In this document: positions 1 to 64,000 of the stretch, one piece after another
Layout: every line of letters begins with the position of its first letter
How positions within the stretch are numbered: position 1 is the first letter of the stretch
Source: Ignavibacteriales bacterium
GTDB lineage: Bacteria; Bacteroidota; Ignavibacteria; UBA10030
DNA length: 64,000 nucleotides
Direction of reading: 5' to 3'
Assembly: GCA_026390575.1 (NCBI GenBank)
Contig: JAPLFR010000008.1
Span: 1 to 64,000 of the forward strand
Translations under genes and position numbers: made by a program
The notes under the pieces: model-generated
The model's database searches: none
What the model was told of the DNA's origin: nothing
Seen by the model: only the letters and a program-made list of their open reading frames with translations

Positions 1-131
1 ATCGTCAATACTTACGTCTCGTGAAAGACTTTCATCCGGAGTTAAAGGTTTATGTCCCGGAGAAAACACCGTCCGTTAAAATGAAAAAAGATAAAAAACA
101 TCAAAATAAAGTAACCGGACAAATGTCCTAA
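1..131 (+). CDS. 3' end of an unidentified protein (partial)
   Basis: An open frame entering from the left edge ends at TAA 129-131. The visible 42 residues are very basic near the end (Lys/His-rich, KMKKDKKHQNK) and end in VTGQMS. I do not recognise the family; a charged disordered tail is all that can be seen. A strong hairpin terminator follows 46 bp later, which supports this being a real gene end. It is separated by a long gene-poor gap from the sensor operon, so it is probably unrelated to the glucan locus. Confidence 0.5.
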   Translation, partial: RQYLRLVKDFHPELKVYVPEKTPSVKMKKDKKHQNKVTGQMS

Positions 132-177
132 TAGTAAGTAAGCGACAAAAGTTATAAGTGAAGGTTGTTGTAATAAG

Positions 178-217
178 ATTGGGGCTGGCTTTTTTGAGCT
201 AGCCCCAATTTGTTTTT
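178..217 (+). terminator. Rho-independent terminator
   Basis: A 12-bp stem (ATTGGGGCTGGC at 178-189 with GCTAGCCCCAAT at 198-209, one G-T wobble) has an 8-nt T-rich loop and is followed by TTGTTTTT. It ends the transcript of the partial gene at the left edge. Confidence 0.85.
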
Positions 218-219
218 CA

Positions 220-509
220 TCGGTAGCAAGGTTTCAATAGAGCTCAACGAAGATGTAGGATTTTATTGAAGGTCGCACTATCAGGTAAATAGATTTATGA
301 TGTCTTGGGGATACAAAAATTTAATATCTAATTCATTGGTCTCGATAGTCTTATGACCGGCGAAAAGAACACACGTACTCTCTTTCAAATCATGAATTAA
401 AAGTATCGAGTCAATAAAAGATACTTGACGTGAATTTTACTATTCCTCTCTCAAAGAGCCATTTGCAATAGTCTCGATATACTTAACCCTAAGTAATCGG
501 GGCAGCAAA
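220..509. other. gene-free stretch left of the first MITE
   Basis: No convincing reading frame was found. There is a 7-bp inverted repeat, AAGTATC 401-407 with GATACTT 420-426. Read on the minus strand, the end of the adjoining MITE opens into a short frame across 425-510 (CYRIVWDYLLPRLLRVKY...). This is probably gene debris or chance. Confidence 0.4.
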
Positions 510-698
510 TAATCCCAAACTATGCGATAGCAGTTGCCTCACCACTTTGAAGTACTGTAAGCCCTTTTTCCTAAGGAATTTACAGAAATTGATCTCTCAT
601 GCAATGCATGAGAAAATGGATTTCTTCGGAATTCTATAAACCCATTGAATATAAAGAGTAATTCATGTCGTCATTGATCTAATGCATAATTTGGGATA
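510..698. mobile_element. MITE-like element, copy 1
   Basis: This stretch matches 44010-44178 along its whole length in the same orientation. The ends are inverted repeats (TAATCCCAAACTATGC on the left, GCATAATTTGGGATA on the right). It holds an internal hairpin around CTGTAAG...TTTACAG (553-586) and, unlike copy 2, an extra palindrome at 595-613 (TCTCATGCA-A-TGCATGAGA). No transposase frame is present, so it is a non-autonomous element. The TA next to the end motif may be the target duplication. Confidence 0.75.
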
Positions 699-925
699 AT
701 TTATCAATGCATGTTTTTAAAGTAGCATGGTGTAAGGAAATAAATATTGATTATACCTAATTAACCAAGTCAAAATTAAATGGATTATAAGATAAATTTC
801 CATGATCTCTGGTTGAGTAATAGCTAAAATATTGAGAATAATGTTTTCGTTTGAGGTGCTTGTAACTCAGCTAAATGTGATATAAATTGTTTCGGAAACA
901 TCATCTTACTATTTATTGATGTAAT
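699..925. other. upstream region of the sensor operon
   Basis: AT-rich leader of the three-gene sensor operon with no frame of note. The only clear signal is the palindrome at 888-900. Confidence 0.4.
888..900. promoter_or_regulatory. palindrome TGTTTCGGAAACA, possible operator
   Basis: A perfect 6-1-6 palindrome lies 25 bp before the first sensor gene. Looser relatives lie before the GH55-like gene (5748-5761, TGTTGCGGAAAACA) and before TonB receptor 1 (13331-13345, TGGTTGCCGAAACCA). The shape is like a LacI-family operator. No LacI gene is in the window, so the role is inference. Confidence 0.35.
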
Positions 926-2233
926 GTGATTAAAAAACATTTATTTATTACCGTTTTCGTGCTTACCCTCGTTGCGATTATTTTGGGCTGGCTATCCATG
1001 TTAACAAATGTGTTCAGCCGCTCAGGATCCCTGGAACCAGTACAAGTATATTTTGCAGATAATATTTCCCAAAGTCACGAGTTGGTGATTCAAGAATTTA
1101 ATCGGTTGTATCGGGGAAAAATTGAAGTTATTCCCGTAAATCTACCGTTTGAAAAGTTCAGTACGAACGAGCGTAAAGAACTACTCATACGATCTCTGCG
1201 AAGTAAAAGTGATATCGATCTATTTGCTGTGGACTTCATCTGGGTACCACGGTTCACTCGGTGGAGTGAACCTTTGGACAAATATTTTTCGAAAAAAGAA
1301 AGAGAACGACTGCTATCCTATGCCATGGAGTCCTGTACCTATGATCAGACCCTTGTGGCTATGCCATTGTATATTGATGTTGGACTAATGTATTATCGAA
1401 AAGATATCATACGCCGTTTGCCCAAAGCTGAAGAGATCGAGCAACGGCTGCAATCCTCAATAACCTGGGATGAATTGCTAAAATTACGAGAACAACTAAA
1501 ATATGGAACAAAACCATTCTATATTTTCCAGGCGAAAGATTATGAGGGTCTCGTCTGTAATTATTTTGAAATAGCCGTAAGTCGTAAACCAGATTTTTTC
1601 AAAAATAATTCGATCCCATTGACCTCCTCAGCTGCCGAAGAAGCACTCTCCATGATGGTCGGATTTGTCAAAACAAACGTGTCCCCAATAGCTGTACTCG
1701 ACTTTGAAGAAAACCTTAGCTATCGATATATGCTTGATCATGATGCTGTTTTTGTGAGAGGCTGGCCAAATTTCATCGAAAATTTTAGACGGTTCTATCC
1801 AGATACAGTAAAACTTTCCAACATAGGGCGAGCACCATTGCCGCACTTCAACGGAGAAAAGCCTACATCAATATTAGGAGGATGGAATCTTATGGTTTCC
1901 AAATCCTCTACAAAGAAGGAAGCAGCGGTTGAGTTCATCCGTTTTCTACAAAGCGACCACATTCAACGCTTATTGTTTGAACGAGCTGGATATATGCCCG
2001 TTGTTAATTCGGTGTATCAAGATTCCTTGTTTTTAGTTTCTCATCCTGAACTTACTTTTTATAAAAAAATAATGCAGAACGGTTTCCATCGTCCGGCTCT
2101 TGTTGAATATACGAAAACCTCAAACATTATTTCTCACTTTATAAATTTAGCCATTAAGCAAGACCTCAAAGTCAAAGATGCTCTTCAACAGGCAAATGAT
2201 ATGATTCAATCGAATGCTATTCTGATAAAATGA
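926..2233 (+). CDS. extracytoplasmic sugar-binding protein acting with a two-component system
   Basis: A 435-residue protein with an N-terminal hydrophobic segment (about residues 5-27) and no lipobox cysteine, followed by an ABC-type family 1 solute-binding fold (LDLFAVDFIW-like region, YIDVGLMYYRKD, LGGWNLMVSKSSTKKEAAVEFIRFL). Such proteins bind sugars outside the inner membrane. No ABC permease or ATPase gene is in the window. Instead the stop overlaps the start of a histidine kinase by 4 bp (ATGA), so the natural inference is a sensor that presents ligand to the kinase. The hydrophobic segment could be an uncleaved anchor. The start is GTG, because the ATG two bases before it runs straight into TGA and upstream codons contain a stop. 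The ribosome binding site is weak. Confidence 0.8.
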   Translation: MIKKHLFITVFVLTLVAIILGWLSMLTNVFSRSGSLEPVQVYFADNISQSHELVIQEFNRLYRGKIEVIPVNLPFEKFSTNERKELLIRSLRSKSDIDLFAVDFIWVPRFTRWSEPLDKYFSKKERERLLSYAMESCTYDQTLVAMPLYIDVGLMYYRKDIIRRLPKAEEIEQRLQSSITWDELLKLREQLKYGTKPFYIFQAKDYEGLVCNYFEIAVSRKPDFFKNNSIPLTSSAAEEALSMMVGFVKTNVSPIAVLDFEENLSYRYMLDHDAVFVRGWPNFIENFRRFYPDTVKLSNIGRAPLPHFNGEKPTSILGGWNLMVSKSSTKKEAAVEFIRFLQSDHIQRLLFERAGYMPVVNSVYQDSLFLVSHPELTFYKKIMQNGFHRPALVEYTKTSNIISHFINLAIKQDLKVKDALQQANDMIQSNAILIK

Positions 2234-3726
2234 AAATTCAAATGAATAAACGATTGTTCCAAATTCTCGAAGGATATCGTAAGTATCAATTCGAAATTCG
2301 ACATTTGATTGTCCTGGCGTTGGTTCTCATCGTATTTCAATTTATCGTTTTATTTTTAAACCAAAACTCGGTGCAACAAGTTTTTGTTCAATCACAGCAG
2401 TGGTATCAACAAGACGAAGCAGAACGCATCGCGAACTTGACAGCTACCTCGTTAGAGTTATTACTGGCATCCAAAGGTTCGAAGAGCAAGTTTACAGAAA
2501 GTGAAGGACGTCAAATTGTTCAGGATTATAATATTATATTTAGCCAGCAGCTTTTAAATAAAAACGTTAAAAGTATTTGTATCCTTATTCCGCAACCCAG
2601 TACTATTATTGCAATTGATGATGGACAGCAATTGTTCAACTACTTATTCGGCGGTGGCGTAGTACAAGTTGCGAACGAAAATTCCCATTCTAAAGCAATT
2701 CGTTTGTTTACTCAATTGAAAGATTCATTGATCAAGTGCGAACAAACCATAACAGTAGTAGAAGGACAACAGATCTTTCATGTTTTTATACCATTTGTTC
2801 CCCGCGGAGAATTCATCGGTGCGGTGTATATGAAAATTACTCCCAATCTTTCATTTTTCACTCAAGAAATGTCGTCCAATTATGATAAAACAGCGTTTGT
2901 GTATTCAGGTTTAATTATTATTGGTCTGCTTGCTATGTTCTATATCTCGACACGAACACTCAATGAGCGTAATGAAATTCAGCGATTGTTTTATGAAGAG
3001 CAAAAGAAATATCTTACAGAGCAAATCAATCACCAGAATGAAATGCTCTTCACAAAACGAATTTATCATACGCACCATAAAGCAGAAAAAATTGGCGGTT
3101 TTATTAGTGAGGATCTCCGAATCCTGACATCAGAGAACATTGATCAGATAAAGTACCGCATCGATAAATATTCAAGTTTTATTGCTCGCGTTATCTACGA
3201 CATGAAATGGTATAATCCACCTCTACACACGATACGGGGACCGATGTTTAGAACCAACGTAAATGAAGCTATCCAATTCATTGTTGAGAACATTTTTAAG
3301 CGGGTCTCAAAGGAATATGCTACATTTGAATTGAACCTCGATCCCGCAATACCTGATGTTGCTATTAATGAATATGTGATTTGGGAAGTACTGGAACCTA
3401 TAGTTCAAAATGCATTGGATCATTCAGGGAATGATAATACACGAGTGCTCATCACGACAACGTATGATCCTACTTCACGCCAATCCACTATTCGTATTGA
3501 GGATAATGGTAACGGTGTTGATCCAAAACTCCTTGAACTTGATGCAAGCGGGGTGAAAAAAATATTTCTTGATCACGTAACTTCGGGCGAACCAATGGGG
3601 AAGCAACATTCTGGTTATGGTTGTTACATCGCCTATGAAATTGCAACGCAGCGTTTCGGTTGGACAATAGATGTAGAGAACAAACCGACAGGTGGATGCC
3701 AATTTACATTTACTATGTATCATTAA
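2230..3726 (+). CDS. membrane sensor histidine kinase
   Basis: A 498-residue kinase. TM1 lies at about 25-43, an extracytoplasmic sensor region at about 44-221 and TM2 at about 222-240. A coiled linker follows, then a histidine region YHTHHKAEKIGGF (His280-283, with His283 the best phosphoacceptor candidate). The C-terminal HATPase_c domain has an N box (EPIVQNALDHS, 389-399), G1 (DNGNGV, 425-430) and G2 (GYGCYIAYE, 462-470). The histidine region is unlike the common HisKA box, so the dimerisation type is uncertain. It overlaps the binding-protein gene by 4 bp and precedes the response regulator by 15 bp, so the three are one operon. The periplasmic domain would receive the ligand-loaded binding protein. 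Confidence 0.85.
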   Translation: MKIQMNKRLFQILEGYRKYQFEIRHLIVLALVLIVFQFIVLFLNQNSVQQVFVQSQQWYQQDEAERIANLTATSLELLLASKGSKSKFTESEGRQIVQDYNIIFSQQLLNKNVKSICILIPQPSTIIAIDDGQQLFNYLFGGGVVQVANENSHSKAIRLFTQLKDSLIKCEQTITVVEGQQIFHVFIPFVPRGEFIGAVYMKITPNLSFFTQEMSSNYDKTAFVYSGLIIIGLLAMFYISTRTLNERNEIQRLFYEEQKKYLTEQINHQNEMLFTKRIYHTHHKAEKIGGFISEDLRILTSENIDQIKYRIDKYSSFIARVIYDMKWYNPPLHTIRGPMFRTNVNEAIQFIVENIFKRVSKEYATFELNLDPAIPDVAINEYVIWEVLEPIVQNALDHSGNDNTRVLITTTYDPTSRQSTIRIEDNGNGVDPKLLELDASGVKKIFLDHVTSGEPMGKQHSGYGCYIAYEIATQRFGWTIDVENKPTGGCQFTFTMYH

Positions 3727-3741
3727 TAATACCAGAGAGAT

Positions 3742-5202
3742 ATGATGTTTATTAATGGAATAATAAGAGTTCTTTTAATCGAGGATGAAGACTTTGATGT
3801 ACGTCGTGTGCGCAATACGATACGTCCATTTAGTGATCAGATAAAAATCCTTGAGGTAGTTTCTAATGGCGATAGTGCCTTGAAATTGCTCGGAAGAGGA
3901 AAAGATCAATTTGATGTCGTGATTATGGATATGCAAATCTCTGGGCGGATCATGGGCGATTCTCTTATTCATGCTATCAAAAAGATTTCATCATCATTGC
4001 AGATCATTGTAATCACAAAAATGACTGTCAACATTACCGATTTTGATTTCGCCAATAAATTGCTCAATGCTGGTGCCTTTTGGTACTGCACAAAATATCC
4101 AACAGATATCAAAGATTTTATCTATCAGCCGACAGATTTTATTATCAGTATAGTAAATGCATATCAAAGGAAGAACCTTGAACGTGAACAATTGAGAGCT
4201 CAAAGAAAACTTTTACACAATGTTGAAGATAAACTCGCAAGTGTCCGGATTCTTGGGATTTCTGAACAAAGTCAAAAAATCCGAAGCCAAATTAAACAAC
4301 TTTCAACATCCGATGCTACAGTATTAATTACAGGACCAACAGGGACAGGGAAGGAACTGGTTGCAACCAATCTCCACTATGAGAGCAAGCGAAAATTCGA
4401 AAACTTTGTTCCAATCAATTGTAGCAGCATTCCGCACGACCTTATCGAAAGTGAACTGTTTGGGTATGAAAAAGGAGCATTTACCAACGCTACAACGAGT
4501 AAGCCGGGATTATTCGAAGTAGCAAATCATGGAACACTTTTTCTTGATGAAATAGCAGATCTTCCACCACAAGCACAATCCAAGTTACTTCGTGTACTTG
4601 AGGGGGGAGAGATTGCAAAAATCGGTAGAACAGATAAAATCAAGGTTGATGTCCGAATTATTGCTGCAACGAATAAAATTCTGCAACAAGAGGTATTGGC
4701 AGGAAGATTTCGAGAAGATTTGTTTTATAGACTTAATGTTGTCCCTATCTACGTTTCGCTTCTCAAGGATCGTCCTGAAGATATTCTTGTTCTTTGGGAG
4801 CATTTTATTCGACAGATAAGTATAGACATTGGTAAAATACCGCCAGTTACCGCGGATAATGCACTTGATCTACTTAAAAAGTATTCATGGCCAGGAAATG
4901 TCCGTGAATTAAAAAATGTCGTCCAGCGCGTCCTATTGCGCAATGAGACCATTATTTCCGCTGAAATCGTGAAAGAAATCTTTCATCTGCAATCACAGCT
5001 CCAGTCACTCAGTACGATCGATGGAGTCTTATTTCCTCACCCAGAAGGTGAGAAGACCTTGTGGGACATGGAAAAATATTTTCGCAAGAAATATTTCGAA
5101 TACATCCGGAAAAATTCTGCAACTGACGCAGAGGCAGCTAGAAGACTTGGTCTTGCTCCGCCCAATTATCATAGAATATGTAAAGAACTTGGCCTGAAAT
5201 AG
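3742..5202 (+). CDS. sigma54-dependent response regulator (NtrC family)
   Basis: A 486-residue regulator. The receiver domain (about 8-130) has acidic residues E14/D15/E16, phosphoacceptor Asp63 (IMDMQ) and Lys118. The AAA+ domain (about 168-400) has Walker A GPTGTGKE (198-205), Walker B TLFLDE (265-270) and arginine region FREDLFYRL. A C-terminal Fis-type helix-turn-helix lies at about 455-486 (EAARRLGLAPPNYHRICKEL). The sigma54-contact loop reads GAFTNA (245-250) instead of GAFTGA. It would be phosphorylated by the preceding kinase and open sigma54 promoters. Three copies of a matching enhancer-like array and -24/-12-like element occur at 5281, 13178 and 44285. Decayed copies of this gene's 3' end lie beside the second and third arrays. 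Confidence 0.92.
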   Translation: MMFINGIIRVLLIEDEDFDVRRVRNTIRPFSDQIKILEVVSNGDSALKLLGRGKDQFDVVIMDMQISGRIMGDSLIHAIKKISSSLQIIVITKMTVNITDFDFANKLLNAGAFWYCTKYPTDIKDFIYQPTDFIISIVNAYQRKNLEREQLRAQRKLLHNVEDKLASVRILGISEQSQKIRSQIKQLSTSDATVLITGPTGTGKELVATNLHYESKRKFENFVPINCSSIPHDLIESELFGYEKGAFTNATTSKPGLFEVANHGTLFLDEIADLPPQAQSKLLRVLEGGEIAKIGRTDKIKVDVRIIAATNKILQQEVLAGRFREDLFYRLNVVPIYVSLLKDRPEDILVLWEHFIRQISIDIGKIPPVTADNALDLLKKYSWPGNVRELKNVVQRVLLRNETIISAEIVKEIFHLQSQLQSLSTIDGVLFPHPEGEKTLWDMEKYFRKKYFEYIRKNSATDAEAARRLGLAPPNYHRICKELGLK

Positions 5203-5280
5203 CGGCCCCAAAAAGACTGATTGTTCATCCGAAACGCCATCTCCCCTTAATCATTGCAAGCGGAAATTGTAATTCCAACA

Positions 5281-5318
5281 TTATCAAACCCGATAACGCA
5301 TCGGTTTCAAATTGATAA
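5281..5318 (+). promoter_or_regulatory. enhancer-like half-site array, copy 1
   Basis: TTATCA (5281), a 4-bp spacer, CGATAA (5291), then TGATAA (5313), which is 22 bp after the second half-site. Spacing is identical in copies 2 and 3. It lies 86 bp before a -24/-12-like element. The best candidate protein is the sigma54 regulator encoded just upstream. Confidence 0.65.
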
Positions 5319-5366
5319 CACAAAATAACACAGCCGCTATTTTTAAAAGAATGACAATAATTTTTA

Positions 5367-5382
5367 TGGTATATAACTTGAT
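5367..5382 (+). promoter_or_regulatory. sigma54-like promoter element, copy 1
   Basis: TGGTATATAACTTGAT keeps the -24 GG and the correct spacing, but the -12 GC is GA. It is homologous to the intact promoter at 13264. If active it would give the GH55-like gene a leader of about 420 nt. Activity is uncertain. Confidence 0.4.
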
Positions 5383-5392
5383 GAATAATCTT

Positions 5393-5815
5393 CTGGAATA
5401 GCTGGGCTGGGTTTGGCACTTCTATGCCGGATAAAAGATGGCATGTAATTAGATTTCATGCCAGGAATGAACAGAGTGAGGGCGATCAATGGACGACTTT
5501 TATGTTCTACCTGCAAGGTGCGTCAGCGATCGATACATTGGTTGTATCAAACAGTTCATTTTTCCAACCAAACAAATGCTTCCTTTCTCAGTGAAAACTA
5601 ATTACACTCATGACTGTGTAATCCATTTATTTCCACAGGTTCTGTCAGATATTGGTATTGCATCCTGTTGGGTCTCCTTGTCGTTCACTTTTTCTGATTG
5701 AATAATTTAAGTCTTCTTCACCAGATGCTTTTTTTCAACCTGTACTGTGTTGCGGAAAACATTTTTTTAAAAGCATAAGTTATTTTCAAATATTGGAAAT
5801 ATAAGGAACCTCGCA
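5393..5815. other. long leader before the GH55-like gene
   Basis: No supported gene; a 70-codon frame at 5489-5701 looks random. There is an inverted repeat TGGCATG (5439-5445) / CATGCCA (5457-5463) with an 11-bp spacer, which could be an operator. A LacI-operator-like stretch lies at 5748-5761. Confidence 0.4.
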
Positions 5816-8800
5816 TTGTATAAAGGAAATATGATTATTCTGAAAATTATTTTAATGATAATTCAAGTTATCATTCTTTTGTCTATAGAATCGCAGGCTT
5901 CGGATATCCATAACGATACATGCTCATCAAATGATAGATCCAGAAAATCGTTTTATAATACATCGCTAAATGATCAAAAAGCAATATACCTTACTCCGGA
6001 AAATTTTCCTGTAACTCCAAACAAGGACGGCGATGATTCTGATGCATTACAGGAAGCAATAAATAGAGCAGAAGAAAAGTCTGTGTTTGGTGTTGTCATG
6101 ATTCCCGAAGGTGTATATCAAATCAGCAAAATTATCTATGTCTGGAAGGGAATACGTTTGATTGGGTATGGAGAGAACCGGCCCGTTTTTGTTCTTGAAG
6201 ATAATACACCAGGATACCAGGAAGGTAATGGGAAATATATTATCCAATTTGCGAGTAATAGACCGGGAAATGGTCGTCCAATTCGTGACGCCAATCCCGG
6301 TACATTTTATAGTGCTATAAGTAATATCAACATTAAAATCAAAGACGGAAATCCAGCTGCAATTGCAATCCGCTCACATTTTGCGCAACATTGTTATATT
6401 GCCCATGTTGATATTGAAATTGGTAAGGGCAGGGCAGGTGTTGAAGAAGTAGGTAATGAAATTGATGATTGTCGTTTTATTGGTGGTGAATATGGTATAA
6501 TAACTAAAAAGCCATCACCAAGCTGGCCGTTTTTAATGATTGATAGTTATTTTGAAGGACAGACAAAAGCTGCTATTTCAACTGAAGAAGGAGGACTTTC
6601 ACTAGTTCGAAACAGTTTTAAGAATGTTCCGAGCGCAATAGTAGTAAATCCTGATCGTGCGGAAGAGCTTTTTATTATTGATTCGCGGTTTGAAAATATT
6701 AGCGGTCCCGCAATTATCATGAGCGATGAGTATAATGCTCGGGCGCAATTCAACTTAAAAAATATTGTTTGCATCAATGTTCCTATACTTGCATCATTTC
6801 GCTCGAGCAATAAACAGATCAAGGTTTCATATAAAATATATCAGGTAAAAGATTTTTGTCATGGATTACAAATAGCTGACCTTGGATATTCCCCTGAAAT
6901 TAAAACCACTTCAAATATCATGCCACTTGAAAAGGCACCTGAACCGGTAGACTCGGATATTCCGGAACTGCCTGCATGTAAGGATTGGGTGAACCTTGTT
7001 TCTTTAGGTGCGAAGGGTGATGGCGTAACGGATGATACAGAAATTTTGAAAAAGGCTATTGCTCAATACAAGGCAATATATCTTCCCACAGGACGCTACA
7101 TTGTAAAAGAAACCATTGCACTTGAACCGAATACAGTTTTGATCGGTCTTAATCCAATATCTACTCAGATTGTTCTCGCTGATAAAACACTTGAGTTTTG
7201 CGGTAAAGGATATCCAAAGCCGTTACTCATGGCGCCAAAAAATGGATCTAATATCGTAACAGGTATTGGGTTAGACGGAGGCGCATTCAATGAACGCGTT
7301 GTAGTCGCTAAGTGGATGGCAGATTCCAATTCAATGATGAACGATGTTCGCTTTATTGGCGGGCATGGAACCTACAATGTCGATGGATCCGGTGTTCAAG
7401 TTTATAACCAATTTCGAAACAGCGATCCATTTGTTGACCGCGATTGGGATTCACAATATTGGAGTTTGTGGATTACAGACGGCGGCGGAGGAACCTTTAA
7501 AGATATATGGACGCCAAATACATTTGCCCAGGCAGGAATTTACGTCTCTCATACAACAACACCCGGACGTCTTTATGCCATGTCTATTGAACATCATGTT
7601 CGGAATGAAGTCATTATACGAAATGTTTCGAATTGGAAAATTTATGATATGCAAATGGAAGAGGAGAGTGCAGAAAGTCCGCATGCATTACCTCTTAGGA
7701 TAGAAAATTCAAGTAATATTACTTTTGCCAACTTATACCTCTATCGTGTTATCCGTATGATATCTCCATATCCTAACGCAGTAATTGTATATGCATCACG
7801 AGATATCGAATTCTGTGGAATTCATGTTTACAGCCCCACCAAATATTCTTATGATAACACTATTTATGATCAATCTTATGATTATCAAATTCGCGATAGG
7901 GAAATTGCCAGGTTAAATATTTCCGGCAAGCCTCTGAAGGAAAATAAAAGTGCAAATAATTCATCTGTCATATATCCCGGCGCACAAGTGGAAAAGGTCG
8001 TAGGAGGTTTTGAATTCATAGACGGTGCTGCAGTTGACAGTAAAGGGAATGTATACTTTACGGATTCGCGGTGGCGTCAGATTTATCGGTGGTCGACCGC
8101 AGATAATAAATTAACTCTTATGAGAGCACTTCTTGTTACTCCTGTGGGGCTTGCATTTGATCAGTCTGACAATCTTCTTGTAACTACAGGTGACGGTCAA
8201 GTTGTTGCATTTGATCCTCAAAATTCAGAAGATGATCTTCAAATCCTTAAATCTGTTCCCCCCGATTCACATCATGCAAAAATTGCTTTGATTCCAGGGC
8301 ACAGGTGGCGTGACGGACATGATTTTTTAACAATCACGACCTATTCTAAAGAAAATCCGCCGATTACGGGTTCATCTTTTACTGCTTATCAACGTGAGGC
8401 TGTTAATCCGCTTACTGATCATTTTGTCTCACCGGATGGAACTACTTTTTTACCTCAGTGCAGTGATTTACGCAGAGCTTATTCTCTTCGTACCGCAATT
8501 TCAGGAACTCCATTTTTTATGGCAGATGAGTTCGGCCAAAAAACCTACAAGTTTTCGGTTAATCCCGATGGATCGCTTTCGCATCCCGAGCTTTTTGCGG
8601 AACGAGGCGAACTAGATGTTGCAGTAGATTCTAAAGGTAACGTCTATATTCCTGCCGGGAATATTTTTGTCTATGATAAATCGGGTAAACAAATTGATGA
8701 AATTAAAATACCGGAGCGTCCTACGTGTGTTGTCTTCGGAGGAAAAGATAGGAGTACACTTTACATTACAGCTCGATCATCATTATACAAAATTAATATT

Positions 8801-8830
8801 CAAAACAGTGGCCAGACTATAACTAAATAA
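5816..8830 (+). CDS. GH55-like double beta-helix glucanase fused to a beta-propeller
   Basis: A 1004-residue exported protein. After a signal segment (about 6-25) come two pectate-lyase-3-type right-handed beta-helix halves. The first runs about 58-360 (NKDGDDSDALQEAINRA). The second starts near 390 (LGAKGDGVTDDTEILKKAI) and runs to about 700. Two tandem helices are the architecture of GH55 exo/endo-beta-1,3-glucanases, which fits the locus. Residues about 720-1004 form an SMP-30/gluconolactonase or NHL-like propeller (GAAVDSKGNVYFTDSRW, LDVAVDSKGNVYIPAG). I cannot place catalytic residues with certainty. The TTG start at 5816 has AAGGA at good spacing (5803-5807). ATG 5831 with AAAGGA is the alternative. 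It has no T9SS sorting domain. It is the first gene after the sensor operon. Confidence 0.68.
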   Translation: MYKGNMIILKIILMIIQVIILLSIESQASDIHNDTCSSNDRSRKSFYNTSLNDQKAIYLTPENFPVTPNKDGDDSDALQEAINRAEEKSVFGVVMIPEGVYQISKIIYVWKGIRLIGYGENRPVFVLEDNTPGYQEGNGKYIIQFASNRPGNGRPIRDANPGTFYSAISNINIKIKDGNPAAIAIRSHFAQHCYIAHVDIEIGKGRAGVEEVGNEIDDCRFIGGEYGIITKKPSPSWPFLMIDSYFEGQTKAAISTEEGGLSLVRNSFKNVPSAIVVNPDRAEELFIIDSRFENISGPAIIMSDEYNARAQFNLKNIVCINVPILASFRSSNKQIKVSYKIYQVKDFCHGLQIADLGYSPEIKTTSNIMPLEKAPEPVDSDIPELPACKDWVNLVSLGAKGDGVTDDTEILKKAIAQYKAIYLPTGRYIVKETIALEPNTVLIGLNPISTQIVLADKTLEFCGKGYPKPLLMAPKNGSNIVTGIGLDGGAFNERVVVAKWMADSNSMMNDVRFIGGHGTYNVDGSGVQVYNQFRNSDPFVDRDWDSQYWSLWITDGGGGTFKDIWTPNTFAQAGIYVSHTTTPGRLYAMSIEHHVRNEVIIRNVSNWKIYDMQMEEESAESPHALPLRIENSSNITFANLYLYRVIRMISPYPNAVIVYASRDIEFCGIHVYSPTKYSYDNTIYDQSYDYQIRDREIARLNISGKPLKENKSANNSSVIYPGAQVEKVVGGFEFIDGAAVDSKGNVYFTDSRWRQIYRWSTADNKLTLMRALLVTPVGLAFDQSDNLLVTTGDGQVVAFDPQNSEDDLQILKSVPPDSHHAKIALIPGHRWRDGHDFLTITTYSKENPPITGSSFTAYQREAVNPLTDHFVSPDGTTFLPQCSDLRRAYSLRTAISGTPFFMADEFGQKTYKFSVNPDGSLSHPELFAERGELDVAVDSKGNVYIPAGNIFVYDKSGKQIDEIKIPERPTCVVFGGKDRSTLYITARSSLYKINIQNSGQTITK

Positions 8831-8961
8831 TAGGCAAGACAAATTATTCTTTCGAAATAATTATTGCAAATTGAATTATCTCTCATAAATGTCTCACGTA
8901 TATCGTTCTTGTTAAAATGTCCAAAAAATAGATGGTCTATATTATTGGTGGAGAAAAATCG

Positions 8962-11082
8962 ATGGAAAGATACTCGGAGAACAAAATACTGAAAAAAGTA
9001 AGAACGGTTTTTCTTTTCATGCTTATCGTTGTCTCTGTAAATATTAGTTATTCGCAATACACAACGAAAGACCAGGATATTATAAACATAAAAACGGGAG
9101 AAAAGGTTATTCTCCGTGGTTTCGGATTGGGATGCTGGTTGTTACCGGAAGGTTATATGTGGGGAATTCGAAAAATTGACAGGCCGTGGCAGTTTGAAAA
9201 AGCAATTAAAGGTCTCATCGGCGTGGAAGATGCAAAAGAATTCTGGCGTCTCTTCCATGAAAATTATTTGACCGAAAGTGATATCGCAGCAATGAAATTA
9301 TGGGGGGCGAATTCTCTTCGTATTCCGCTACTGGCTTCAGTTCTTCAACCGCGAGAAGGACAACCGAATAATCCGCCTTATAATTATTCCCAGAATGGAT
9401 TTGATTTGTTGGATCGTTTGGTAAAGTGGTGTAATACGTATGATATTGGAATTATTTGGGATTTGCATGGCGCGCCAGGTGGGCAAAATGCCGAAAACAT
9501 TTCCGACAGCGATGGGGAAGCCCGGCTGTGGACGGAAAAGGAAAAATATTGGCCCATGTGTATCGAACTTTGGTATAAGATTGCCGAAAGATACAGAAAT
9601 GAAAAATGTATTATCGGTTATGATTTGTTGAACGAGCCTTTGCTCATCCGCTATAATACTATTTCCCCAAAACTTCTCCGCGAACTTTATATTCAACTCA
9701 CTGATACAATTCGTACAGTTGATTCGGAAGGCATAATCTTCATCGAAGGAGATGATTGGGCGCAGACGTTTGATTTTTTGGAGCCGATGAATTGGGATAA
9801 GCATCTGTCAATGGCATTTCATTCATATCCACCTACATCAAACCAGGAAGCACTCGGACGATGGGATGCGCTACGTAAAAAATATAATATTCCTCTTTGG
9901 CATGGAGAAACGGGAGAACAAGGTCCACCTTATGCACGCAATATTGAAGCGACAATTTTTCTTGAAAGCGCTAATGTAGGTTGGAGTTGGTGGACGCATA
10001 AAAAGTTTGATTTGCAGAGTCAACCATGGAGTATCATTAGAAGCCCGGGATTTTTAAAAATATTAGACTATTGGAACGGAATTGGAGAGAAGCCTTCTAA
10101 GGAACAGGCTACGATCTGGCTATTTGAACAAGCAAAAATGACTCATTCGGATTACTGCGAGTTCTTCCCGGAAATGGTACGATCTCTTGTTTCTTTAAAT
10201 CCTGATAAATATGTAGAAACGATGGAAGTTAGGCAGCCGGAAATTGTCATTCAACCAGAAAATATGAAATCGGAAGTTGGCGGTGCCGTTCAAACTATTG
10301 TAAAAGCGCGAGGCTTTCCTTTGAGTTATCAATGGTCCAGGGACGGCAATATATTACCCGATCAAACAACAAATCGTTTGCATATTTCCAATCTTGCCAT
10401 AAAAGACAATAGCAGCACATTTGTTGTAAAAATATCAAACGCAAAGGGAACGTCTCAAAGCCAAAAAGTTACTTTAAGCGTAACTCCATTTACCGGTCCA
10501 ATTATTCAAAGCACATCCATTCCGATAAAAATCGATGCAAGTACTGACGACGTCTGGGAAAAAGTTCAGCCACTTATACTTAGTCATCTTGTTTTTGGAG
10601 AAAAGAAATCCGAGTCCGATCTATCTGCTTGGGTTAAACTTCTCTGGGATAAGGAGAATCTTTATTTGTGGGTGCAAATCACCGACGATATTATAAGCAA
10701 CAGGAGCAACAGAAGGAATGCACAGGATGCATTAGAAATCTATTTGGATACGGACAATAGCAAATCGCAATCTTATGGAAAATATGATTATCAATTGCGT
10801 TACACGAGAAATGATTCCTCCGTTTTAGCAGTTCAGGGTAATCTTAACGGAAAAATAAATGCCGCACAAAAAAATGTGAGCAACGGATATCAGATGGAAC
10901 TGGCAATTCCATGGACAGCCGTCCAAGGTAGACCTCACGCTGGACAATTTATAGGTATTGATGTGCATGTATTAGATAATGATAATGAGCGTCGCAGCTC
11001 GAAAATTACCTGGAACGGAAAACAAGATTCAGCGCGAAGATCTCCCATGTTTTTTGGAACCATGAAACTTTCAGATAAATAA
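8962..11082 (+). CDS. GH5 beta-glucanase with Ig-like and CBM9-like domains
   Basis: A 706-residue secreted enzyme. A signal segment (about 12-32) is followed by a GH5 domain (about 35-385) of the exo-beta-1,3-glucanase type (RGFGLGCWLLPEGYMWG; acid/base Glu in YDLLNEP; nucleophile Glu in WHGETGE). An Ig-like domain follows (about 420-510, VVKISNAKGTSQSQKVTL), then a family-9-like carbohydrate-binding domain (about 525-706, DNLYLWVQITDD-like and DALEIYLDTDN). There is no T9SS sorting domain. The start is ATG 8962, preceded by GGTGGAG with 9-bp spacing; a longer frame begins at 8932. It is the largest of three GH5 paralogues in the window, the others being at 35.6 and 40.0 kb. Confidence 0.85.
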   Translation: MERYSENKILKKVRTVFLFMLIVVSVNISYSQYTTKDQDIINIKTGEKVILRGFGLGCWLLPEGYMWGIRKIDRPWQFEKAIKGLIGVEDAKEFWRLFHENYLTESDIAAMKLWGANSLRIPLLASVLQPREGQPNNPPYNYSQNGFDLLDRLVKWCNTYDIGIIWDLHGAPGGQNAENISDSDGEARLWTEKEKYWPMCIELWYKIAERYRNEKCIIGYDLLNEPLLIRYNTISPKLLRELYIQLTDTIRTVDSEGIIFIEGDDWAQTFDFLEPMNWDKHLSMAFHSYPPTSNQEALGRWDALRKKYNIPLWHGETGEQGPPYARNIEATIFLESANVGWSWWTHKKFDLQSQPWSIIRSPGFLKILDYWNGIGEKPSKEQATIWLFEQAKMTHSDYCEFFPEMVRSLVSLNPDKYVETMEVRQPEIVIQPENMKSEVGGAVQTIVKARGFPLSYQWSRDGNILPDQTTNRLHISNLAIKDNSSTFVVKISNAKGTSQSQKVTLSVTPFTGPIIQSTSIPIKIDASTDDVWEKVQPLILSHLVFGEKKSESDLSAWVKLLWDKENLYLWVQITDDIISNRSNRRNAQDALEIYLDTDNSKSQSYGKYDYQLRYTRNDSSVLAVQGNLNGKINAAQKNVSNGYQMELAIPWTAVQGRPHAGQFIGIDVHVLDNDNERRSSKITWNGKQDSARRSPMFFGTMKLSDK

Positions 11083-11147
11083 TAAGTTGCTTCTTGGCCT
11101 TAAACGTTATAATAAAATAATGTTAAAATAAATTAGTGGAGGATTTT

Positions 11148-12575
11148 ATGAAGCAAGTTACAGGAGTTCTTTCCCTTTTTGTGGTCTCCATAATTACACT
11201 GACTTGTTTATCTTCAAATGCTTACAGTCAGAAAAAAGAGGTCATGGAAGCCACAGTTTACGTAACGGCACAATCATCGGAAGATAATATGTTTAATCAT
11301 GGCCCCCAAGTTTTCGTACCCTTGGAACAACCGGATGAAAATTATCCAACTATTTTTGTCGATGGAAACAAAACTTTTCAAACAATCGAAGGTTTTGGTG
11401 GTGCATTTACTGATGCAACAGCGGTCATTTTTTCAAAACTATCGAGAGAACAAAAGGAAGAGTATATTAAAGCACTTTTTGACCCGATAGAGGGGAGTGG
11501 TTATTCTCTATGCCGCACCACCATTCATAGTTGTGATTATTCCGATGAAATGTATACCTATGACGACGTAAAGGGAGATAAGAAACTGGCGAATTTTTCT
11601 ATTGATCATGATAAGAAGGACCGTCTGCCTCTTATGCAAATGGCTTTAAAAGCAGCGAGTGGAAATATTAAAATATTTGCTTCACCATGGAGTCCACCTG
11701 CATGGATGAAAACCAATGACAATATGCTTTACGGTGGCAAGCTCAAATCGGAATATTTTCAAACATGGGCAGATTATTTTGTCAAGTACGTAAAAGCTTA
11801 TGAAAAAGAAGGAATTCCCTTGTGGGGTCTTACAGTACAAAATGAAGCCTTAGCGGTTCAAGTTTGGGAATCATGCATATACACCGCTGAAGAAGAAAAG
11901 GATTTCGTGCGGGATTATCTCGGACCGACTCTGAAAAAAAATGGATTGTCGGACTTAAAACTGATGATTTGGGATCATAACCGGGGAGTAATGTATCAAC
12001 GCGCACAAGTTGCTTATAACGATCCTAAGGCTTCTCAATATATATGGGGAATGGGTTTTCATTGGTACGTCGGAGAGCATTTTGATAATGTCAGAATGGT
12101 TCACGACGCCTTTCCTGATAAAGGATTACTTTATACTGAAGCAGGAATTGGTGGAAGTTGGAATGATGCATTTCGTTTGACCAAGAATATGATAATAGAT
12201 TTGAATAACTGGGCACAAGGTTATACATATTGGAATATGCTTTTAGATGAAACCGGCGGTCCCCGCCATGCTGGTGGCTTGTTTCGAGGATCGAATGTTG
12301 TTACTTTTAACACCAAAACAGGAAAGCTGATTTATAGTCCCACGTATTATATGTTTAGTCATTTTTCAAAATTTGTGAAACCTGGTGCAAGGAGACTTGC
12401 TTGTACATCCAGTAGCGATCACTTTATTGCTACTGCATTTAAAAACATAGATGGAAAAGTTGCAATCATGGTTTTAAACGTTAGCGATGCGGATCGCGAC
12501 TTTCAAGTTTGGGTAAATGGAAAAGTAATCAGATATTCAAGTCCGACACATGCGCTTACTACCGTTGTATTTTAA
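11148..12575 (+). CDS. GH30 glucanase (beta-1,6-glucanase/glucosylceramidase type)
   Basis: A 475-residue exported enzyme. A signal peptide of about 28 residues ends near SNAYSQ. The GH30 TIM barrel shows FGGAFTDATAV, acid/base Glu in TVQNEA, nucleophile Glu in LYTEAGIGG, and the C-terminal beta domain. GH30 members of this type cleave beta-1,6-glucosidic links, which would remove or open the branches of laminarin-type glucan. The start ATG 11148 has GGAGG at 11138-11142. It lies 65 bp after the GH5 gene, probably in one transcript. A second GH30 is at 21235. Confidence 0.88.
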   Translation: MKQVTGVLSLFVVSIITLTCLSSNAYSQKKEVMEATVYVTAQSSEDNMFNHGPQVFVPLEQPDENYPTIFVDGNKTFQTIEGFGGAFTDATAVIFSKLSREQKEEYIKALFDPIEGSGYSLCRTTIHSCDYSDEMYTYDDVKGDKKLANFSIDHDKKDRLPLMQMALKAASGNIKIFASPWSPPAWMKTNDNMLYGGKLKSEYFQTWADYFVKYVKAYEKEGIPLWGLTVQNEALAVQVWESCIYTAEEEKDFVRDYLGPTLKKNGLSDLKLMIWDHNRGVMYQRAQVAYNDPKASQYIWGMGFHWYVGEHFDNVRMVHDAFPDKGLLYTEAGIGGSWNDAFRLTKNMIIDLNNWAQGYTYWNMLLDETGGPRHAGGLFRGSNVVTFNTKTGKLIYSPTYYMFSHFSKFVKPGARRLACTSSSDHFIATAFKNIDGKVAIMVLNVSDADRDFQVWVNGKVIRYSSPTHALTTVVF

Positions 12576-12589
12576 AGGACTAATTAGTT

Positions 12590-12802
12590 ACTGATGTTAC
12601 GCAAAGTAAGTTGATTTATAGCCACGACGTTTACGTCGTGGACAAATATAAATGAAGTAGCATTGGCTTTAGCCACATAGTGTATCGTTTTTGGCTAAAG
12701 CCCAGATTTATTAAGGAGATATTAAAACCACGACCTGTCCCGAAAGGGATGCCCTTGGCAAAGGTCGTGGCAATATTTTGTCGGATTCTGCGTAACATCA
12801 GT
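12590..12802. mobile_element. REP-like palindromic element with 14-bp terminal inverted repeats
   Basis: The ends are perfect inverted repeats, ACTGATGTTACGCA (12590-12603) and TGCGTAACATCAGT (12789-12802). Inside are at least three hairpins: CCACGACG/CGTCGTGG (12622-12641), GGCTTTAGCCA/TGGCTAAAGCC (12665-12702), and CCACGACC/GGTCGTGG (12728-12770) enclosing TCCC-GAAA-GGGA. No frame is present. The layout resembles non-autonomous elements moved by REP-associated (RAYT/Y1) or similar transposases; the family is inference. Confidence 0.75.
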
Positions 12803-12830
12803 TAGTAAATAAAGAATTATGATCTTCAAT

Positions 12831-12861
12831 AAAGGGATAGAAATTAATTTTCTATCCCTTT
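12831..12861. terminator. 13-bp perfect hairpin, probable terminator
   Basis: AAAGGGATAGAAA (12831-12843) pairs perfectly with TTTCTATCCCTTT (12849-12861) around a 5-nt loop. It sits after the GH5-GH30 unit, beyond the REP-like element. There is no long T run after it on the plus strand, so termination strength is uncertain. Confidence 0.6.
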
Positions 12862-12967
12862 AAAAAATGCTTATAGACCGTTAAATTATCGTTTAGTAGA
12901 GAAGTGTATCTTATCATTTTTTTTGTAGGGGAAAATTCTCAACGAAGTGCTTTAAGTGTTGCATTCA

Positions 12968-13102
12968 ATGGAAATAAATTTTTGCAAAGAAATATTTTGA
13001 ATTTATGTGGAAAATTCGACAAATTAAGCAAAAGCAACTTGAGAACTTGATTTTACTGCACCCGATTATCTTAGAATATCTAAGGAACTTAATCTGAAGT
13101 AG
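12968..13102 (+). pseudogene. decayed 3' end of a sigma54 regulator gene
   Basis: The DNA aligns with the last ~135 bp of the regulator gene at 5066-5202. The best parts are TTTGCAAAGAAATATTTTGAA (compare the FRKKYFE codons) and the last 13 codons, which read PDYLRISKELNLK-stop against PNYHRICKELGLK-stop. Between them are a TGA and at least one frameshift, so it cannot make a protein. The homology continues downstream into the intergenic segment and its half-site array. It is a relic of a paralogous regulator or of a segmental duplication. Confidence 0.75.
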
Positions 13103-13177
13103 TGACCAAAAAGGTTTGTTGTTAACGCTAAATGTTACATCCTTATAATTAATGCTAGCAAAAAGATATTCTCCACA

Positions 13178-13215
13178 TTATCAAGTCTGATAATGTTTCG
13201 GTTTTAAATTGATAA
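13178..13215 (+). promoter_or_regulatory. enhancer-like half-site array, copy 2
   Basis: The array is TTATCA (13178), AGTC spacer, TGATAA (13188), then TGATAA (13210). The first two form a perfect 9-4-9 palindrome (ACATTATCA/TGATAATGT, 13175-13196). The centre is about 100 bp before the expected start of the sigma54 transcript, the usual place for an NtrC-family enhancer. Confidence 0.75.
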
Positions 13216-13263
13216 CACCAAATAACACAGCCTTGGTTTTAGAAAGAATGCTCGTAATTTTTA

Positions 13264-13279
13264 TGGTACATAACTTGCA
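13264..13279 (+). promoter_or_regulatory. sigma54 promoter of the TonB receptor 1 operon
   Basis: TGGTACATAACTTGCA matches the sigma54 consensus TGGCAC-N5-TTGCA, with GG at 13265 and GC at 13277 at correct spacing. It lies 86 bp after the half-site array and about 240 bp before the receptor gene. This is the intact member of three related elements. Confidence 0.78.
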
Positions 13280-13519
13280 GGTCATTCTCATGAACAAATA
13301 ATGCGTTTTCTATAAATGCAAAGTGTATTTTGGTTGCCGAAACCATTTGTGGAAAATTAATGTGCTTCATAGATCATGCATAATTATTTTTGGAGCAGTA
13401 CAAGTATTGAGTTATTATTAATCCATTCGAATCATTTTGACGTTATCGAAATGTTTCGTATAATCATTTAGAAAAAAATGAATCTAAGTAAGTTATAAAA
13501 AAGAGAAGGTGTTCCAACT
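13280..13519. other. leader of TonB receptor 1
   Basis: AT-rich, no frame. It contains TGGTT-GCCGA-AACCA (13331-13345), a loose relative of the palindrome at 888-900, and an AGAGAAGG ribosome binding site just before the receptor start. Confidence 0.35.
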
Positions 13520-16279
13520 ATGTCGAAGACATCACTCAATTTTCTAGGTCGTCTCCTTGTTGTGTCATTTCTCCTTTTTCCGGTGATGGCAGATGCAGGT
13601 CAGACAGGCAAAATCGCTGGTCGTATACTCGATGCGGCCACAAATGAACCGCTCATCGGTGCTAATGTGAGTGTGAAGGAGACTTCACTCGGCACAATAA
13701 CGGATATCGATGGCTATTATACAATTAACAATATCCCTCCGGGAAAATATTCTGTTGTTGTCGGATTTATTGGATACAGAAAATTTACCATGACGGATGT
13801 TATCATAAAAATCGATCTCACAACACAGGTAAATGCTAATTTGCAGACAGAGGCAATACTTTCCGACGAAGTGGTTGTTATGGCGGAACGGCCTATTGTT
13901 CAAAAAGACCTCACATCATCATCGGTGACGGTATCGAGTGAAGAGTTGAAGCGCATTCCGACAGAGAGTATCTCTCAAGTTATTAATATCCAAGCTGGCG
14001 TTGTTGGCGGTCATTTCCGCGGTGGCCGTTCGGGCGAAGTCGCGTACTTGATTGACGGAGTCTCAGTCAACGATCCCTACAATGGCTCGATGCCCATGCA
14101 AATCGACAATTCGGTTGTTCGTGAAATGGAAGTCATCAGCGGAACGTTCAATGCAGAATACGGGCAAGCAATGTCAGGCATCGTCAATGTTGTTACGTCT
14201 GAAGGATCGTCATCGTATCACGGTTCCATTTCCGCTTATACGGGTGAATATGCCACTTCGCATACTGATATCTTTCCGAACAATGGCAGTCTCAAGAGTC
14301 TTGGAATAAAAAATATTCAAGGAAATCTTAGCGGATATATTCCTTTCATTCCAAATTTGACTTTTTTTGTGACAGGTATGTATTCCTCAGACAGAGGTTA
14401 CCTCTATGGTCAGCATGTCTATGATGTTTCTGATCAGACACCAATCCGAATGACAGACGCTATAGGTAATCCAGTGTTTTATACAGACAATAATGGCAAC
14501 CCAATGTATGACTATCCAGTGTATGTCTACTTTGTTAGGGGTCAACTGAAGATGCCTGCAAGTCCAAGTCCATCCGATATCGCCGCACTTATTGGTAATC
14601 CAGAATATGTAGCAATGAATCCGTCTCAAAGACGTTCACTCAGTGGAAAACTTGCCTATTCTATTGGGACTCTTAAATTTGTTTATAACGGTCTTTGGGA
14701 TGATAACTGGAATAAATACTATGACCATTCATTTGCGTGGACCCCGGATGGTATCCAGAACCACTATCGTACTGATTGGATTCACTCATTTCAGATCACA
14801 CATTCCCCGACTGCCAATACTTATCAAACGCTGAAGTTCGGCTACAATTGGTATGACTATAAGGGATACCTTTATGAAAATCCTTTTAACACCCTCTATG
14901 TCAATCCTGACCAAGGTGCACCGACCGGCGGTGGTACTGCCTATACATTTCGCACAGGTGGCAACCAAACTAATCGCTATGATCGGTACTCCAAAGCAGC
15001 CATAGCCCAATATTCATTTAGCTCGCAAATTAATAATAAACAAAAAATCGGCGTCGGGGTTGAATGGCGCGCGCATGAACTTTATTCACATTCAACAGAT
15101 TTAAACTCTTATATGGTATATCCGGACCTTGGCGCCCCGGGTAATCAGTTTTATCTTAAAAAGCCGACCGAACTATCCGCTTATGTTCAGGACAAAATTG
15201 AATACGATATGATGATCATTAATCTCGGCATCCGATTCGACCAATTTGATCCGGCTTCGTCTTATCCTATGGATCTAAAGAATCCGACAAAAAATCCCCT
15301 GTTTCCTTATCCTGACGTCTGGCAACCTGCAAGCAAAAAAACTCAATTAAGTCCGCGGTTTGGAATTTCTTTCCCGATTACTGATCAGGGTATCATCCAC
15401 TTTTCGTACGGACATTTCTTCCAAATACCGAGTTTCGATAACCTGTATAGAAACTCCGATTATTTAGTTCCGGAATCAAGCACTCTCAACACAATCGCTG
15501 GGAATCCAGACCTTGAGCCACAACGGACTACCAAGTATGAACTCGGCCTTCAACAAGTTCTTTTCACTAATGTCGGTTTAGACCTTTCCGTGTACTACAG
15601 CGATATCCGTAACCTGCTCGGTGCGGAAATCATACATACTTACGAAGGACGCATTTATGCCAGACTTGTTAATCATGATTATGGCAATGTGAAAGGATTT
15701 ATTCTTTCGCTCGATCGACGCTTTTCAGATTTTTACGGTGTGAAGCTTGACTATACGTATCAATTAGCTTCAGGCAACGCATCCGATCCCTTGTCGGTAT
15801 ATAATAATAACCAGACCGACCCTCCAATCGAAACTCCCAAAACTGCAATGCCATTGGATTGGGATCAACGATCGACTCTCAACTTGTCATTCACAGTGGG
15901 CAAACCTGAGGATTGGAATGTCGGACTCATTTTTTCGTATGGATCAGGATTCCCCTATACAGAAGATACTCGCGTATCGAGTGGTATACGCTTCGAAAAC
16001 GGAGGACTCAAACCTTCTTCATACAATGTAGATATGCGTGCCGAAAAGACAATTTCTTTGGCAGGCGGTCATATAACTCTCTTTGCATTGATCTATAACC
16101 TCCTCGATACAAAAAATGAAGTCAATGTGAACGCGGCGAGTGGTAGAGCGAATATCGATTTATACACATATCGGTCGGGTCCCATTGTCGGTCTGAATAC
16201 AATACAACAATACTTGAATAATCCGCAGAGTTACTCTGCCCCGCGTCAGGTTCGGCTCGGGTTCAGGGTTGATTACTAA
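13520..16279 (+). CDS. TonB-dependent outer membrane receptor 1
   Basis: A 919-residue receptor. A signal peptide (about 1-26, MADAG) is followed by a CarboxypepD_reg-like domain (about 29-115, GKIAGRILDAATNEPLIGAN). The plug domain (about 130-235) has ERPIVQKDLTSSSV, YLIDGVSVND and FNAEYGQAMSGIVNVVT, and a 22-strand barrel ends in RQVRLGFRVDY with the terminal aromatic. It should import glucan oligosaccharides across the outer membrane. It is shorter than most SusC proteins and no SusD gene follows. Its partners are the large surface protein and the PorV/Q-like protein immediately downstream. Transcription is expected from the sigma54 promoter at 13264. Confidence 0.85.
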   Translation: MSKTSLNFLGRLLVVSFLLFPVMADAGQTGKIAGRILDAATNEPLIGANVSVKETSLGTITDIDGYYTINNIPPGKYSVVVGFIGYRKFTMTDVIIKIDLTTQVNANLQTEAILSDEVVVMAERPIVQKDLTSSSVTVSSEELKRIPTESISQVINIQAGVVGGHFRGGRSGEVAYLIDGVSVNDPYNGSMPMQIDNSVVREMEVISGTFNAEYGQAMSGIVNVVTSEGSSSYHGSISAYTGEYATSHTDIFPNNGSLKSLGIKNIQGNLSGYIPFIPNLTFFVTGMYSSDRGYLYGQHVYDVSDQTPIRMTDAIGNPVFYTDNNGNPMYDYPVYVYFVRGQLKMPASPSPSDIAALIGNPEYVAMNPSQRRSLSGKLAYSIGTLKFVYNGLWDDNWNKYYDHSFAWTPDGIQNHYRTDWIHSFQITHSPTANTYQTLKFGYNWYDYKGYLYENPFNTLYVNPDQGAPTGGGTAYTFRTGGNQTNRYDRYSKAAIAQYSFSSQINNKQKIGVGVEWRAHELYSHSTDLNSYMVYPDLGAPGNQFYLKKPTELSAYVQDKIEYDMMIINLGIRFDQFDPASSYPMDLKNPTKNPLFPYPDVWQPASKKTQLSPRFGISFPITDQGIIHFSYGHFFQIPSFDNLYRNSDYLVPESSTLNTIAGNPDLEPQRTTKYELGLQQVLFTNVGLDLSVYYSDIRNLLGAEIIHTYEGRIYARLVNHDYGNVKGFILSLDRRFSDFYGVKLDYTYQLASGNASDPLSVYNNNQTDPPIETPKTAMPLDWDQRSTLNLSFTVGKPEDWNVGLIFSYGSGFPYTEDTRVSSGIRFENGGLKPSSYNVDMRAEKTISLAGGHITLFALIYNLLDTKNEVNVNAASGRANIDLYTYRSGPIVGLNTIQQYLNNPQSYSAPRQVRLGFRVDY

Positions 16280-16307
16280 GAATAGATTTCGAATTCAGGA
16301 GTTCATC

Positions 16308-19300
16308 ATGCTTCGAAAAAAAACACTCATTGCATTCTTTTTAATACTGGGAGTCGCATTCTCATTTGGACAACCGAAACTTACATTCAACACACGATCG
16401 ATTGATTTTGGAAACATAACAGTTGGAGAACTTTCGAATCTCGACACAACTTCCATACTGATTGCGAATATCGGGACTGACACGTTGAAGATTACGAGCA
16501 TTATTTTTACCCAACCAGAGTTTTCAATAAATCAAGCGGCGTTCGCCATTGCACCGGGGTTACAGTCCATTGGTACAATTATATTTACTCCCACCCGCTC
16601 AGGCCTCGTTTCAGGGTGGCTTATTGTTACAAGCAATGATCCGACATCGCCAGATTCGCTGCCGATATCGGGATTGGGGCTTGTGGGATCTTTCGTTGAC
16701 GCAAAGACTCAAGCTTATCGCGATGAACCCAAAGGCAACGCCCAATATAAGAAAGAGGGCGTCATGAATGGGAATCGCATTAATACTGTTTACAGAAATG
16801 ATGGTGAAGTCGGATATTATCAAGAGAGCCCATCCGCTGAATGGCCCAAAGGTTCAGGAAGACAATATCTCGATGGAACCGCGGTGTTGGTTGCATCGAA
16901 GATTACAGCACCGGGGGGTCAGACCATCACTCCATTGGAATCCGCCTATCGAGAGGAAGTCAATACGGATCCCAAGAACTCACTTGTGCAATGGATTATG
17001 CAGCCTGTTCCCGGTTATGTAAATCCATCTTCTACAAGACCCGCGGTGAATAGGGATACTACAACTTTTCCACCGAAATGGCCTGCTGCGCTTGGCCTCA
17101 CGTCGGCTTGGGATGGACACTGGTATGGCTATTTCGGACTTGGGGTTTCGAATGCTGATTTTGAAACATTTTTTGTTTTAGATGATTCACAAGACAAACA
17201 GTGGATCCGCGCCCCATATTATTATTACCCGATTGCCTCCGATACGAATAGAGGTGGGCTTGGACTACGGGTTGAAATACGTGGATTTCAATGGTCGCAC
17301 GTCTTGGCGGAAGATTGCATCTTTTGGCATTATGATATCGTGAATATTTCTGATCATAACTATGATACGACCTGTTTTGGTTTTTATACAGATCCTGGAG
17401 TGGGTGGAGGTGGAGGTGGAGCCAATTATGCGCTGTATGATAGTAGCGCACGTGGGGCGGGACAATCACTTGCCTTGACTTATGCATGGTGTCCTACGTG
17501 TGGCCAAGGCGTACCAAGTAAAACCAACTATAAAACTGGTTACATTGGGTATGCCTACTTAGAAAGCCCAGGAAATCCTTATGATGGAATCGATAATGAT
17601 AAAGATTTATTGATTGACGAGCGTCGCGACAATAATATTGATGATAATCATAATTGGATCACTTACGCAGACGTGAATCATAATGGAAGGTGGGATCCGG
17701 GCGAACCTTTGAATGATGACCTTGGCCGGGATGGTGTTGGTCCTACAGATATTCAATACACCGGTCCTGATGAAGGAGAAGCTGATGGCATTCCAACACA
17801 TGGCGAACCGAACTTTGATGAGACTGATAAAGGCGAATCGGATATGATAGGACTGACCGCCATGACAATCAGAGCTCTTGGCGATAAAAGTCAAAATGGA
17901 CCTGGATTATGGGTCAAAAACGATAGTACGATGTGGGTTGCTATGAATAACGGCTTCCGTGAGACAGCAGCTGTTAGCACTAATATTCAAATGGTGTTTG
18001 CTTCTGGTCCATTCCCGCTGAAACAGACAAAACGGGAACGATTTTCAGTTGCGATTATTTTTGGCGATAATTTAGATGCTCTCGTTTTCAACTTGATAAC
18101 GGTACAAGCTATTTATAACGCGAACTACCAATTCACGAAACCGCCGCTAACTCCACATCTTACAGCAATTCCGGGCGATCAGAAGGTTTCTCTATTTTGG
18201 GATAATATCGCAGAATCATCAACAGATCGCTTCTATGGATTTGAAAACGGCGATATTGCACAGGGATATTTTAAAAGTTTCGAAGGTTACACGATCTACC
18301 GAAGTCAGGAACCGGAATTTGAAGACGATAAAAAAATAACGGATTCTTTTGGTAATCCTAAATACTATAAGCCGATTGCTCAATTTGATCTCGTGGACAG
18401 CATTTCGGGACCGGATCCCGTTGGTATCAATGGCGCTCGGTTCTGGCGCGGTTCGAATAGTGGTATACAACATGCATTTGTCGATACAACGGTCACAAAT
18501 GGTATTCGGTATTATTATGCTCTTTGTTCATATTCGAAAGGTGGACCGACACCGAACGGAAAACCGTTGCAGCCAACAGAATGTTCAAAAATCATTATGC
18601 AGGACAATGCAGGGAATGTCAAGTTCGTTGATATCAATTGTGCTGTTGTGACACCCCAGAAACCGGTCGCGGGTTTTCAGCCGGCGCAAACAAGCGGAGA
18701 TCTGGATCACGTAGCTCAGGGTTTAGGAACAGGCAAACTAAAGGTAACAATTATAAATCCATCGCAAGTCCATGAGGGTGATCAATATACAGTTCAATTC
18801 AAATCTGATGCGCCCATACCAAAATATCACACACAGTCATTTGATATTTATAGGACACGTAACAATGTCACGGACACTTTGATCCGTGGCGCGGATACTG
18901 CAAGCATAGGCAGTGGCAGGTTCACACCAATGTTTGATGGTATGGTTCTATCTGTTTTGAACGATTCAATTGTTTTAAATACAGGCCTCACAGGCTGGCT
19001 TGTTGGGTCTGGCAATGTGAATATTCAGGTGACGCAAGATGATTATGATTACCTCAGGGTTGCGTGGCCGGCTGATTATGAAATACGATGGGATAGCACA
19101 ATTGTGGATAGTTCTGAATTTTCCTTTTATACTAAAAAATATAGCCGAGGATTTTCTGCTGGCCCGAGAATACCTGTCAATTTCCACATCTTCAAGAAGG
19201 ATACTACTATCGATTGGGTTCCAGCGAAGTTCGTTATTCAGGATTTGGATACCTCTCACACATTAACAGTAGGAGATACAATCCGGATTGTCGAACAATT

Positions 19301-19799
19301 TGTAGATAAAAATCATTTCAATTGGGCATGGAAGATATCTTACGGCAGACCGTTTATGCCGCTCAGAGAACCACAACGAGGAGATCGTTTTGCCATAAAA
19401 ACATACAGACCGTTTCTTTCAGGAGATTATTTTTTGTTTAAGACGATTGGTTCTCGAACAGACAACGATGCAGCGAAGAATCAGTTGAGTCAAATTACAG
19501 TAGTTCCAAATCCATATATATCTACAGCAAAATGGGAATCTCGTACGCTTTTCACAACTGGCCGCGGAGATCGTCTCATCCAATTCATGAAACTGCCGGC
19601 GAAATGCACTGTTAGAATTTATACAATTACCGGCGCTCTCGTGAAGACACTCTATAAGGATACGACGCCTACGGATGGTTCTCTGGCTTGGAATCTCGTC
19701 TCGGATGACGGAATGAATATTGCGTTTGGTCTTTATATTTTCCACGTCGATGCACCTGGCATTGGTGAGTATATCGGCAAATTTGCGGTAGTAAAGTGA
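16308..19799 (+). CDS. large surface protein with HYDIN-like N-terminus and sorting-like C-terminus
   Basis: A 1163-residue exported protein. A signal peptide (about 1-22, VAFSFGQ) is followed by an ASPM/SPD-2/Hydin-type beta domain (about 23-115, IDFGNITVGELSNLDTTSILIANIG). A long unclassified middle has calcium-binding-like acidic loops (GIDNDKDLLIDERRDNNIDDNHN), fibronectin-like segments (KVSLFWDNIAESSTDRFYGF), and a C-terminal beta domain (VVPNPYISTAKW ... FGLYIFHVDAPG) like a T9SS sorting domain. Start ATG 16308 has CAGGAG before it. It follows receptor 1 closely and overlaps the next gene's leader. By position it may be a cell-surface glycan-binding partner of the receptor, in place of SusD. 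That is inference. Confidence 0.7.
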   Translation: MLRKKTLIAFFLILGVAFSFGQPKLTFNTRSIDFGNITVGELSNLDTTSILIANIGTDTLKITSIIFTQPEFSINQAAFAIAPGLQSIGTIIFTPTRSGLVSGWLIVTSNDPTSPDSLPISGLGLVGSFVDAKTQAYRDEPKGNAQYKKEGVMNGNRINTVYRNDGEVGYYQESPSAEWPKGSGRQYLDGTAVLVASKITAPGGQTITPLESAYREEVNTDPKNSLVQWIMQPVPGYVNPSSTRPAVNRDTTTFPPKWPAALGLTSAWDGHWYGYFGLGVSNADFETFFVLDDSQDKQWIRAPYYYYPIASDTNRGGLGLRVEIRGFQWSHVLAEDCIFWHYDIVNISDHNYDTTCFGFYTDPGVGGGGGGANYALYDSSARGAGQSLALTYAWCPTCGQGVPSKTNYKTGYIGYAYLESPGNPYDGIDNDKDLLIDERRDNNIDDNHNWITYADVNHNGRWDPGEPLNDDLGRDGVGPTDIQYTGPDEGEADGIPTHGEPNFDETDKGESDMIGLTAMTIRALGDKSQNGPGLWVKNDSTMWVAMNNGFRETAAVSTNIQMVFASGPFPLKQTKRERFSVAIIFGDNLDALVFNLITVQAIYNANYQFTKPPLTPHLTAIPGDQKVSLFWDNIAESSTDRFYGFENGDIAQGYFKSFEGYTIYRSQEPEFEDDKKITDSFGNPKYYKPIAQFDLVDSISGPDPVGINGARFWRGSNSGIQHAFVDTTVTNGIRYYYALCSYSKGGPTPNGKPLQPTECSKIIMQDNAGNVKFVDINCAVVTPQKPVAGFQPAQTSGDLDHVAQGLGTGKLKVTIINPSQVHEGDQYTVQFKSDAPIPKYHTQSFDIYRTRNNVTDTLIRGADTASIGSGRFTPMFDGMVLSVLNDSIVLNTGLTGWLVGSGNVNIQVTQDDYDYLRVAWPADYEIRWDSTIVDSSEFSFYTKKYSRGFSAGPRIPVNFHIFKKDTTIDWVPAKFVIQDLDTSHTLTVGDTIRIVEQFVDKNHFNWAWKISYGRPFMPLREPQRGDRFAIKTYRPFLSGDYFLFKTIGSRTDNDAAKNQLSQITVVPNPYISTAKWESRTLFTTGRGDRLIQFMKLPAKCTVRIYTITGALVKTLYKDTTPTDGSLAWNLVSDDGMNIAFGLYIFHVDAPGIGEYIGKFAVVK

Positions 19800-19807
19800 G
19801 GTGCATC

Positions 19808-20833
19808 ATGAAAATGAGAATTGAATATATTCTGATAATGATTTTTCTCTGTAGCGTAATCGTACATGCGCAATCGACCGACGTTTCAAAACGAGGTACT
19901 ACAGCAGCACCATTTCTTTCCATTGCGCAAGGCACACGGGCGCTCGGTATGGGAGGCGCCTTTGTAGCTGTTGCGGACGATCCAAGTGCAATGTATTGGA
20001 ACCCTGCGGGTATAGCTGATTTGCAGGGAATCCAAGTACTCGTTGATCACACAAGTTGGATTGCTGACCTTCAATATCAGTACATTGGCGCTACGACATC
20101 TCTCGGTTCGTACGGTGCGCTTGGTTTGAATGTTACGGTTTCTAACTATGGTGACATGAAGGTAACCACAGTAGACCAACAGGATGGAACAGGTGAAGTT
20201 TTCGGTGTTACCGACCTTTGTGTTGGCTTGACATATGCGTTGAAATTGACTGATGCGTTTTCGATCGGTTTTACTCCGAAGATCATCTATCAACAAATCT
20301 GGAAAATGAGTGCAAATGCTATTGCGCTTGACATGGGCGTAAAATATCGGACGCCCTTCAAGGGTGTCATGCTTGGAATGTCAATATCCAACTTCGGCTC
20401 AAAGATGCAAATAGAAGGTGAAAGTGCATTGGTTCCTTATGATCCTGATTTGTCAACGCAAGCCAATAACGCTAATATACCGGCATATCTGGCAACGGAT
20501 GCTTGGGATTTACCGATGAATTTCCGAGTTGGTGTTTCCTATGATGTTCCGATTGGCTCCTTAGGGAAAATGACACTCGCAGCTGATGCAATGCATCCGA
20601 ACGATAATTACGAATGCGTGAATGTAGGAGGCGAGTATGTGTTTTATGATTATCTGTATCTAAGGGCTGGAATGAAATCGTTGTTTCAAAAAGATTCAGA
20701 AGAAGGATTAACACTCGGTGTGGGCGTGAAACAATTTCTGATTGGTAACATGCAATTTGCAGTCGATTATGCGTATCAGGATTTTGGACGCCTTAAATAT
20801 GTGCAGAAAATTTCTTTTGGTGTAAATTTTTAA
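19808..20833 (+). CDS. PorV/PorQ-family outer membrane protein 1
   Basis: A 341-residue protein with a signal peptide (about 1-21, VHAQS) and a FadL-like barrel of the PorV/PorQ (UPF0164) family. The family's N-terminal signature is visible (FLSIAQGTRALGMGGAFVAVADDPSAMYWNPAGIA). PorV shuttles T9SS cargo at the outer membrane. Copies tied to a TonB receptor may serve the neighbouring surface protein. The start ATG 19808 follows GTGAGG, which overlaps the previous stop. It ends TonB trio 1. A similar protein at 50316 ends trio 2. Confidence 0.85.
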   Translation: MKMRIEYILIMIFLCSVIVHAQSTDVSKRGTTAAPFLSIAQGTRALGMGGAFVAVADDPSAMYWNPAGIADLQGIQVLVDHTSWIADLQYQYIGATTSLGSYGALGLNVTVSNYGDMKVTTVDQQDGTGEVFGVTDLCVGLTYALKLTDAFSIGFTPKIIYQQIWKMSANAIALDMGVKYRTPFKGVMLGMSISNFGSKMQIEGESALVPYDPDLSTQANNANIPAYLATDAWDLPMNFRVGVSYDVPIGSLGKMTLAADAMHPNDNYECVNVGGEYVFYDYLYLRAGMKSLFQKDSEEGLTLGVGVKQFLIGNMQFAVDYAYQDFGRLKYVQKISFGVNF

Positions 20834-21067
20834 AAGTCAACATAATGATGCACATATTATTTAGAACAAAGAAACTAAAGTTCGGAATATGCACCGGGAG
20901 TTATTAAAGAGACAATTCTTTATATCATATATGGTCGATCGATATTCTCATACCGAGCGAATGACAGAAGCCGTATATCTCTGCAGCAGTTTGAGGTTCG
21001 GAGGTAAATAACGGGCAAGGAAAGAACGTTCGCATCATTTTTTACATAGTATGATCCCGATAATTTA
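20834..21067. other. gene-free stretch after trio 1
   Basis: No intact frame. Short open pieces (for example a GSEVNNGQGKNVRIIFYIV stretch near 20995-21050) suggest decayed coding sequence leading into the relic at 21068. Confidence 0.35.
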
Positions 21068-21192
21068 TGGAATGAAATCTACTTCGAGATCTTCGGTCGC
21101 TCTATCGACGATGTACTTAGTATGATAACTCTCCTTGGCAGGTGAACCATGTAAATCGCGATTTTGTCAATGCTTTCGAAGGATCAGTCTGA
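21068..21192 (+). pseudogene. possible relic of a GH16-type gene
   Basis: The frame at 21068 reads WNEIYFEIFGRSIDDVLSMI. This resembles the GH16 signature EIDxExxG with the middle Asp changed to Tyr. A shifted frame (21130-21192) continues SPWQVNHVNRDFVNAFEG and stops. The frameshift and stops show decay. The family guess is weak and rests on the single short motif. Confidence 0.3.
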
Positions 21193-21234
21193 TCAGTGAT
21201 AGAAAAATTTCATTAGTTAAAATGAGAATGTCCA

Positions 21235-22737
21235 ATGAAAACAACAATTATCGTTATGGTCTGGTGTTTACTCGTAATGACTGCGTATGGTCAGAATGAC
21301 AATATGAAGGATTATAAAACAGCAAAGGTGTATCAAAGCTCTAAAAGTGGCGACAAAGTCACACTCAAGGAAACTCTTAAATTGTCCACATCAAAGAATA
21401 ATACATTTCCGATGATCATTGTATCGCCTGACACCATGTATCAACAGCTCGAAGGATTTGGCGGCGCATTCACACAATCCTCGGCATCCGTACTCAACAA
21501 ACTGAGTCCCCCAAAAAGAAAAGAGGTTATTGACGCATATTTTCGTTCTGACAAAGCGGGGTACACGCTTACGAGGACGCATATCAATAGCTGCGATTTT
21601 TCAACACTGAATTACGCATATGCTAATACACCGGGTGATAAAGAATTAAAAGATTTTAGCATAGCGCGGGATATGGAAGATATTATCCCGTTAATTAAGG
21701 ATGCTATGAAATGTAAAGGAGCCAATTTTAAAATTCTTGCATCGCCCTGGACTGCTCCACCATGGATGAAGGATAATCATGCCTGGAATAATGGATCTTT
21801 ACTTCCTGAATATTATTCGACTTGGGCTTTATACTTTAGTAAGTATTTGTATGAATACGCGAAACAGGGAATAAACATCTGGGCAATAACGGTAGAAAAC
21901 GAACCGGAAAACAATAGCGGACAGTGGGAGTCGATGATCTTTACTCCAGTGAGCACGAGAGACTTTGTCAAGAACCATCTTGTTCCACAGTTTCAAAAAG
22001 ATAATTTGTCCACAAAGATTTTAATTTATGATCACAATCGAGATAATGTAAAGCCATGGGTAGATACACTTCTGGGTGATCCTGCGATTGCAAAATATAT
22101 CTGGGGAACCGCAGTGCATTGGTATAGTAGCACTATCGAATGGTATCCGGATGTATTGAATTATATCCATAAAAAATCTCCGGATAAGCAAATCTTGCAA
22201 ACTGAAGGGTGCATCGATTCTGAGATTCCGCGTTGGCAAGATGATACATGGTATTGGGAAAAGGATGCAAGGGATTGGGGATATACATATGCGACAGAAG
22301 CAGATAAACCGCTTCATCCCCAATATGTTCCGGTCTATCGCTACGCTCGTGATATTATTGGCGGGCTGAACAGTTGGATGGCCGGATGGATTGATTGGAA
22401 TATAGTGCTGAATACTCAAGGTGGTCCGAATCATGCTAAGAATTGGTGCATTGCACCAGTCATAGCAAAACCGGAAACAGATGAAGTTTATTTTACTCCG
22501 CTTTTTTATGTGATGGAGCATTTTAGCAAATATTTTAGACCGGGAGCTTATAGAATAGGTGTTTCATCAGAATTAAAAGATCTCATGATTACATCATGTA
22601 AAAATCCCGACGGTACGATTGCAATTGCTCTTCTCAATCAAAAAGAAGATCTTGTTAATTATACCATTCTCATTGGAAATAAAACTGTTTCTACAAAAAT
22701 CGAGGGTAATGCTCTTCAGACATTAATCATCGAATAA
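21235..22737 (+). CDS. GH30 glucanase, second copy
   Basis: A 500-residue exported GH30 enzyme. A signal peptide (about 1-19, MTAYGQ) precedes the barrel with FGGAFTQSSASVLNKLSP, acid/base Glu in TVENEPE, nucleophile Glu in LQTEGCID, and a C-terminal beta domain. It is clearly diverged from the GH30 at 11148 and carries an insertion around WQDDTWYWEKDARDWGYTYATEADKP. Beta-1,6-glucosidic links or glucosylceramide-like substrates are the family's range; beta-1,6 branches fit this locus. It has no T9SS domain. It starts a run of same-strand genes that extends to 42.1 kb. Confidence 0.87.
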   Translation: MKTTIIVMVWCLLVMTAYGQNDNMKDYKTAKVYQSSKSGDKVTLKETLKLSTSKNNTFPMIIVSPDTMYQQLEGFGGAFTQSSASVLNKLSPPKRKEVIDAYFRSDKAGYTLTRTHINSCDFSTLNYAYANTPGDKELKDFSIARDMEDIIPLIKDAMKCKGANFKILASPWTAPPWMKDNHAWNNGSLLPEYYSTWALYFSKYLYEYAKQGINIWAITVENEPENNSGQWESMIFTPVSTRDFVKNHLVPQFQKDNLSTKILIYDHNRDNVKPWVDTLLGDPAIAKYIWGTAVHWYSSTIEWYPDVLNYIHKKSPDKQILQTEGCIDSEIPRWQDDTWYWEKDARDWGYTYATEADKPLHPQYVPVYRYARDIIGGLNSWMAGWIDWNIVLNTQGGPNHAKNWCIAPVIAKPETDEVYFTPLFYVMEHFSKYFRPGAYRIGVSSELKDLMITSCKNPDGTIAIALLNQKEDLVNYTILIGNKTVSTKIEGNALQTLIIE

Positions 22738-22824
22738 CTTCGATAAATAACTGTACAAACAAACGCATAAGGTATTAGGAAAAAAGAAAAAATGTTTCTC
22801 ACCACTCTTTAGCTGGAGAATATA

Positions 22825-24174
22825 ATGGACAATGATTCGCAAAAACTTACTGTAAAAGAAAAAATCGGTTATGGACTTGGGGATACGGCATCGAACTTCT
22901 ATTGGCAGATGTTCATGAGTTTTATCCTGTTTTTCTATACTGATGTATTTGGTATTTCTGCTGCAGTAGCAGGAACGATGTTGCTCGTAACAAGAATCTG
23001 GGATACGGGTATTGATCCGATCATGGGCGTGATCGCTGATAGAACCAATACAAAGTGGGGAAAATTTCGACCGTATCTTCTGTGGATGGCACTGCCAATC
23101 GGTATCATTGGTGTGCTCACTTTTACAACTCCCAATCTCAGTTTGAGCGGGAAAATAATTTATGCGTATATCACAAGCACACTTATGATGGCGGCATATA
23201 CGGCAATCAACACTCCTTATTCGGCGTTAATGGGAGTTCTTACACCAAATTCGTTAGAAAGAACAAGTGTCTCTTCATATAGATTTGTTCTCGCCTTTGT
23301 TGCGATATTCATTGTCCAAGGTACAACTCTTCCACTGGTACAATATTTTGGAAAAGGAAATCAGGCGACTGGATTCCAAATGACAATGGTCGTGTTTTCT
23401 ATTGTAGCTGTTATATTGTTTATTGTTACGTTTTTAAATACTCGTGAAAGAGTTCATCCACCGAAAGATCAAAAATCTTCAATCAAGAGCGATCTGCGAG
23501 ACCTTCTTCACAATCGGCCGTGGATAGCCCTGTTCTTCATTGGGATATTTGCCCTTTCATACAATTCTATTCGTTCTGGATCGATCATATACTATTTCAA
23601 ATACTATGTAGGCAATGAAATTTTAACTTCCGCTTTTATGGTAAGTGGTACTATTGCCGCCATCGCAGGGGTTATGGTCACGAAGTATTTAACGAAGTTG
23701 CTTGGGAAACGTACTCTCTATATGATCTTGTGGTTGGTTGTCAGCATTCTCACAGTCTCATTCTATTTCATACCGAAGGAAAGCATTATACTCATTTTCG
23801 CTTCCCATATTCTCATTTCATTTATTTTGGGGCCGACAGCTCCTTTGATTTGGGCAATGTACGCCGATACCGCGGATTATTCGGAATGGAAATCGGGCAG
23901 GAGAGCGACAGGTCTGGTTTTTTCAGCCGCAACGTTTGCTCAAAAATTAGGTTGGGCTATTGGCGGTGCTTTCACCGGATGGTTATTGGCATATTTCGGC
24001 TTTATCGCAAATGTCGTGCAAACCGAAGGGGCACAAGACGGTATTCGTTTGATGATGAGTATTATTCCTGCTGTCGGTGGTTTCTTAGCGGCAGCGGCTA
24101 TGTGGTTTTATGTATTAGATGAAAAAATGATGGTAAAAATTGAAGAAGATCTATCTGCCAGAAAAAAAGAATAA
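22825..24174 (+). CDS. GPH-family sugar:cation symporter
   Basis: A 449-residue, 12-TM carrier of the glycoside-pentoside-hexuronide (MelB-like) family. It has the N-terminal KEKIGYGLGDTASNFYWQMFMSFILFFYTDVFG signature region, RIWDTGIDPIMGVIADRTNTKWGKFRPYLLW, and the central WALFFIGIFALSYNSIR-like repeat. Members import oligosaccharides or glycosides with Na+ or H+. Being next to the GH17 enzyme and the cytosolic phosphorylase, the likely cargo is short beta-1,3-glucan oligosaccharides. GGAG precedes the ATG. The gap to the next gene is 17 bp. Confidence 0.88.
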   Translation: MDNDSQKLTVKEKIGYGLGDTASNFYWQMFMSFILFFYTDVFGISAAVAGTMLLVTRIWDTGIDPIMGVIADRTNTKWGKFRPYLLWMALPIGIIGVLTFTTPNLSLSGKIIYAYITSTLMMAAYTAINTPYSALMGVLTPNSLERTSVSSYRFVLAFVAIFIVQGTTLPLVQYFGKGNQATGFQMTMVVFSIVAVILFIVTFLNTRERVHPPKDQKSSIKSDLRDLLHNRPWIALFFIGIFALSYNSIRSGSIIYYFKYYVGNEILTSAFMVSGTIAAIAGVMVTKYLTKLLGKRTLYMILWLVVSILTVSFYFIPKESIILIFASHILISFILGPTAPLIWAMYADTADYSEWKSGRRATGLVFSAATFAQKLGWAIGGAFTGWLLAYFGFIANVVQTEGAQDGIRLMMSIIPAVGGFLAAAAMWFYVLDEKMMVKIEEDLSARKKE

Positions 24175-24191
24175 ATATAGAGGTAAGAATA

Positions 24192-25187
24192 ATGAAAACG
24201 AAAATGATCCTTAATTATTCTTTAGCGGCTCTAATTTGTTTTCCGGCTATTCTAGTAGGTCAAAAGAATGATGAAAAAATTGACTTGACACAACAAAAAT
24301 GGTTCGGTAATGCAATCTGCTACTCCGGATACCGAGAAGGCCAGCACCCTGATTCCAGTAAATATCCCTCCCACGCACAAATTCTTGAAGATTTTAAGAT
24401 TTTGGAAAAACATTGTACGCTGATTCGGACGTACGGTTCCGATCGACACAGTAGAGATATTTTGGAAGTAATTCGACGGGAGAAAATTCATCTTCACGTG
24501 ATGCTGGGGGCATGGCTTAGTGCCGAGCCTGGAAATGAGGCAAGCAATGCCAAGCAAATCGCAGAGTGCATCCGCCTTGCTAACGAGTACGGGGATGTTG
24601 TTATCGCGGTGAGTGTTGGCAACGAGATTCTGGTTGATTGGTCTAATCACAAAGTGCCCGTAGCCAAAGTGATCGAGTATGTCAAACAGGTCAAATCCGC
24701 AGTTCATGTTCCCGTGACAGTAGATGATGATTTCATGTTCTGGATTAAGAATGGATCGAAGCTGGCAGATGAAGTTGATTTTGTCGCCACGCACATGTAT
24801 CCCATGTGGGGAAAACATGATATCGACAGTGGATTTGCTGTCACCGTGAGATTGTACGATATGGTGAAAGCAGCTTTACCGGGAAAGCGCATCGTCATTG
24901 GCGAAGCCGGATGGGCAACCTTCACAGTTGGTAATCTGCATGCACCGAGAGCAGGAGATGAAAAAAAACAAAAGCTTTACTTCGAAGCACTCACCTCATG
25001 GGCGCAAAAGAACAAAATCACAGTATTCTTCTTTGAGGCATTTGATGAGCCATGGAAAGGTGAAGGAACAGAAGGACATTGGGGTCTATTTTCTGTTAAA
25101 CGGAAAGCGAAGCTAGCAATGCAACAGTGGTATCCGGAACTTATAACAAGTGAGCCAACATCTCCAAGTTATGATGATAAGAAGTAA
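24192..25187 (+). CDS. GH17 endo-beta-1,3-glucanase-like enzyme
   Basis: A 331-residue exported enzyme with a signal peptide of about 22 residues and a compact GH17 barrel. It shows ICYSGYREGQHPD, LIRTYGSDRHSRDILEVI, acid/base Glu in SVGNEILVDW, and nucleophile Glu in IGEAGWAT. Bacterial GH17 enzymes cut laminari-oligosaccharides with beta-1,3 links. There is no sorting domain or lipobox, so it is probably periplasmic. A 119-bp stretch of this gene (24356-24474) recurs at 55076-55194 with 6 mismatches. Confidence 0.85.
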   Translation: MKTKMILNYSLAALICFPAILVGQKNDEKIDLTQQKWFGNAICYSGYREGQHPDSSKYPSHAQILEDFKILEKHCTLIRTYGSDRHSRDILEVIRREKIHLHVMLGAWLSAEPGNEASNAKQIAECIRLANEYGDVVIAVSVGNEILVDWSNHKVPVAKVIEYVKQVKSAVHVPVTVDDDFMFWIKNGSKLADEVDFVATHMYPMWGKHDIDSGFAVTVRLYDMVKAALPGKRIVIGEAGWATFTVGNLHAPRAGDEKKQKLYFEALTSWAQKNKITVFFFEAFDEPWKGEGTEGHWGLFSVKRKAKLAMQQWYPELITSEPTSPSYDDKK

Positions 25188-25246
25188 TGGATTGTATCTC
25201 TCCTCATTCGAGTGGCTAATGAGAATGTGATGTATAGGAATTTGAT

Positions 25247-28200
25247 ATGAAGCGAAAATCTATTCTTGTTGGAAAAGCTGATCTGAAAGTTGAACAACGC
25301 AAAGTTGTAGGCGACTATGTTAACATTCAGGGAGAGCAATTTTATAAAATTGCCAACTATGATCAAATGCCCCCGTTTTTCATGAGCATTGTTAGTTCGT
25401 CGGATCATTGGATGTTTATCTCAAGCAATGGAGGACTAACCGCAGGCCGTAAAAACCCAGACATCGCTCTCTTCCCCTACTATACGGATGATAGAATCCA
25501 TGATTCGAAAGAGAACACCGGCAGTAAAAGCATCATCTTTCTTACTAAGGGTACGAAAACATTTTTATGGGAACCCTTCTCGCAAGTCTATGATGGCATC
25601 TATCGAAAAGAAAGAAATTTATACAAAAATGTCTATGGCAATAAATTGATCTATGAAGAAATCAATCGAGACTTACATGTTTCATTTCGATATGCATGGT
25701 TCAACAGCGAGAAGTACGGCTTCATCAAACGATCCCAAATTGTGAACCATAATCTGGGACCGATTAAAATAAAAATCTTGGATGGGATACAAAACCTGCT
25801 TCCTTCTGGATTAAATCGAAGATTCCAATTGGAATATAGTACGCTCGTTGATGGTTACAAAAAAAACGAATTGCAAACTGATTCCGGGCTGGGGCTTTTT
25901 ATACTCAGCTCGATTCCAGTAGACCGAGCCGAGCCAAGCGAGGCTTTGAAAGCAACAACTGTCTGGTCGGTTGGTATCAAGAAATCAAAAAAGCTTGTCT
26001 CATCACTGCAGTTGGATGCATTCAAAAAAGGAATGCACATTAAACAGGAAACCGATATCAGAGCTTCACGGGGGGCTTATTTTGTTAATACCGAATTTTC
26101 TTTAAATAAAAATGAAGAGAAGGAATGGTTCATTGTCGCCGATGTCAATCAAGATTCTTCTGATGTTGCCACTCTATCTGAATTGATTAAAAAAGGTAAA
26201 AATATTCAGAAACAGCTTATGGATGATATTGCACAAGGCACCGATAATCTTGTGAAGAATGTCGCCAGTGCTGATGGTCTTCAAGTCACAGAAGATATGC
26301 TGATCTGTTCCCGCCATTTTTCGAATACGTTGTTTAATGTTATGCGTGGTGGTTTTTTCGATAACGATTATTGGGTTGATAGAGAAGACTTTATCTCCTT
26401 TATCAAAACCGCTAATAAACATGTAGCCGAAATATACAACGGCTTTCTGCAGACTCTTCCGGAAAAGATATTTCATTCCGATTTACTGTCGAAGATACTT
26501 GCGCTCAATTCAGTTGATCTGGAAAAATTGTGTTATGAGTACCTGCCGCTCACATTCAGTCGGCGCCATGGTGATCCAAGTCGTCCATGGAATATCTTCT
26601 CGATAGAAATTAAAGATGAGCATGGGAAAAAAGTGTTGAACTATCAGGGTAACTGGCGGGATATTTTCCAAAATTGGGAAGCATTAGCATTGAGTTTCCC
26701 TGGCTATGTTGAGGGGATGATGACGAAGTTTGTCAATGCGTCAACTGCTGATGGATATAATCCGTACAGAGTAACGCGAGATGGTTTTGATTGGGAAGTG
26801 CTCGATCCGCATGATGCCTGGTCATACATCGGATATTGGGGGGACCATCAAGTCATTTATCTAGTTAAGTTGTTAGAAATCTCGGCTCGTTACCATCCTG
26901 GGAAGATTCAAGAATTCCTGGTAAAGGATATCTTTGCTTATGCTAATGTCCCGTATCGAATAAAACCATATGTTGATTTACTCAAAGATCCTTGTAAAAC
27001 AATTGACTTTGATATGGCATTAGAACGAGAGATTGAAAAACGTGTGGAACGGATGGGAACTGATGGAAAATTTCTTGCGAACCAGCATGGAGAGATCATT
27101 CATGCCAATTTAACCGAAAAATTTCTTGTCTCAATTTTAGCGAAGCTCTCTAATTTTATTCCTGAGGCCGGTATTTGGATGAATACACAACGTCCGGATT
27201 GGAACGATGCTAACAATGCCTTGGTGGGTTCAGGAGTTTCGATGGTTACCCTCTACTATCTCCGAAGATATTTGACGTTATTCCGCGAACTAATCCAATC
27301 TTCGAAAATATCGGAGGTTCAAGTATCAGAAGAAGTAGCAGAGTTGTTTGTCTCGATTACTGAAATATTCAAAACGCATTTGATATTACTGAATGGATCG
27401 ATTTCCGATAAAGATCGAAAAATCATTCTTGATAAACTTGGCAAAGCCGGAAATGAATATCGAAATAAAATTTACTCGAAAGGTCTTTCTGAAAGAAAGA
27501 AAAAGATTACAAGTGCAGCATTAAAAGAGTTCTTTGAGTTGTCTCTCAGGCATATCGACCATACTATCGAAGCAAACAAGCGTAAAGATAACCTCTATCA
27601 TGCGTACAACCTGATGAAAGTTGAAAATGGAGATGGAATCTCTATCCGTCACTTGTATGAAATGCTCGAAGGGCAGGTGGCAGTTCTAAGCTCTGGTTAT
27701 CTCTCTGCAGCAGATTCTGTAGAAGTGTTGGATGCACTGCGAGCAAGCTCTTTATATCGAAAAGATCAATCGAGTTACTTGTTATATCCGGATCGACAAT
27801 TGCCCCGCTTCATGGAAAAGAATATTATTCCAAAGGAAGAATTCGAGAAATCCGCCCTATTGAAGAAACTTATTGAGAATGGAAATAGGCAGATCGTTCT
27901 TTCTGATCTAAAAGGCGGGATACACTTCCATAGCAATTTCCGGAATGCTGACATTTTAAAGACTGCCCTCGAAGGGTTACAAGTTAGCGAATATCAATCT
28001 CTACTGCAGAAAGAAAAGGAATTTATTCTAGATATCTATGAACGTCTGTTTGATCATCAATCATTTACCGGACGTTCAGGAACATTTTATAAATATGAGG
28101 GATTGGGTTGCATTTACTGGCATATGGTTTCTAAACTGCTGCTTGCTGTTGCAGAAGTTATTACTCGAGCAGAAAAGAACGACGAAACTGCTGCAATGAA

Positions 28201-28750
28201 GAAGCGTCTGGCGGATCATTATCATGAAATTCGTGAGGGTATTGGAGCTCATAAGTCACCCGATAGTTATGGAGCATTTCCAACAGATCCTTATTCTCAT
28301 TCACCAGGACATATTGGGGTTCAGCAGCCAGGAATGAGTGGTCAAGTAAAAGAAGATATCATTTCGAGATTTCTTGAATTGGGGGTTCTGATAAATAATG
28401 GCAAGATTGCTTTCAAGCCAATTCTTTTGAGAAAAAATGAATTTTTGAAAGCTCGAAAATTATATCACTACTATAATACCGATGGCATAAAGAAAAGTAT
28501 CAACTTGAAAAAGGGTACATTAGCATTCACATTTTGTCAAGTCCCAATTATTTATTATATTTCAAGTGATCAAAAAATTTGCATCACACAAAAAGATGGA
28601 AATATAAAAGAGATTAGAGAACTTGTTCTTGATGAACATTTAAGTACTTCAATTTTTAATCGGATAGGTGAAATCCAGAGAATTGATGTGTTTATATCTC
28701 CAATTGTGACTTTGAAAAACAATAGTAAAATGATTCAGAGGAGAAATTGA
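25247..28750 (+). CDS. cytosolic beta-1,3-glucan phosphorylase (GH94-clan, GH149/GH161 type)
   Basis: A 1167-residue protein with no signal peptide or TM. The N-terminal half has the beta-sandwich look of GH94-like phosphorylases ([32 protein letters not shown] at 41-72 as core). The catalytic (alpha/alpha)6 barrel includes [13 protein letters not shown] (437-449), [16 protein letters not shown] (503-518), and [14 protein letters not shown] (648-661), where the DWND motif (651-654) carries the probable catalytic Asp. Size and motifs match the beta-1,3-oligoglucan phosphorylases of GH149 and GH161; I cannot separate the two by eye. The reaction releases glucose-1-phosphate from beta-1,3-glucan oligosaccharides and saves ATP. 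It sits between the GPH symporter/GH17 pair and the FucP-type carrier, with which it overlaps by 1 bp. Confidence 0.75.
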
Positions 28751-30078
28751 TGGCAAGTATCATAACAAACAATAACACGACGAGCGGGTCAACAGGTAAA
28801 CAAGGAGTGAATTACACACCGGCGCTGACGGTTCTTACCTCTCTTTTCTTTATATGGGGATTCATTACCTGTTTGAATGATATCATCATCCCGCACTTAA
28901 AAGCTGTGTTTGATTTAAACTACGCACAAGTAATGCTTATTCAATTTTGTTTTTTTACTGCATATTTTGTGATGTCTATGCCTTCAGGCTGGTTGGTTGA
29001 ACGTGTAGGATATAAGAATGGAATCATCATTGGATTGCTTACTGCAGCCTTTGGGTGTCTCATGTTTTATCCGGCTGCAGGTGAACGATCATATACCACA
29101 TTTCTAATCGCGCTGTTCGTACTCGCATCTGGTTTTGCAATGTTGCAAGTTGCGGCAAATCCATATGTTGCTATTCTTGGAAAACCGGAAACTGCATCTA
29201 GTCGGCTCACGTTAACACAGGCGTTTAACTCGCTTGGGACGACTATAGCGCCTATATTTGGATCTATCTTGATCCTCGGAACAACTATAAAATCATCTGC
29301 CGAGCTTTCCTTTATGAGTCCGGGAGATGTAGAAGCATATCATATTACAGAGGCAGCATCTGTACAAACACCATACATTGGTCTTGCTGTAACACTCATA
29401 GCGATTTCCGTACTTATTGCTTTATTCAAACTTCCAAAAATTGAAGCATCAGAAGGAAAGTCAGCTTTGGATGGTGGAAATGTCCAGGACCATCTTCATG
29501 ACAGTGCATGGAAGTATCGCCACCTGGTGCTGGGTGCTATAGCTATCTTCACGTACGTAGGTGGAGAAGTGGCAATCGGAAGTTTTCTCGTTAATTATAT
29601 CAGTCAACCTTCAATTGGTTCAATGTCAGTCGCCGAAGCAGGGCGATACATTTCCTTCTATTGGGGCGGTGCGATGGTTGGACGGTTTATCGGTTCTTTT
29701 GTTATGAGATATGTCAAACCCGGAAAAGTCTTGATGACTAACGCTTTTACGGTTATTGCGCTTGTTATCATTTCAATGACTTCCACAGGTCACATTGCGA
29801 TGTGGACGATTCTTGCGGTCGGCCTCTTTAATTCGATTATGTTTCCAACGATTTTCGCTCTGGCTATTGATGGACTTGGAAAACATACTGGACAAGGATC
29901 AGGAATATTATGCATGGCAATTGTCGGCGGGGCGATTGTTCCGCTGCTCCAAGGTGTACTCGCAGATAAGATTGGAATTCAAATGGCATTTATCCTTCCT
30001 ATTTTTTGCTATGCGTTTATAGCATTCTATGGTATGAAGGGGCATATTCCAACGTATATGGAAGTTGAAAAAGCATAA
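28750..30078 (+). CDS. FucP-family MFS sugar:H+ symporter
   Basis: A 443-residue, 12-TM carrier of the FucP/GluP family. It shows [26 protein letters not shown] near the start, [17 protein letters not shown], and [17 protein letters not shown]. FucP relatives import fucose, glucose, galactose or mannose. The neighbouring glucokinase makes glucose the best guess. The start ATG 28750 shares its A with the TGA stop of the phosphorylase (TGATG) and has AGGAGA upstream, so translation is probably coupled. Confidence 0.88.
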
Positions 30079-30101
30079 TGAAATATTAGAAGACTTGCAT
30101 T

Positions 30102-31148
30102 ATGACTAAAAATCAAGTCACACTCGGCATTGATATTGGTGGAACCAATACAGTCTTCGGCTTCGTAGATCGGATGGGTAATTGTTACGCAGATTCCTCG
30201 ATTCTGACGAACGCTCATCAATCATCTGAAATATTCTTTGATCGATTGCAAAAGAAGGTAAAAATTTTATTTTCGAACCTGCAAGGAAAATATGAGTTCA
30301 AAGGAATAGGTATCGGAGCGCCGAATGCAAATTATTACAAGGGAACGATTGAAAATCCGCCCAATCTTAGTTGGGAGTATGTAAATGTTCTAGAAGAGTT
30401 GGGGAAGTTCTTCGAAGTGCCAGTATCCGTAACCAACGATGCAAATGTTGCAGCGCTCGGTGAAATGATGTTTGGTGCAGCGCAAGGAATGAAGAATTTT
30501 ATTGTGATTACACTTGGCACAGGTCTGGGGAGTGGGATTGTTGCCAATGGTGAACTGATTCTTGGTTCAGATGGATTTGCAGGAGAGATTGGACACACAA
30601 TAGTAGATCCAAAAGGCAGAGAATGTGGATGCGGCCGTCGCGGTTGTTTAGAGGCATATTCTTCTGCAACTGGGCTCCGAAGAACTGTTCAAGAACTTAT
30701 GTGCACAAAGACGATGTCAAGTGAGTTGCGCAATATTAGCTATGAACAATTGACATCACGTATGATATACGAAGCTGCAGTGCGAGGTGATCGTATGGCA
30801 TTGGATGCTTTTGAGGTTACCGGACAAGTTCTTGGAATGAAATTAGCAGATTCAGTCGCTCATCTGAGCCCCGAAGCAATTATTTTATTGGGTGGACTTG
30901 CCGCAGCCGGCGATTTGATTTTTAAACCGACCAAACGTGCTTTGGAGGAAAATCTTTTCGGTATTTTTAAAAATAAAGTGGCACTACTTCCCTCAGCAAT
31001 TGCTGAAGGTAAAGCCGCAATTTTAGGTGCTAGTGCACTTATTTGGAACGATCTGGAAAAAAAAAACAAACCTTCCTGGATGCGAATGCTTTCTAATGGA
31101 ACGAAAGAAAATAGAGAAAAGGCCACTGCATCCACATTGCAAAAATAA
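30102..31148 (+). CDS. ROK-family glucokinase
   Basis: A 348-residue cytosolic sugar kinase. It has the ATP-binding LGIDIGGTNTVFGFVD (about 7-22), the sugar-binding region VTNDANVAALGE, EIGHTI, and the ROK zinc motif CGCGRRGCLE (about 178-187). There is no N-terminal helix-turn-helix, so it is a kinase and not a ROK repressor. It would phosphorylate the glucose released by GH3 enzymes and imported by the FucP-type carrier, 23 bp upstream in the same operon. Confidence 0.9.
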   Translation: MTKNQVTLGIDIGGTNTVFGFVDRMGNCYADSSILTNAHQSSEIFFDRLQKKVKILFSNLQGKYEFKGIGIGAPNANYYKGTIENPPNLSWEYVNVLEELGKFFEVPVSVTNDANVAALGEMMFGAAQGMKNFIVITLGTGLGSGIVANGELILGSDGFAGEIGHTIVDPKGRECGCGRRGCLEAYSSATGLRRTVQELMCTKTMSSELRNISYEQLTSRMIYEAAVRGDRMALDAFEVTGQVLGMKLADSVAHLSPEAIILLGGLAAAGDLIFKPTKRALEENLFGIFKNKVALLPSAIAEGKAAILGASALIWNDLEKKNKPSWMRMLSNGTKENREKATASTLQK

Positions 31149-31213
31149 TTCCTTCAAGTTTACGTATCCCCATCCTTTCATTACTTACAATCTGTATTCA
31201 TAGATAGGTTGTT

Positions 31214-33070
31214 ATGAAACTGATTTCCCAAGTTACGATTATTCTTATTGTATTTTCTTTTGTTCATGTTTCTGGCCAGTCACAGGGACAAACTACCTCA
31301 CCGCAAGACACGATAGCGCGGATTGGCACGAGCGCGATTACGGTGCGCGAGCTATCCGATCGCCTCGAATTAATGCCCTATCCATATAAAGATAAACCAT
31401 CTAAAACGGACTCAGCCAAAGTGAGAGCGCTGCTTGGTTTAATTGCTGAAAAGGTTCTTGCCAATGAAGCGCATCGTCTCAATTTGGCAGAGAATTCGAC
31501 AATCTCGCGCATGCGTGAGGGATTAGAAAACCTCTTTGTCCGTGATGAACTGTTCAAACGCGAAGTTGAAGCAAATGCAAAGCCGACCGCGGAAGAAGTA
31601 ATCGCAGGGATACACCGCTTGGAATGGAAGCTCAAAGTTGTTGCGTTTCTTGTTCGCTCGGAAAATGACGGCAAGGCTCTTGTAAAACACCTTCGCAGGA
31701 ATAAAACAAAGAATATTTTTCAAGGATTGCCAAAAGGCTTATTCACAGAAACCGATACTATCAATATTCTTTTTGGAGGACCGGATTCAGCATACGAAAA
31801 TGCTGCCTATTCTATCGGTAACTCCAGAGTTTCTAAACCATTCTATTCTCAAAATCTCGGTTGGTCTGTGCTTTATCTGCTCGATAAGGTTACGAATCCC
31901 GAGTCAGCAAAGATGACATTGGATGAACGCAGTCGCAGAGTTGAGAAAACCTTGAAAGAGCAACGCGAACAGGATATAGGTGAACATTATTTGCTTGCAG
32001 TACTTTCGTCGAAGAATGCAACAGCTGATTCCAATATTTTCAATGCACTTGCAAATTCTATTATTGAGTTGCGGAAAGAAATTGATCCAAAATATTATCA
32101 GAGAAAAGGTGGGTATATGATTACGTCGGAAATGGTGGACGTTATCATCGATCGGCTGAAGCCTTATCTTGATGCAACTTTCATTACCATCACGGGCGAT
32201 AGCATGTCGCTTGGAAAACTACTCGAAATGTTTCGCTACGAAAACTTTATTTCAAAATCTTTGGATGGATTTTCATTCAAAATGGAGTTGAATGAGGAAG
32301 TAAAACATTTGGTCGGGAATGAGTTGCTTGCGCGTGAAGGTCGCAAACAACTCCTCCAGAATTCCACGGCGGTGCAACGCGATATGAAATTGTGGACCAA
32401 CTATTGGGCTGCCATCCAGCTCTATAGTAATGTACGCGATAGTGTCAAAGTTACGAACGAAGATATCGTCGAATATCTTCTCAAGACCAAAGAAATTTTT
32501 GGCCGATACTATGAAGTCAATGTTCGTGAAATTCTGACCTCTAAACTGGAAGATGCGACGAGGATACTTAACGAAATTCGACACAGGAAAAATCTTGCCG
32601 AGATGGTACCTCAATATTCTATACGTGCGGAATGGGTGAAGAATGGGGGTGAGTCTGGTTATTTTGGAGTTCTTCGACATCCTGAAATCGGTTTTCGTGC
32701 GTTGCTCTCAGATACAGGAACACTCGTCGGTCCCGTCAAATTGGAAGAGGGTTATTCACTCTTCACTGTCCTCGGCAAAAGGCGCACAAAGGAAGCAATC
32801 GTCGGCTTTGATACACTTTGCCAGAACATAAGAAAGCGATTGTTGAATGAGAAGCAGAAGCAGGCAACCGATCGCTTTATTGCAAAACTCGCCCTTGAAC
32901 AACAAGTAAGTATTGATTATAAAAAACTGAAATTGGTCAAACCATCGATAATCCAAATGTTTACACAGCGTTTTATGGGTTTCGGAGGAATGATGACTGC
33001 CGTCCCTCTTCTAATGCAGCAGTGGGAATGGATTAAGGAATATGAACAATCAATAAAAGTAATTCCATAG
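31214..33070 (+). CDS. periplasmic parvulin-type peptidyl-prolyl isomerase
   Basis: A 618-residue exported protein with a signal peptide of about 22 residues (VHVSGQ). A SurA-like chaperone region (about 30-130, DTIARIGTSAITVRELSDRL) precedes a divergent first PpiC-like segment (about 135-225). A second rotamase segment lies near 430-530 (VNVREILTSKLEDATRILNEI ... ESGYFGVLRHPEIG). Proteins of this class help outer membrane and secreted proteins fold. Its place inside a glucanase operon, 11 bp before a GH3 gene, suggests a dedicated foldase for the locus. Client identity is inference. Confidence 0.75.
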   Translation: MKLISQVTIILIVFSFVHVSGQSQGQTTSPQDTIARIGTSAITVRELSDRLELMPYPYKDKPSKTDSAKVRALLGLIAEKVLANEAHRLNLAENSTISRMREGLENLFVRDELFKREVEANAKPTAEEVIAGIHRLEWKLKVVAFLVRSENDGKALVKHLRRNKTKNIFQGLPKGLFTETDTINILFGGPDSAYENAAYSIGNSRVSKPFYSQNLGWSVLYLLDKVTNPESAKMTLDERSRRVEKTLKEQREQDIGEHYLLAVLSSKNATADSNIFNALANSIIELRKEIDPKYYQRKGGYMITSEMVDVIIDRLKPYLDATFITITGDSMSLGKLLEMFRYENFISKSLDGFSFKMELNEEVKHLVGNELLAREGRKQLLQNSTAVQRDMKLWTNYWAAIQLYSNVRDSVKVTNEDIVEYLLKTKEIFGRYYEVNVREILTSKLEDATRILNEIRHRKNLAEMVPQYSIRAEWVKNGGESGYFGVLRHPEIGFRALLSDTGTLVGPVKLEEGYSLFTVLGKRRTKEAIVGFDTLCQNIRKRLLNEKQKQATDRFIAKLALEQQVSIDYKKLKLVKPSIIQMFTQRFMGFGGMMTAVPLLMQQWEWIKEYEQSIKVIP

Positions 33071-33081
33071 GAATAAACATC

Positions 33082-35583
33082 ATGAAAATTCATTCGATTT
33101 TATCCATTGCTCTCTTACTTTCAATTCTTCCCACATGCGGAATGGCACAGCCGGAGAAGTTTCGGAATAAAGATTTATCGGTAGAAGAACGTGTGAACGA
33201 TCTTCTTGGCAGAATGACAATCGAAGAAAAGATTAATTTGTTGGGCGGAACAGGTTTTGCGACGAAGCCGATAGAGCGATTAGGTATTCCCGAATTACGG
33301 ATGACGGACGGACCACTCGGCGTAAGAGGGGAAAAATCCACAGCTTTTCCTTCAGGAATTTGTATCGGAGCTACTTGGAATCCGGCGCTTGCATATAATG
33401 TTGGCGCTGCAATTGGACGCGAGGTGAAGGGACATGACCGGCATGTCATTCTTGGGCCGTGTGTGAATATTGCACGTATCCCGCAAGGGGGAAGAAATTT
33501 CGAAAGCTATGGTGAAGATCCATGTTTGACGAGTCGCATGGCAGTCGATTATATTAAAGGAGTTCAAAGCGAAGGCGTAGCGGCGACTGTCAAACACTTT
33601 GCCTGCAATAACCAGGAATATGAACGTATGTTTGTTGATACAAAAGTTAATGAACGGGCCTTGAATGAAATTTACTTTCCTGCATTTAAAGCTGCTGTGC
33701 AGGAAGCAAATGTTCTGTGTGTGATGAATTCCTATAACAAAGTCAATGGTCACCATGCAAGTGAAAATGATGCTCTTCTGATTGATAAGCTAAAAAAAGA
33801 ATGGGGATTTAAATGGCTGGTCATGTCCGATTGGGGTGCCGTGCATAGCACGGTTCCTACTGCCAATGGCGGTATGGATCTTGAAATGCCAACGGGTGAA
33901 TTTTTAAATAATAGTACGTTAGCAAATCCGTTGAAGAATGGGGTGGTAAAAGAGACCACGATTGATGACAAAGTGCGACGAATATTACGTGTCATCTTTA
34001 CACTAGGACTTTTTGAAAAGCCGAGCTTAAAAGACGAAAGTTTGATCGGCTCTTTAGACAATCGCAAGGCAGCATTCGAAGCAGCGAAAGAGGGGATTGT
34101 TCTGTTACAGAATAAAGAAAATATCCTACCGTTAGATTTTTCGAAACTCAAATCAATCGCTATTATTGGTCCTAATGCGGCGATCTGCAGAACTGGCGGC
34201 GGAGGAAGTTCGCAGGTTGATCCATTAGAAGCCCCGAGTCCTTTGGAAATTTTGAAAAAACAATTTGGCGATAAGATCAAAATCAATTATGCTTTAGGAT
34301 TACAGCTCGGAGGTGAAGGCTTGCCTATCGAATCAAAATATCTTGTAACGAACAAAGGGGAGCCAGGTTTAGTTGGAGAATATTTTAAGAATATGGAATT
34401 AAAGGGAAAACCAGCCTTCGTTCGGATTGATACAATGATAAATTTTGATTTTGGCAATTCAGGATTGAACGCAGGATTTCCTCATAATGATTTCTCTGTA
34501 CGATGGACTGGAAAGTTAAAGGCTCCGGAAACCAATACCTATCTTTTAGAAACCATTAGTGACGATGGCGTTCGTCTCTGGGTGGACGATACGTTATTAA
34601 TTGATTATTGGAATGATCATGCACCGGAACCAAGTAGTGTTAGAGTGAAATTTGAAGCGTCCAAAGAATACAAGATTAAGATTGAATATTATCAACATCG
34701 TGGCAGTGCAATTTTAAAACTTGGATGGTTGACATCGGACTACGATCCGATGAAATCAGCATTAGCTGCTGCAAAGAATTCTGATGCTGCAATCCTCTTT
34801 ATGGGAGACGCTCCTAATATAGAATCGGAAGGCATCGATAGAGACAATTTGGTTCTGCCACGGAATCAAGACGGGCTGATTGAAGAAGTTGCGAAGGTGA
34901 ATAAGAACACAATTGTTGTTCTCAATACGGGTTCACCTGTTTTCATGGATCGCTGGCTTGGAAGCGTCAAGGCTGTCGTACAAGCATGGTTCGGTGGACA
35001 GGAGATGAGTTATGCCGTCTCGGAAGTGCTCTCAGGTTCGTATAATCCATCAGGGAAATTGCCGATGACATTCCCGAAGCGCTGGGAAGATTGTTCTGCC
35101 TTTGGAACCTACAAAGCAAAAGATAGTGTAACGGAATATTCCGATGGTATATATGTTGGCTATAGACATTTCGATAAGAAAAACATTGAACCGCTTTTCT
35201 CATTTGGCTATGGTTTGTCTTATACGACATTCGAATATAAAGACCTGAAGACAGAAACATCTGCCAATGTAACACAACCAGAAATCAAAGGATCATTAAA
35301 TGTCTCCAATACAGGCAAGTGCGATGGCGCAGAAGTTATTCAAGTCTATGTGCACAATATCAAATCGACTGTTGATAGACCGGTGAAAGAATTAAAGGCA
35401 TTCTTTAAGGTTCCTCTCAAGCCAGGCGAGACAAAGAATGTTCATTTCAGTTTAGACAAGAATGCATTTTCCTACTATAACGTGGAAAAAAAGGAATGGA
35501 TTGTTGAGCCGGGAAAATATGCCGTTCAGATTGGCAGCTCATCGAAAGACATCCGGCTCTCAGAAATCATTGAATTGAAGTAG
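33082..35583 (+). CDS. GH3 beta-glucosidase with inserted PA14 domain
   Basis: An 833-residue exported enzyme with a signal peptide of about 22 residues (GMAQ). The GH3 N domain (about 35-310) has RIPQGGRNFESYGEDP, KHFACNNQE and nucleophile Asp in VMSDWGAVH. The GH3 C domain (about 340-400, resuming after 555) is interrupted by a PA14 domain (about 425-555, LVGEYFKNMELKG ... SDDGVRLWVDDTLLIDYW). A C-terminal fibronectin-III-like domain follows (about 735-833). PA14 inserts restrict or shape the glycan site. It would release glucose from beta-gluco-oligosaccharides. With no sorting domain it is probably periplasmic. A good AGGAA ribosome binding site precedes ATG 33082. Confidence 0.92.
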   Translation: MKIHSILSIALLLSILPTCGMAQPEKFRNKDLSVEERVNDLLGRMTIEEKINLLGGTGFATKPIERLGIPELRMTDGPLGVRGEKSTAFPSGICIGATWNPALAYNVGAAIGREVKGHDRHVILGPCVNIARIPQGGRNFESYGEDPCLTSRMAVDYIKGVQSEGVAATVKHFACNNQEYERMFVDTKVNERALNEIYFPAFKAAVQEANVLCVMNSYNKVNGHHASENDALLIDKLKKEWGFKWLVMSDWGAVHSTVPTANGGMDLEMPTGEFLNNSTLANPLKNGVVKETTIDDKVRRILRVIFTLGLFEKPSLKDESLIGSLDNRKAAFEAAKEGIVLLQNKENILPLDFSKLKSIAIIGPNAAICRTGGGGSSQVDPLEAPSPLEILKKQFGDKIKINYALGLQLGGEGLPIESKYLVTNKGEPGLVGEYFKNMELKGKPAFVRIDTMINFDFGNSGLNAGFPHNDFSVRWTGKLKAPETNTYLLETISDDGVRLWVDDTLLIDYWNDHAPEPSSVRVKFEASKEYKIKIEYYQHRGSAILKLGWLTSDYDPMKSALAAAKNSDAAILFMGDAPNIESEGIDRDNLVLPRNQDGLIEEVAKVNKNTIVVLNTGSPVFMDRWLGSVKAVVQAWFGGQEMSYAVSEVLSGSYNPSGKLPMTFPKRWEDCSAFGTYKAKDSVTEYSDGIYVGYRHFDKKNIEPLFSFGYGLSYTTFEYKDLKTETSANVTQPEIKGSLNVSNTGKCDGAEVIQVYVHNIKSTVDRPVKELKAFFKVPLKPGETKNVHFSLDKNAFSYYNVEKKEWIVEPGKYAVQIGSSSKDIRLSEIIELK

Positions 35584-35607
35584 CTTGTTTATGGATATAC
35601 TCACCGT

Positions 35608-36834
35608 GTGCTAAGAACCGGATTGAAATATCTGCTGTTCATTTTTTTCTTTTCCAATTTTGGATTTGCCCAACAATCTACGTTTGTGGGAACCAAAGGA
35701 AAAGAGATTGTAATGCCGGATGGAACACCGATTCTTCTTCGAGGTATCAACCTCGGAAACTGGCTTGTGCCAGAAGGGTATATGTTCAAGTTCGATTCGG
35801 CCACATCTCCTCGATTGATCAATAATGTTTTGTGTGAACTAGTCGGAGCAGATGAGGCGCGAATGTTTTGGAAAAAGTACCGCGACAACTATATTACACG
35901 CGATGATATAGAGTACATCAAAAAAGTGGGATTGAATTCTGTACGTATTCCATTCAATTGGAGGCTTTTTACTATTGAAGAATATCCGGACCTCTGGGTC
36001 GGTCCGGGATTCGAACTGCTCGATCGTGTGATTCGTTGGTGTAAAGAAGCAGGTATATGGGTTGTTCTCGATATGCATTGTGCACCTGGGGGACAGACCG
36101 GTGACAATATTGATGATAGCTGGGGATATCCTTTTCTTTTTGAAAATCCTGAAAGCCAAGAGCGCGCGATTCAACTCTGGAAAAAAATTGCCGAAAGATA
36201 CAAAGATGAATCTGCCATTATAGGCTATGACTTACTTAACGAGCCTATCGCAGTTTTTTTTGATCAGAAGAAATTGAATCCATTGCTTGAACCATTCTAC
36301 AAACGAGTTGTTTCTGCGATTCGCGAGGTTGACAAAAATCATATTGTTTTTCTTGGCGGTGCTCAGTGGAATACAAATTTCAGTGTTTTTGGCCCACCGT
36401 TCGATAAAAAAGTTGTTTACACTTTTCACAGGTATTGGTGCGATACAACACAGGCGACAGTACAGGAATATATTAACTTTCACAACATTTATAATGTGCC
36501 GCTATGGATGGGAGAATCGGGCGAAAACACTAATGCATGGATCGCAAGTTGGCGTCGACTTCAGGAACGAAATAATATTGGGTGGTGTTTCTGGCCATAT
36601 AAAAAGATGGAATCACAACAATGCATGGTTACGTTCGATCGTCCCGCGCATTGGAACTTGTTAGTACAATTTGCGAAGAGTCCCCGTACAGGTTATGCAA
36701 GCTTACGTACTATCTGTCCATCCATTGATAGTGTTCGTACAGCTCTTGATGAATTCATTCGTCTTTGTCAATTTAAAAACTGCCTGTTGAACGAAGGATA
36801 CACCAAAGCGTTGGGGAGTAGAACAAATAAATAA
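35608..36834 (+). CDS. GH5 exo-beta-1,3-glucanase-like enzyme
   Basis: A 408-residue, single-domain GH5 enzyme with a signal peptide (about 1-21, FGFAQ). It shows RGINLGNWLVPEGYMF, DMHCAPGGQTGDNI, acid/base Glu in YDLLNEPIAV, and nucleophile Glu in WMGESGEN. It is the closest in layout to fungal-type exo-beta-1,3-glucanases and is a paralogue of the GH5 domains at 8962 and 40035. The start is GTG 35608 with only a weak ribosome binding site, 24 bp after the GH3 gene, which suggests translational coupling. Confidence 0.87.
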   Translation: MLRTGLKYLLFIFFFSNFGFAQQSTFVGTKGKEIVMPDGTPILLRGINLGNWLVPEGYMFKFDSATSPRLINNVLCELVGADEARMFWKKYRDNYITRDDIEYIKKVGLNSVRIPFNWRLFTIEEYPDLWVGPGFELLDRVIRWCKEAGIWVVLDMHCAPGGQTGDNIDDSWGYPFLFENPESQERAIQLWKKIAERYKDESAIIGYDLLNEPIAVFFDQKKLNPLLEPFYKRVVSAIREVDKNHIVFLGGAQWNTNFSVFGPPFDKKVVYTFHRYWCDTTQATVQEYINFHNIYNVPLWMGESGENTNAWIASWRRLQERNNIGWCFWPYKKMESQQCMVTFDRPAHWNLLVQFAKSPRTGYASLRTICPSIDSVRTALDEFIRLCQFKNCLLNEGYTKALGSRTNK

Positions 36835-36869
36835 AATGTTGTGTATATTATTTACAAAGGAATTTGGTA

Positions 36870-39800
36870 ATGAATATAAGGAGCCTCATAAATAAAGCAT
36901 TCATGATGTGCCTGTTTTTTGGAATGCTGTTTGCTCTATGCTCCTATAGATTGAGCGCACAAACTATCGAAGCACGTATCGACACGCTGATTAGTAAGAT
37001 GACGATGAGTGAAAAGATATTGCAACTCTGTCAGCAGGGGAACTTTAATACCGCCAACAACACCAGGCTGGGTATTCCAGGATTTATCATGTCGGATGGA
37101 CCTCATGGTGTCCGCAGTGGTAATGCGACAAGTTTTCCTGTTGGTATTGGGATGGCGTCGATGTGGGATATAGAACTTGCTTATCGCATTGGAGAGGCGA
37201 TGGGAAAAGAATTCCGGGGGAAAAGCAAGCACCAAGCTCTTGGACCCTGTCTAGATATAGATCGAGATCCACGTAATGGGCGTAGTCCGGAAACAGGTGG
37301 CGAAGATTACTATCTCTGTGCTCAGACTACAACAGCAGTAGTCAAAGGAATACAATCCACACCGTGTATTGCAACAGTGAAGCATTATAACGCCAATCAT
37401 CGGGAGAATGGGCGAACATCAAACAATATTACAGCGAATCAAAGAATATTACACGAGGATGCAGGGTTGGCATTCCGAACGGCTGTACAGCAAGGCGGTG
37501 CAATGTGTGTGATGAACGCTTACAATCTTATCAATAGCCAATATTGCGCAGAGAATTACAACGTGCTGTCAACCATTTTGCGTACACACTGGGGTTTCCC
37601 ATATTATGTCGTTTCTGACTGGGGCTCGATTACGAATTCAGAAAAAGCCATTAAAGCGGGATGCAGCATTTGTATGGGAGCCGATAACTACAAAAATGAT
37701 TTACCGGGGCTTGTTGCCAGCGGGACAGTACCGGATTCGATCATTAATAGTGCAGTTCGGTGTGTCTTGCGAACGAAGATATTGGCAGGTATGCTCGACT
37801 ATCAACCACCTGGTGATCCTAACGATGTGAATAGTACGGCTCACCAGCAGCTTTGTCTTGAAGCAGGACGAAAGTCGCTTGTGCTTCTCAAAAACCAGGA
37901 TAATATTCTTCCATTAAATAAAAGCACCATCAATAAAATAGCGCTCATTGGTCCCAGTGCGGCGACACTGCAAATTGATGGTTCCGGTAGCGCGTATGTT
38001 ACTCCGTTCTACTCCATCACTCCAAGGCAAGGAATAGAAACGAAGATCGGTGCTAGTAAAGTTCAGTTTGTGAATGGTTGTGATATTAATAGCACAGATA
38101 CGAATAGCTTTGCGAGTGCTCGAACAATTGCCGCTACTTCCGATGTTGTAATCTACTGTGGAGGACTCGATGGAGGTCAGGAAGGTGAAGGGCATGATCG
38201 AGCCAGTGGATCGATTCAACTGCCCGGCAAACAACAGGATTTGATCAACGCATTAGCAGCGGCAAATAAGAATATCATTGTTGTTCTTTTCAGTGGCGGA
38301 GTTTGCGGTGTTTCCCGATGCATCGATAATATCAAAGGATTGGTGTATGCCTTCTATCCGGGACAGGAAGGAGGGAACGCACTCGCCGATGTATTGTTCG
38401 GTGATTACAATCCTGGCGGCAAGCTTCCTGTTACTATGCCAAAGAGCGACACTCAATTGCCGCCTTGGCTGCAAAATGACAATTTGAACACGGGCTACGG
38501 ACGAGGATATCGTTGGTTTGATAAAATGGGATACACACCTCAATATGCATTTGGTCTTGGATTGAGTTATACAACATTCTCCTATACTAATTTGATTGTT
38601 CCTTCTTCTGTTACTCCAGGTCAACCGGTGGATATCAGCGTTGATGTTAGTAATACGGGACCACGAACAGGCGAGGAAGTGGTACAACTCTATGTCACTG
38701 ATACATTATCATCTGTACCGATGCCTGTGAAGCAATTAAAAGGATTCAAGCGCGTTGCAATCAATCCGGGACAGACAGTGACCGTAACGTTCACTTTAAC
38801 GGCAGATGAACTCTATTATTTCAATGAAACGACCAATACGTACGAAGTTGAGCCAGGGCAATACACGGTTCGAATTGGAGGTTCGTCAGATAATCTTCCC
38901 GTCTCCGGCAATTTCAATGTATCATCGGGCCCCCAAAAACCAGATTTGCTAATCACAAACATCAAAATGGTACCGCCATATCCATTTCCTGGACAAAAAG
39001 TAATTTTTCTGGCAACGGTGAAGAACCAAGGAACAGCAGCGACAACTGCTGGCTCTCAAGTGAAGGTTTCTTTCAATGTGAATGGCCAACAAGTATGCTG
39101 GTCAGATAATTTTACAAGTTCGATTCCGGCAGGTGGCATGGCTTTAATTTGCGGCAATACAGGTCCTGGTGAAACTAATACTTGGACATCAGGTGAGGTT
39201 GGAAATTATAATGTTGGCGCCACAGTCGATCCTGATAATACTGTAGATGAATGTGTAGAGACAAATAATTCTCTTTCGACTCAATTGACTGTCTATCTGC
39301 AACCTCCTCCACCACCGCCCAATCTTGCACTGAATAAATCTGTAAGAGTCACTTCTATGGAGAACTCCGGATTAGACGGACCTTATGCTGTAGATGGTGA
39401 TATGGGAACGCGCTGGTCATCTGCGTTCAGTGATCCACAATCGATCATCGTTGATCTTGGTTCTATTTATCACATTGATGACGTTACGCTCTATTGGGAA
39501 ACTGCGTATGCGAAAGTATATTACCTCAAGGCTTCAATTGACTCTTCAAACTGGACATTTATTTCATATAAGACGAACGGCATGGGGGGAACAGAAAAGA
39601 TTTCTGTTGGGGCAGATGCCCGGTATGTGCAGATGCTTGGCATCCAACGTGCGACACAATATGGATATTCGCTTTGGGAGATCGAAGTACACGGGTCCGA
39701 TTCTAACGGAATAAACTCTCTCGATAACATAATACCACCAAAGGAATTTTCTCTCTTCAACAACTATCCTAATCCGTTTAATCCCAGTACAATTATTGAA

Positions 39801-40007
39801 TTCACACTTGCACAAAGAATGCGTACGACATTGAATGTATTCAATGTACTCGGTCAAAAGGTTGTGAACCTTTTTGATCAAATTGCAAATCCCGGAAAAC
39901 TTTATCAGGTGAGCTTTGATGCATCAGGTCTTCCGAGCGGCATCTATGTTGCAGAGTTGGTATCTGGAACGCAACGGCAAAGCAGGCGAATGATTCTCAT
40001 CAAGTAG
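36870..40007 (+). CDS. modular T9SS-secreted GH3 glucosidase (CARDB, F5/8C, sorting domain)
   Basis: A 1045-residue exported protein with a signal peptide (about 1-30). The GH3 N domain has GGEDYYLCAQTT, KHYNANHRENGR and nucleophile Asp in YVVSDWGSI. GH3 C and fibronectin-III-like domains run to about 690. A CARDB beta domain (about 692-805, PDLLITNIKMVPPYPFPGQ), a proline hinge and an F5/8 type C (CBM32-like) domain (about 815-935, DGDMGTRWSSAFSD) follow. The last ~85 residues are a T9SS sorting domain (NNYPNPFNPST ... SGIYVAELVSG ... RRMILIK). Unlike the GH3 at 33082 it is destined for the cell surface. Start ATG 36870 has AAAGGA at good spacing. Confidence 0.9.
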   Translation: MNIRSLINKAFMMCLFFGMLFALCSYRLSAQTIEARIDTLISKMTMSEKILQLCQQGNFNTANNTRLGIPGFIMSDGPHGVRSGNATSFPVGIGMASMWDIELAYRIGEAMGKEFRGKSKHQALGPCLDIDRDPRNGRSPETGGEDYYLCAQTTTAVVKGIQSTPCIATVKHYNANHRENGRTSNNITANQRILHEDAGLAFRTAVQQGGAMCVMNAYNLINSQYCAENYNVLSTILRTHWGFPYYVVSDWGSITNSEKAIKAGCSICMGADNYKNDLPGLVASGTVPDSIINSAVRCVLRTKILAGMLDYQPPGDPNDVNSTAHQQLCLEAGRKSLVLLKNQDNILPLNKSTINKIALIGPSAATLQIDGSGSAYVTPFYSITPRQGIETKIGASKVQFVNGCDINSTDTNSFASARTIAATSDVVIYCGGLDGGQEGEGHDRASGSIQLPGKQQDLINALAAANKNIIVVLFSGGVCGVSRCIDNIKGLVYAFYPGQEGGNALADVLFGDYNPGGKLPVTMPKSDTQLPPWLQNDNLNTGYGRGYRWFDKMGYTPQYAFGLGLSYTTFSYTNLIVPSSVTPGQPVDISVDVSNTGPRTGEEVVQLYVTDTLSSVPMPVKQLKGFKRVAINPGQTVTVTFTLTADELYYFNETTNTYEVEPGQYTVRIGGSSDNLPVSGNFNVSSGPQKPDLLITNIKMVPPYPFPGQKVIFLATVKNQGTAATTAGSQVKVSFNVNGQQVCWSDNFTSSIPAGGMALICGNTGPGETNTWTSGEVGNYNVGATVDPDNTVDECVETNNSLSTQLTVYLQPPPPPPNLALNKSVRVTSMENSGLDGPYAVDGDMGTRWSSAFSDPQSIIVDLGSIYHIDDVTLYWETAYAKVYYLKASIDSSNWTFISYKTNGMGGTEKISVGADARYVQMLGIQRATQYGYSLWEIEVHGSDSNGINSLDNIIPPKEFSLFNNYPNPFNPSTIIEFTLAQRMRTTLNVFNVLGQKVVNLFDQIANPGKLYQVSFDASGLPSGIYVAELVSGTQRQSRRMILIK

Positions 40008-40034
40008 CTCCAAAACTTGACCTATAAAGATCGA

Positions 40035-42080
40035 ATGATAAACTCATCAAACTACAATCGAATATTGATTCAACCTGTAAAGTTGATATTCTTTTTGATC
40101 ATTAGCATTTGTGCTGCAAACGAAATTCTCATTGCTCAAGGATATCTCCATACATCCGGAACGAAGATAATGAAGGGCAATGGAGACGAAATGATTCTCC
40201 GAGGGATTGGGCTTGGGGGCTGGCTCGTTCCTGAAGGATATATGCTTCACACCTCAGGATTTGCAAACTCCCCAACAGAAATTCGAAATAAAATTGTAGC
40301 GTTAGTAGGTCAAACAAATTCGGATCAGTTTTTTCAATCTTATCGACAGAACTATGTGACTCGAAAAGATATTGATTCTATTGCAAGATGGGGGTTCAAT
40401 TCCATTCGATTACCAATGCATTATGAATTACTGACACCTAAAGGACAGTCAGGTGTTTTTCTTGAAGCGGGTTTTGCAATAATAGACAGTCTGCTCAATT
40501 GGTGTGAAGCAAATCATATATATCTTATTTTAGATTTACATTGCGCGCCGGGCGGCCAGAACAGCGCCAACATCAGCGACTATAGTGGCTATCCGTCGTT
40601 ATGGGAGAGTACAGTATATAAACAACAAACAGTGGCATTGTGGAAGGAACTTGCAAGACGCTATTCTGATAAGCAATGGATTGGTGGATACGATTTATTG
40701 AACGAAACTGTATGGACATTCGGGACTACACCTGCAAACCAGCCATTGCGAGCTTTATACAAACAAATCACAGATTCTATCCGAACAGTTGATAAGAACC
40801 ATATCATTTTCATCGAAGGAAATCAATGGGCAAATGATTTCGCAGGGTTGACACCACCCTGGGATACCAACATGGTTTATAGTTTTCATAAGTACTGGAA
40901 CCCGAATAATACGAGTTCTATTAATACATATCTAAGTCTAAGAACTAACAACAATGTCCCACTCTGGTGCGGTGAGGCAGGAGAGAATTCAAACCAATGG
41001 TTCGCCGATTGTATTGCACTATTTGAAGCGAATAAAATTGGCTGGTCTTGGTGGCCGCATAAGAAAATTGAATCTACTGCAGTATTACTTTCATCCCCGA
41101 TGTCGGCAGGGTATAATAATATTCTTCGATATTGGAATAATCAGGTTCCGCAGCCGAGTGTTCAGGATGCAATGGATGCCTTGAATAGTCAAGCTATGAA
41201 TTTGAATATCGATTCATGTGCGGTTCGTCGTGATGTCATTGATGCAATAATACGGCAGCCCTTTACAACAGCGACAGTTCCGTTTGCAAATCTCAATATT
41301 CCTGGATATGTTTTTGCTACCGAGTATGATATGGGAAAGAATGGTTTTGCTTATGGCGATAAAGATTTTCAGAATATTAGTGGAAACAGCGGTGGGAGTG
41401 CTTGGAATACTGGCGGACAGTATAGAAATGATGGAGTAGATATTGAAACTTGTTCTGACTTTCCAACGAATGGGTACGATGTTGACGATATAAATAATGG
41501 TGAATTTCTAACCTTTACAGTGAATGCTTCTGAAACAGCAACTTATGATATGAGTGTAAGATATACAGCGAATGCGGCAGGAAGTATGCTCAGATTATTT
41601 ATGGATGGAAACTATGATTCAGGTATTCTGACTCTTCCATCTACAAGCGGATTGCAAACGTGGAGTTCATTTAGTGCCGGACAGTACCAATTTACCGCAG
41701 GATCGCATCTATTTGGAATCTCTTTTTTATCAAGCGGGTTTAATTTAAACTATATTAAATTTACGAATGTGAATGCCCACGACCAAGATACCTCAGATTA
41801 TCAACTTCAACAAAACTATCCGAATCCTTTTAATTCAACGACAGTGATCGAATATCAGTTGCCAGCAGTAGGAACACGATTTTTTGTGTCTTTGAAAGTA
41901 TATGATGAGCTGGGGAGAGAAGTGGCAAACCTGATAAATGAACAGCAGGAGGCAGGTCCTCATCAAACTATCATGGATGCTCGTCGGCTGGCTAGCGGAG
42001 TGTATGTGTATCGGTTGTTGGCGACTGATGAGCAGAAAAATCAGCACACTTTCCAGAAGAAAATGCTTTTGTTAAAATAA
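40035..42080 (+). CDS. modular T9SS-secreted GH5 glucanase with CBM6
   Basis: A 681-residue exported enzyme. The signal segment (about 13-35) is followed by a GH5 domain (about 36-380, RGIGLGGWLVPEGYMLH; acid/base Glu in YDLLNETVW; nucleophile Glu in WCGEAGEN). A CBM6-type domain (about 420-580, EYDMGKNGFAYGDKDFQN ... NNGEFLTFTVNA) and a T9SS sorting domain (about 590-681, NYPNPFNSTTVIEYQL ... SGVYVYRLLA ... KKMLLLK) follow. The usual Pro after the acid/base Glu is Thr. CBM6 members often bind beta-1,3-glucan. The chosen start is ATG 40035; a TTG at 40017 is possible. It is the last gene of the long operon that begins near 21.2 kb. Confidence 0.88.
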   Translation: MINSSNYNRILIQPVKLIFFLIISICAANEILIAQGYLHTSGTKIMKGNGDEMILRGIGLGGWLVPEGYMLHTSGFANSPTEIRNKIVALVGQTNSDQFFQSYRQNYVTRKDIDSIARWGFNSIRLPMHYELLTPKGQSGVFLEAGFAIIDSLLNWCEANHIYLILDLHCAPGGQNSANISDYSGYPSLWESTVYKQQTVALWKELARRYSDKQWIGGYDLLNETVWTFGTTPANQPLRALYKQITDSIRTVDKNHIIFIEGNQWANDFAGLTPPWDTNMVYSFHKYWNPNNTSSINTYLSLRTNNNVPLWCGEAGENSNQWFADCIALFEANKIGWSWWPHKKIESTAVLLSSPMSAGYNNILRYWNNQVPQPSVQDAMDALNSQAMNLNIDSCAVRRDVIDAIIRQPFTTATVPFANLNIPGYVFATEYDMGKNGFAYGDKDFQNISGNSGGSAWNTGGQYRNDGVDIETCSDFPTNGYDVDDINNGEFLTFTVNASETATYDMSVRYTANAAGSMLRLFMDGNYDSGILTLPSTSGLQTWSSFSAGQYQFTAGSHLFGISFLSSGFNLNYIKFTNVNAHDQDTSDYQLQQNYPNPFNSTTVIEYQLPAVGTRFFVSLKVYDELGREVANLINEQQEAGPHQTIMDARRLASGVYVYRLLATDEQKNQHTFQKKMLLLK

Positions 42081-42139
42081 TTTTATTACAAAATTTATCA
42101 AAAGATAATAAATAAACTTATATAAAAAATCCATTGAGG

Positions 42140-42147
42140 TATCTTTG
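42140..42147 (+). promoter_or_regulatory. Bacteroidota-type -7 element before the esterase
   Basis: TATCTTTG fits the Bacteroidota -7 consensus TAnnTTTG and lies 24 bp before the esterase start. The -33 position reads CTTA, not TTTG, so it is only half a match. It suggests the esterase has its own promoter. Confidence 0.5.
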
Positions 42148-42171
42148 CAATTTTAAATAGAGGATACTTAT

Positions 42172-43812
42172 ATGCAAAAATCTGCGACTTCTTTCATCTT
42201 CCTTATAGTAATAAATTCAATGGCTTGTGCGCAAGTAAATGACGAAACTGTTGCTCCAAGAGTAAAAATTGTGAATGGTGTGCTTGAAGGAATTAATGAA
42301 TCCGGTATCCGCACTTTCAAGGGAGTTCCTTTTGCTGAGCCACCAATTGGTGATTTACGCTGGAAGGAACCTCAGCCATTAAAGAATTGGTCAGATGTAC
42401 GTAAAGCAGACAAATTTGGGCCTCGTGCTATGCAAATGCCTATTTTTGGTGATATGGGTTTTCGATCTAATGGTATGAGTGAAGATTGCCTGTACCTCAA
42501 CATATGGACACCTGCAAAGACGGACAAAGAGCATTTGCCAGTACTGGTTTATTTTTATGGAGGTGGTTTTGTGGCAGGGGATGGTTCTGAAGCTCGTTAC
42601 GATGGTGAAAGTATGGCCCGCAAAGGTATTGTGGCGGTTACAGTAAATTACCGTCTTGGAGTATTTGGATTTCTTGCCCATCCTGAGCTAACAAAAGAAT
42701 CGCCTCATCGATCCTCCGGTAATTATGGATTAATGGATCAGTCTGCAGCTTTACACTGGGTGCAACAAAACATATCGGCCTTCGGCGGTGATCCTACAAA
42801 AATTACTATCGCCGGTGAATCTGCAGGATCGGTTTCCGTTAGTGCACAAATGGCTTCACCCTTATCAAAAAAAATTATAGCTGGTGCAATAGGCGAAAGC
42901 GGCTCATTACTGGGTACGCTTCCTTCTATTCCGCTCACTGCTGCCGAACAAACAGGTGTTGAATTTGCCAAAAGCATCCCGGCAAATTCCTTATCGGAAC
43001 TCAGAACTATGAGCGCGGAAAAATTGCTTGATGCTGCTGCAAAGTTTAATCCCTTCCGTTTTTCATTAACCATTGATGGTTATTTCTTTCCCAAAAGCCC
43101 CTTTAAAATTTATGAAGCAGGAGAGCAGGCGCATGTGCCACTGTTAGTTGGATGGAATTCAGAGGAAATGAACTACCATAATATTCTGGGACCCAATAAA
43201 CCCACTTTGGATAACTTTACCAGCGCTGTGCAAAAAATTTATGGCGAACATGCGGCACAAGTTTTACAAGTTTACAACTCATCCACCGATGAAGAAGTGG
43301 AACAAGTGGCTACTGATTTAGCTGGAGACAGATTTATTGGTTTTAGTACATGGAAATGGGGCAACATACATAGTAAAACTAGTGGCAAGCCAGTGTATCG
43401 GTATTTGTTTGCCCGTCCACGCCCTGAAATGAGACCAGAAATGGGAAATGCTACGGCGGGTCTGGCAGGTGGTGTGAAGAAAGATTCTGCTGCTGCCAAG
43501 GCACCTAAACCACCAGCGGCCCGAGGCGCGGTTCATTCTGCTGAAATAGAATATGCTCTTGGTAATCTACCTACCAACCGTGTTTACGATTGGCAACCTG
43601 AAGATTATAAGGTTTCTGAAATGATGCAAACTTTCTTTGCTAATTTTATTAAAACAAATAATCCTAGTGGTCTTGGTGTACCTGAATGGCCATCTGTTAC
43701 TAATGCGAGACCGGTAAATGTAATGCTTATAGATGTCAATACTAAAGTAATACTCGAGACAATGATGCAACAACAGCGATATTTACTTCTTGATAAGCTT
43801 TCAGGGAAATAA
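42172..43812 (+). CDS. type B carboxylesterase
   Basis: A 546-residue exported alpha/beta hydrolase with a signal peptide (about 1-21, MACAQ). It has the family signatures TFKGVPFAEPPIGDLRW, EDCLYLNIWTP, YGGGFVAGDG (oxyanion hole), FGGDPTKITIAGESAGS (nucleophile Ser) and a catalytic His region near PPAARGAVHSAEIEYALG. It would remove ester groups from substrate or small molecules; the true substrate cannot be read. Its wording and codon choice look a little different from the flanking glucanase genes, and it has its own promoter, so it may be a later arrival. It is bordered downstream by debris and a MITE. Confidence 0.88.
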   Translation: MQKSATSFIFLIVINSMACAQVNDETVAPRVKIVNGVLEGINESGIRTFKGVPFAEPPIGDLRWKEPQPLKNWSDVRKADKFGPRAMQMPIFGDMGFRSNGMSEDCLYLNIWTPAKTDKEHLPVLVYFYGGGFVAGDGSEARYDGESMARKGIVAVTVNYRLGVFGFLAHPELTKESPHRSSGNYGLMDQSAALHWVQQNISAFGGDPTKITIAGESAGSVSVSAQMASPLSKKIIAGAIGESGSLLGTLPSIPLTAAEQTGVEFAKSIPANSLSELRTMSAEKLLDAAAKFNPFRFSLTIDGYFFPKSPFKIYEAGEQAHVPLLVGWNSEEMNYHNILGPNKPTLDNFTSAVQKIYGEHAAQVLQVYNSSTDEEVEQVATDLAGDRFIGFSTWKWGNIHSKTSGKPVYRYLFARPRPEMRPEMGNATAGLAGGVKKDSAAAKAPKPPAARGAVHSAEIEYALGNLPTNRVYDWQPEDYKVSEMMQTFFANFIKTNNPSGLGVPEWPSVTNARPVNVMLIDVNTKVILETMMQQQRYLLLDKLSGK

Positions 43813-43877
43813 TCAAGATATTTTTAATTTGTTGCTGTTATTTAAAGTGTGCATAGGCTCGTTAAACGAATTTTGCG

Positions 43878-44009
43878 TTATGAAGCTTTCAGTGCCTTGC
43901 GCGCCATCCGCAAGATTTCCCAAAAAGGAGGCTCAAATCCATGCTCAACCCGTAATTGTTCTGTGCTTTTCTGTACCACAGCAGCAGCTACCTTATGCCG
44001 AGTAGCATA
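43878..44009 (-). pseudogene. fragment of an unidentified minus-strand gene
   Basis: On the minus strand an open frame reads YATRHKVAAAVVQKSTEQ..., then GFEPPFWEILRMARKALKAS and a stop at 43878-43880. It has a coding look (amphipathic helices) but no start, and it runs directly into the MITE at 44010. It is the C-terminal ~42 residues of some protein cut off by the element. I do not recognise the family. Confidence 0.45.
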
Positions 44010-44178
44010 ATAATCCCAAATTATGCGATAGAAGTTGCTTCACCACTTTGAAGTACTGTAAGTCCTTTTTTCTAAGGAACTTACAGAAATTGGTCTGATT
44101 TCTTCGGAATTCTATAAACCCATTGAATATAAAGAGTTATTCATGTCGTCATTGATCTAATGCATAATTTGGGATTAT
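44010..44178. mobile_element. MITE-like element, copy 2
   Basis: The element is 169 bp with perfect 17-bp terminal inverted repeats, ATAATCCCAAATTATGC (44010-44026) and GCATAATTTGGGATTAT (44162-44178). An internal hairpin CTGTAAGTCCTT / AAGGAACTTACAG (44055-44084, one bulge) is present. It is a direct-orientation copy of the element at 510-698, but lacks that copy's extra palindrome. There is no coding frame. It sits exactly between a gene fragment and a regulator relic. Confidence 0.82.
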
Positions 44179-44213
44179 CATAGAATATGTAAAGAACTTG
44201 GCATGAAATATAG
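44174..44213 (+). pseudogene. relic of a sigma54 regulator 3' end, next to the MITE
   Basis: The DNA from ATTATCATAGAATATG onward is nearly identical to the last codons of the regulator at 5164-5202. It reads YHRICKELGMKYR, with the stop lost. Only about 35 bp remain, cut by the MITE on the left. Downstream homology continues into the half-site array at 44285. Confidence 0.75.
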
Positions 44214-44284
44214 GTCACTCGCTTGTTGTCCGCTCCAACTACAACATCTTTTTAACCAAGGTTAATAAGGTAGTTCTCCACTCG

Positions 44285-44322
44285 TTATCATTTTTGATAA
44301 GAATTCGATTATTAAATGATAT
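44285..44322 (+). promoter_or_regulatory. enhancer-like half-site array, copy 3
   Basis: TTATCA (44285), TTTT spacer, TGATAA (44295), then TGATAT (44317), 22 bp after the second half-site. The layout is the same as at 5281 and 13178, although the surrounding DNA is well diverged. It lies 88 bp before the -24/-12-like element at 44373. Confidence 0.65.
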
Positions 44323-44372
44323 TGCTAAAAAAGCAATTCGGCATTTTTTTAAGTTTATGGTAACTAATTCTA

Positions 44373-44388
44373 TGGTACATAACATGAT
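44373..44388 (+). promoter_or_regulatory. sigma54-like promoter element, copy 3
   Basis: TGGTACATAACATGAT keeps the -24 half, but the -12 GC is GA, as in copy 1. It is about 475 bp before TonB receptor 2, which also has a housekeeping promoter closer by, so this one may be weakened or dead. Confidence 0.4.
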
Positions 44389-44599
44389 AGGTAGGTGAAT
44401 GAATTAAAGTGTTCCGTTACCACTCAGTAAGAGTAAATCATCAATGTTGTTACAACTTATGGAAATAAGCGCCATCGTTATTATTCTATTATTTCTTCTT
44501 TAGCCGCACACACATTCAATGATAATTAATTCACCATAAACAAGCATTTATAATCACCAAATCAATATATCCTTGACGCAGTGTGGAAGTTAAAAAGTA
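44389..44599. other. gene-free stretch before TonB receptor 2
   Basis: AT-rich with no supported frame and no strong hairpin. Confidence 0.35.
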
Positions 44600-44758
44600 A
44601 TGAGAGCAACGGTGGCTGTGACGGCTCACCTGAAAGAAGCAGAAGAGTTCATACGATTCAGAATGAAAGAAAAATTTAATTTGAATCCTAGATTTAATCA
44701 ATTACATCTCGAATCAAATTACATCAAGACGAACCTGAAGGGAATTTATCCATATTAA
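44600..44758 (+). CDS. 52-codon frame, possibly another decayed regulator tail
   Basis: An open frame of 52 codons begins at ATG 44600 (MRATVAVTAHLKEAEEF) and ends at TAA 44756-44758. The segment HLKEAEEFIRFRMKEKF and LHLESNYIKTNLKG is loosely like the C-terminal Fis helix-turn-helix of NtrC-type regulators. The DNA at 44753-44777 (ATTAAGGAACTTGATCTGATT) also matches the regulator-tail relic at 13080-13102 in a shifted frame. It may be a second, older relic; a real small protein is less likely. Confidence 0.3.
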   Translation: MRATVAVTAHLKEAEEFIRFRMKEKFNLNPRFNQLHLESNYIKTNLKGIYPY

Positions 44759-44772
44759 GGAACTTGATCTGA

Positions 44773-44803
44773 TTTGAGTTATTGAGAAATAGTGATATCT
44801 TTG
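44773..44803 (+). promoter_or_regulatory. Bacteroidota housekeeping promoter of TonB receptor 2
   Basis: TTTG (44773-44776), 19 bp, TATCTTTG (44796-44803) is a perfect match to the Bacteroidota primary-sigma consensus TTTG-N19-TAnnTTTG. It is about 60 bp before the receptor start. It gives basal expression independent of sigma54. Confidence 0.8.
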
Positions 44804-44861
44804 CATCATTGAATAGAGACAGTATTATATTCGTTCACTCAATTCATAAGGGGAAAAACCT

Positions 44862-47800
44862 ATGAAAAGTAGATTCCTTTTTTTGATATTCCTTCTATTG
44901 TTAGGACTGGCCTTTTTATCTGCGATCGGGATAGCAGGTACAACAGGAAAAATCGCTGGGACGATTACCGATAAATTAAACGGCGAGCCCATCATAGCAG
45001 CTAATGTCGTTGTCCTCGGTACATCTCTTGGTGCTTCTACAGATATAAATGGAGAATATTCTATCTTGTTTGTTCCTCCCGGAATATACAAAGTTCAAAT
45101 CTCTTGCATCAGTTATGGAAAAATTGTCATGAGTGATGTGAGAGTTTACATAGATCAAACAGCGCGCGTCGATGTTACCTTAGAGGCAAAAGAAGTCCAA
45201 GTTGAAGAAACGGTTGTTTTTGGGGAAAAGCCCATCAAACCAGATGTGTCTGCTGCTGTTGTTGCAGTGAGTAATAACGAAATTAGTCAACTGCCTGTTG
45301 CAAATATGCAATCAGTTATTCAGACTCAAGCCGGCGTGAAGGAAAATATGCAAATCCGCGGAGGGGACCAGAGTGATGCATTGTTTCAGGTAAACGGTAT
45401 ATCACTCCGTGATCCACGCAATAATACACCTATATCAACGATTGCGCTGAGTTCTGTTAAAGAAGTTTCTATCGAACGCGGCGGGTTTAATGCCGAATAT
45501 GGCCAGGTTCGCTCCGGTATCATCAATGTGATTGCGAAAGAGGGGGATAAATCAGACTACACCGTGACAGCGACTGTTCGTGCTAGCCCGTACCAATATA
45601 AGGCTATGGGTTTATCACCTTTTGATCAAAATTCTTATTGGATGCGGCCGTATCTAGATCCCGCCGTTTGTTGGACAGGCACGACGAATGGTGCCTGGGA
45701 TACCTATACTCAAGATTCATATCCAAAATGGGAAGGATGGAATTCAATATCGCAACAAAGAAATACATCGGCGGGTTCTACATATCTTTCTCCGGCCGCG
45801 CTGCAAAAGCAATATCTATTTGAAACACGAAGACGACCTGTTGCCAATCCCGATTATGATGTTGATGCAGGTTTTGGCGGTCCCGTGCCTCTCATTGGTA
45901 AGTATTTGGGCGATCTTCGTTTCTTTAGTGCGTACCGGCAACAAGACGCAATGCTTTTAGTTCCATTGACTCGAAACGATAATTTGAATTGGGACTTGAA
46001 TGTGCGATTTAACTCGGACATAACCAAATCCATGAAATTAGTCGCCGCAGTTTTTACAGGCAAACAATATTCGCAAGTTCAAAACTGGCCTTTTACGGTG
46101 TCTCAAAACTGGGCGAGTGGTATATATATCACAACTCCGCAACAAGTAGCTGATCAAATTGCAGGCTATGGTCAAACTGGAATCTTTAATCCCGATTATT
46201 TCAGCCCGTCTAAAATATCATATACCTCAATTTCAGCAGATGTTACTCAATTCCTTTCTCCAACATCGTATTATGAAATTAGGCTCGAGCGATTAACGAG
46301 ATCGTACCTGTCCGAACCTACGGCGAGACGGAATGAGGATTCGGTTTATCAAATTGTGAATGGTTTCTTTGTTAACGAAGAGCCATTCGGATACGAGACT
46401 GTGAAATCTATGGGAGCAACAGGGATTGACTTGGGAGGTTCCGAATGTTTGTTTCGGGACCATACAGAAGTATCTGCGACAACGTTGAAGGCAGATTTTA
46501 CGAGCCAGATTGACTTTAAAAATATGTTTAAAGCAGGAATAGAATTTATTTATAACGATCTGAATTTTGATTACGGACAGGCTTATGCATTAAGTAACGG
46601 TGTAGATTATCAACAGCATGTTGTGATGCGTGTTTATCCCATCAGAGCGGGTGCGTATATCCAGGATAAATTGGAGACAAATGGATTTGTAGCTAATTTT
46701 GGATTAAGGGTGGATTATAGCGATCCTCGGACGGATTGGTACACTGGTAATCCATTCAATGTATCGTTTTTTTCCAGTGCAAATTCAAATGCACCTTTGA
46801 CCCCATCAAAAGCGCAATGGCAATTTAGTCCACGCATCGGTATTTCCCATCCAGTTACAGAAAATTCAAAACTTTATTTCAATTACGGACATTTTAAGCA
46901 AATGCCGTCCTATGAAAATATGTTTGCTATTGGCCGCACATCATCTGGACAAATTACAAACTTTGGTAATCCAAATCAAACTCTGGCGAAAACTGTTGCC
47001 TACGAGCTTGGGTATGATCATTACTTAGGTGATAATATTCTTATTCAAATAAGCGCGTTTTATCGGGATATCACAAATAATCAGCTCGATATAAATGGAA
47101 ACACGCTTACTGTTTATTATATACCAAAGACTGGCGGGTACGCTCAGCCCACAAGTTCTGGCTATGCGGATGTTCGCGGCCTTGAAATTTCTTTACGAAA
47201 GACGAGCGGTCAATTTTGGACAGGATTTGCAAACTACACATATCAATCCACTTCTGGAGGTTATTTTGGTGATAATACCCAATTTCTGAATCTCACAGAA
47301 CAGACAAATTATGATACACGAACAGATAGGTCGTACCAACAAGTGCCCGTCCCAAGTCCTTATGCTCGGGTGAACCTCTGTTTATTTACTCCTAATGATT
47401 TTGGTCCCCAATGGGGTTCCTTTAAACCATTGGGCAGTTTTTTGTTAAATGTGTTTTTCAATTGGCAAGCGGGTTCGTATGTCACGTATAATCCATTCGC
47501 AAGATATGGAATATTCAATAATGTACAAAACACAGATAACTTTGACGTCCAGTTAAGATTTAGTAAGACCTTTGATTTGAGAACTGTAAACGTCGAATTG
47601 TTTGTCGATGTGAATAATGCCCTGAATTACAAAAAGATGAATATGAACTCATTTGGTGGTTCTTCCGACCGTGATTCATATATGGAATCTCTTCATCTTC
47701 CTAAAAGTGATGTCTATACTAATGTGCCGGGAGATGATAGGGTCGGTGATTTTAGAGCAAATGGAACTGATTATCAACCCGTATTAAATTATTTACCAAC

Positions 47801-48014
47801 TATTAGCAGCGCGGTCCCTGGGACAATTTATTATGACTCACAAACAATGACGTATAAAGAGGTTACGAATGGTCAATGGACGCCTGTTGATCAAACAAGA
47901 ATGGATAAAATTTTGAGCACAAAAGCCTATATCAACATGCCTAATTTAACGTCATTCACATTTTTAAATCCTCGGCAAATATTTTTTGGAATTAAGTTAT
48001 CGGTTAAAATATGA
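44862..48014 (+). CDS. TonB-dependent outer membrane receptor 2
   Basis: A 1050-residue receptor. A signal peptide (about 1-27, GIAGTTGK) is followed by a CarboxypepD_reg-like domain (about 29-112), a plug domain (about 125-230, QTQAGVKENMQIRGGDQ and FNAEYGQVRSGIINVI), and a barrel ending in NPRQIFFGIKLSVKI. It is a paralogue of receptor 1 at 13520, with the same leader logic (regulator relic, half-site array). No SusD follows; a large surface protein and a PorV/Q-like protein do. Probable cargo is glucan oligosaccharides. AAGGGG precedes the ATG. Confidence 0.85.
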   Translation: MKSRFLFLIFLLLLGLAFLSAIGIAGTTGKIAGTITDKLNGEPIIAANVVVLGTSLGASTDINGEYSILFVPPGIYKVQISCISYGKIVMSDVRVYIDQTARVDVTLEAKEVQVEETVVFGEKPIKPDVSAAVVAVSNNEISQLPVANMQSVIQTQAGVKENMQIRGGDQSDALFQVNGISLRDPRNNTPISTIALSSVKEVSIERGGFNAEYGQVRSGIINVIAKEGDKSDYTVTATVRASPYQYKAMGLSPFDQNSYWMRPYLDPAVCWTGTTNGAWDTYTQDSYPKWEGWNSISQQRNTSAGSTYLSPAALQKQYLFETRRRPVANPDYDVDAGFGGPVPLIGKYLGDLRFFSAYRQQDAMLLVPLTRNDNLNWDLNVRFNSDITKSMKLVAAVFTGKQYSQVQNWPFTVSQNWASGIYITTPQQVADQIAGYGQTGIFNPDYFSPSKISYTSISADVTQFLSPTSYYEIRLERLTRSYLSEPTARRNEDSVYQIVNGFFVNEEPFGYETVKSMGATGIDLGGSECLFRDHTEVSATTLKADFTSQIDFKNMFKAGIEFIYNDLNFDYGQAYALSNGVDYQQHVVMRVYPIRAGAYIQDKLETNGFVANFGLRVDYSDPRTDWYTGNPFNVSFFSSANSNAPLTPSKAQWQFSPRIGISHPVTENSKLYFNYGHFKQMPSYENMFAIGRTSSGQITNFGNPNQTLAKTVAYELGYDHYLGDNILIQISAFYRDITNNQLDINGNTLTVYYIPKTGGYAQPTSSGYADVRGLEISLRKTSGQFWTGFANYTYQSTSGGYFGDNTQFLNLTEQTNYDTRTDRSYQQVPVPSPYARVNLCLFTPNDFGPQWGSFKPLGSFLLNVFFNWQAGSYVTYNPFARYGIFNNVQNTDNFDVQLRFSKTFDLRTVNVELFVDVNNALNYKKMNMNSFGGSSDRDSYMESLHLPKSDVYTNVPGDDRVGDFRANGTDYQPVLNYLPTISSAVPGTIYYDSQTMTYKEVTNGQWTPVDQTRMDKILSTKAYINMPNLTSFTFLNPRQIFFGIKLSVKI

Positions 48015-48031
48015 TTGGAGGAGAAAATTCC

Positions 48032-50290
48032 ATGAAACTGCTTATGAAAAGTAATACACTTTTATTTTTATGTCTTATTATTTTTTTTGCTGTGGTTCTT
48101 TCCACAGTTTCTGTGAAAGCACAGATAAATCAGTGGATACGTTTTAGTAACATCCAGTCATATTTTACGGATTATGGCACTGAGACGGAAAACGATGCAG
48201 GGACTTATGGTGGCGGCTCGGTCTGGCCTGCTGCGTATGGATTGAAATTTTGTTCTGTACGGGCAAAAGGCTTGTGGATCGGCTGTCAAAATTTCACAGA
48301 TCCTGTTAGCAAACTACACTACAACTACAAAGTGCTGACAAACGGTCCTCGCACACAACCATATGATGGCATCAATGTAATAACCCAGCCGTTTAAATAT
48401 ATAGGAAAATATAATCATCCGGTGGTAACCGTCGATGGAAAAGTTGCCAATACGACCATGGGCCTTTATGATGTTATGGATGAGATGGACCCGACAATGC
48501 AGGCAGATCGGATGCTCGTCAATACGGTTAATCATCCGAACGGAATAACAATGACAAGAAAGATCATGGTTTTCCCAAATCAATACAATAGTAATTTCTT
48601 TGTCTATGATTATGTTTTTAAGAACACAGGTATTATTGATGCAGCAGGGACAGTGGTACCCTCGACTCTTGATAGTTGTATATTTGCATTCCAATATCGA
48701 TATACTCTTGCCGGGGAAGCAATAGCAAGTTCTAATTCTCCTATTGTTGGTTGGGCGGGGGGAAGTGGCGTACGCTGGGGACAGAATTCATTAATACAGG
48801 TTATAGGTACAGACCCAACGAGTGCGGACTTTAAATATCGAGCGCATTATGGATATTATGGTCCCTTTAGTCAAGACTCCAGGACCTCGGACGACTGGGG
48901 CTGTCCTAATCCTTTTCAATCTGGAAGCGTGCTTGCTGCTGCGCGGTATATAGGTTGTGTGACGCTCCATGCTGATAAATCGGCGCACGATCAAAGCGAC
49001 GATAAAACCCAGCCAATGAATACATCGTATCTTGATACGGATGATCCTTTAACTAATACTCCGTGTCCGCCTTATGATATAACATCAATGGCTAAATGGT
49101 ATCAATTTATGAGATTTGGAAAGCCTGCAACAGGACTTCATCCGAAGAGTCATGCAGATGAGTTTATTGCAAGCACCGCAACATACTCAGATCTATTTAA
49201 TAGAACATTCCTGGGTAGTAGTGGGGGACCAGGGGTAACGCAGGGATTTGGGCCCTATACGCTTGCCCCCGGCGATAGTATTCATATTGTCTTAGCTGAA
49301 GGAGTAACGGGACTCGATCGAGATACTAATCGCGTAGTCTCAAATAATTGGTATGCAGGGTTTAATCCATCAAGCGGAGTTACACCGACATACACGATGC
49401 CCTCAGGCGTCAGTATCAGTGGCAGCTCGCTTGTCAGTGCCAACCCGGTTTATACTAAATATAAAACCGGCACCGCAGAATATGACCTATACAAAGACGC
49501 ATGGGTATTTTCAATTGAAGATTCCACAAAACCTTACTCAATCCAAAGAATGTTCCAGAGAGCAGTGGATTTGTACAATAATGGATTTAATGCTCTTCAA
49601 CCGCCTCCGGCTCCGGAACAATTTATTGTAACTTCAGGTGCTACTGGTATCCAACTTACGTGGACAGCTATTGATGCCAGAGCATCGGATCATTTCAATG
49701 GATTTGTGATATATCGTGCAGCCGGTAGTGTGTTTAATGATGTAACGGTATACCAGAAAATATTTGAATGTGATAAATCGAATCCTAACGATTCGTATCT
49801 TGATACTACAGCAGCGCGTGCGACAGGATATTATTACTACATTCAGAGTAAAAGCGATGGCTTGGATAATACGATTGAGCCGGGCGTTCCATTGTTAAGT
49901 AGTCAGTTCTTAACCCAAACGGAGGAGGGTGCTTATTTGCTTAAACCCGGTAAATCCAACTCAGATTCTATCTATATAGTACCCAATCCATATATCGTAA
50001 GATCCAGGAAACTACAATGGGGATTGACACTAGATCCGACGCTTCAAAACCAAGGTTTTGATCAGGATAGAATCGCGTTTGTGAATTTACCGAAGGAAGC
50101 GTGTACTATCCGAATTTTCACTGAACGTGGTGAACTGATATGGCAGACAGAGCATACGAATGGGAGTTCAGGCGAGCAATGGAATCAAAAAACAACGTAC
50201 GGGCAAACGATCGTCAGCGGGATATATATTGCTCATTTTCAAACACAAAGCGGTAAGTCCGTATACAGAAAATTTGTTGTAATTCGTTAA
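48032..50290 (+). CDS. large surface protein with fibronectin-like and sorting-like C-terminus
   Basis: A 752-residue exported protein with a signal peptide (about 1-30, VSVKAQ). A long unclassified beta-rich body (YGGGSVWPAAYGLKFCSVRAKGLWIG) is followed by a fibronectin-III-like domain (about 525-630, PPAPEQFIVTSGATGIQLTW) and a C-terminal beta domain (VPNPYIVRSRKLQWG ... SGIYIAHFQTQSG ... RKFVVIR) of T9SS-like type. Its position between the receptor and the PorV/Q-like gene mirrors the 1163-residue protein of trio 1, although the N-terminal domain differs. Start ATG 48032 has GGAGGAG upstream. A surface glycan-binding partner of the receptor is the inference. Confidence 0.7.
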   Translation: MKLLMKSNTLLFLCLIIFFAVVLSTVSVKAQINQWIRFSNIQSYFTDYGTETENDAGTYGGGSVWPAAYGLKFCSVRAKGLWIGCQNFTDPVSKLHYNYKVLTNGPRTQPYDGINVITQPFKYIGKYNHPVVTVDGKVANTTMGLYDVMDEMDPTMQADRMLVNTVNHPNGITMTRKIMVFPNQYNSNFFVYDYVFKNTGIIDAAGTVVPSTLDSCIFAFQYRYTLAGEAIASSNSPIVGWAGGSGVRWGQNSLIQVIGTDPTSADFKYRAHYGYYGPFSQDSRTSDDWGCPNPFQSGSVLAAARYIGCVTLHADKSAHDQSDDKTQPMNTSYLDTDDPLTNTPCPPYDITSMAKWYQFMRFGKPATGLHPKSHADEFIASTATYSDLFNRTFLGSSGGPGVTQGFGPYTLAPGDSIHIVLAEGVTGLDRDTNRVVSNNWYAGFNPSSGVTPTYTMPSGVSISGSSLVSANPVYTKYKTGTAEYDLYKDAWVFSIEDSTKPYSIQRMFQRAVDLYNNGFNALQPPPAPEQFIVTSGATGIQLTWTAIDARASDHFNGFVIYRAAGSVFNDVTVYQKIFECDKSNPNDSYLDTTAARATGYYYYIQSKSDGLDNTIEPGVPLLSSQFLTQTEEGAYLLKPGKSNSDSIYIVPNPYIVRSRKLQWGLTLDPTLQNQGFDQDRIAFVNLPKEACTIRIFTERGELIWQTEHTNGSSGEQWNQKTTYGQTIVSGIYIAHFQTQSGKSVYRKFVVIR

Positions 50291-50315
50291 AAAATTAACT
50301 TGAGGAATGAATATT

Positions 50316-51320
50316 ATGAAAATAAGAATAATTCTCTTAGTGGAGCTTGTCTTTCTGGTGTGCATGAGAAACGGCAGCATTGCTCAAGATAATGTTAAAC
50401 TTGCGCAGACCGGTTTTGATTTCTTAAGTGTTATTTCTGATGCAAAGGCAGCTGGAATGGCAGGTGCAGTTAACACATTGCCAATGGGCTCGGGTTCACT
50501 TTTTTTCAACCCCGCCTGCTTAACTGATATGAAAAATGCCGCGGAAATATCGGCAAGTTATAATCCATGGATTGCCGATATTAAACATACGCAATTTAGT
50601 GCGGCTGTTAATTTGGGTTCATGGGGCGTTGTGGGTGTATCATTGCAGAACGTGAACTATGGTGATTTTTATAAAACCATAGTGACCAATGAGGGTGATA
50701 ATTTTCTGTATTTAGGAACATTTTCTTTGCAAGCCAATAGCTTTGGGATAGGCTATGCTAATAAACTGACCGATCAGTTTTCTGTCGGAGGTCAGATAAA
50801 GTATGTTCAACAGAGCTTAGGAGATGGTGTTGTTCCCACAACCATAGACGTCAGGGATTCCACCACGGTAACAACCTCTTTCAAGTTGAATCCAATAGCG
50901 TTTGACTTTGGTACTCTTTTCAAGACGGGACTCAAGAGTCTAGCGTTTGGAATATCTATTCGTCATTTTTCCGGACAGCTAACATATCAACAAGAATCGT
51001 TTCAAATGCCGCTTCTTTTTACTCTCGGTGTGTCCATGGATATAATGGATTTTTGGGAGAAGATTAGGGAAGACCATAGCCTGGTAGTGTCGGTCGATTT
51101 AACACACGATCGTTCGTACCCGGAACAACTTTTAGTAGGCATAAATTATACATTTCTCAATACGATCTCCTTGCGCGGAGGCTATAACTCGCATGCTGAT
51201 TTGGAAAAATTCAGTTATGGAGTTGGCGTATCACAGTTTGGCCTTTCAATAGATTATGCATACACACCGTTGAATTATTTCGATAACCTTCAGCGCATTA
51301 CTGTAAGATTAAAGATATAG
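50316..51320 (+). CDS. PorV/PorQ-family outer membrane protein 2
   Basis: A 334-residue protein with a signal peptide (about 1-23, GSIAQ) and a PorV/PorQ-type barrel (FDFLSVISDAKAAGMAGAVNTLPMGSGSLFFNPACL and ASYNPWIADIKHTQFSAAV). It is a paralogue of the protein at 19808. Start ATG 50316 has GAGGA at 9-bp spacing; an in-frame ATG at 50307 touches the ribosome binding site and is unlikely. The family carries T9SS cargo at the outer membrane; a role for the neighbouring surface protein is inference. Confidence 0.82.
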   Translation: MKIRIILLVELVFLVCMRNGSIAQDNVKLAQTGFDFLSVISDAKAAGMAGAVNTLPMGSGSLFFNPACLTDMKNAAEISASYNPWIADIKHTQFSAAVNLGSWGVVGVSLQNVNYGDFYKTIVTNEGDNFLYLGTFSLQANSFGIGYANKLTDQFSVGGQIKYVQQSLGDGVVPTTIDVRDSTTVTTSFKLNPIAFDFGTLFKTGLKSLAFGISIRHFSGQLTYQQESFQMPLLFTLGVSMDIMDFWEKIREDHSLVVSVDLTHDRSYPEQLLVGINYTFLNTISLRGGYNSHADLEKFSYGVGVSQFGLSIDYAYTPLNYFDNLQRITVRLKI

Positions 51321-51334
51321 TGAGGAGATTAAAC

Positions 51335-52603
51335 ATGAAAATTTATATAGCTATTATTGCACTTGTAATCAGCATTGTTTTACTTTCAGGGTGTGTTGAT
51401 AATACTATTCCGCCGGGCTGGCCGCCGGAGACAAATCCTGTCGCATCCCCTGTCATTACGAGCATATCTCCTGCGGATAGTGCGGTGGGAGGTGTTCTTG
51501 ATATCACGATCAATGGAAGTAATTTTGGGGCTGCTATCGATCAATGCGTCGTCTATTTTGGAACTGAAACGGGCGTTATGACCAGTTTTACTTCGAATAA
51601 AATTGTAGCGCGTAGACCGGTAACCTACGGTGAATCTGTTTCAACAAGAGTTGTTGTTCTGCTTGCAGATGATGTTGCCCAAAAAAATTATAAAATAAAA
51701 AAAGTTGTATCACCGTTTGCTACATTTCCCGGTGCTGCACTTTCTAATACTATTGCCTCGGATAATTCTGGCAATATATACTTAGCATTTACTAGTGTTC
51801 ATGACTCTTCCAATACTAATAGAGTAATTCGTAGACTTACGCCAAATGGAGCAAATCCGATAGTGAGCGATTATGCCTTACATCCGGTTGGTTTAACAGT
51901 TTCTTGTATGCGGGTCGCACCAAATGGGACAATATACTTACTGATGACGGGAAGTGGTGGAGAATTCCATTCCATTCCACCCGGAGGAGGAAGTTCGACC
52001 AAACTATTTGGATTTCAAAAAAACATGCTTTGTTTCGATTTTGGTCAAGATGGGACTATTTATGCAGGCGGACCCATTGATACAAAAAACGCCATAAATA
52101 TCGTTCCACCAGGCTCCACCACATTTACCGCAGGGCCATCTTATCCCAAGCATATTATTAGGGCTTTACGCGTTTTTTCAAATTATGTTTATGTGTTGGC
52201 TGAGGTGGCAAAAACAGACACGATCAATGTACAGGGTGTTTATCGACATCTAATTTCTGGCGGATCATTGGGAGCACAGGAATTGGTATTAGCCTGGAGC
52301 GCTACCGGTGATTATGCAAATTCAAAGTTTAAAGATCTGACCTTTTCTGCTAATGGTGATATATACATTGCTACCGATAAAAATTCCGATCCTATTTTAT
52401 TGGTCAACTATAATTCCAGCTCAAATGCAGTCACAGGAATGCGCTCATTGTACAAAAATCTTATTACAACCGGATCTTGTGGTGGATTAACTTGGACAGG
52501 TAATATTATTTATGACAGAGTGGTTCCACCGGTTACTGGAAGTGACCCCTCTATCATTGCTATTGATATGGGCAATCCTGGTGCCCCATATTATGGTAGA
52601 TGA
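51335..52603 (+). CDS. surface lipoprotein with IPT/TIG and beta-propeller
   Basis: A 422-residue lipoprotein with lipobox LLSGC (Cys20). An IPT/TIG domain (about 37-120, VITSISPADSAVGGVLDITINGSNFG) is followed by a six-bladed-propeller-like region (about 130-420, ASDNSGNIYLAFTSV, VAPNGTIYLLMTG, FSANGDIYIATDKNS). IPT-propeller lipoproteins downstream of TonB receptors are known in Bacteroidota glycan loci and are thought to bind glycan on the surface, like SusE/F. Here it is the fourth gene of trio 2. The start has TGAGGAG upstream and overlaps the previous stop region. Confidence 0.8.
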   Translation: MKIYIAIIALVISIVLLSGCVDNTIPPGWPPETNPVASPVITSISPADSAVGGVLDITINGSNFGAAIDQCVVYFGTETGVMTSFTSNKIVARRPVTYGESVSTRVVVLLADDVAQKNYKIKKVVSPFATFPGAALSNTIASDNSGNIYLAFTSVHDSSNTNRVIRRLTPNGANPIVSDYALHPVGLTVSCMRVAPNGTIYLLMTGSGGEFHSIPPGGGSSTKLFGFQKNMLCFDFGQDGTIYAGGPIDTKNAINIVPPGSTTFTAGPSYPKHIIRALRVFSNYVYVLAEVAKTDTINVQGVYRHLISGGSLGAQELVLAWSATGDYANSKFKDLTFSANGDIYIATDKNSDPILLVNYNSSSNAVTGMRSLYKNLITTGSCGGLTWTGNIIYDRVVPPVTGSDPSIIAIDMGNPGAPYYGR

Positions 52604-52793
52604 CGGTTCTAGAAGACACAAAATATTCATATTTTATTAAAACTTATCTTGCTTTTGAGTAACTTTTTAGAAAGAAGTAAATATTTTTAAGAGAAAAAGA
52701 AACGAATGACAACAAACCGAACGAGTCACTATTTATGACATTGCAAGGTAACTCAGTGTGTCATAATAAACTTTTCTTAAATCAAAACATCAT
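52604..52793. other. short intergenic region with an inverted repeat
   Basis: TATGACA (52734-52740) and TGTCATA (52759-52765) form a 7-bp inverted repeat with an 18-bp spacer, about 30 bp before the CBM6 gene. It could be an operator. No frame is seen. Confidence 0.35.
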
Positions 52794-53486
52794 ATGATGA
52801 AAAAAGACATCTATTTTTGTAGTTATTGTCTGCTATTGATTACAAGTTTTATGTTTTGTTCCTCCAAAACTTTCTCACAGGAGAAATACAAAGGTAAGCC
52901 TTGGAACGACAGCACTCAGCAAATACCCGGAATAATTCAGTGTGAATTTTATGATTTAGGTGGAGAAGGAATCGCCTATCATGATAACGACTCGGTTAAC
53001 AATGGAAGTGGAAAACTCAATCCTGCGAACGGCACATTTCTGAATGAATTTCGTATGAACGAAGGCGTTGATATCTCCTACACCAAAACTGGAGATATAG
53101 ACGATAATAACTATAATTTTACAGAACCTGTGATGGGACAATTGTATGTGGGATGGACTGTGCCCGGCGAATGGATCAATTATACTGTACAAGTAGTTGA
53201 AACGGGAAAATATGATGTCGGCCTTATGTATACTGCAAACGGAAATGGCACCATATCTCTTTCCTTCGATGGAAAAGATATCTCTGGTCCGCTACTCGTC
53301 CCATCTACTCATCAGGATAGAGACACCGTTGCATGGAGGCAATGGCATCATTGGAATCTTGCAGGTAATTTAGCACAGGTCGAATTGCAAAAAGGAATTC
53401 ATATCCTCACGCTCCATACGATTACAAATGGAAACATGAATTACGACTGGATTGACTTCAAACTAAAAAAGAGCAATACAAAATAA
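52794..53486 (+). CDS. secreted stand-alone CBM6 protein
   Basis: A 230-residue exported protein with a signal peptide (about 1-28, KTFSQ) and one CBM6-type domain (about 45-228). It shows IIQCEFYDLGGEGIAYHDND at the start of the fold, DISYTKTGDIDDNNYN, WTVPGEWINYTVQV, and TLHTITNGNMNYDWIDFKL at the end. There is no catalytic domain. It resembles the CBM6 module of the GH5 at 40035. Such modules bind beta-1,3-glucan chains, so this may tether or present substrate. There is no sorting domain or lipobox, so its location after export is open. Confidence 0.78.
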   Translation: MMKKDIYFCSYCLLLITSFMFCSSKTFSQEKYKGKPWNDSTQQIPGIIQCEFYDLGGEGIAYHDNDSVNNGSGKLNPANGTFLNEFRMNEGVDISYTKTGDIDDNNYNFTEPVMGQLYVGWTVPGEWINYTVQVVETGKYDVGLMYTANGNGTISLSFDGKDISGPLLVPSTHQDRDTVAWRQWHHWNLAGNLAQVELQKGIHILTLHTITNGNMNYDWIDFKLKKSNTK

Positions 53487-53542
53487 TAATAGCAAGGAAG
53501 ACAAGATTGAGGATTTCAGGAAAAGAACTTTAAGGGCTTAAT

Positions 53543-54913
53543 ATGATTATTTTGAATTTGTTAACATCGGTGTTTGCACTCCGGAAAGCCGGAAAAGTTT
53601 CCCAACGCGGAACATATAGCGCAATGACAATATTCTTCACTGTTGTCGTTACCTGTTTTTGTTTATTTTCTGGAAATAGCAGGGAAGCATTATATGCGCA
53701 GGTAATTTCTGACTCAACAATTGAAGCGAACAAACCCCTGGGTGTAGAGCGTGGCATATTCCCGGGCAGAGTAGTATGGGTACACGATACGAATGTCGCA
53801 AAATGGGATGGCACGAAGGGCAATTGGTGGGATGATGCAAACACTTCACAAACTGAAACAGATAAAATGTTACCTGCAGCCCTCACATTGCTCACAGGAG
53901 AAAAGGATCAATCAAAAGCGTGGAATGCGTTGTTCAGGTACTTCAATAAATTAAAGAAAAATAAAGATGAAGGTTATCTTGCACATCAGAAAATTGCGAT
54001 CAAAATTAATGAGAACAATACCTATAGCCATTCCGACGACAATGAACTGAATGCATCCCCACAAATGGTGTTTGCTTTGGTGCGAAGTCTTGTAAAGGAT
54101 GCAGGTGTTCCGCAAAAATATATTACCGTATTTGATGCCAGCCGATTTATTACCAACAATGTTTTCAATAAGTGTCATGCAGAATTCCCCGATGTAATTT
54201 TTATTGATAATGCCGGAAATGATGGACGTGTGAAAACCACGTATGTCGAGAATGCTATTCTTTATTCTATCGATAATGGTCAATTAGCAAAAGGTTTAGC
54301 GACCTGCGCAGTGGAAGCTGATTATCTCATCAATATGGCATTACTGAAAGGGCACGTTGGTCAAGGTGTCACGCTTTGCGCCAAAAATTATTATGGTGTA
54401 ACCAGTATTAACAGCGATTGGAGAAAAAATGCCCATAACAATTTTGATCAGAATAGGAATGGGAAACCCAAATACATGACTTTTGTCGATTTTATGGGAC
54501 ATAAAGATTTAGGTGAAAAGACCTTGTTGTTTTTGGTTGATGGTTTGTATGGCTCAAAATCAGTTGCCGGGCCACCGTCGCCTAAATGGAAAATGTCTCC
54601 TTTCAACAATAGCTGGGCAGGAAGTCTTTTTGCATCACAGGATGGAGTGGCTATTGATGCGGTTGGACTTGATTTTCTGAGTAACGAATGGCCGGATGCC
54701 CCGGATATGAAGTATTCCGATAATTATTTAATTGAGGCTGCATTAGCCAACGATCCTCCATCAAAGACCTTCTACGATCCCGAAAGAGATCAGGTGAGGT
54801 GTATAAGTTTAGGCGTGATGGAGCATTGGAACAATGCTGTTGAAAAGAAGTATAGCCGGAATCTTGGAAAGAATTACGGAATTGAATTGGTACACAATGA
54901 AATCAATGATTAA
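53543..54913 (+). CDS. DUF362-family exported protein
   Basis: A 456-residue protein. A hydrophobic segment (about 30-44) is followed by a DUF362 domain (about 65-430, GRVVWVHDTNVAKWDG, HQKIAIKINEN, ADYLINMALLKGHVGQGVTLCAKNYYG, DGVAIDAVGLDFLSNEW). No CxxCxxC ferredoxin motif is present, unlike some family members. Function of the family is not established; exported members recur in Bacteroidota glycan loci. AAGGG precedes the ATG. Confidence 0.78.
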   Translation: MIILNLLTSVFALRKAGKVSQRGTYSAMTIFFTVVVTCFCLFSGNSREALYAQVISDSTIEANKPLGVERGIFPGRVVWVHDTNVAKWDGTKGNWWDDANTSQTETDKMLPAALTLLTGEKDQSKAWNALFRYFNKLKKNKDEGYLAHQKIAIKINENNTYSHSDDNELNASPQMVFALVRSLVKDAGVPQKYITVFDASRFITNNVFNKCHAEFPDVIFIDNAGNDGRVKTTYVENAILYSIDNGQLAKGLATCAVEADYLINMALLKGHVGQGVTLCAKNYYGVTSINSDWRKNAHNNFDQNRNGKPKYMTFVDFMGHKDLGEKTLLFLVDGLYGSKSVAGPPSPKWKMSPFNNSWAGSLFASQDGVAIDAVGLDFLSNEWPDAPDMKYSDNYLIEAALANDPPSKTFYDPERDQVRCISLGVMEHWNNAVEKKYSRNLGKNYGIELVHNEIND

Positions 54914-55075
54914 TTCATAACCAATATATTTTATCATGCGGATGTTACTTGCTCACGTAAGTATCATTGCGGCAATATCTTTATCTTATTTTTAGAAAAT
55001 CGATTTCAATCCTGAGACAACCAATTTCTTCAAATAGTCATGAGATGGTATTTTCATAATCGTTGCTCAAACCGT
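54914..55075. other. gene-free stretch
   Basis: No frame or hairpin of note was seen. It leads into the two gene relics at 55076 and 55196. Confidence 0.35.
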
Positions 55076-55194
55076 CAGTAAATATTCCTCCCAAGCACAA
55101 ATTCTTGAAGATTTTAAAATTTTGGAAATACATTGGACGCTGATTCGGACGTACGGTTCCGATCGACACAGTAGAGATATTTCGGAAGTAATTC
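55076..55194 (+). pseudogene. 119-bp fragment of a GH17 gene
   Basis: It matches 24356-24474 (the GH17 gene) with 6 mismatches and no gap, about 95% identity. It reads SKYSSQAQILEDFKILEIHW... then IRTYGSDRHSRDISEVIL and a stop. No start and no catalytic residues remain. It is in the same orientation as the parent. Confidence 0.9.
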
Positions 55195-55195
55195 T

Positions 55196-55303
55196 ATAAC
55201 ACTTGATGCAAAAATATATGCTCAGGCAAGCGGCGTGTACTTTTATTGAATCTTACTTGATGGAGTAAAATCAGATGTGCATAAGTGCGTGTTGGTCAAA
55301 TAA
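55196..55303 (+). pseudogene. relic of a T9SS sorting-domain tail
   Basis: The frame at 55196 reads ITLDAKIYAQASGVYFY, then an in-frame TGA (55247), then ILLDGVKSDVHKCVLVK and TAA (55301). This is the end pattern of T9SS sorting domains (DAS.LASGVYFYRL ... KKMLLVK). Together with the adjoining GH17 fragment it may be all that is left of a GH17 gene with a sorting domain, after loss of the middle. Confidence 0.65.
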
Positions 55304-55361
55304 TTGAAAATGGATCAATAACGATCTGATAGAATTTGATTATGAATTGCGTGTTCTAACT

Positions 55362-56204
55362 ATGAAGAGAAAATATTGCTTGAAGTGTACAATTATCTTA
55401 TTAGGAGGATTATTTATACTGATAATTGTCACTGGATGTAAAAAAAATGACAATGGAATAAATTCTGTTCCGCCTTCGGATACTATTCCGCAACTCCCGG
55501 GATGGAAATTGGTCTGGAATGACGAGTTCAATGGGTCATCGCTCGATCTAACAAAATGGCAGTACGAGGTGAACGGAAACGGCGGCGGAAACCATGAACT
55601 GGAATATTATACTGCAGGTACATCGAACTCATACGTTGCAAATGGATCGCTTGTTATATGCGCAAAGAGAGAAAACTACTTGGGCAAACAATATACGTCA
55701 GCGCGCATCAATACGCATGGTCTAGGAGATTGGAAGTATGGCCGGTTTGAAATTCGTGCTCAACTGCCATTTGGAAAAGGGCTCTGGCCGGCAATCTGGA
55801 TGCTCCCGACCGATTATGTCTATGGAAGATGGCCCAAAAGCGGCGAGATAGATATTATGGAATGCCTTGGCGATAACACGTGGAAAGTCTATGGCACAAT
55901 TCACTTTGCGGATTCATTTGGTAATCATGCACAAAGTGGTGGCAGCTATTCGTTGCCGATTGATTCTGCCAGCTTTGCCGGCGGTTTTCATGTCTTAGCA
56001 ATCGAGTGGGATTCGACTTCAATTCAATGGTCCGTTGACGGCAATCAATACTATTCAGTAAATAGATCAACGCCATTCGATCAGCGTTTCCATCTGGTCT
56101 TAAACGTAGCGATAGGCGGAGATTGGCCAGGAAGCCCTAATGAGTTTACAACATTCCCCCAAACGATGATAGTGGATTATGTAAGAGTCTATCAACGCCC
56201 TTGA
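55362..56204 (+). CDS. GH16 laminarinase lipoprotein
   Basis: A 280-residue lipoprotein with lipobox IVTGC (Cys26) followed by Lys-Lys. The GH16 domain (about 48-280) has LVWNDEFNGSSLDLTKWQYE, the catalytic GEIDIMECLG (nucleophile and acid/base Glu around the Asp) and the closing MIVDYVRVYQ. This is the endo-beta-1,3-glucanase (laminarinase) type. Being lipid-anchored, it probably makes the first cuts at the cell surface. Start ATG 55362 gives a clean lipoprotein signal, though the ribosome binding site is weak. Confidence 0.92.
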   Translation: MKRKYCLKCTIILLGGLFILIIVTGCKKNDNGINSVPPSDTIPQLPGWKLVWNDEFNGSSLDLTKWQYEVNGNGGGNHELEYYTAGTSNSYVANGSLVICAKRENYLGKQYTSARINTHGLGDWKYGRFEIRAQLPFGKGLWPAIWMLPTDYVYGRWPKSGEIDIMECLGDNTWKVYGTIHFADSFGNHAQSGGSYSLPIDSASFAGGFHVLAIEWDSTSIQWSVDGNQYYSVNRSTPFDQRFHLVLNVAIGGDWPGSPNEFTTFPQTMIVDYVRVYQRP

Positions 56205-56249
56205 AGAAATGTCCTTAGTTTTTCTATGACTCAGCCTGCGCAAAAAAGT

Positions 56250-57302
56250 TCATTTAGATAATACAAGTTTTTTTGTTTGTGTATAACTTCCTGCACTCAA
56301 TTTATAAAAATACACTCCACTTGGTATTTGAGTCGCATTCCATTTCATTTCATACGTACCAGGATCCTTCATTTCATTAACCAATGTTGTTACTTCACGC
56401 CCGAGAATATCGAAAATTTTCAACGAAACAAAACTAGCCGATGAAATCTGATAACTAATGGATGTGCTTGGATTGAAAGGATTAGGATAGTTTTGTAAAA
56501 GAGAAAAATGATTGGAAACCTGACTGCGGCTATCTTCAACTGCGTTAGTAGCGACCTGATACACTCTCACATAGTCAACATACATAGTATCAGGGAATGG
56601 TGTTGTAGCGTCAGGATTTCCAGGCCAACTGCCGCCAACGGCAAAATTGAGAATAATAAAGAACGGTAAATGAAATTCATCGGTGCTATTTACATTGTTT
56701 GCGATATTTCCCCAAAAATATCTATTTCCATCAAGTAGCCACTTAATTGAATCAGCGTTCCATTCGATAGAATAGTTATGATATATTGATTCATCGCAAG
56801 ACACACCTCCTCCATATTGGACATGTCCATTATTATCCCAATGCATGGTACCATGATTCATATTTTCTTTATCAATGTGTTCCATAATGTCAACTTCACC
56901 ACATTTAGGCCAGCCAACTGAGGAAATATTTTGTCCCAGAGTCCAGAAAGCAGTCCACAATCCTTGTCCCACAGGGAGCTTAATTCTTGCTTCTATTTTT
57001 CCATAGGTAAAATATCGCAAGTCTTGAGTCTTGAGACGTGCAGATGTATAATTACTTCCACCATAAGATTCTTTTCTGGCTATAATGAGGAGGTTGCCAT
57101 TATCTATCTTTGCATTCTCAGGACGATTTGTATAATATTCAAGTTCGCTGTTTCCCCAACCACCACCACCGATATCATATTTCCAATTAGTCGTGTTAAT
57201 GCTTGCATCGTTAAATTCATCGGACCAAACGAGGTTCCAGGTCTGTGCGTCACTACGAATGCTGGAAAAAATAATCATAATGATGATACAACTTGTTTTC
57301 AT
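56250..57302 (-). CDS. T9SS-secreted GH16 beta-glucanase
   Basis: A 350-residue exported enzyme with a signal peptide (about 1-20, RSDAQ). The GH16 domain (about 21-255) has LVWSDEFNDASINTTNW, catalytic GEVDIMEHID and MYVDYVRVYQ. A T9SS sorting domain fills the last ~80 residues (LLQNYPNPFNPSTSISY ... SGVYFYKLSAG ... KKLVLSK). Start ATG (57302 on this strand) has AAAGGAGA upstream. It converges with the lipoprotein GH16 (gap 45 bp), so one glucan is attacked by an anchored and a released laminarinase. Confidence 0.93.
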   Translation of the reverse strand: MKTSCIIIMIIFSSIRSDAQTWNLVWSDEFNDASINTTNWKYDIGGGGWGNSELEYYTNRPENAKIDNGNLLIIARKESYGGSNYTSARLKTQDLRYFTYGKIEARIKLPVGQGLWTAFWTLGQNISSVGWPKCGEVDIMEHIDKENMNHGTMHWDNNGHVQYGGGVSCDESIYHNYSIEWNADSIKWLLDGNRYFWGNIANNVNSTDEFHLPFFIILNFAVGGSWPGNPDATTPFPDTMYVDYVRVYQVATNAVEDSRSQVSNHFSLLQNYPNPFNPSTSISYQISSASFVSLKIFDILGREVTTLVNEMKDPGTYEMKWNATQIPSGVYFYKLSAGSYTQTKKLVLSK

Positions 57303-57313
57303 TTTGGTCTCCT

Positions 57314-57640
57314 TTAATAATTGACAATGCAATTACAACCGACAATATTGACAGCGATGAGGATATATGACCTCCCCGCCGAATTATTCGTCAATGCAAA
57401 TTTAGTGATTTTATCATGCATTGACAAGTTAAAAGAGTCCATCGTCTTGAAGAAAGTTGACCATAAAATCAACTCATTCAAAGAGAAGAAGGGGAGAGAG
57501 ACTCCATCTCCACTTGCTTTGATCTCTTTGTCATCGGCAACCAGTATTATTTTCAACTCTCCATTTCCTGTAGCAATCACTGATGCAAATCCATCTGAAT
57601 TATTCTTCTTTGTTCTATGATGCATTATTACTAAGTTCAT
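57314..57640 (-). CDS. small hypothetical protein (uncertain)
   Basis: A 108-codon frame ends 11 bp before the GH16 start on the same strand (GFASVIATGNGELKIILVAD ... SYILIAVNIVGCNC). There is no clear ribosome binding site and no recognisable domain. An opposite-strand frame of 99 codons (57321-57620) overlaps it almost fully. The minus-strand reading is preferred only because it would be co-directional with the GH16 gene. The stretch may hold no gene. Confidence 0.25.
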   Translation of the reverse strand: MNLVIMHHRTKKNNSDGFASVIATGNGELKIILVADDKEIKASGDGVSLPFFSLNELILWSTFFKTMDSFNLSMHDKITKFALTNNSAGRSYILIAVNIVGCNCIVNY

Positions 57641-57719
57641 AGTAAATTACTATTTAATGTGTATTAGCTACGCAACATTGAATATTTATTTACAAAATAT
57701 TATTGTTGAAGGTGTTCAT

Positions 57720-58334
57720 ATGAAAATGAAATTATTTGTCTGTATCGCAAGTCTTTTCTGTTCTACGATAAGTATTGCACAACCTTATGACGCTTCAGTC
57801 ATCATTCACCAAAATACGCTCAACGGCTTTTTTAATGCCATCGGTCCCGTTAGCGGTAAAGCTCAATATAATGTACTCGGACAGCATGGAGAGTACGATT
57901 GGACGCTCCGCAATGCCCGGATTGAATTGCGTCCGAATCAGGCACGATTCATTGCCGATGCAAACATCCACATCGGGCCGCTCTCCTATGGTTCAGAAGC
58001 GTCCGGGAAGGTCGAGGTCCTCTATCACCCGGAATCGAACAGAATCTCGGTCAAAATTCTACAGGCAACCTTCGAAGTGTATTTTAAAATATTCGGGAAG
58101 AAAATCCATATCACGGACATCGATGTTGCGAGATATTATAAACCGGAATTCGAATTCTCAGGCCCGCAGCCAATTCAGGCAAGCGTCGATGTTGCGCTTC
58201 CGGACGGATCCAAGAAAACGATCTTCATTAAGCCAGTCACGCAAAATCTTCGCATCGAGCAGGATCAAATAGTTGTCACGTCTATGCTTGCCTTCGCAGA
58301 TCATCCAATCCCGGAAACGGTTGAGCATCGTTGA
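57720..58334 (+). CDS. secreted protein of unknown function
   Basis: A 204-residue exported protein with a signal peptide (about 1-21, ISIAQ). The rest is a beta-rich domain (SVIIHQNTLNGFFNAIGPVSG, RIELRPNQARFIADANIHIG, ITDIDVARYYKPEFEFSG) that looks like a tubular lipid-binding or LEA-like fold. I do not recognise the family with certainty. Start ATG 57720 is preceded by GAAGGTG. It stands alone on the plus strand among minus-strand genes and ends at a strong terminator. Confidence 0.65.
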   Translation: MKMKLFVCIASLFCSTISIAQPYDASVIIHQNTLNGFFNAIGPVSGKAQYNVLGQHGEYDWTLRNARIELRPNQARFIADANIHIGPLSYGSEASGKVEVLYHPESNRISVKILQATFEVYFKIFGKKIHITDIDVARYYKPEFEFSGPQPIQASVDVALPDGSKKTIFIKPVTQNLRIEQDQIVVTSMLAFADHPIPETVEHR

Positions 58335-58380
58335 AGCCTTAACCCGATTAAGCTCGTTGTGCTTTTTGCAAGTAATAACA

Positions 58381-58404
58381 AGCCCCGCCGGTGACGGCGG
58401 GGCT
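58381..58404. terminator. bidirectional hairpin terminator between convergent genes
   Basis: A perfect 10-bp stem AGCCCCGCCG / CGGCGGGGCT with a GTGA loop lies between the convergent genes ending at 58334 and 58423. Confidence 0.85.
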
Positions 58405-58422
58405 GAGCGTTAGTTCTTAAGT

Positions 58423-61400
58423 TCACTTCAACAGTACCATTTTCCTCACTTCATTCAATGAATTTCTTTTCCCAGCTATTGGAGTCACCTCCACACGATA
58501 AAAATAGACTCCGCTGGACATGATTTTGCCGGCGTCATTTGTTGAATTCCACACTACTGATTGCAAACCTACACTTTGAATCCCACTGAAGAGAGTTCTC
58601 ACTTCCTGCCCGAGAACATTGTAAATTTTAATTTTCACGTTACTTTGTGCGGATAGCTGGTATTGAATTGTCGTTGCAGGGTTGAAGGGATTAGGAAAAT
58701 TTTGTGCTACGTTAAATAATTTTGGCATTTCATCTTGTTTCACATTGGTAAGCACTGATGTATTGAACACCCATCGATCCAATGAAGTGGGAGGATGATA
58801 CGCAATTATTTCAAATTGATCTTCTGCTGCCCACGGTGCTGTACTTCTTCGAGTGCAGGTCATCACCCACATCATTGGGAGACTTGCATTCCCAGACAGG
58901 TTCGCATGGAATATCGGATCATCTGTTGTTGAATACGGAGTGCCGAAAATAAATGCAAATTCACGGTTGATCGTATTATCACCGGTTACATCTGGCGGCC
59001 AGTACCTGCCGTCAACCGAGGCACCCGGATCATTATTTTCAAACATACCTACTGTCAGCCGAGTTGGCGGTGAGGTTGACATATCCCATGCAGAGAAAGG
59101 CACTGAATAATTAAAATCTTGATATGGATAACCACTGCCCGATTGAATTATCCATGGCACAAACGAAGGGTCAGCTGCTGGATTGGCAGCATGGCGCAGC
59201 CATCGATACCCCTTCGAAATGTTTGCATCTACAGGCGTAACCAAGGGATTCCATAATGCAACCGGATCAACTGCCGCAAGTTTGAGAAGAATGGTATGAT
59301 ACTGTGTTGGGCTTGTAAAAGTTGTTCCTATTCCACCAAACGCAAAGGAGCCGGCCATTCCGATCGTTCCACTATTTGGATTGTATGCAAATGTATCAGC
59401 AGCAGTGCTAAATCCTTCAAGGCCAAGTCCAATGAATCCACCAACAGGTGAAAATCTACGAGTGCCTTCCGGGATCGACCATTCTTTCATACCTAGCAGC
59501 GTGTCAATAGTGCCAAGTAAAACTTTGAATCCATCGAAAATCGGGCTTGTATGGCCTAACGGATCCGGAAGTGGATGGTTTGTGACGAGGATTTGTCCTG
59601 TGGTGGAGTCTTTTAATGAATAACCTGTTGTGCCGCCTTCAGTGTTTATATCTGCGCCGGTTATTATGTACAAATGATTTTTTAACTGTGTAGAATCAAC
59701 GATAGATATTAAAAAATTACCTGAGGCATTTCCTTCAATCTGTGTAATCGGAGTACCGTAAATAAAATGACTCAATGGCTTTACGGGAAACACCAAGGTA
59801 TCTATCCATCGATTGTTACTTAAATCAGTGATTACTAGAATGACGGAAATGACGGTATCGGCATATCCTTGTGGTACCGTAAAAGAAAAATAGGTCGATG
59901 GATCATAAGGATTATACGTGATTGAATTACTTGCGCCTCCACTCAAGAAGGGGATGGTGAGATATTGGCCGAATGGACTTGGTGATGCAGAGACAGTCAG
60001 ATTGGATAATCCGACAGCAGAATTATTGTTGACGGTAAAGACATAACGAATGTTTTCTCCGGGATTTGCAATTCCATCATTATTGAGATTGTCGGAAGCG
60101 ATAGAATACGCGGTAAGAGGGAGAGGTCCTGCAGTCGTTATATTATCAATCACATGCGGCCATGTCATCGTGTAATTATTTTGGTACGTAACAATTGCAT
60201 CTGCGTAGAGTCCGTACGACCTTGGAGATGTTATGATCTTTCCAGCGAATATATTATCTCCTGCCGCACCATCGCTATGAGCGCCATCATCCAATAACGT
60301 GGTACTCTCTATGAGCGATCCGTCATAGGATTTTACATCGACGACAATTTTCGTCGCGTTGATATATCGTGCATCCGCTTGAAGGGAAATTGTCGTTGCT
60401 GTAGAGAAAGTCGTTATCGCGCTGATGAACGGCGGTAGAGCCATATGAATGATCTGATCATAGAATGTTTTGACAAACTCGACATTCGATTTTAATGCCC
60501 TGACACTGCTGATGTTATCCATCCCAATACCGCCGACGAGTGCGATGACAACTTCGGCTGTATCATGAAGAGACAGTGTGATAGGTCCATGAACGTTATT
60601 TATTCGCCGATCGCCCGGCGGTAAATCATATCCATCAACCCAATCCTTTCGGGTGGTTGGATCACCGCTTAAACAGTAGGAGGAGACTATGGAATGGCTC
60701 GCCGCATACGATGATGATGAATAATACGGTGATCCACCTGGATATTCCGGACGCGGCAGATAACCGCGCATCAAATTATACCATTGATTTGTTCCAGAAT
60801 ATGCGGCATCGTCCGGATCGCTGATCGTTGTACCGGCACTGAAATAATTAAATGCAGTCAGTGGTATTGCGAAGTTATACTTATACCCCGTTCTCCATTT
60901 GAAATTTATCATTGCACTATCGGTCGGAACTCCGGTAAAATGTGATGTTCCTTGTACAATCGTATATCCCGATGCAGGAATAGTCAATCCCTTGCTGCTG
61001 TATTTTAGATCTGTCGGCGTTGCGTTATATGCATATCCTAAATTAAGTGTTGAATCGCACCCAACATAATCATCAGCAGCATCTCCGATATCAGGATCAG
61101 ACCAATAAACAATATACATACTATCGATTTTTGAATTTGCCGGAGCGCCAATATTTCCTTTATAAATTAATTTTACCTGTTTAAAGATAATATTATTGAG
61201 CGGTGTTGATGAGGTATATGCCCATACAGTGGTTTGCTGTTCTATTCCCATGGGCGGCGAGCCGGCAAAGACCTGTGAGACTGAGGTGTCCAGGTCGTTA
61301 CAGGAAAACCAGATGGTTTTTGCAGCGCTCGGAATTCCAGGAATATGATGTACGTTGGTTGGATCAAATGCTGCGTCATTCCGAACGATTTTCACACTAT

Positions 61401-62010
61401 CAATAAACCATGGTGCTCCTTTTGAAGCCGGCCAATTCTGCCAATCTGTAAAATAGCTCGCAGCGACAGCTTGAATTTGTGAAGGAGACGGAGTCGCAAC
61501 TTGATTAAATGTTGCTGCATCAATTGTAAGATCCGGCCATATTGACGGTAGGCTTTCTACTGTTGGCGGCATATCGGGCCGCACTGCAAAGACTACCGCA
61601 GTGGGGGAAGTAATATCTTCCGCATTTATGCTGTTCCCGCTTGCATCATTGATGATTGATCCTGCACGCATACCATTAAAATAGGTATTACCGGTAACAC
61701 GGAGCGATTGAGAGAAAAGACCATCGTTACATTTTCCACCAAAGACAATGCCTTCGGAAAAGATAGTGCCAATGCCTGATCCTCTTGGAAACTCTCCGTT
61801 CCATGATTGATCTATCAGCCAGTTGAAGAACCCATCTCCACGCACCCATGAAGTAAAATTATTTGCATTCATAAGCACATAGGTTAATGTTCCAGTACTT
61901 GTTTTTGCTAGTCTCAGGTTTTGTTTTCCAGGCTTTTCTTTAGCGATAGAAGGAGAACCTAATAAGAAAAGTGCAAGCAGCACCACGATGGATTTGATGC
62001 AATGTCTCAT
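58423..62010 (-). CDS. giant T9SS-secreted surface protein of unknown function
   Basis: A 1195-residue exported protein with a signal peptide (about 1-23, PSIAK). The body is beta-rich and lacks a recognised catalytic domain. It has an acidic ISDPDDAAYSGTNQWYNLMRG stretch, a COG1470/CARDB-like region (about 660-740, NDGIANPGENIRYVFTVNNNS) and a closing T9SS sorting domain (last ~85 residues, NFPNPFNPATTIQYQL ... SGVYFYRVEV ... RKMVLLK). The start has AAAGGAGG upstream. It is separate from the glucanase operons, and its role is unknown; adhesion or coat is a guess. Confidence 0.75.
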   Translation of the reverse strand: MRHCIKSIVVLLALFLLGSPSIAKEKPGKQNLRLAKTSTGTLTYVLMNANNFTSWVRGDGFFNWLIDQSWNGEFPRGSGIGTIFSEGIVFGGKCNDGLFSQSLRVTGNTYFNGMRAGSIINDASGNSINAEDITSPTAVVFAVRPDMPPTVESLPSIWPDLTIDAATFNQVATPSPSQIQAVAASYFTDWQNWPASKGAPWFIDSVKIVRNDAAFDPTNVHHIPGIPSAAKTIWFSCNDLDTSVSQVFAGSPPMGIEQQTTVWAYTSSTPLNNIIFKQVKLIYKGNIGAPANSKIDSMYIVYWSDPDIGDAADDYVGCDSTLNLGYAYNATPTDLKYSSKGLTIPASGYTIVQGTSHFTGVPTDSAMINFKWRTGYKYNFAIPLTAFNYFSAGTTISDPDDAAYSGTNQWYNLMRGYLPRPEYPGGSPYYSSSSYAASHSIVSSYCLSGDPTTRKDWVDGYDLPPGDRRINNVHGPITLSLHDTAEVVIALVGGIGMDNISSVRALKSNVEFVKTFYDQIIHMALPPFISAITTFSTATTISLQADARYINATKIVVDVKSYDGSLIESTTLLDDGAHSDGAAGDNIFAGKIITSPRSYGLYADAIVTYQNNYTMTWPHVIDNITTAGPLPLTAYSIASDNLNNDGIANPGENIRYVFTVNNNSAVGLSNLTVSASPSPFGQYLTIPFLSGGASNSITYNPYDPSTYFSFTVPQGYADTVISVILVITDLSNNRWIDTLVFPVKPLSHFIYGTPITQIEGNASGNFLISIVDSTQLKNHLYIITGADINTEGGTTGYSLKDSTTGQILVTNHPLPDPLGHTSPIFDGFKVLLGTIDTLLGMKEWSIPEGTRRFSPVGGFIGLGLEGFSTAADTFAYNPNSGTIGMAGSFAFGGIGTTFTSPTQYHTILLKLAAVDPVALWNPLVTPVDANISKGYRWLRHAANPAADPSFVPWIIQSGSGYPYQDFNYSVPFSAWDMSTSPPTRLTVGMFENNDPGASVDGRYWPPDVTGDNTINREFAFIFGTPYSTTDDPIFHANLSGNASLPMMWVMTCTRRSTAPWAAEDQFEIIAYHPPTSLDRWVFNTSVLTNVKQDEMPKLFNVAQNFPNPFNPATTIQYQLSAQSNVKIKIYNVLGQEVRTLFSGIQSVGLQSVVWNSTNDAGKIMSSGVYFYRVEVTPIAGKRNSLNEVRKMVLLK

Positions 62011-62063
62011 GGTATTATTCCTCCTTTAATAATAATGGATCTTTAAATAATCGATTTTATTAT

Positions 62064-62160
62064 GGTAGTCGCAATCTTCCTGCCCGACTGCTGATGCAGT
62101 CACGCAGGCGGGTAGATTGCGTTTTTCCATTATTATCGCGAACTAAAGTTCGCGACTACC
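62064..62160. mobile_element. REP-like palindromic element
   Basis: The ends GGTAGTCGC (62064-62072) and GCGACTACC (62152-62160) are inverted. Inside are CGCAATCT/AGATTGCG arms around an ACTGC-TGAT-GCAGT hairpin, and CGCGAACT-AA-AGTTCGCG (62137-62154). Flanking AT-rich bases also show partial symmetry. It has no frame. It is different from the element at 12590 but similar in style. Confidence 0.7.
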
Positions 62161-62593
62161 GTTATTAAATTATTTATTAGAGGTCTCAATAATTAACTCA
62201 TCATAAGAATATCACACTTTGTACGACGTATGAAAACTAATCCTAGGGTAAAAAGATCATGGGATTATCGTATGAATTCGATCAAGTCTTCATAAAGAAT
62301 CTAAACGGATAACAACGTGATTGTAGTAGCGATATTATTTTTCCAACCCCCTTTTGTATAGATTGATTACGGCAAGAAACGTTCTTCACTTATTCTCATG
62401 GAACGCAATAAATAAATTCCTCCATCAACGCAGATTTTTCGCCATAGGCCGGTCAAATCAATCGACATCACCATCCTCACCGTCTGGCTAGTCGATATTA
62501 TGACATTAAAGTAGTAGAGTCTCAAGTTAAAAGCAAGAACAAAAAGGATCGGAAATTGCTCTCCGGGCTTTTCAGTATTGAAATAGGTCTTGG
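62161..62593. other. gene-free stretch with possible sorting-domain relic
   Basis: No intact gene. On the minus strand, about 62380-62500, a frame reads MSIDLTGLWRKICVDGGIYLLRSMRISEERF, which is loosely like the end of a T9SS sorting domain. Confidence in that reading is low. Confidence 0.3.
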
Positions 62594-64000
62594 CTATTTC
62601 AACAGGATCATCTTCTTCGTATCAACAAATCTGTTTCTCTGATCCGACAAATCAACTGCTTCTATCCTATAGAAATATATTCCACCTGCAACGGTAGCAT
62701 TCCAAATAACAGATTGATATCCTGCAGCTTGTTCATTGTTTACCAGGTCGGTCACGACCTGCCCAAGCATATTGAATATCTGAATCTTCACGTTGCTCCT
62801 CATTGGTAAAGCATATCGAATTGTTGTCGATGGATTGTAAGGATTGGGATAGTTCTGCGACATTGAAAAGGCTCTTGGCAGAGGAATATCCACTTCCACA
62901 CTTTGAAAATATTTATAGGCACCGTCGTTGTCTATTTGCTTGAGACGATATTCGTACCGGCCAGAATTGAGACTCGCATCGGAATACGAATATTCGTGCG
63001 TAGCGTTGCTGGTGCCATTACCGGTGATAAAGGCAATTATCCGCCAAACAGTATCAGCGGAGGATTGAATAATATTAACTGTTCTCCTTTCCAATTCAAA
63101 ACCATAATTATTCACTTCTATTGCAGTGTGCCATCGAAGAACAATATTGCTCTTCGAAATCGATGCACTGAAATCCACCAATTCAACGGGAAGTTCTGAA
63201 GCATTACCGGAGAGAGGTATTTTTACTAATGGTGTTTGTGAGTTATTCCATACGTACAACGTGTCAGCATAACTTGAAAGAGTAGTTGGCGTGAACGAGA
63301 CAATGAACTTGAGTGTGTCTGATCCGACAGTCCCGTTAACTCGGTTCGCAATAAACGCATTGGTTTTCGTATAGATAGAATCCACCATCAAAGTGTTTAT
63401 CGAATTGTTGACCAATTTCACCGTGTCCTTCTTCGTTGTGTTCTTGGCAATACTGCCGTAGTTGATTGCTGTCTTATATGCAGATACTGTCGGGTATGGA
63501 GATGAACCTGACAAAATAACTTTGCCAGTTCCACTATTAGACATGATCGATAATGTATCTATAAATGAACCAAAAGCAGTTGGTTTGAAGACTATCTTTG
63601 TCTTCAATGTGTCGTTTCCATTTATTGTAACCGGCACTGTCATGTCCGGCCGGAAGATTGTGAGTTTGTTCGTTACTGAATTTATTGTGAATGCATAACC
63701 TGGAGCCGAAACCATCGGAAGTATTAAATCTGAAGGATCATTTTTAATGGTATTCTCAAAATTGATCGAAGAGGGAGAGGAAAAAAGTGGAGGGGCAGAT
63801 AAAGTCATAACACCACCGGCATTCCAACGATCAACGGCGGGAATGCTTTTGCAGGTTACGTTGCCGGAAAACTTGCAACCTAACGGCGGCCACGTATATG
63901 CAGTCGAGAGGAAAATCGGGCGTAAATCCTTGTAGTATGATGTTCTTTCCCCGCGGCTGAAACTACCATCTTTAACGACATTTAATCCAGTATTACCATC
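62594..64000 (-). CDS. T9SS-secreted surface protein, 5' end beyond the window
   Basis: An open frame runs from the right edge to the stop at 62594-62596, giving at least 468 residues with no start. It holds two or more HYDIN/choice-of-anchor-D-like beta repeats (INFENTIKNDPSDLILPM, INYGSIAKNTTKKDTVKLVN), a linker domain (PVELVDFSASISKSNIVLRW), typical before sorting signals, and a T9SS sorting domain (QNYPNPYNPSTTIRYAL ... GGIYFYRIEAVD ... KKMILLK). An ATG at 63808 lies inside the frame and is not the true start, since upstream codons to 64000 are all open. Function is unknown; probably a cell-surface protein. Confidence 0.8.
   Translation of the reverse strand, partial: DGNTGLNVVKDGSFSRGERTSYYKDLRPIFLSTAYTWPPLGCKFSGNVTCKSIPAVDRWNAGGVMTLSAPPLFSSPSSINFENTIKNDPSDLILPMVSAPGYAFTINSVTNKLTIFRPDMTVPVTINGNDTLKTKIVFKPTAFGSFIDTLSIMSNSGTGKVILSGSSPYPTVSAYKTAINYGSIAKNTTKKDTVKLVNNSINTLMVDSIYTKTNAFIANRVNGTVGSDTLKFIVSFTPTTLSSYADTLYVWNNSQTPLVKIPLSGNASELPVELVDFSASISKSNIVLRWHTAIEVNNYGFELERRTVNIIQSSADTVWRIIAFITGNGTSNATHEYSYSDASLNSGRYEYRLKQIDNDGAYKYFQSVEVDIPLPRAFSMSQNYPNPYNPSTTIRYALPMRSNVKIQIFNMLGQVVTDLVNNEQAAGYQSVIWNATVAGGIYFYRIEAVDLSDQRNRFVDTKKMILLK

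Follow-up and report, generated by a model that had tools for sequence, protein, structure and literature searches.

Response regulators of the NtrC type (type Ia), among them NtrC, NtrX, ZraR and DctD, combine a receiver, an AAA+ domain and a C-terminal DNA-binding domain, and their systems place tandem dyads ~65-105 bp above a -24/-12 promoter. The sigma54 -24/-12 consensus is TGGYACR-N4-TTGCW. TonB/SusC-type glycan loci of Bacteroidota are usually described as being under hybrid two-component systems, SusR or ECF sigma/anti-sigma pairs. Comparative genomics has delineated sigma54 regulons in Desulfovibrio vulgaris, where most promoters lie at most 100 nt from the nearest site (PMC4641369), and in Clostridiales (PMC6615313); the parts of these papers examined follow the same logic of regulator gene, dyads and sigma54 promoter as the system described below, in other phyla and with other dyads, and report no regulator-tail fossils. 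The part examined of the Melioribacter roseus genome paper treats SusCDE genes and uses "sigma" as the name of a reagent maker (PMC3534657), and the part examined of PMC12316311 calls control of TonB by sigma54 unconfirmed for Flavobacteriia. A full-text search of the open-licence literature for Ignavibacteri with sigma54 or RpoN gave no paper, and the system was absent among the matches listed there (titles and abstract starts).

The present locus lies in a window of 64,000 nucleotides (the whole stretch of DNA analysed) from an Ignavibacteriales bacterium. Three intergenic modules, A, B and C (Table 1), are very probably sigma54 enhancer-promoter modules bound by the regulator of the adjacent SBP-HK-RR system (solute-binding protein, histidine kinase, response regulator); this is the best reading of the sequence, with the window RR as the likely binder of the dyads. 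The RR shares its three-part build, and the modules their tandem dyads, with the NtrC-type systems, from which they differ by a C-terminal domain that HTH_8 fails to match, an AT-rich dyad (TTATYA-N3-TRATAA), TonB and glycan targets and a GAFTNA loop. As in the regulators of Bacteroidota glycan loci, a sensor stands beside a SusC/TonB-type operon and would switch on glycan use; by contrast with them, the parts are a separate solute-binding protein, a kinase and a sigma54 response regulator.

Table 1. Coordinates of the signalling genes, modules, predicted targets and regulator-gene remnants in the window.
Feature	Position	Strand	Details
Solute-binding protein gene (SBP_bac_1), probable sensor partner	926..2233	+	Pfam PF01547, E 2e-15
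Histidine kinase gene	2230..3726	+	Pfam HATPase_c, E 3e-14
NtrC-type response regulator (RR), predicted dyad binder	3742..5202	+	Pfam; PDB sequence and fold matches
Module A, paired array	5281..5318	+	dyad 1 5281-5296, TTATCA-N4-CGATAA
Module A, weakened dyad 2	5304-5318	+	GTTTCA-N3-TGATAA
Module A, sigma54-like -24/-12	5367..5382	+	TGGTATATAACTTGAT
Predicted target of A, secreted pectate-lyase-like (GH55-like) gene	5816..8830	+	ORF; Pfam Pect-lyase_RHGA_epim
Dead duplicate of the RR gene end (final 135 bp)	12968..13102	+	three in-frame stops; upstream of B
Module B, paired array	13178..13215	+	dyad 1 13178-13193; weakened dyad 2 13201-13215
Module B, sigma54-like -24/-12	13264..13279	+	TGGTACATAACTTGCA, complete consensus match
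Predicted target of B, TonB-dependent receptor, first gene of operon	13520..16279	+	Pfam
37-bp duplicate of the final RR codons	44174..44210	+	36/37 identical; not within a gene; upstream of C
Module C, paired array	44285..44322	+	dyad 1 44285-44300; dyad 2 TTATTA-N2-TGATAT from 44309
Module C, sigma54-like -24/-12	44373..44388	+	TGGTACATAACATGAT, weak -12
Predicted target of C, TonB-dependent receptor, first gene of operon	44862..48014	+	Pfam

By its sequence, each array is two dyads, TTATYA-N3/4-TRATAA, ~22 bp apart and ahead of a -24/-12 promoter; this is read from two further places in the genome, on contigs C11 and C9 (C9:363770), which show the two-dyad build. The initial annotation had described TTATCA-N4-YGATAA, a TGATAW and a downstream TGGTAYATAAC. 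Its coordinates are exact: the arrays start at 5281, 13178 and 44285, in each segment TGATAW begins 22 bp past the first base of YGATAA, and TGGTAYATAAC lies at +86, +86 and +88 from the array start. The first dyad stands as described, whereas TGATAW is part of a second dyad rather than a half-site; the left half of this second dyad is weak in A (GTTTCA) and B (GTTTTA) and reads TTATTA in C, with 2 bp between the halves. Counted as consensus matches only, the -24/-12 elements score 12/12 in B and in the C11 module, 10/12 in C and partially in A, the -12 elements of A and C being weak. As first annotated, the gene next after A is the GH55-like one, and B and C are each followed by a TonB receptor gene; "GH55-like" and laminarin as substrate are labels of that annotation, and the domain that Pfam assigns to the first of these genes is pectate-lyase-like.

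The complete arrangement of three parts has three matches in the window and none in 100 shuffles. In relaxed form it has four forward and no reverse places in the 3.82-Mb genome, with none in both reversed-pattern controls, the fourth place being C9:363770. Taken singly and matched loosely, the parts are about as frequent as chance predicts (27 dyads with at most 2 mismatches where 25.4 are expected, 30 promoter strings where 31.2 are), so the signal is carried by the arrangement. Exact dyads occur at five places genome-wide, one of which, C2:48259, lies within an ORF and is taken here for a chance occurrence. A genome-wide scan of this kind had been proposed with the initial annotation, and it did not show the scatter at random positions that would have spoken against the reading (four places against none in the controls).

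The group of three first recognized holds for A, B and C and lacked at least two further genomic members. Behind a paralogous RR on C11, 68% identical to the window RR, TTATCA-N3-TGATAA is followed by TTATTA-N3-TAATAA, TGGTACGGATGTTGCA and a TonB receptor gene; C9:363770 lies ahead of a ROK kinase gene whose product shares 66% identity with the ROK protein of the window. These five places (A, B, C, C9 ROK and C11) stood out in the own-genome scan with profile R1, for which they had furnished five of the eight training rows; their E values run from 6.9e-21 to 1.9e-17, and the following hit has E 0.29 (150 of 1373 first-look candidates scored). In the other genomes of the genus, R1 found nine modules at E<=1.8e-9, three of them training rows and six new (two each in G001 and G004, one each in G003 and G005), the new ones ahead of TonB or ROK genes. 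A TonB module in G002 was missed by R1 and found by a strict paired-dyad pattern, which matches nine places in 6/6 genus genomes, none in 35 other genomes of the order and none as a reversed control. Overall, TonB-type modules are present in all six genus genomes and ROK-type modules in five; these same-build modules precede orthologous ROK and TonB genes in the genus. Gene context was read at 15 loci. Within these, the ROK modules of G000, G001, G003 and G004 have no adjoining RR gene, and therefore cannot be explained by hitch-hiking on the regulator gene; in G005 the ROK gene sits just ahead of the SBP-HK-RR operon.

A second profile, R2, was built from 11 modules, all outside the window (the misaligned module of locus L023 was left out). 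It recovers B (E 1.4e-5) and C (E 6.4e-4); A, the weakest match, is absent from the 64-kb scan and reaches 10.7 bits on a 1-kb stretch with filters off. The third window match of R2 (26315-26415, minus strand, E 0.0059) lies inside an ORF and is at noise level. Across the 11 non-window modules, the dyad and promoter columns are 88%, 94% and 90% conserved, against 62% for the spacer.

The window RR has a receiver and a sigma54-activator AAA+ domain, for which Pfam Response_reg and Sigma54_activat are both above cut-off, and a diverged C-terminal HTH: HTH_8, at E 0.01, is unmatched in 32/32 family members. PDB sequence matches are NtrC1, NtrX, ZraR and FleQ, and the RR profile reaches the NtrX DNA-binding domain (5m7n_A, positions 2-143, E 6e-14); NtrX is also the top Foldseek match (E 6e-5), with a weak TM score (0.43-0.48). 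The recognition helix is nearly constant across the family, and the SBP-HK-RR order is common to the window and its relatives, of which the nearest named ones are Ignavibacteria-type MAGs. RpoN is encoded once in the genome (PF04552, C1:385593-386066, E 7e-54).

Being simple AT-rich palindromes, the dyads might be sites of a different DNA-binding protein, a repressor or another activator, that shares these promoters; this is highly unlikely, since the pairs track the RR family and have the spacing predicted for a pair of dimers of the same protein. At a score of at least 22 of 24, 72 dyad pairs occur in 49/80 family loci, against 0, 0, 1, 0 and 0 in five shuffled sets and 3/68 control loci, all three of the latter behind an intact RR; 31/80 family loci have no pair at this score. 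The dyad starts lie 22 or 23 bp apart in 59/72 pairs. In 33 loci a pair lies at most 350 bp behind the RR stop, and in 15 it lies 4.2-4.8 kb before that stop, where the SBP gene starts in annotated loci; same-build modules thus stand before or behind regulators of this family across Ignavibacteria-type genomes. An earlier scoring gave a similar count (36/79 loci reaching 20, against 0.25 expected; L091, which has no downstream DNA, was left out). The identity of the family member is a separate matter. The sigma54-contact loop is GAFTGA in 59 of 82 members, GSFTGA in 21 and GAFTNA in two, the window RR and its nearest ortholog in G005. The C11 paralog has the intact GAFTGA, perfect paired dyads and a promoter of its own, and a recognition helix that differs by few residues, so it could bind the same sites, and site sharing has to be considered. 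That C11 is the main working activator of A, B and C, the window regulator being weak, modified or a competitor, is nevertheless rather unlikely: the window SBP-HK-RR set is intact and is kept in G005 at 84-90% identity, and the part examined of PMC3162934 gives D at the position of the GAFTNA asparagine for working natural activators and treats N there as putatively functional. Together with the GAFTDA and GAFTHA regulators listed in the part examined of PMC4641369, these variants make activation by the window regulator plausible.

The second question is what the likeness of the three modules means, part of which is owed to common descent. Module B lies behind a remnant of the RR gene end (75% identity, E 2e-19), and A and B are homologous across ~313 bp at 73%; upstream of C, the 37-bp copy matches A more closely than the arrays match each other. 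The initial annotation had stated that the surrounding DNA has diverged much more than the motifs, which is partly so and does not hold for these two stretches. Its argument from conserved spacing and drifting flanks does not suffice to prove function, since the three modules arose by duplication and the duplicated stretch takes in the RR gene end; with B and C adjoining decayed RR 3' ends the flanks are not independent. Convergence of three unrelated promoters is rejected on account of the same RR pieces. The working enhancer for the sigma54 regulator that it proposed is supported as a sigma54-type module of fixed geometry, the strongest support coming from the modules in the genus and the RR family. 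That A, B and C are alike only as recent duplicates, B and C being as inert as the neighbouring RR tails, is very improbable. The long A/B homology, the tails themselves and the poor -12 element of C speak for it; yet in all three comparisons similarity is higher in the dyad and promoter columns than in other intergenic columns (Fisher p 0.0014, 0.0006 and 0.0004, taking the columns as independent), the -24/-12 of B is the closest to consensus among the three, every module lies directly ahead of a TonB or glycan gene, and same-build modules are kept ahead of ROK genes in five of the six genus genomes. The near-identity of A and C over 37 bp could have another source. Identity is 36/38 at 5165-5202, 43/86 just upstream and 31/73 just downstream, and the stretch is a direct repeat; gene conversion would fit this jump, as would the recombination junction of a 39-kb insertion. 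C might thus stem from recent copying of A or from an inserted element. An insertion of ~39 kb at the RR 3' end, of the kind made by integrative elements, which would have moved C and its TonB operon away from the RR, is conceivable, if improbable: Pfam scans of 21 genes found no integrase, the RR-adjacent module of G005 is only slightly closer to C (alignment score 125) than to A and B (106 and 112), and B carries a tail too.

Copying of the regulator tail with the enhancer and promoter is the probable origin of B and C, because RR 3' remnants lie there and several relatives have an intact RR at the same place. Among the fetched loci of B-type TonB receptors, an RR lies upstream, within the stretch retrieved, in 4/6 (G005, G017, G019, G021; without it in G028 and G029), with a CBM9 protein gene between RR and receptor in G005, G017 and G019. 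Three of 60 TonB-homolog loci (L152, L154, L177) have an intact RR directly upstream, paired dyads and a good -24/-12, and G001, G004 and G005 supply further cases of an intact RR upstream of a TonB module; RR, enhancer, promoter and TonB operon thus form a recurring order. The order of duplications that we infer would begin with an ancestral unit of regulator gene, enhancer, promoter and target operon; the regulator 3' end would have been copied with enhancer and promoter to B and C, where the regulator pieces would have decayed while enhancer and promoter persisted. The whole SBP-HK-RR operon might instead have been duplicated and then largely lost, but the RR remnant detectable upstream of the modules is limited to the last 135 bp at B and 37 bp at C. 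Tail-copying is known only from the window: the extra modules of relatives (40 pairs in 32/80 loci, scoring at least 22 and outside the 350 bp after the RR) have no clear tail. As a general companion of modules the RR tail was rejected, 37/40 extra pairs having tail scores at shuffle level; L044 (13 against 12) and L092 (17 against 15) slightly exceed the maximum of 30 shuffles, and L097 scores trivially high by overlapping the RR gene itself.

For binding by the adjacent SBP-HK-RR regulator, we infer the following course. Each promoter would have an upstream enhancer of two tandem dyads with starts ~22-23 bp apart, about two helical turns. In response to a sugar signal, the regulator would be phosphorylated by the kinase and occupy the paired dyads, ~65 bp above the -24 element, as two dimers; these would assemble the AAA+ ring and open the sigma54 polymerase, switching on the glycan-degradation gene (A) and the two TonB-receptor operons (B and C). 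Across the family, the distances of 37 TGG matches from dyad 2 cluster at 65-66 (4), 74-76 (15) and 83-89 bp (12), and 12 scattered matches lie on the other side. Helical phasing of enhancer and promoter is not claimed, because the periodicity is broad (R 0.65-0.67, periods 9-10.5) and the loci are related.

Novelty lies in the regulator tail having probably been copied with the enhancer; the module itself is a variant of known sigma54 control. The dead fragments suggest that the switch travelled with the regulator tail and so brought new genes under control. Tentatively, a portable unit of regulator 3' end, paired-dyad enhancer and sigma54 promoter may be duplicated before new glycan operons, each of which would come under the parent regulator while the regulator fragment decays; since the paralogous regulators of the phylum have retained a single recognition helix and a single dyad code, such operons might be open to cross-control by all paralogs. 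A sigma54 enhancer system seemingly controls glycan-use TonB operons in an uncultured group, its readable DNA code lends itself to regulon prediction across many Ignavibacteria-type genomes, and the dead regulator tails are a direct record of a regulon gaining members, as well as a nearly neutral standard against which the conserved sites can be compared.

The R2 scan shows no module belonging to the glycan genes at 21235-43812. The pectate-lyase-like gene after A is followed by GH5-CBM9 and GH30 genes, and the window further encodes GH30, GH17-like, GH3, GH5, MFS and ROK proteins, a gene content that suggests beta-glucan use.

Within the family of the NtrC-type response regulator encoded in the window, the sigma54-contact loop has the sequence GAFTNA only in this protein and its nearest ortholog (locus L023), among 82 members compared. 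A module built like A, B and C, the predicted sigma54 enhancer-promoter units of the window, lies elsewhere in the same genome upstream of a ROK kinase gene (L022, 8770-9069; C9:363770), distant from every regulator of this family, and is kept in 4 further genomes of the genus.

In relatives, paired dyads are found ~4.3-4.7 kb upstream of the regulator stop (L040, L049, L055, L071, L073, L075, L079, L085, L086, L088, L090 and L092), which probably places them upstream of the SBP-HK-RR operon; these candidate sites hint at self-control there. A profile R2 scan of the 64-kb window found no paired dyads upstream of 926, where the corresponding gene set starts. In G004, another genome of the genus, the regulator adjoining the TonB module appears split over two open frames (L197, 1680-3025; C41), possibly reflecting a broken gene or an assembly error.

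The coding tail of the window regulator gene (5165-5202) and a non-coding copy upstream of module C (44174-44210) are identical at 36 of 38 positions and diverge strongly on either side, a likeness that may be a recombination footprint. The predicted promoters are separated from the listed ORF starts by long leaders, roughly 240-470 bp.

Coordinates of the predicted leaders and the regulator loop
Feature	Window position	Description
Leader, module A	5382-5816	predicted promoter to listed ORF start
Leader, module B	13279-13520	predicted promoter to listed ORF start
Leader, module C	44388-44862	predicted promoter to listed ORF start
GAFTNA-bearing loop	4450-4470 region, within regulator gene 3742-5202	sigma54-contact loop of the window regulator, with GAFTNA also in L023

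Two GH5 genes of the window share a 74-bp direct repeat (9566-9639 and 36173-36246; 76% identity) lying within both genes, as expected for paralogs.
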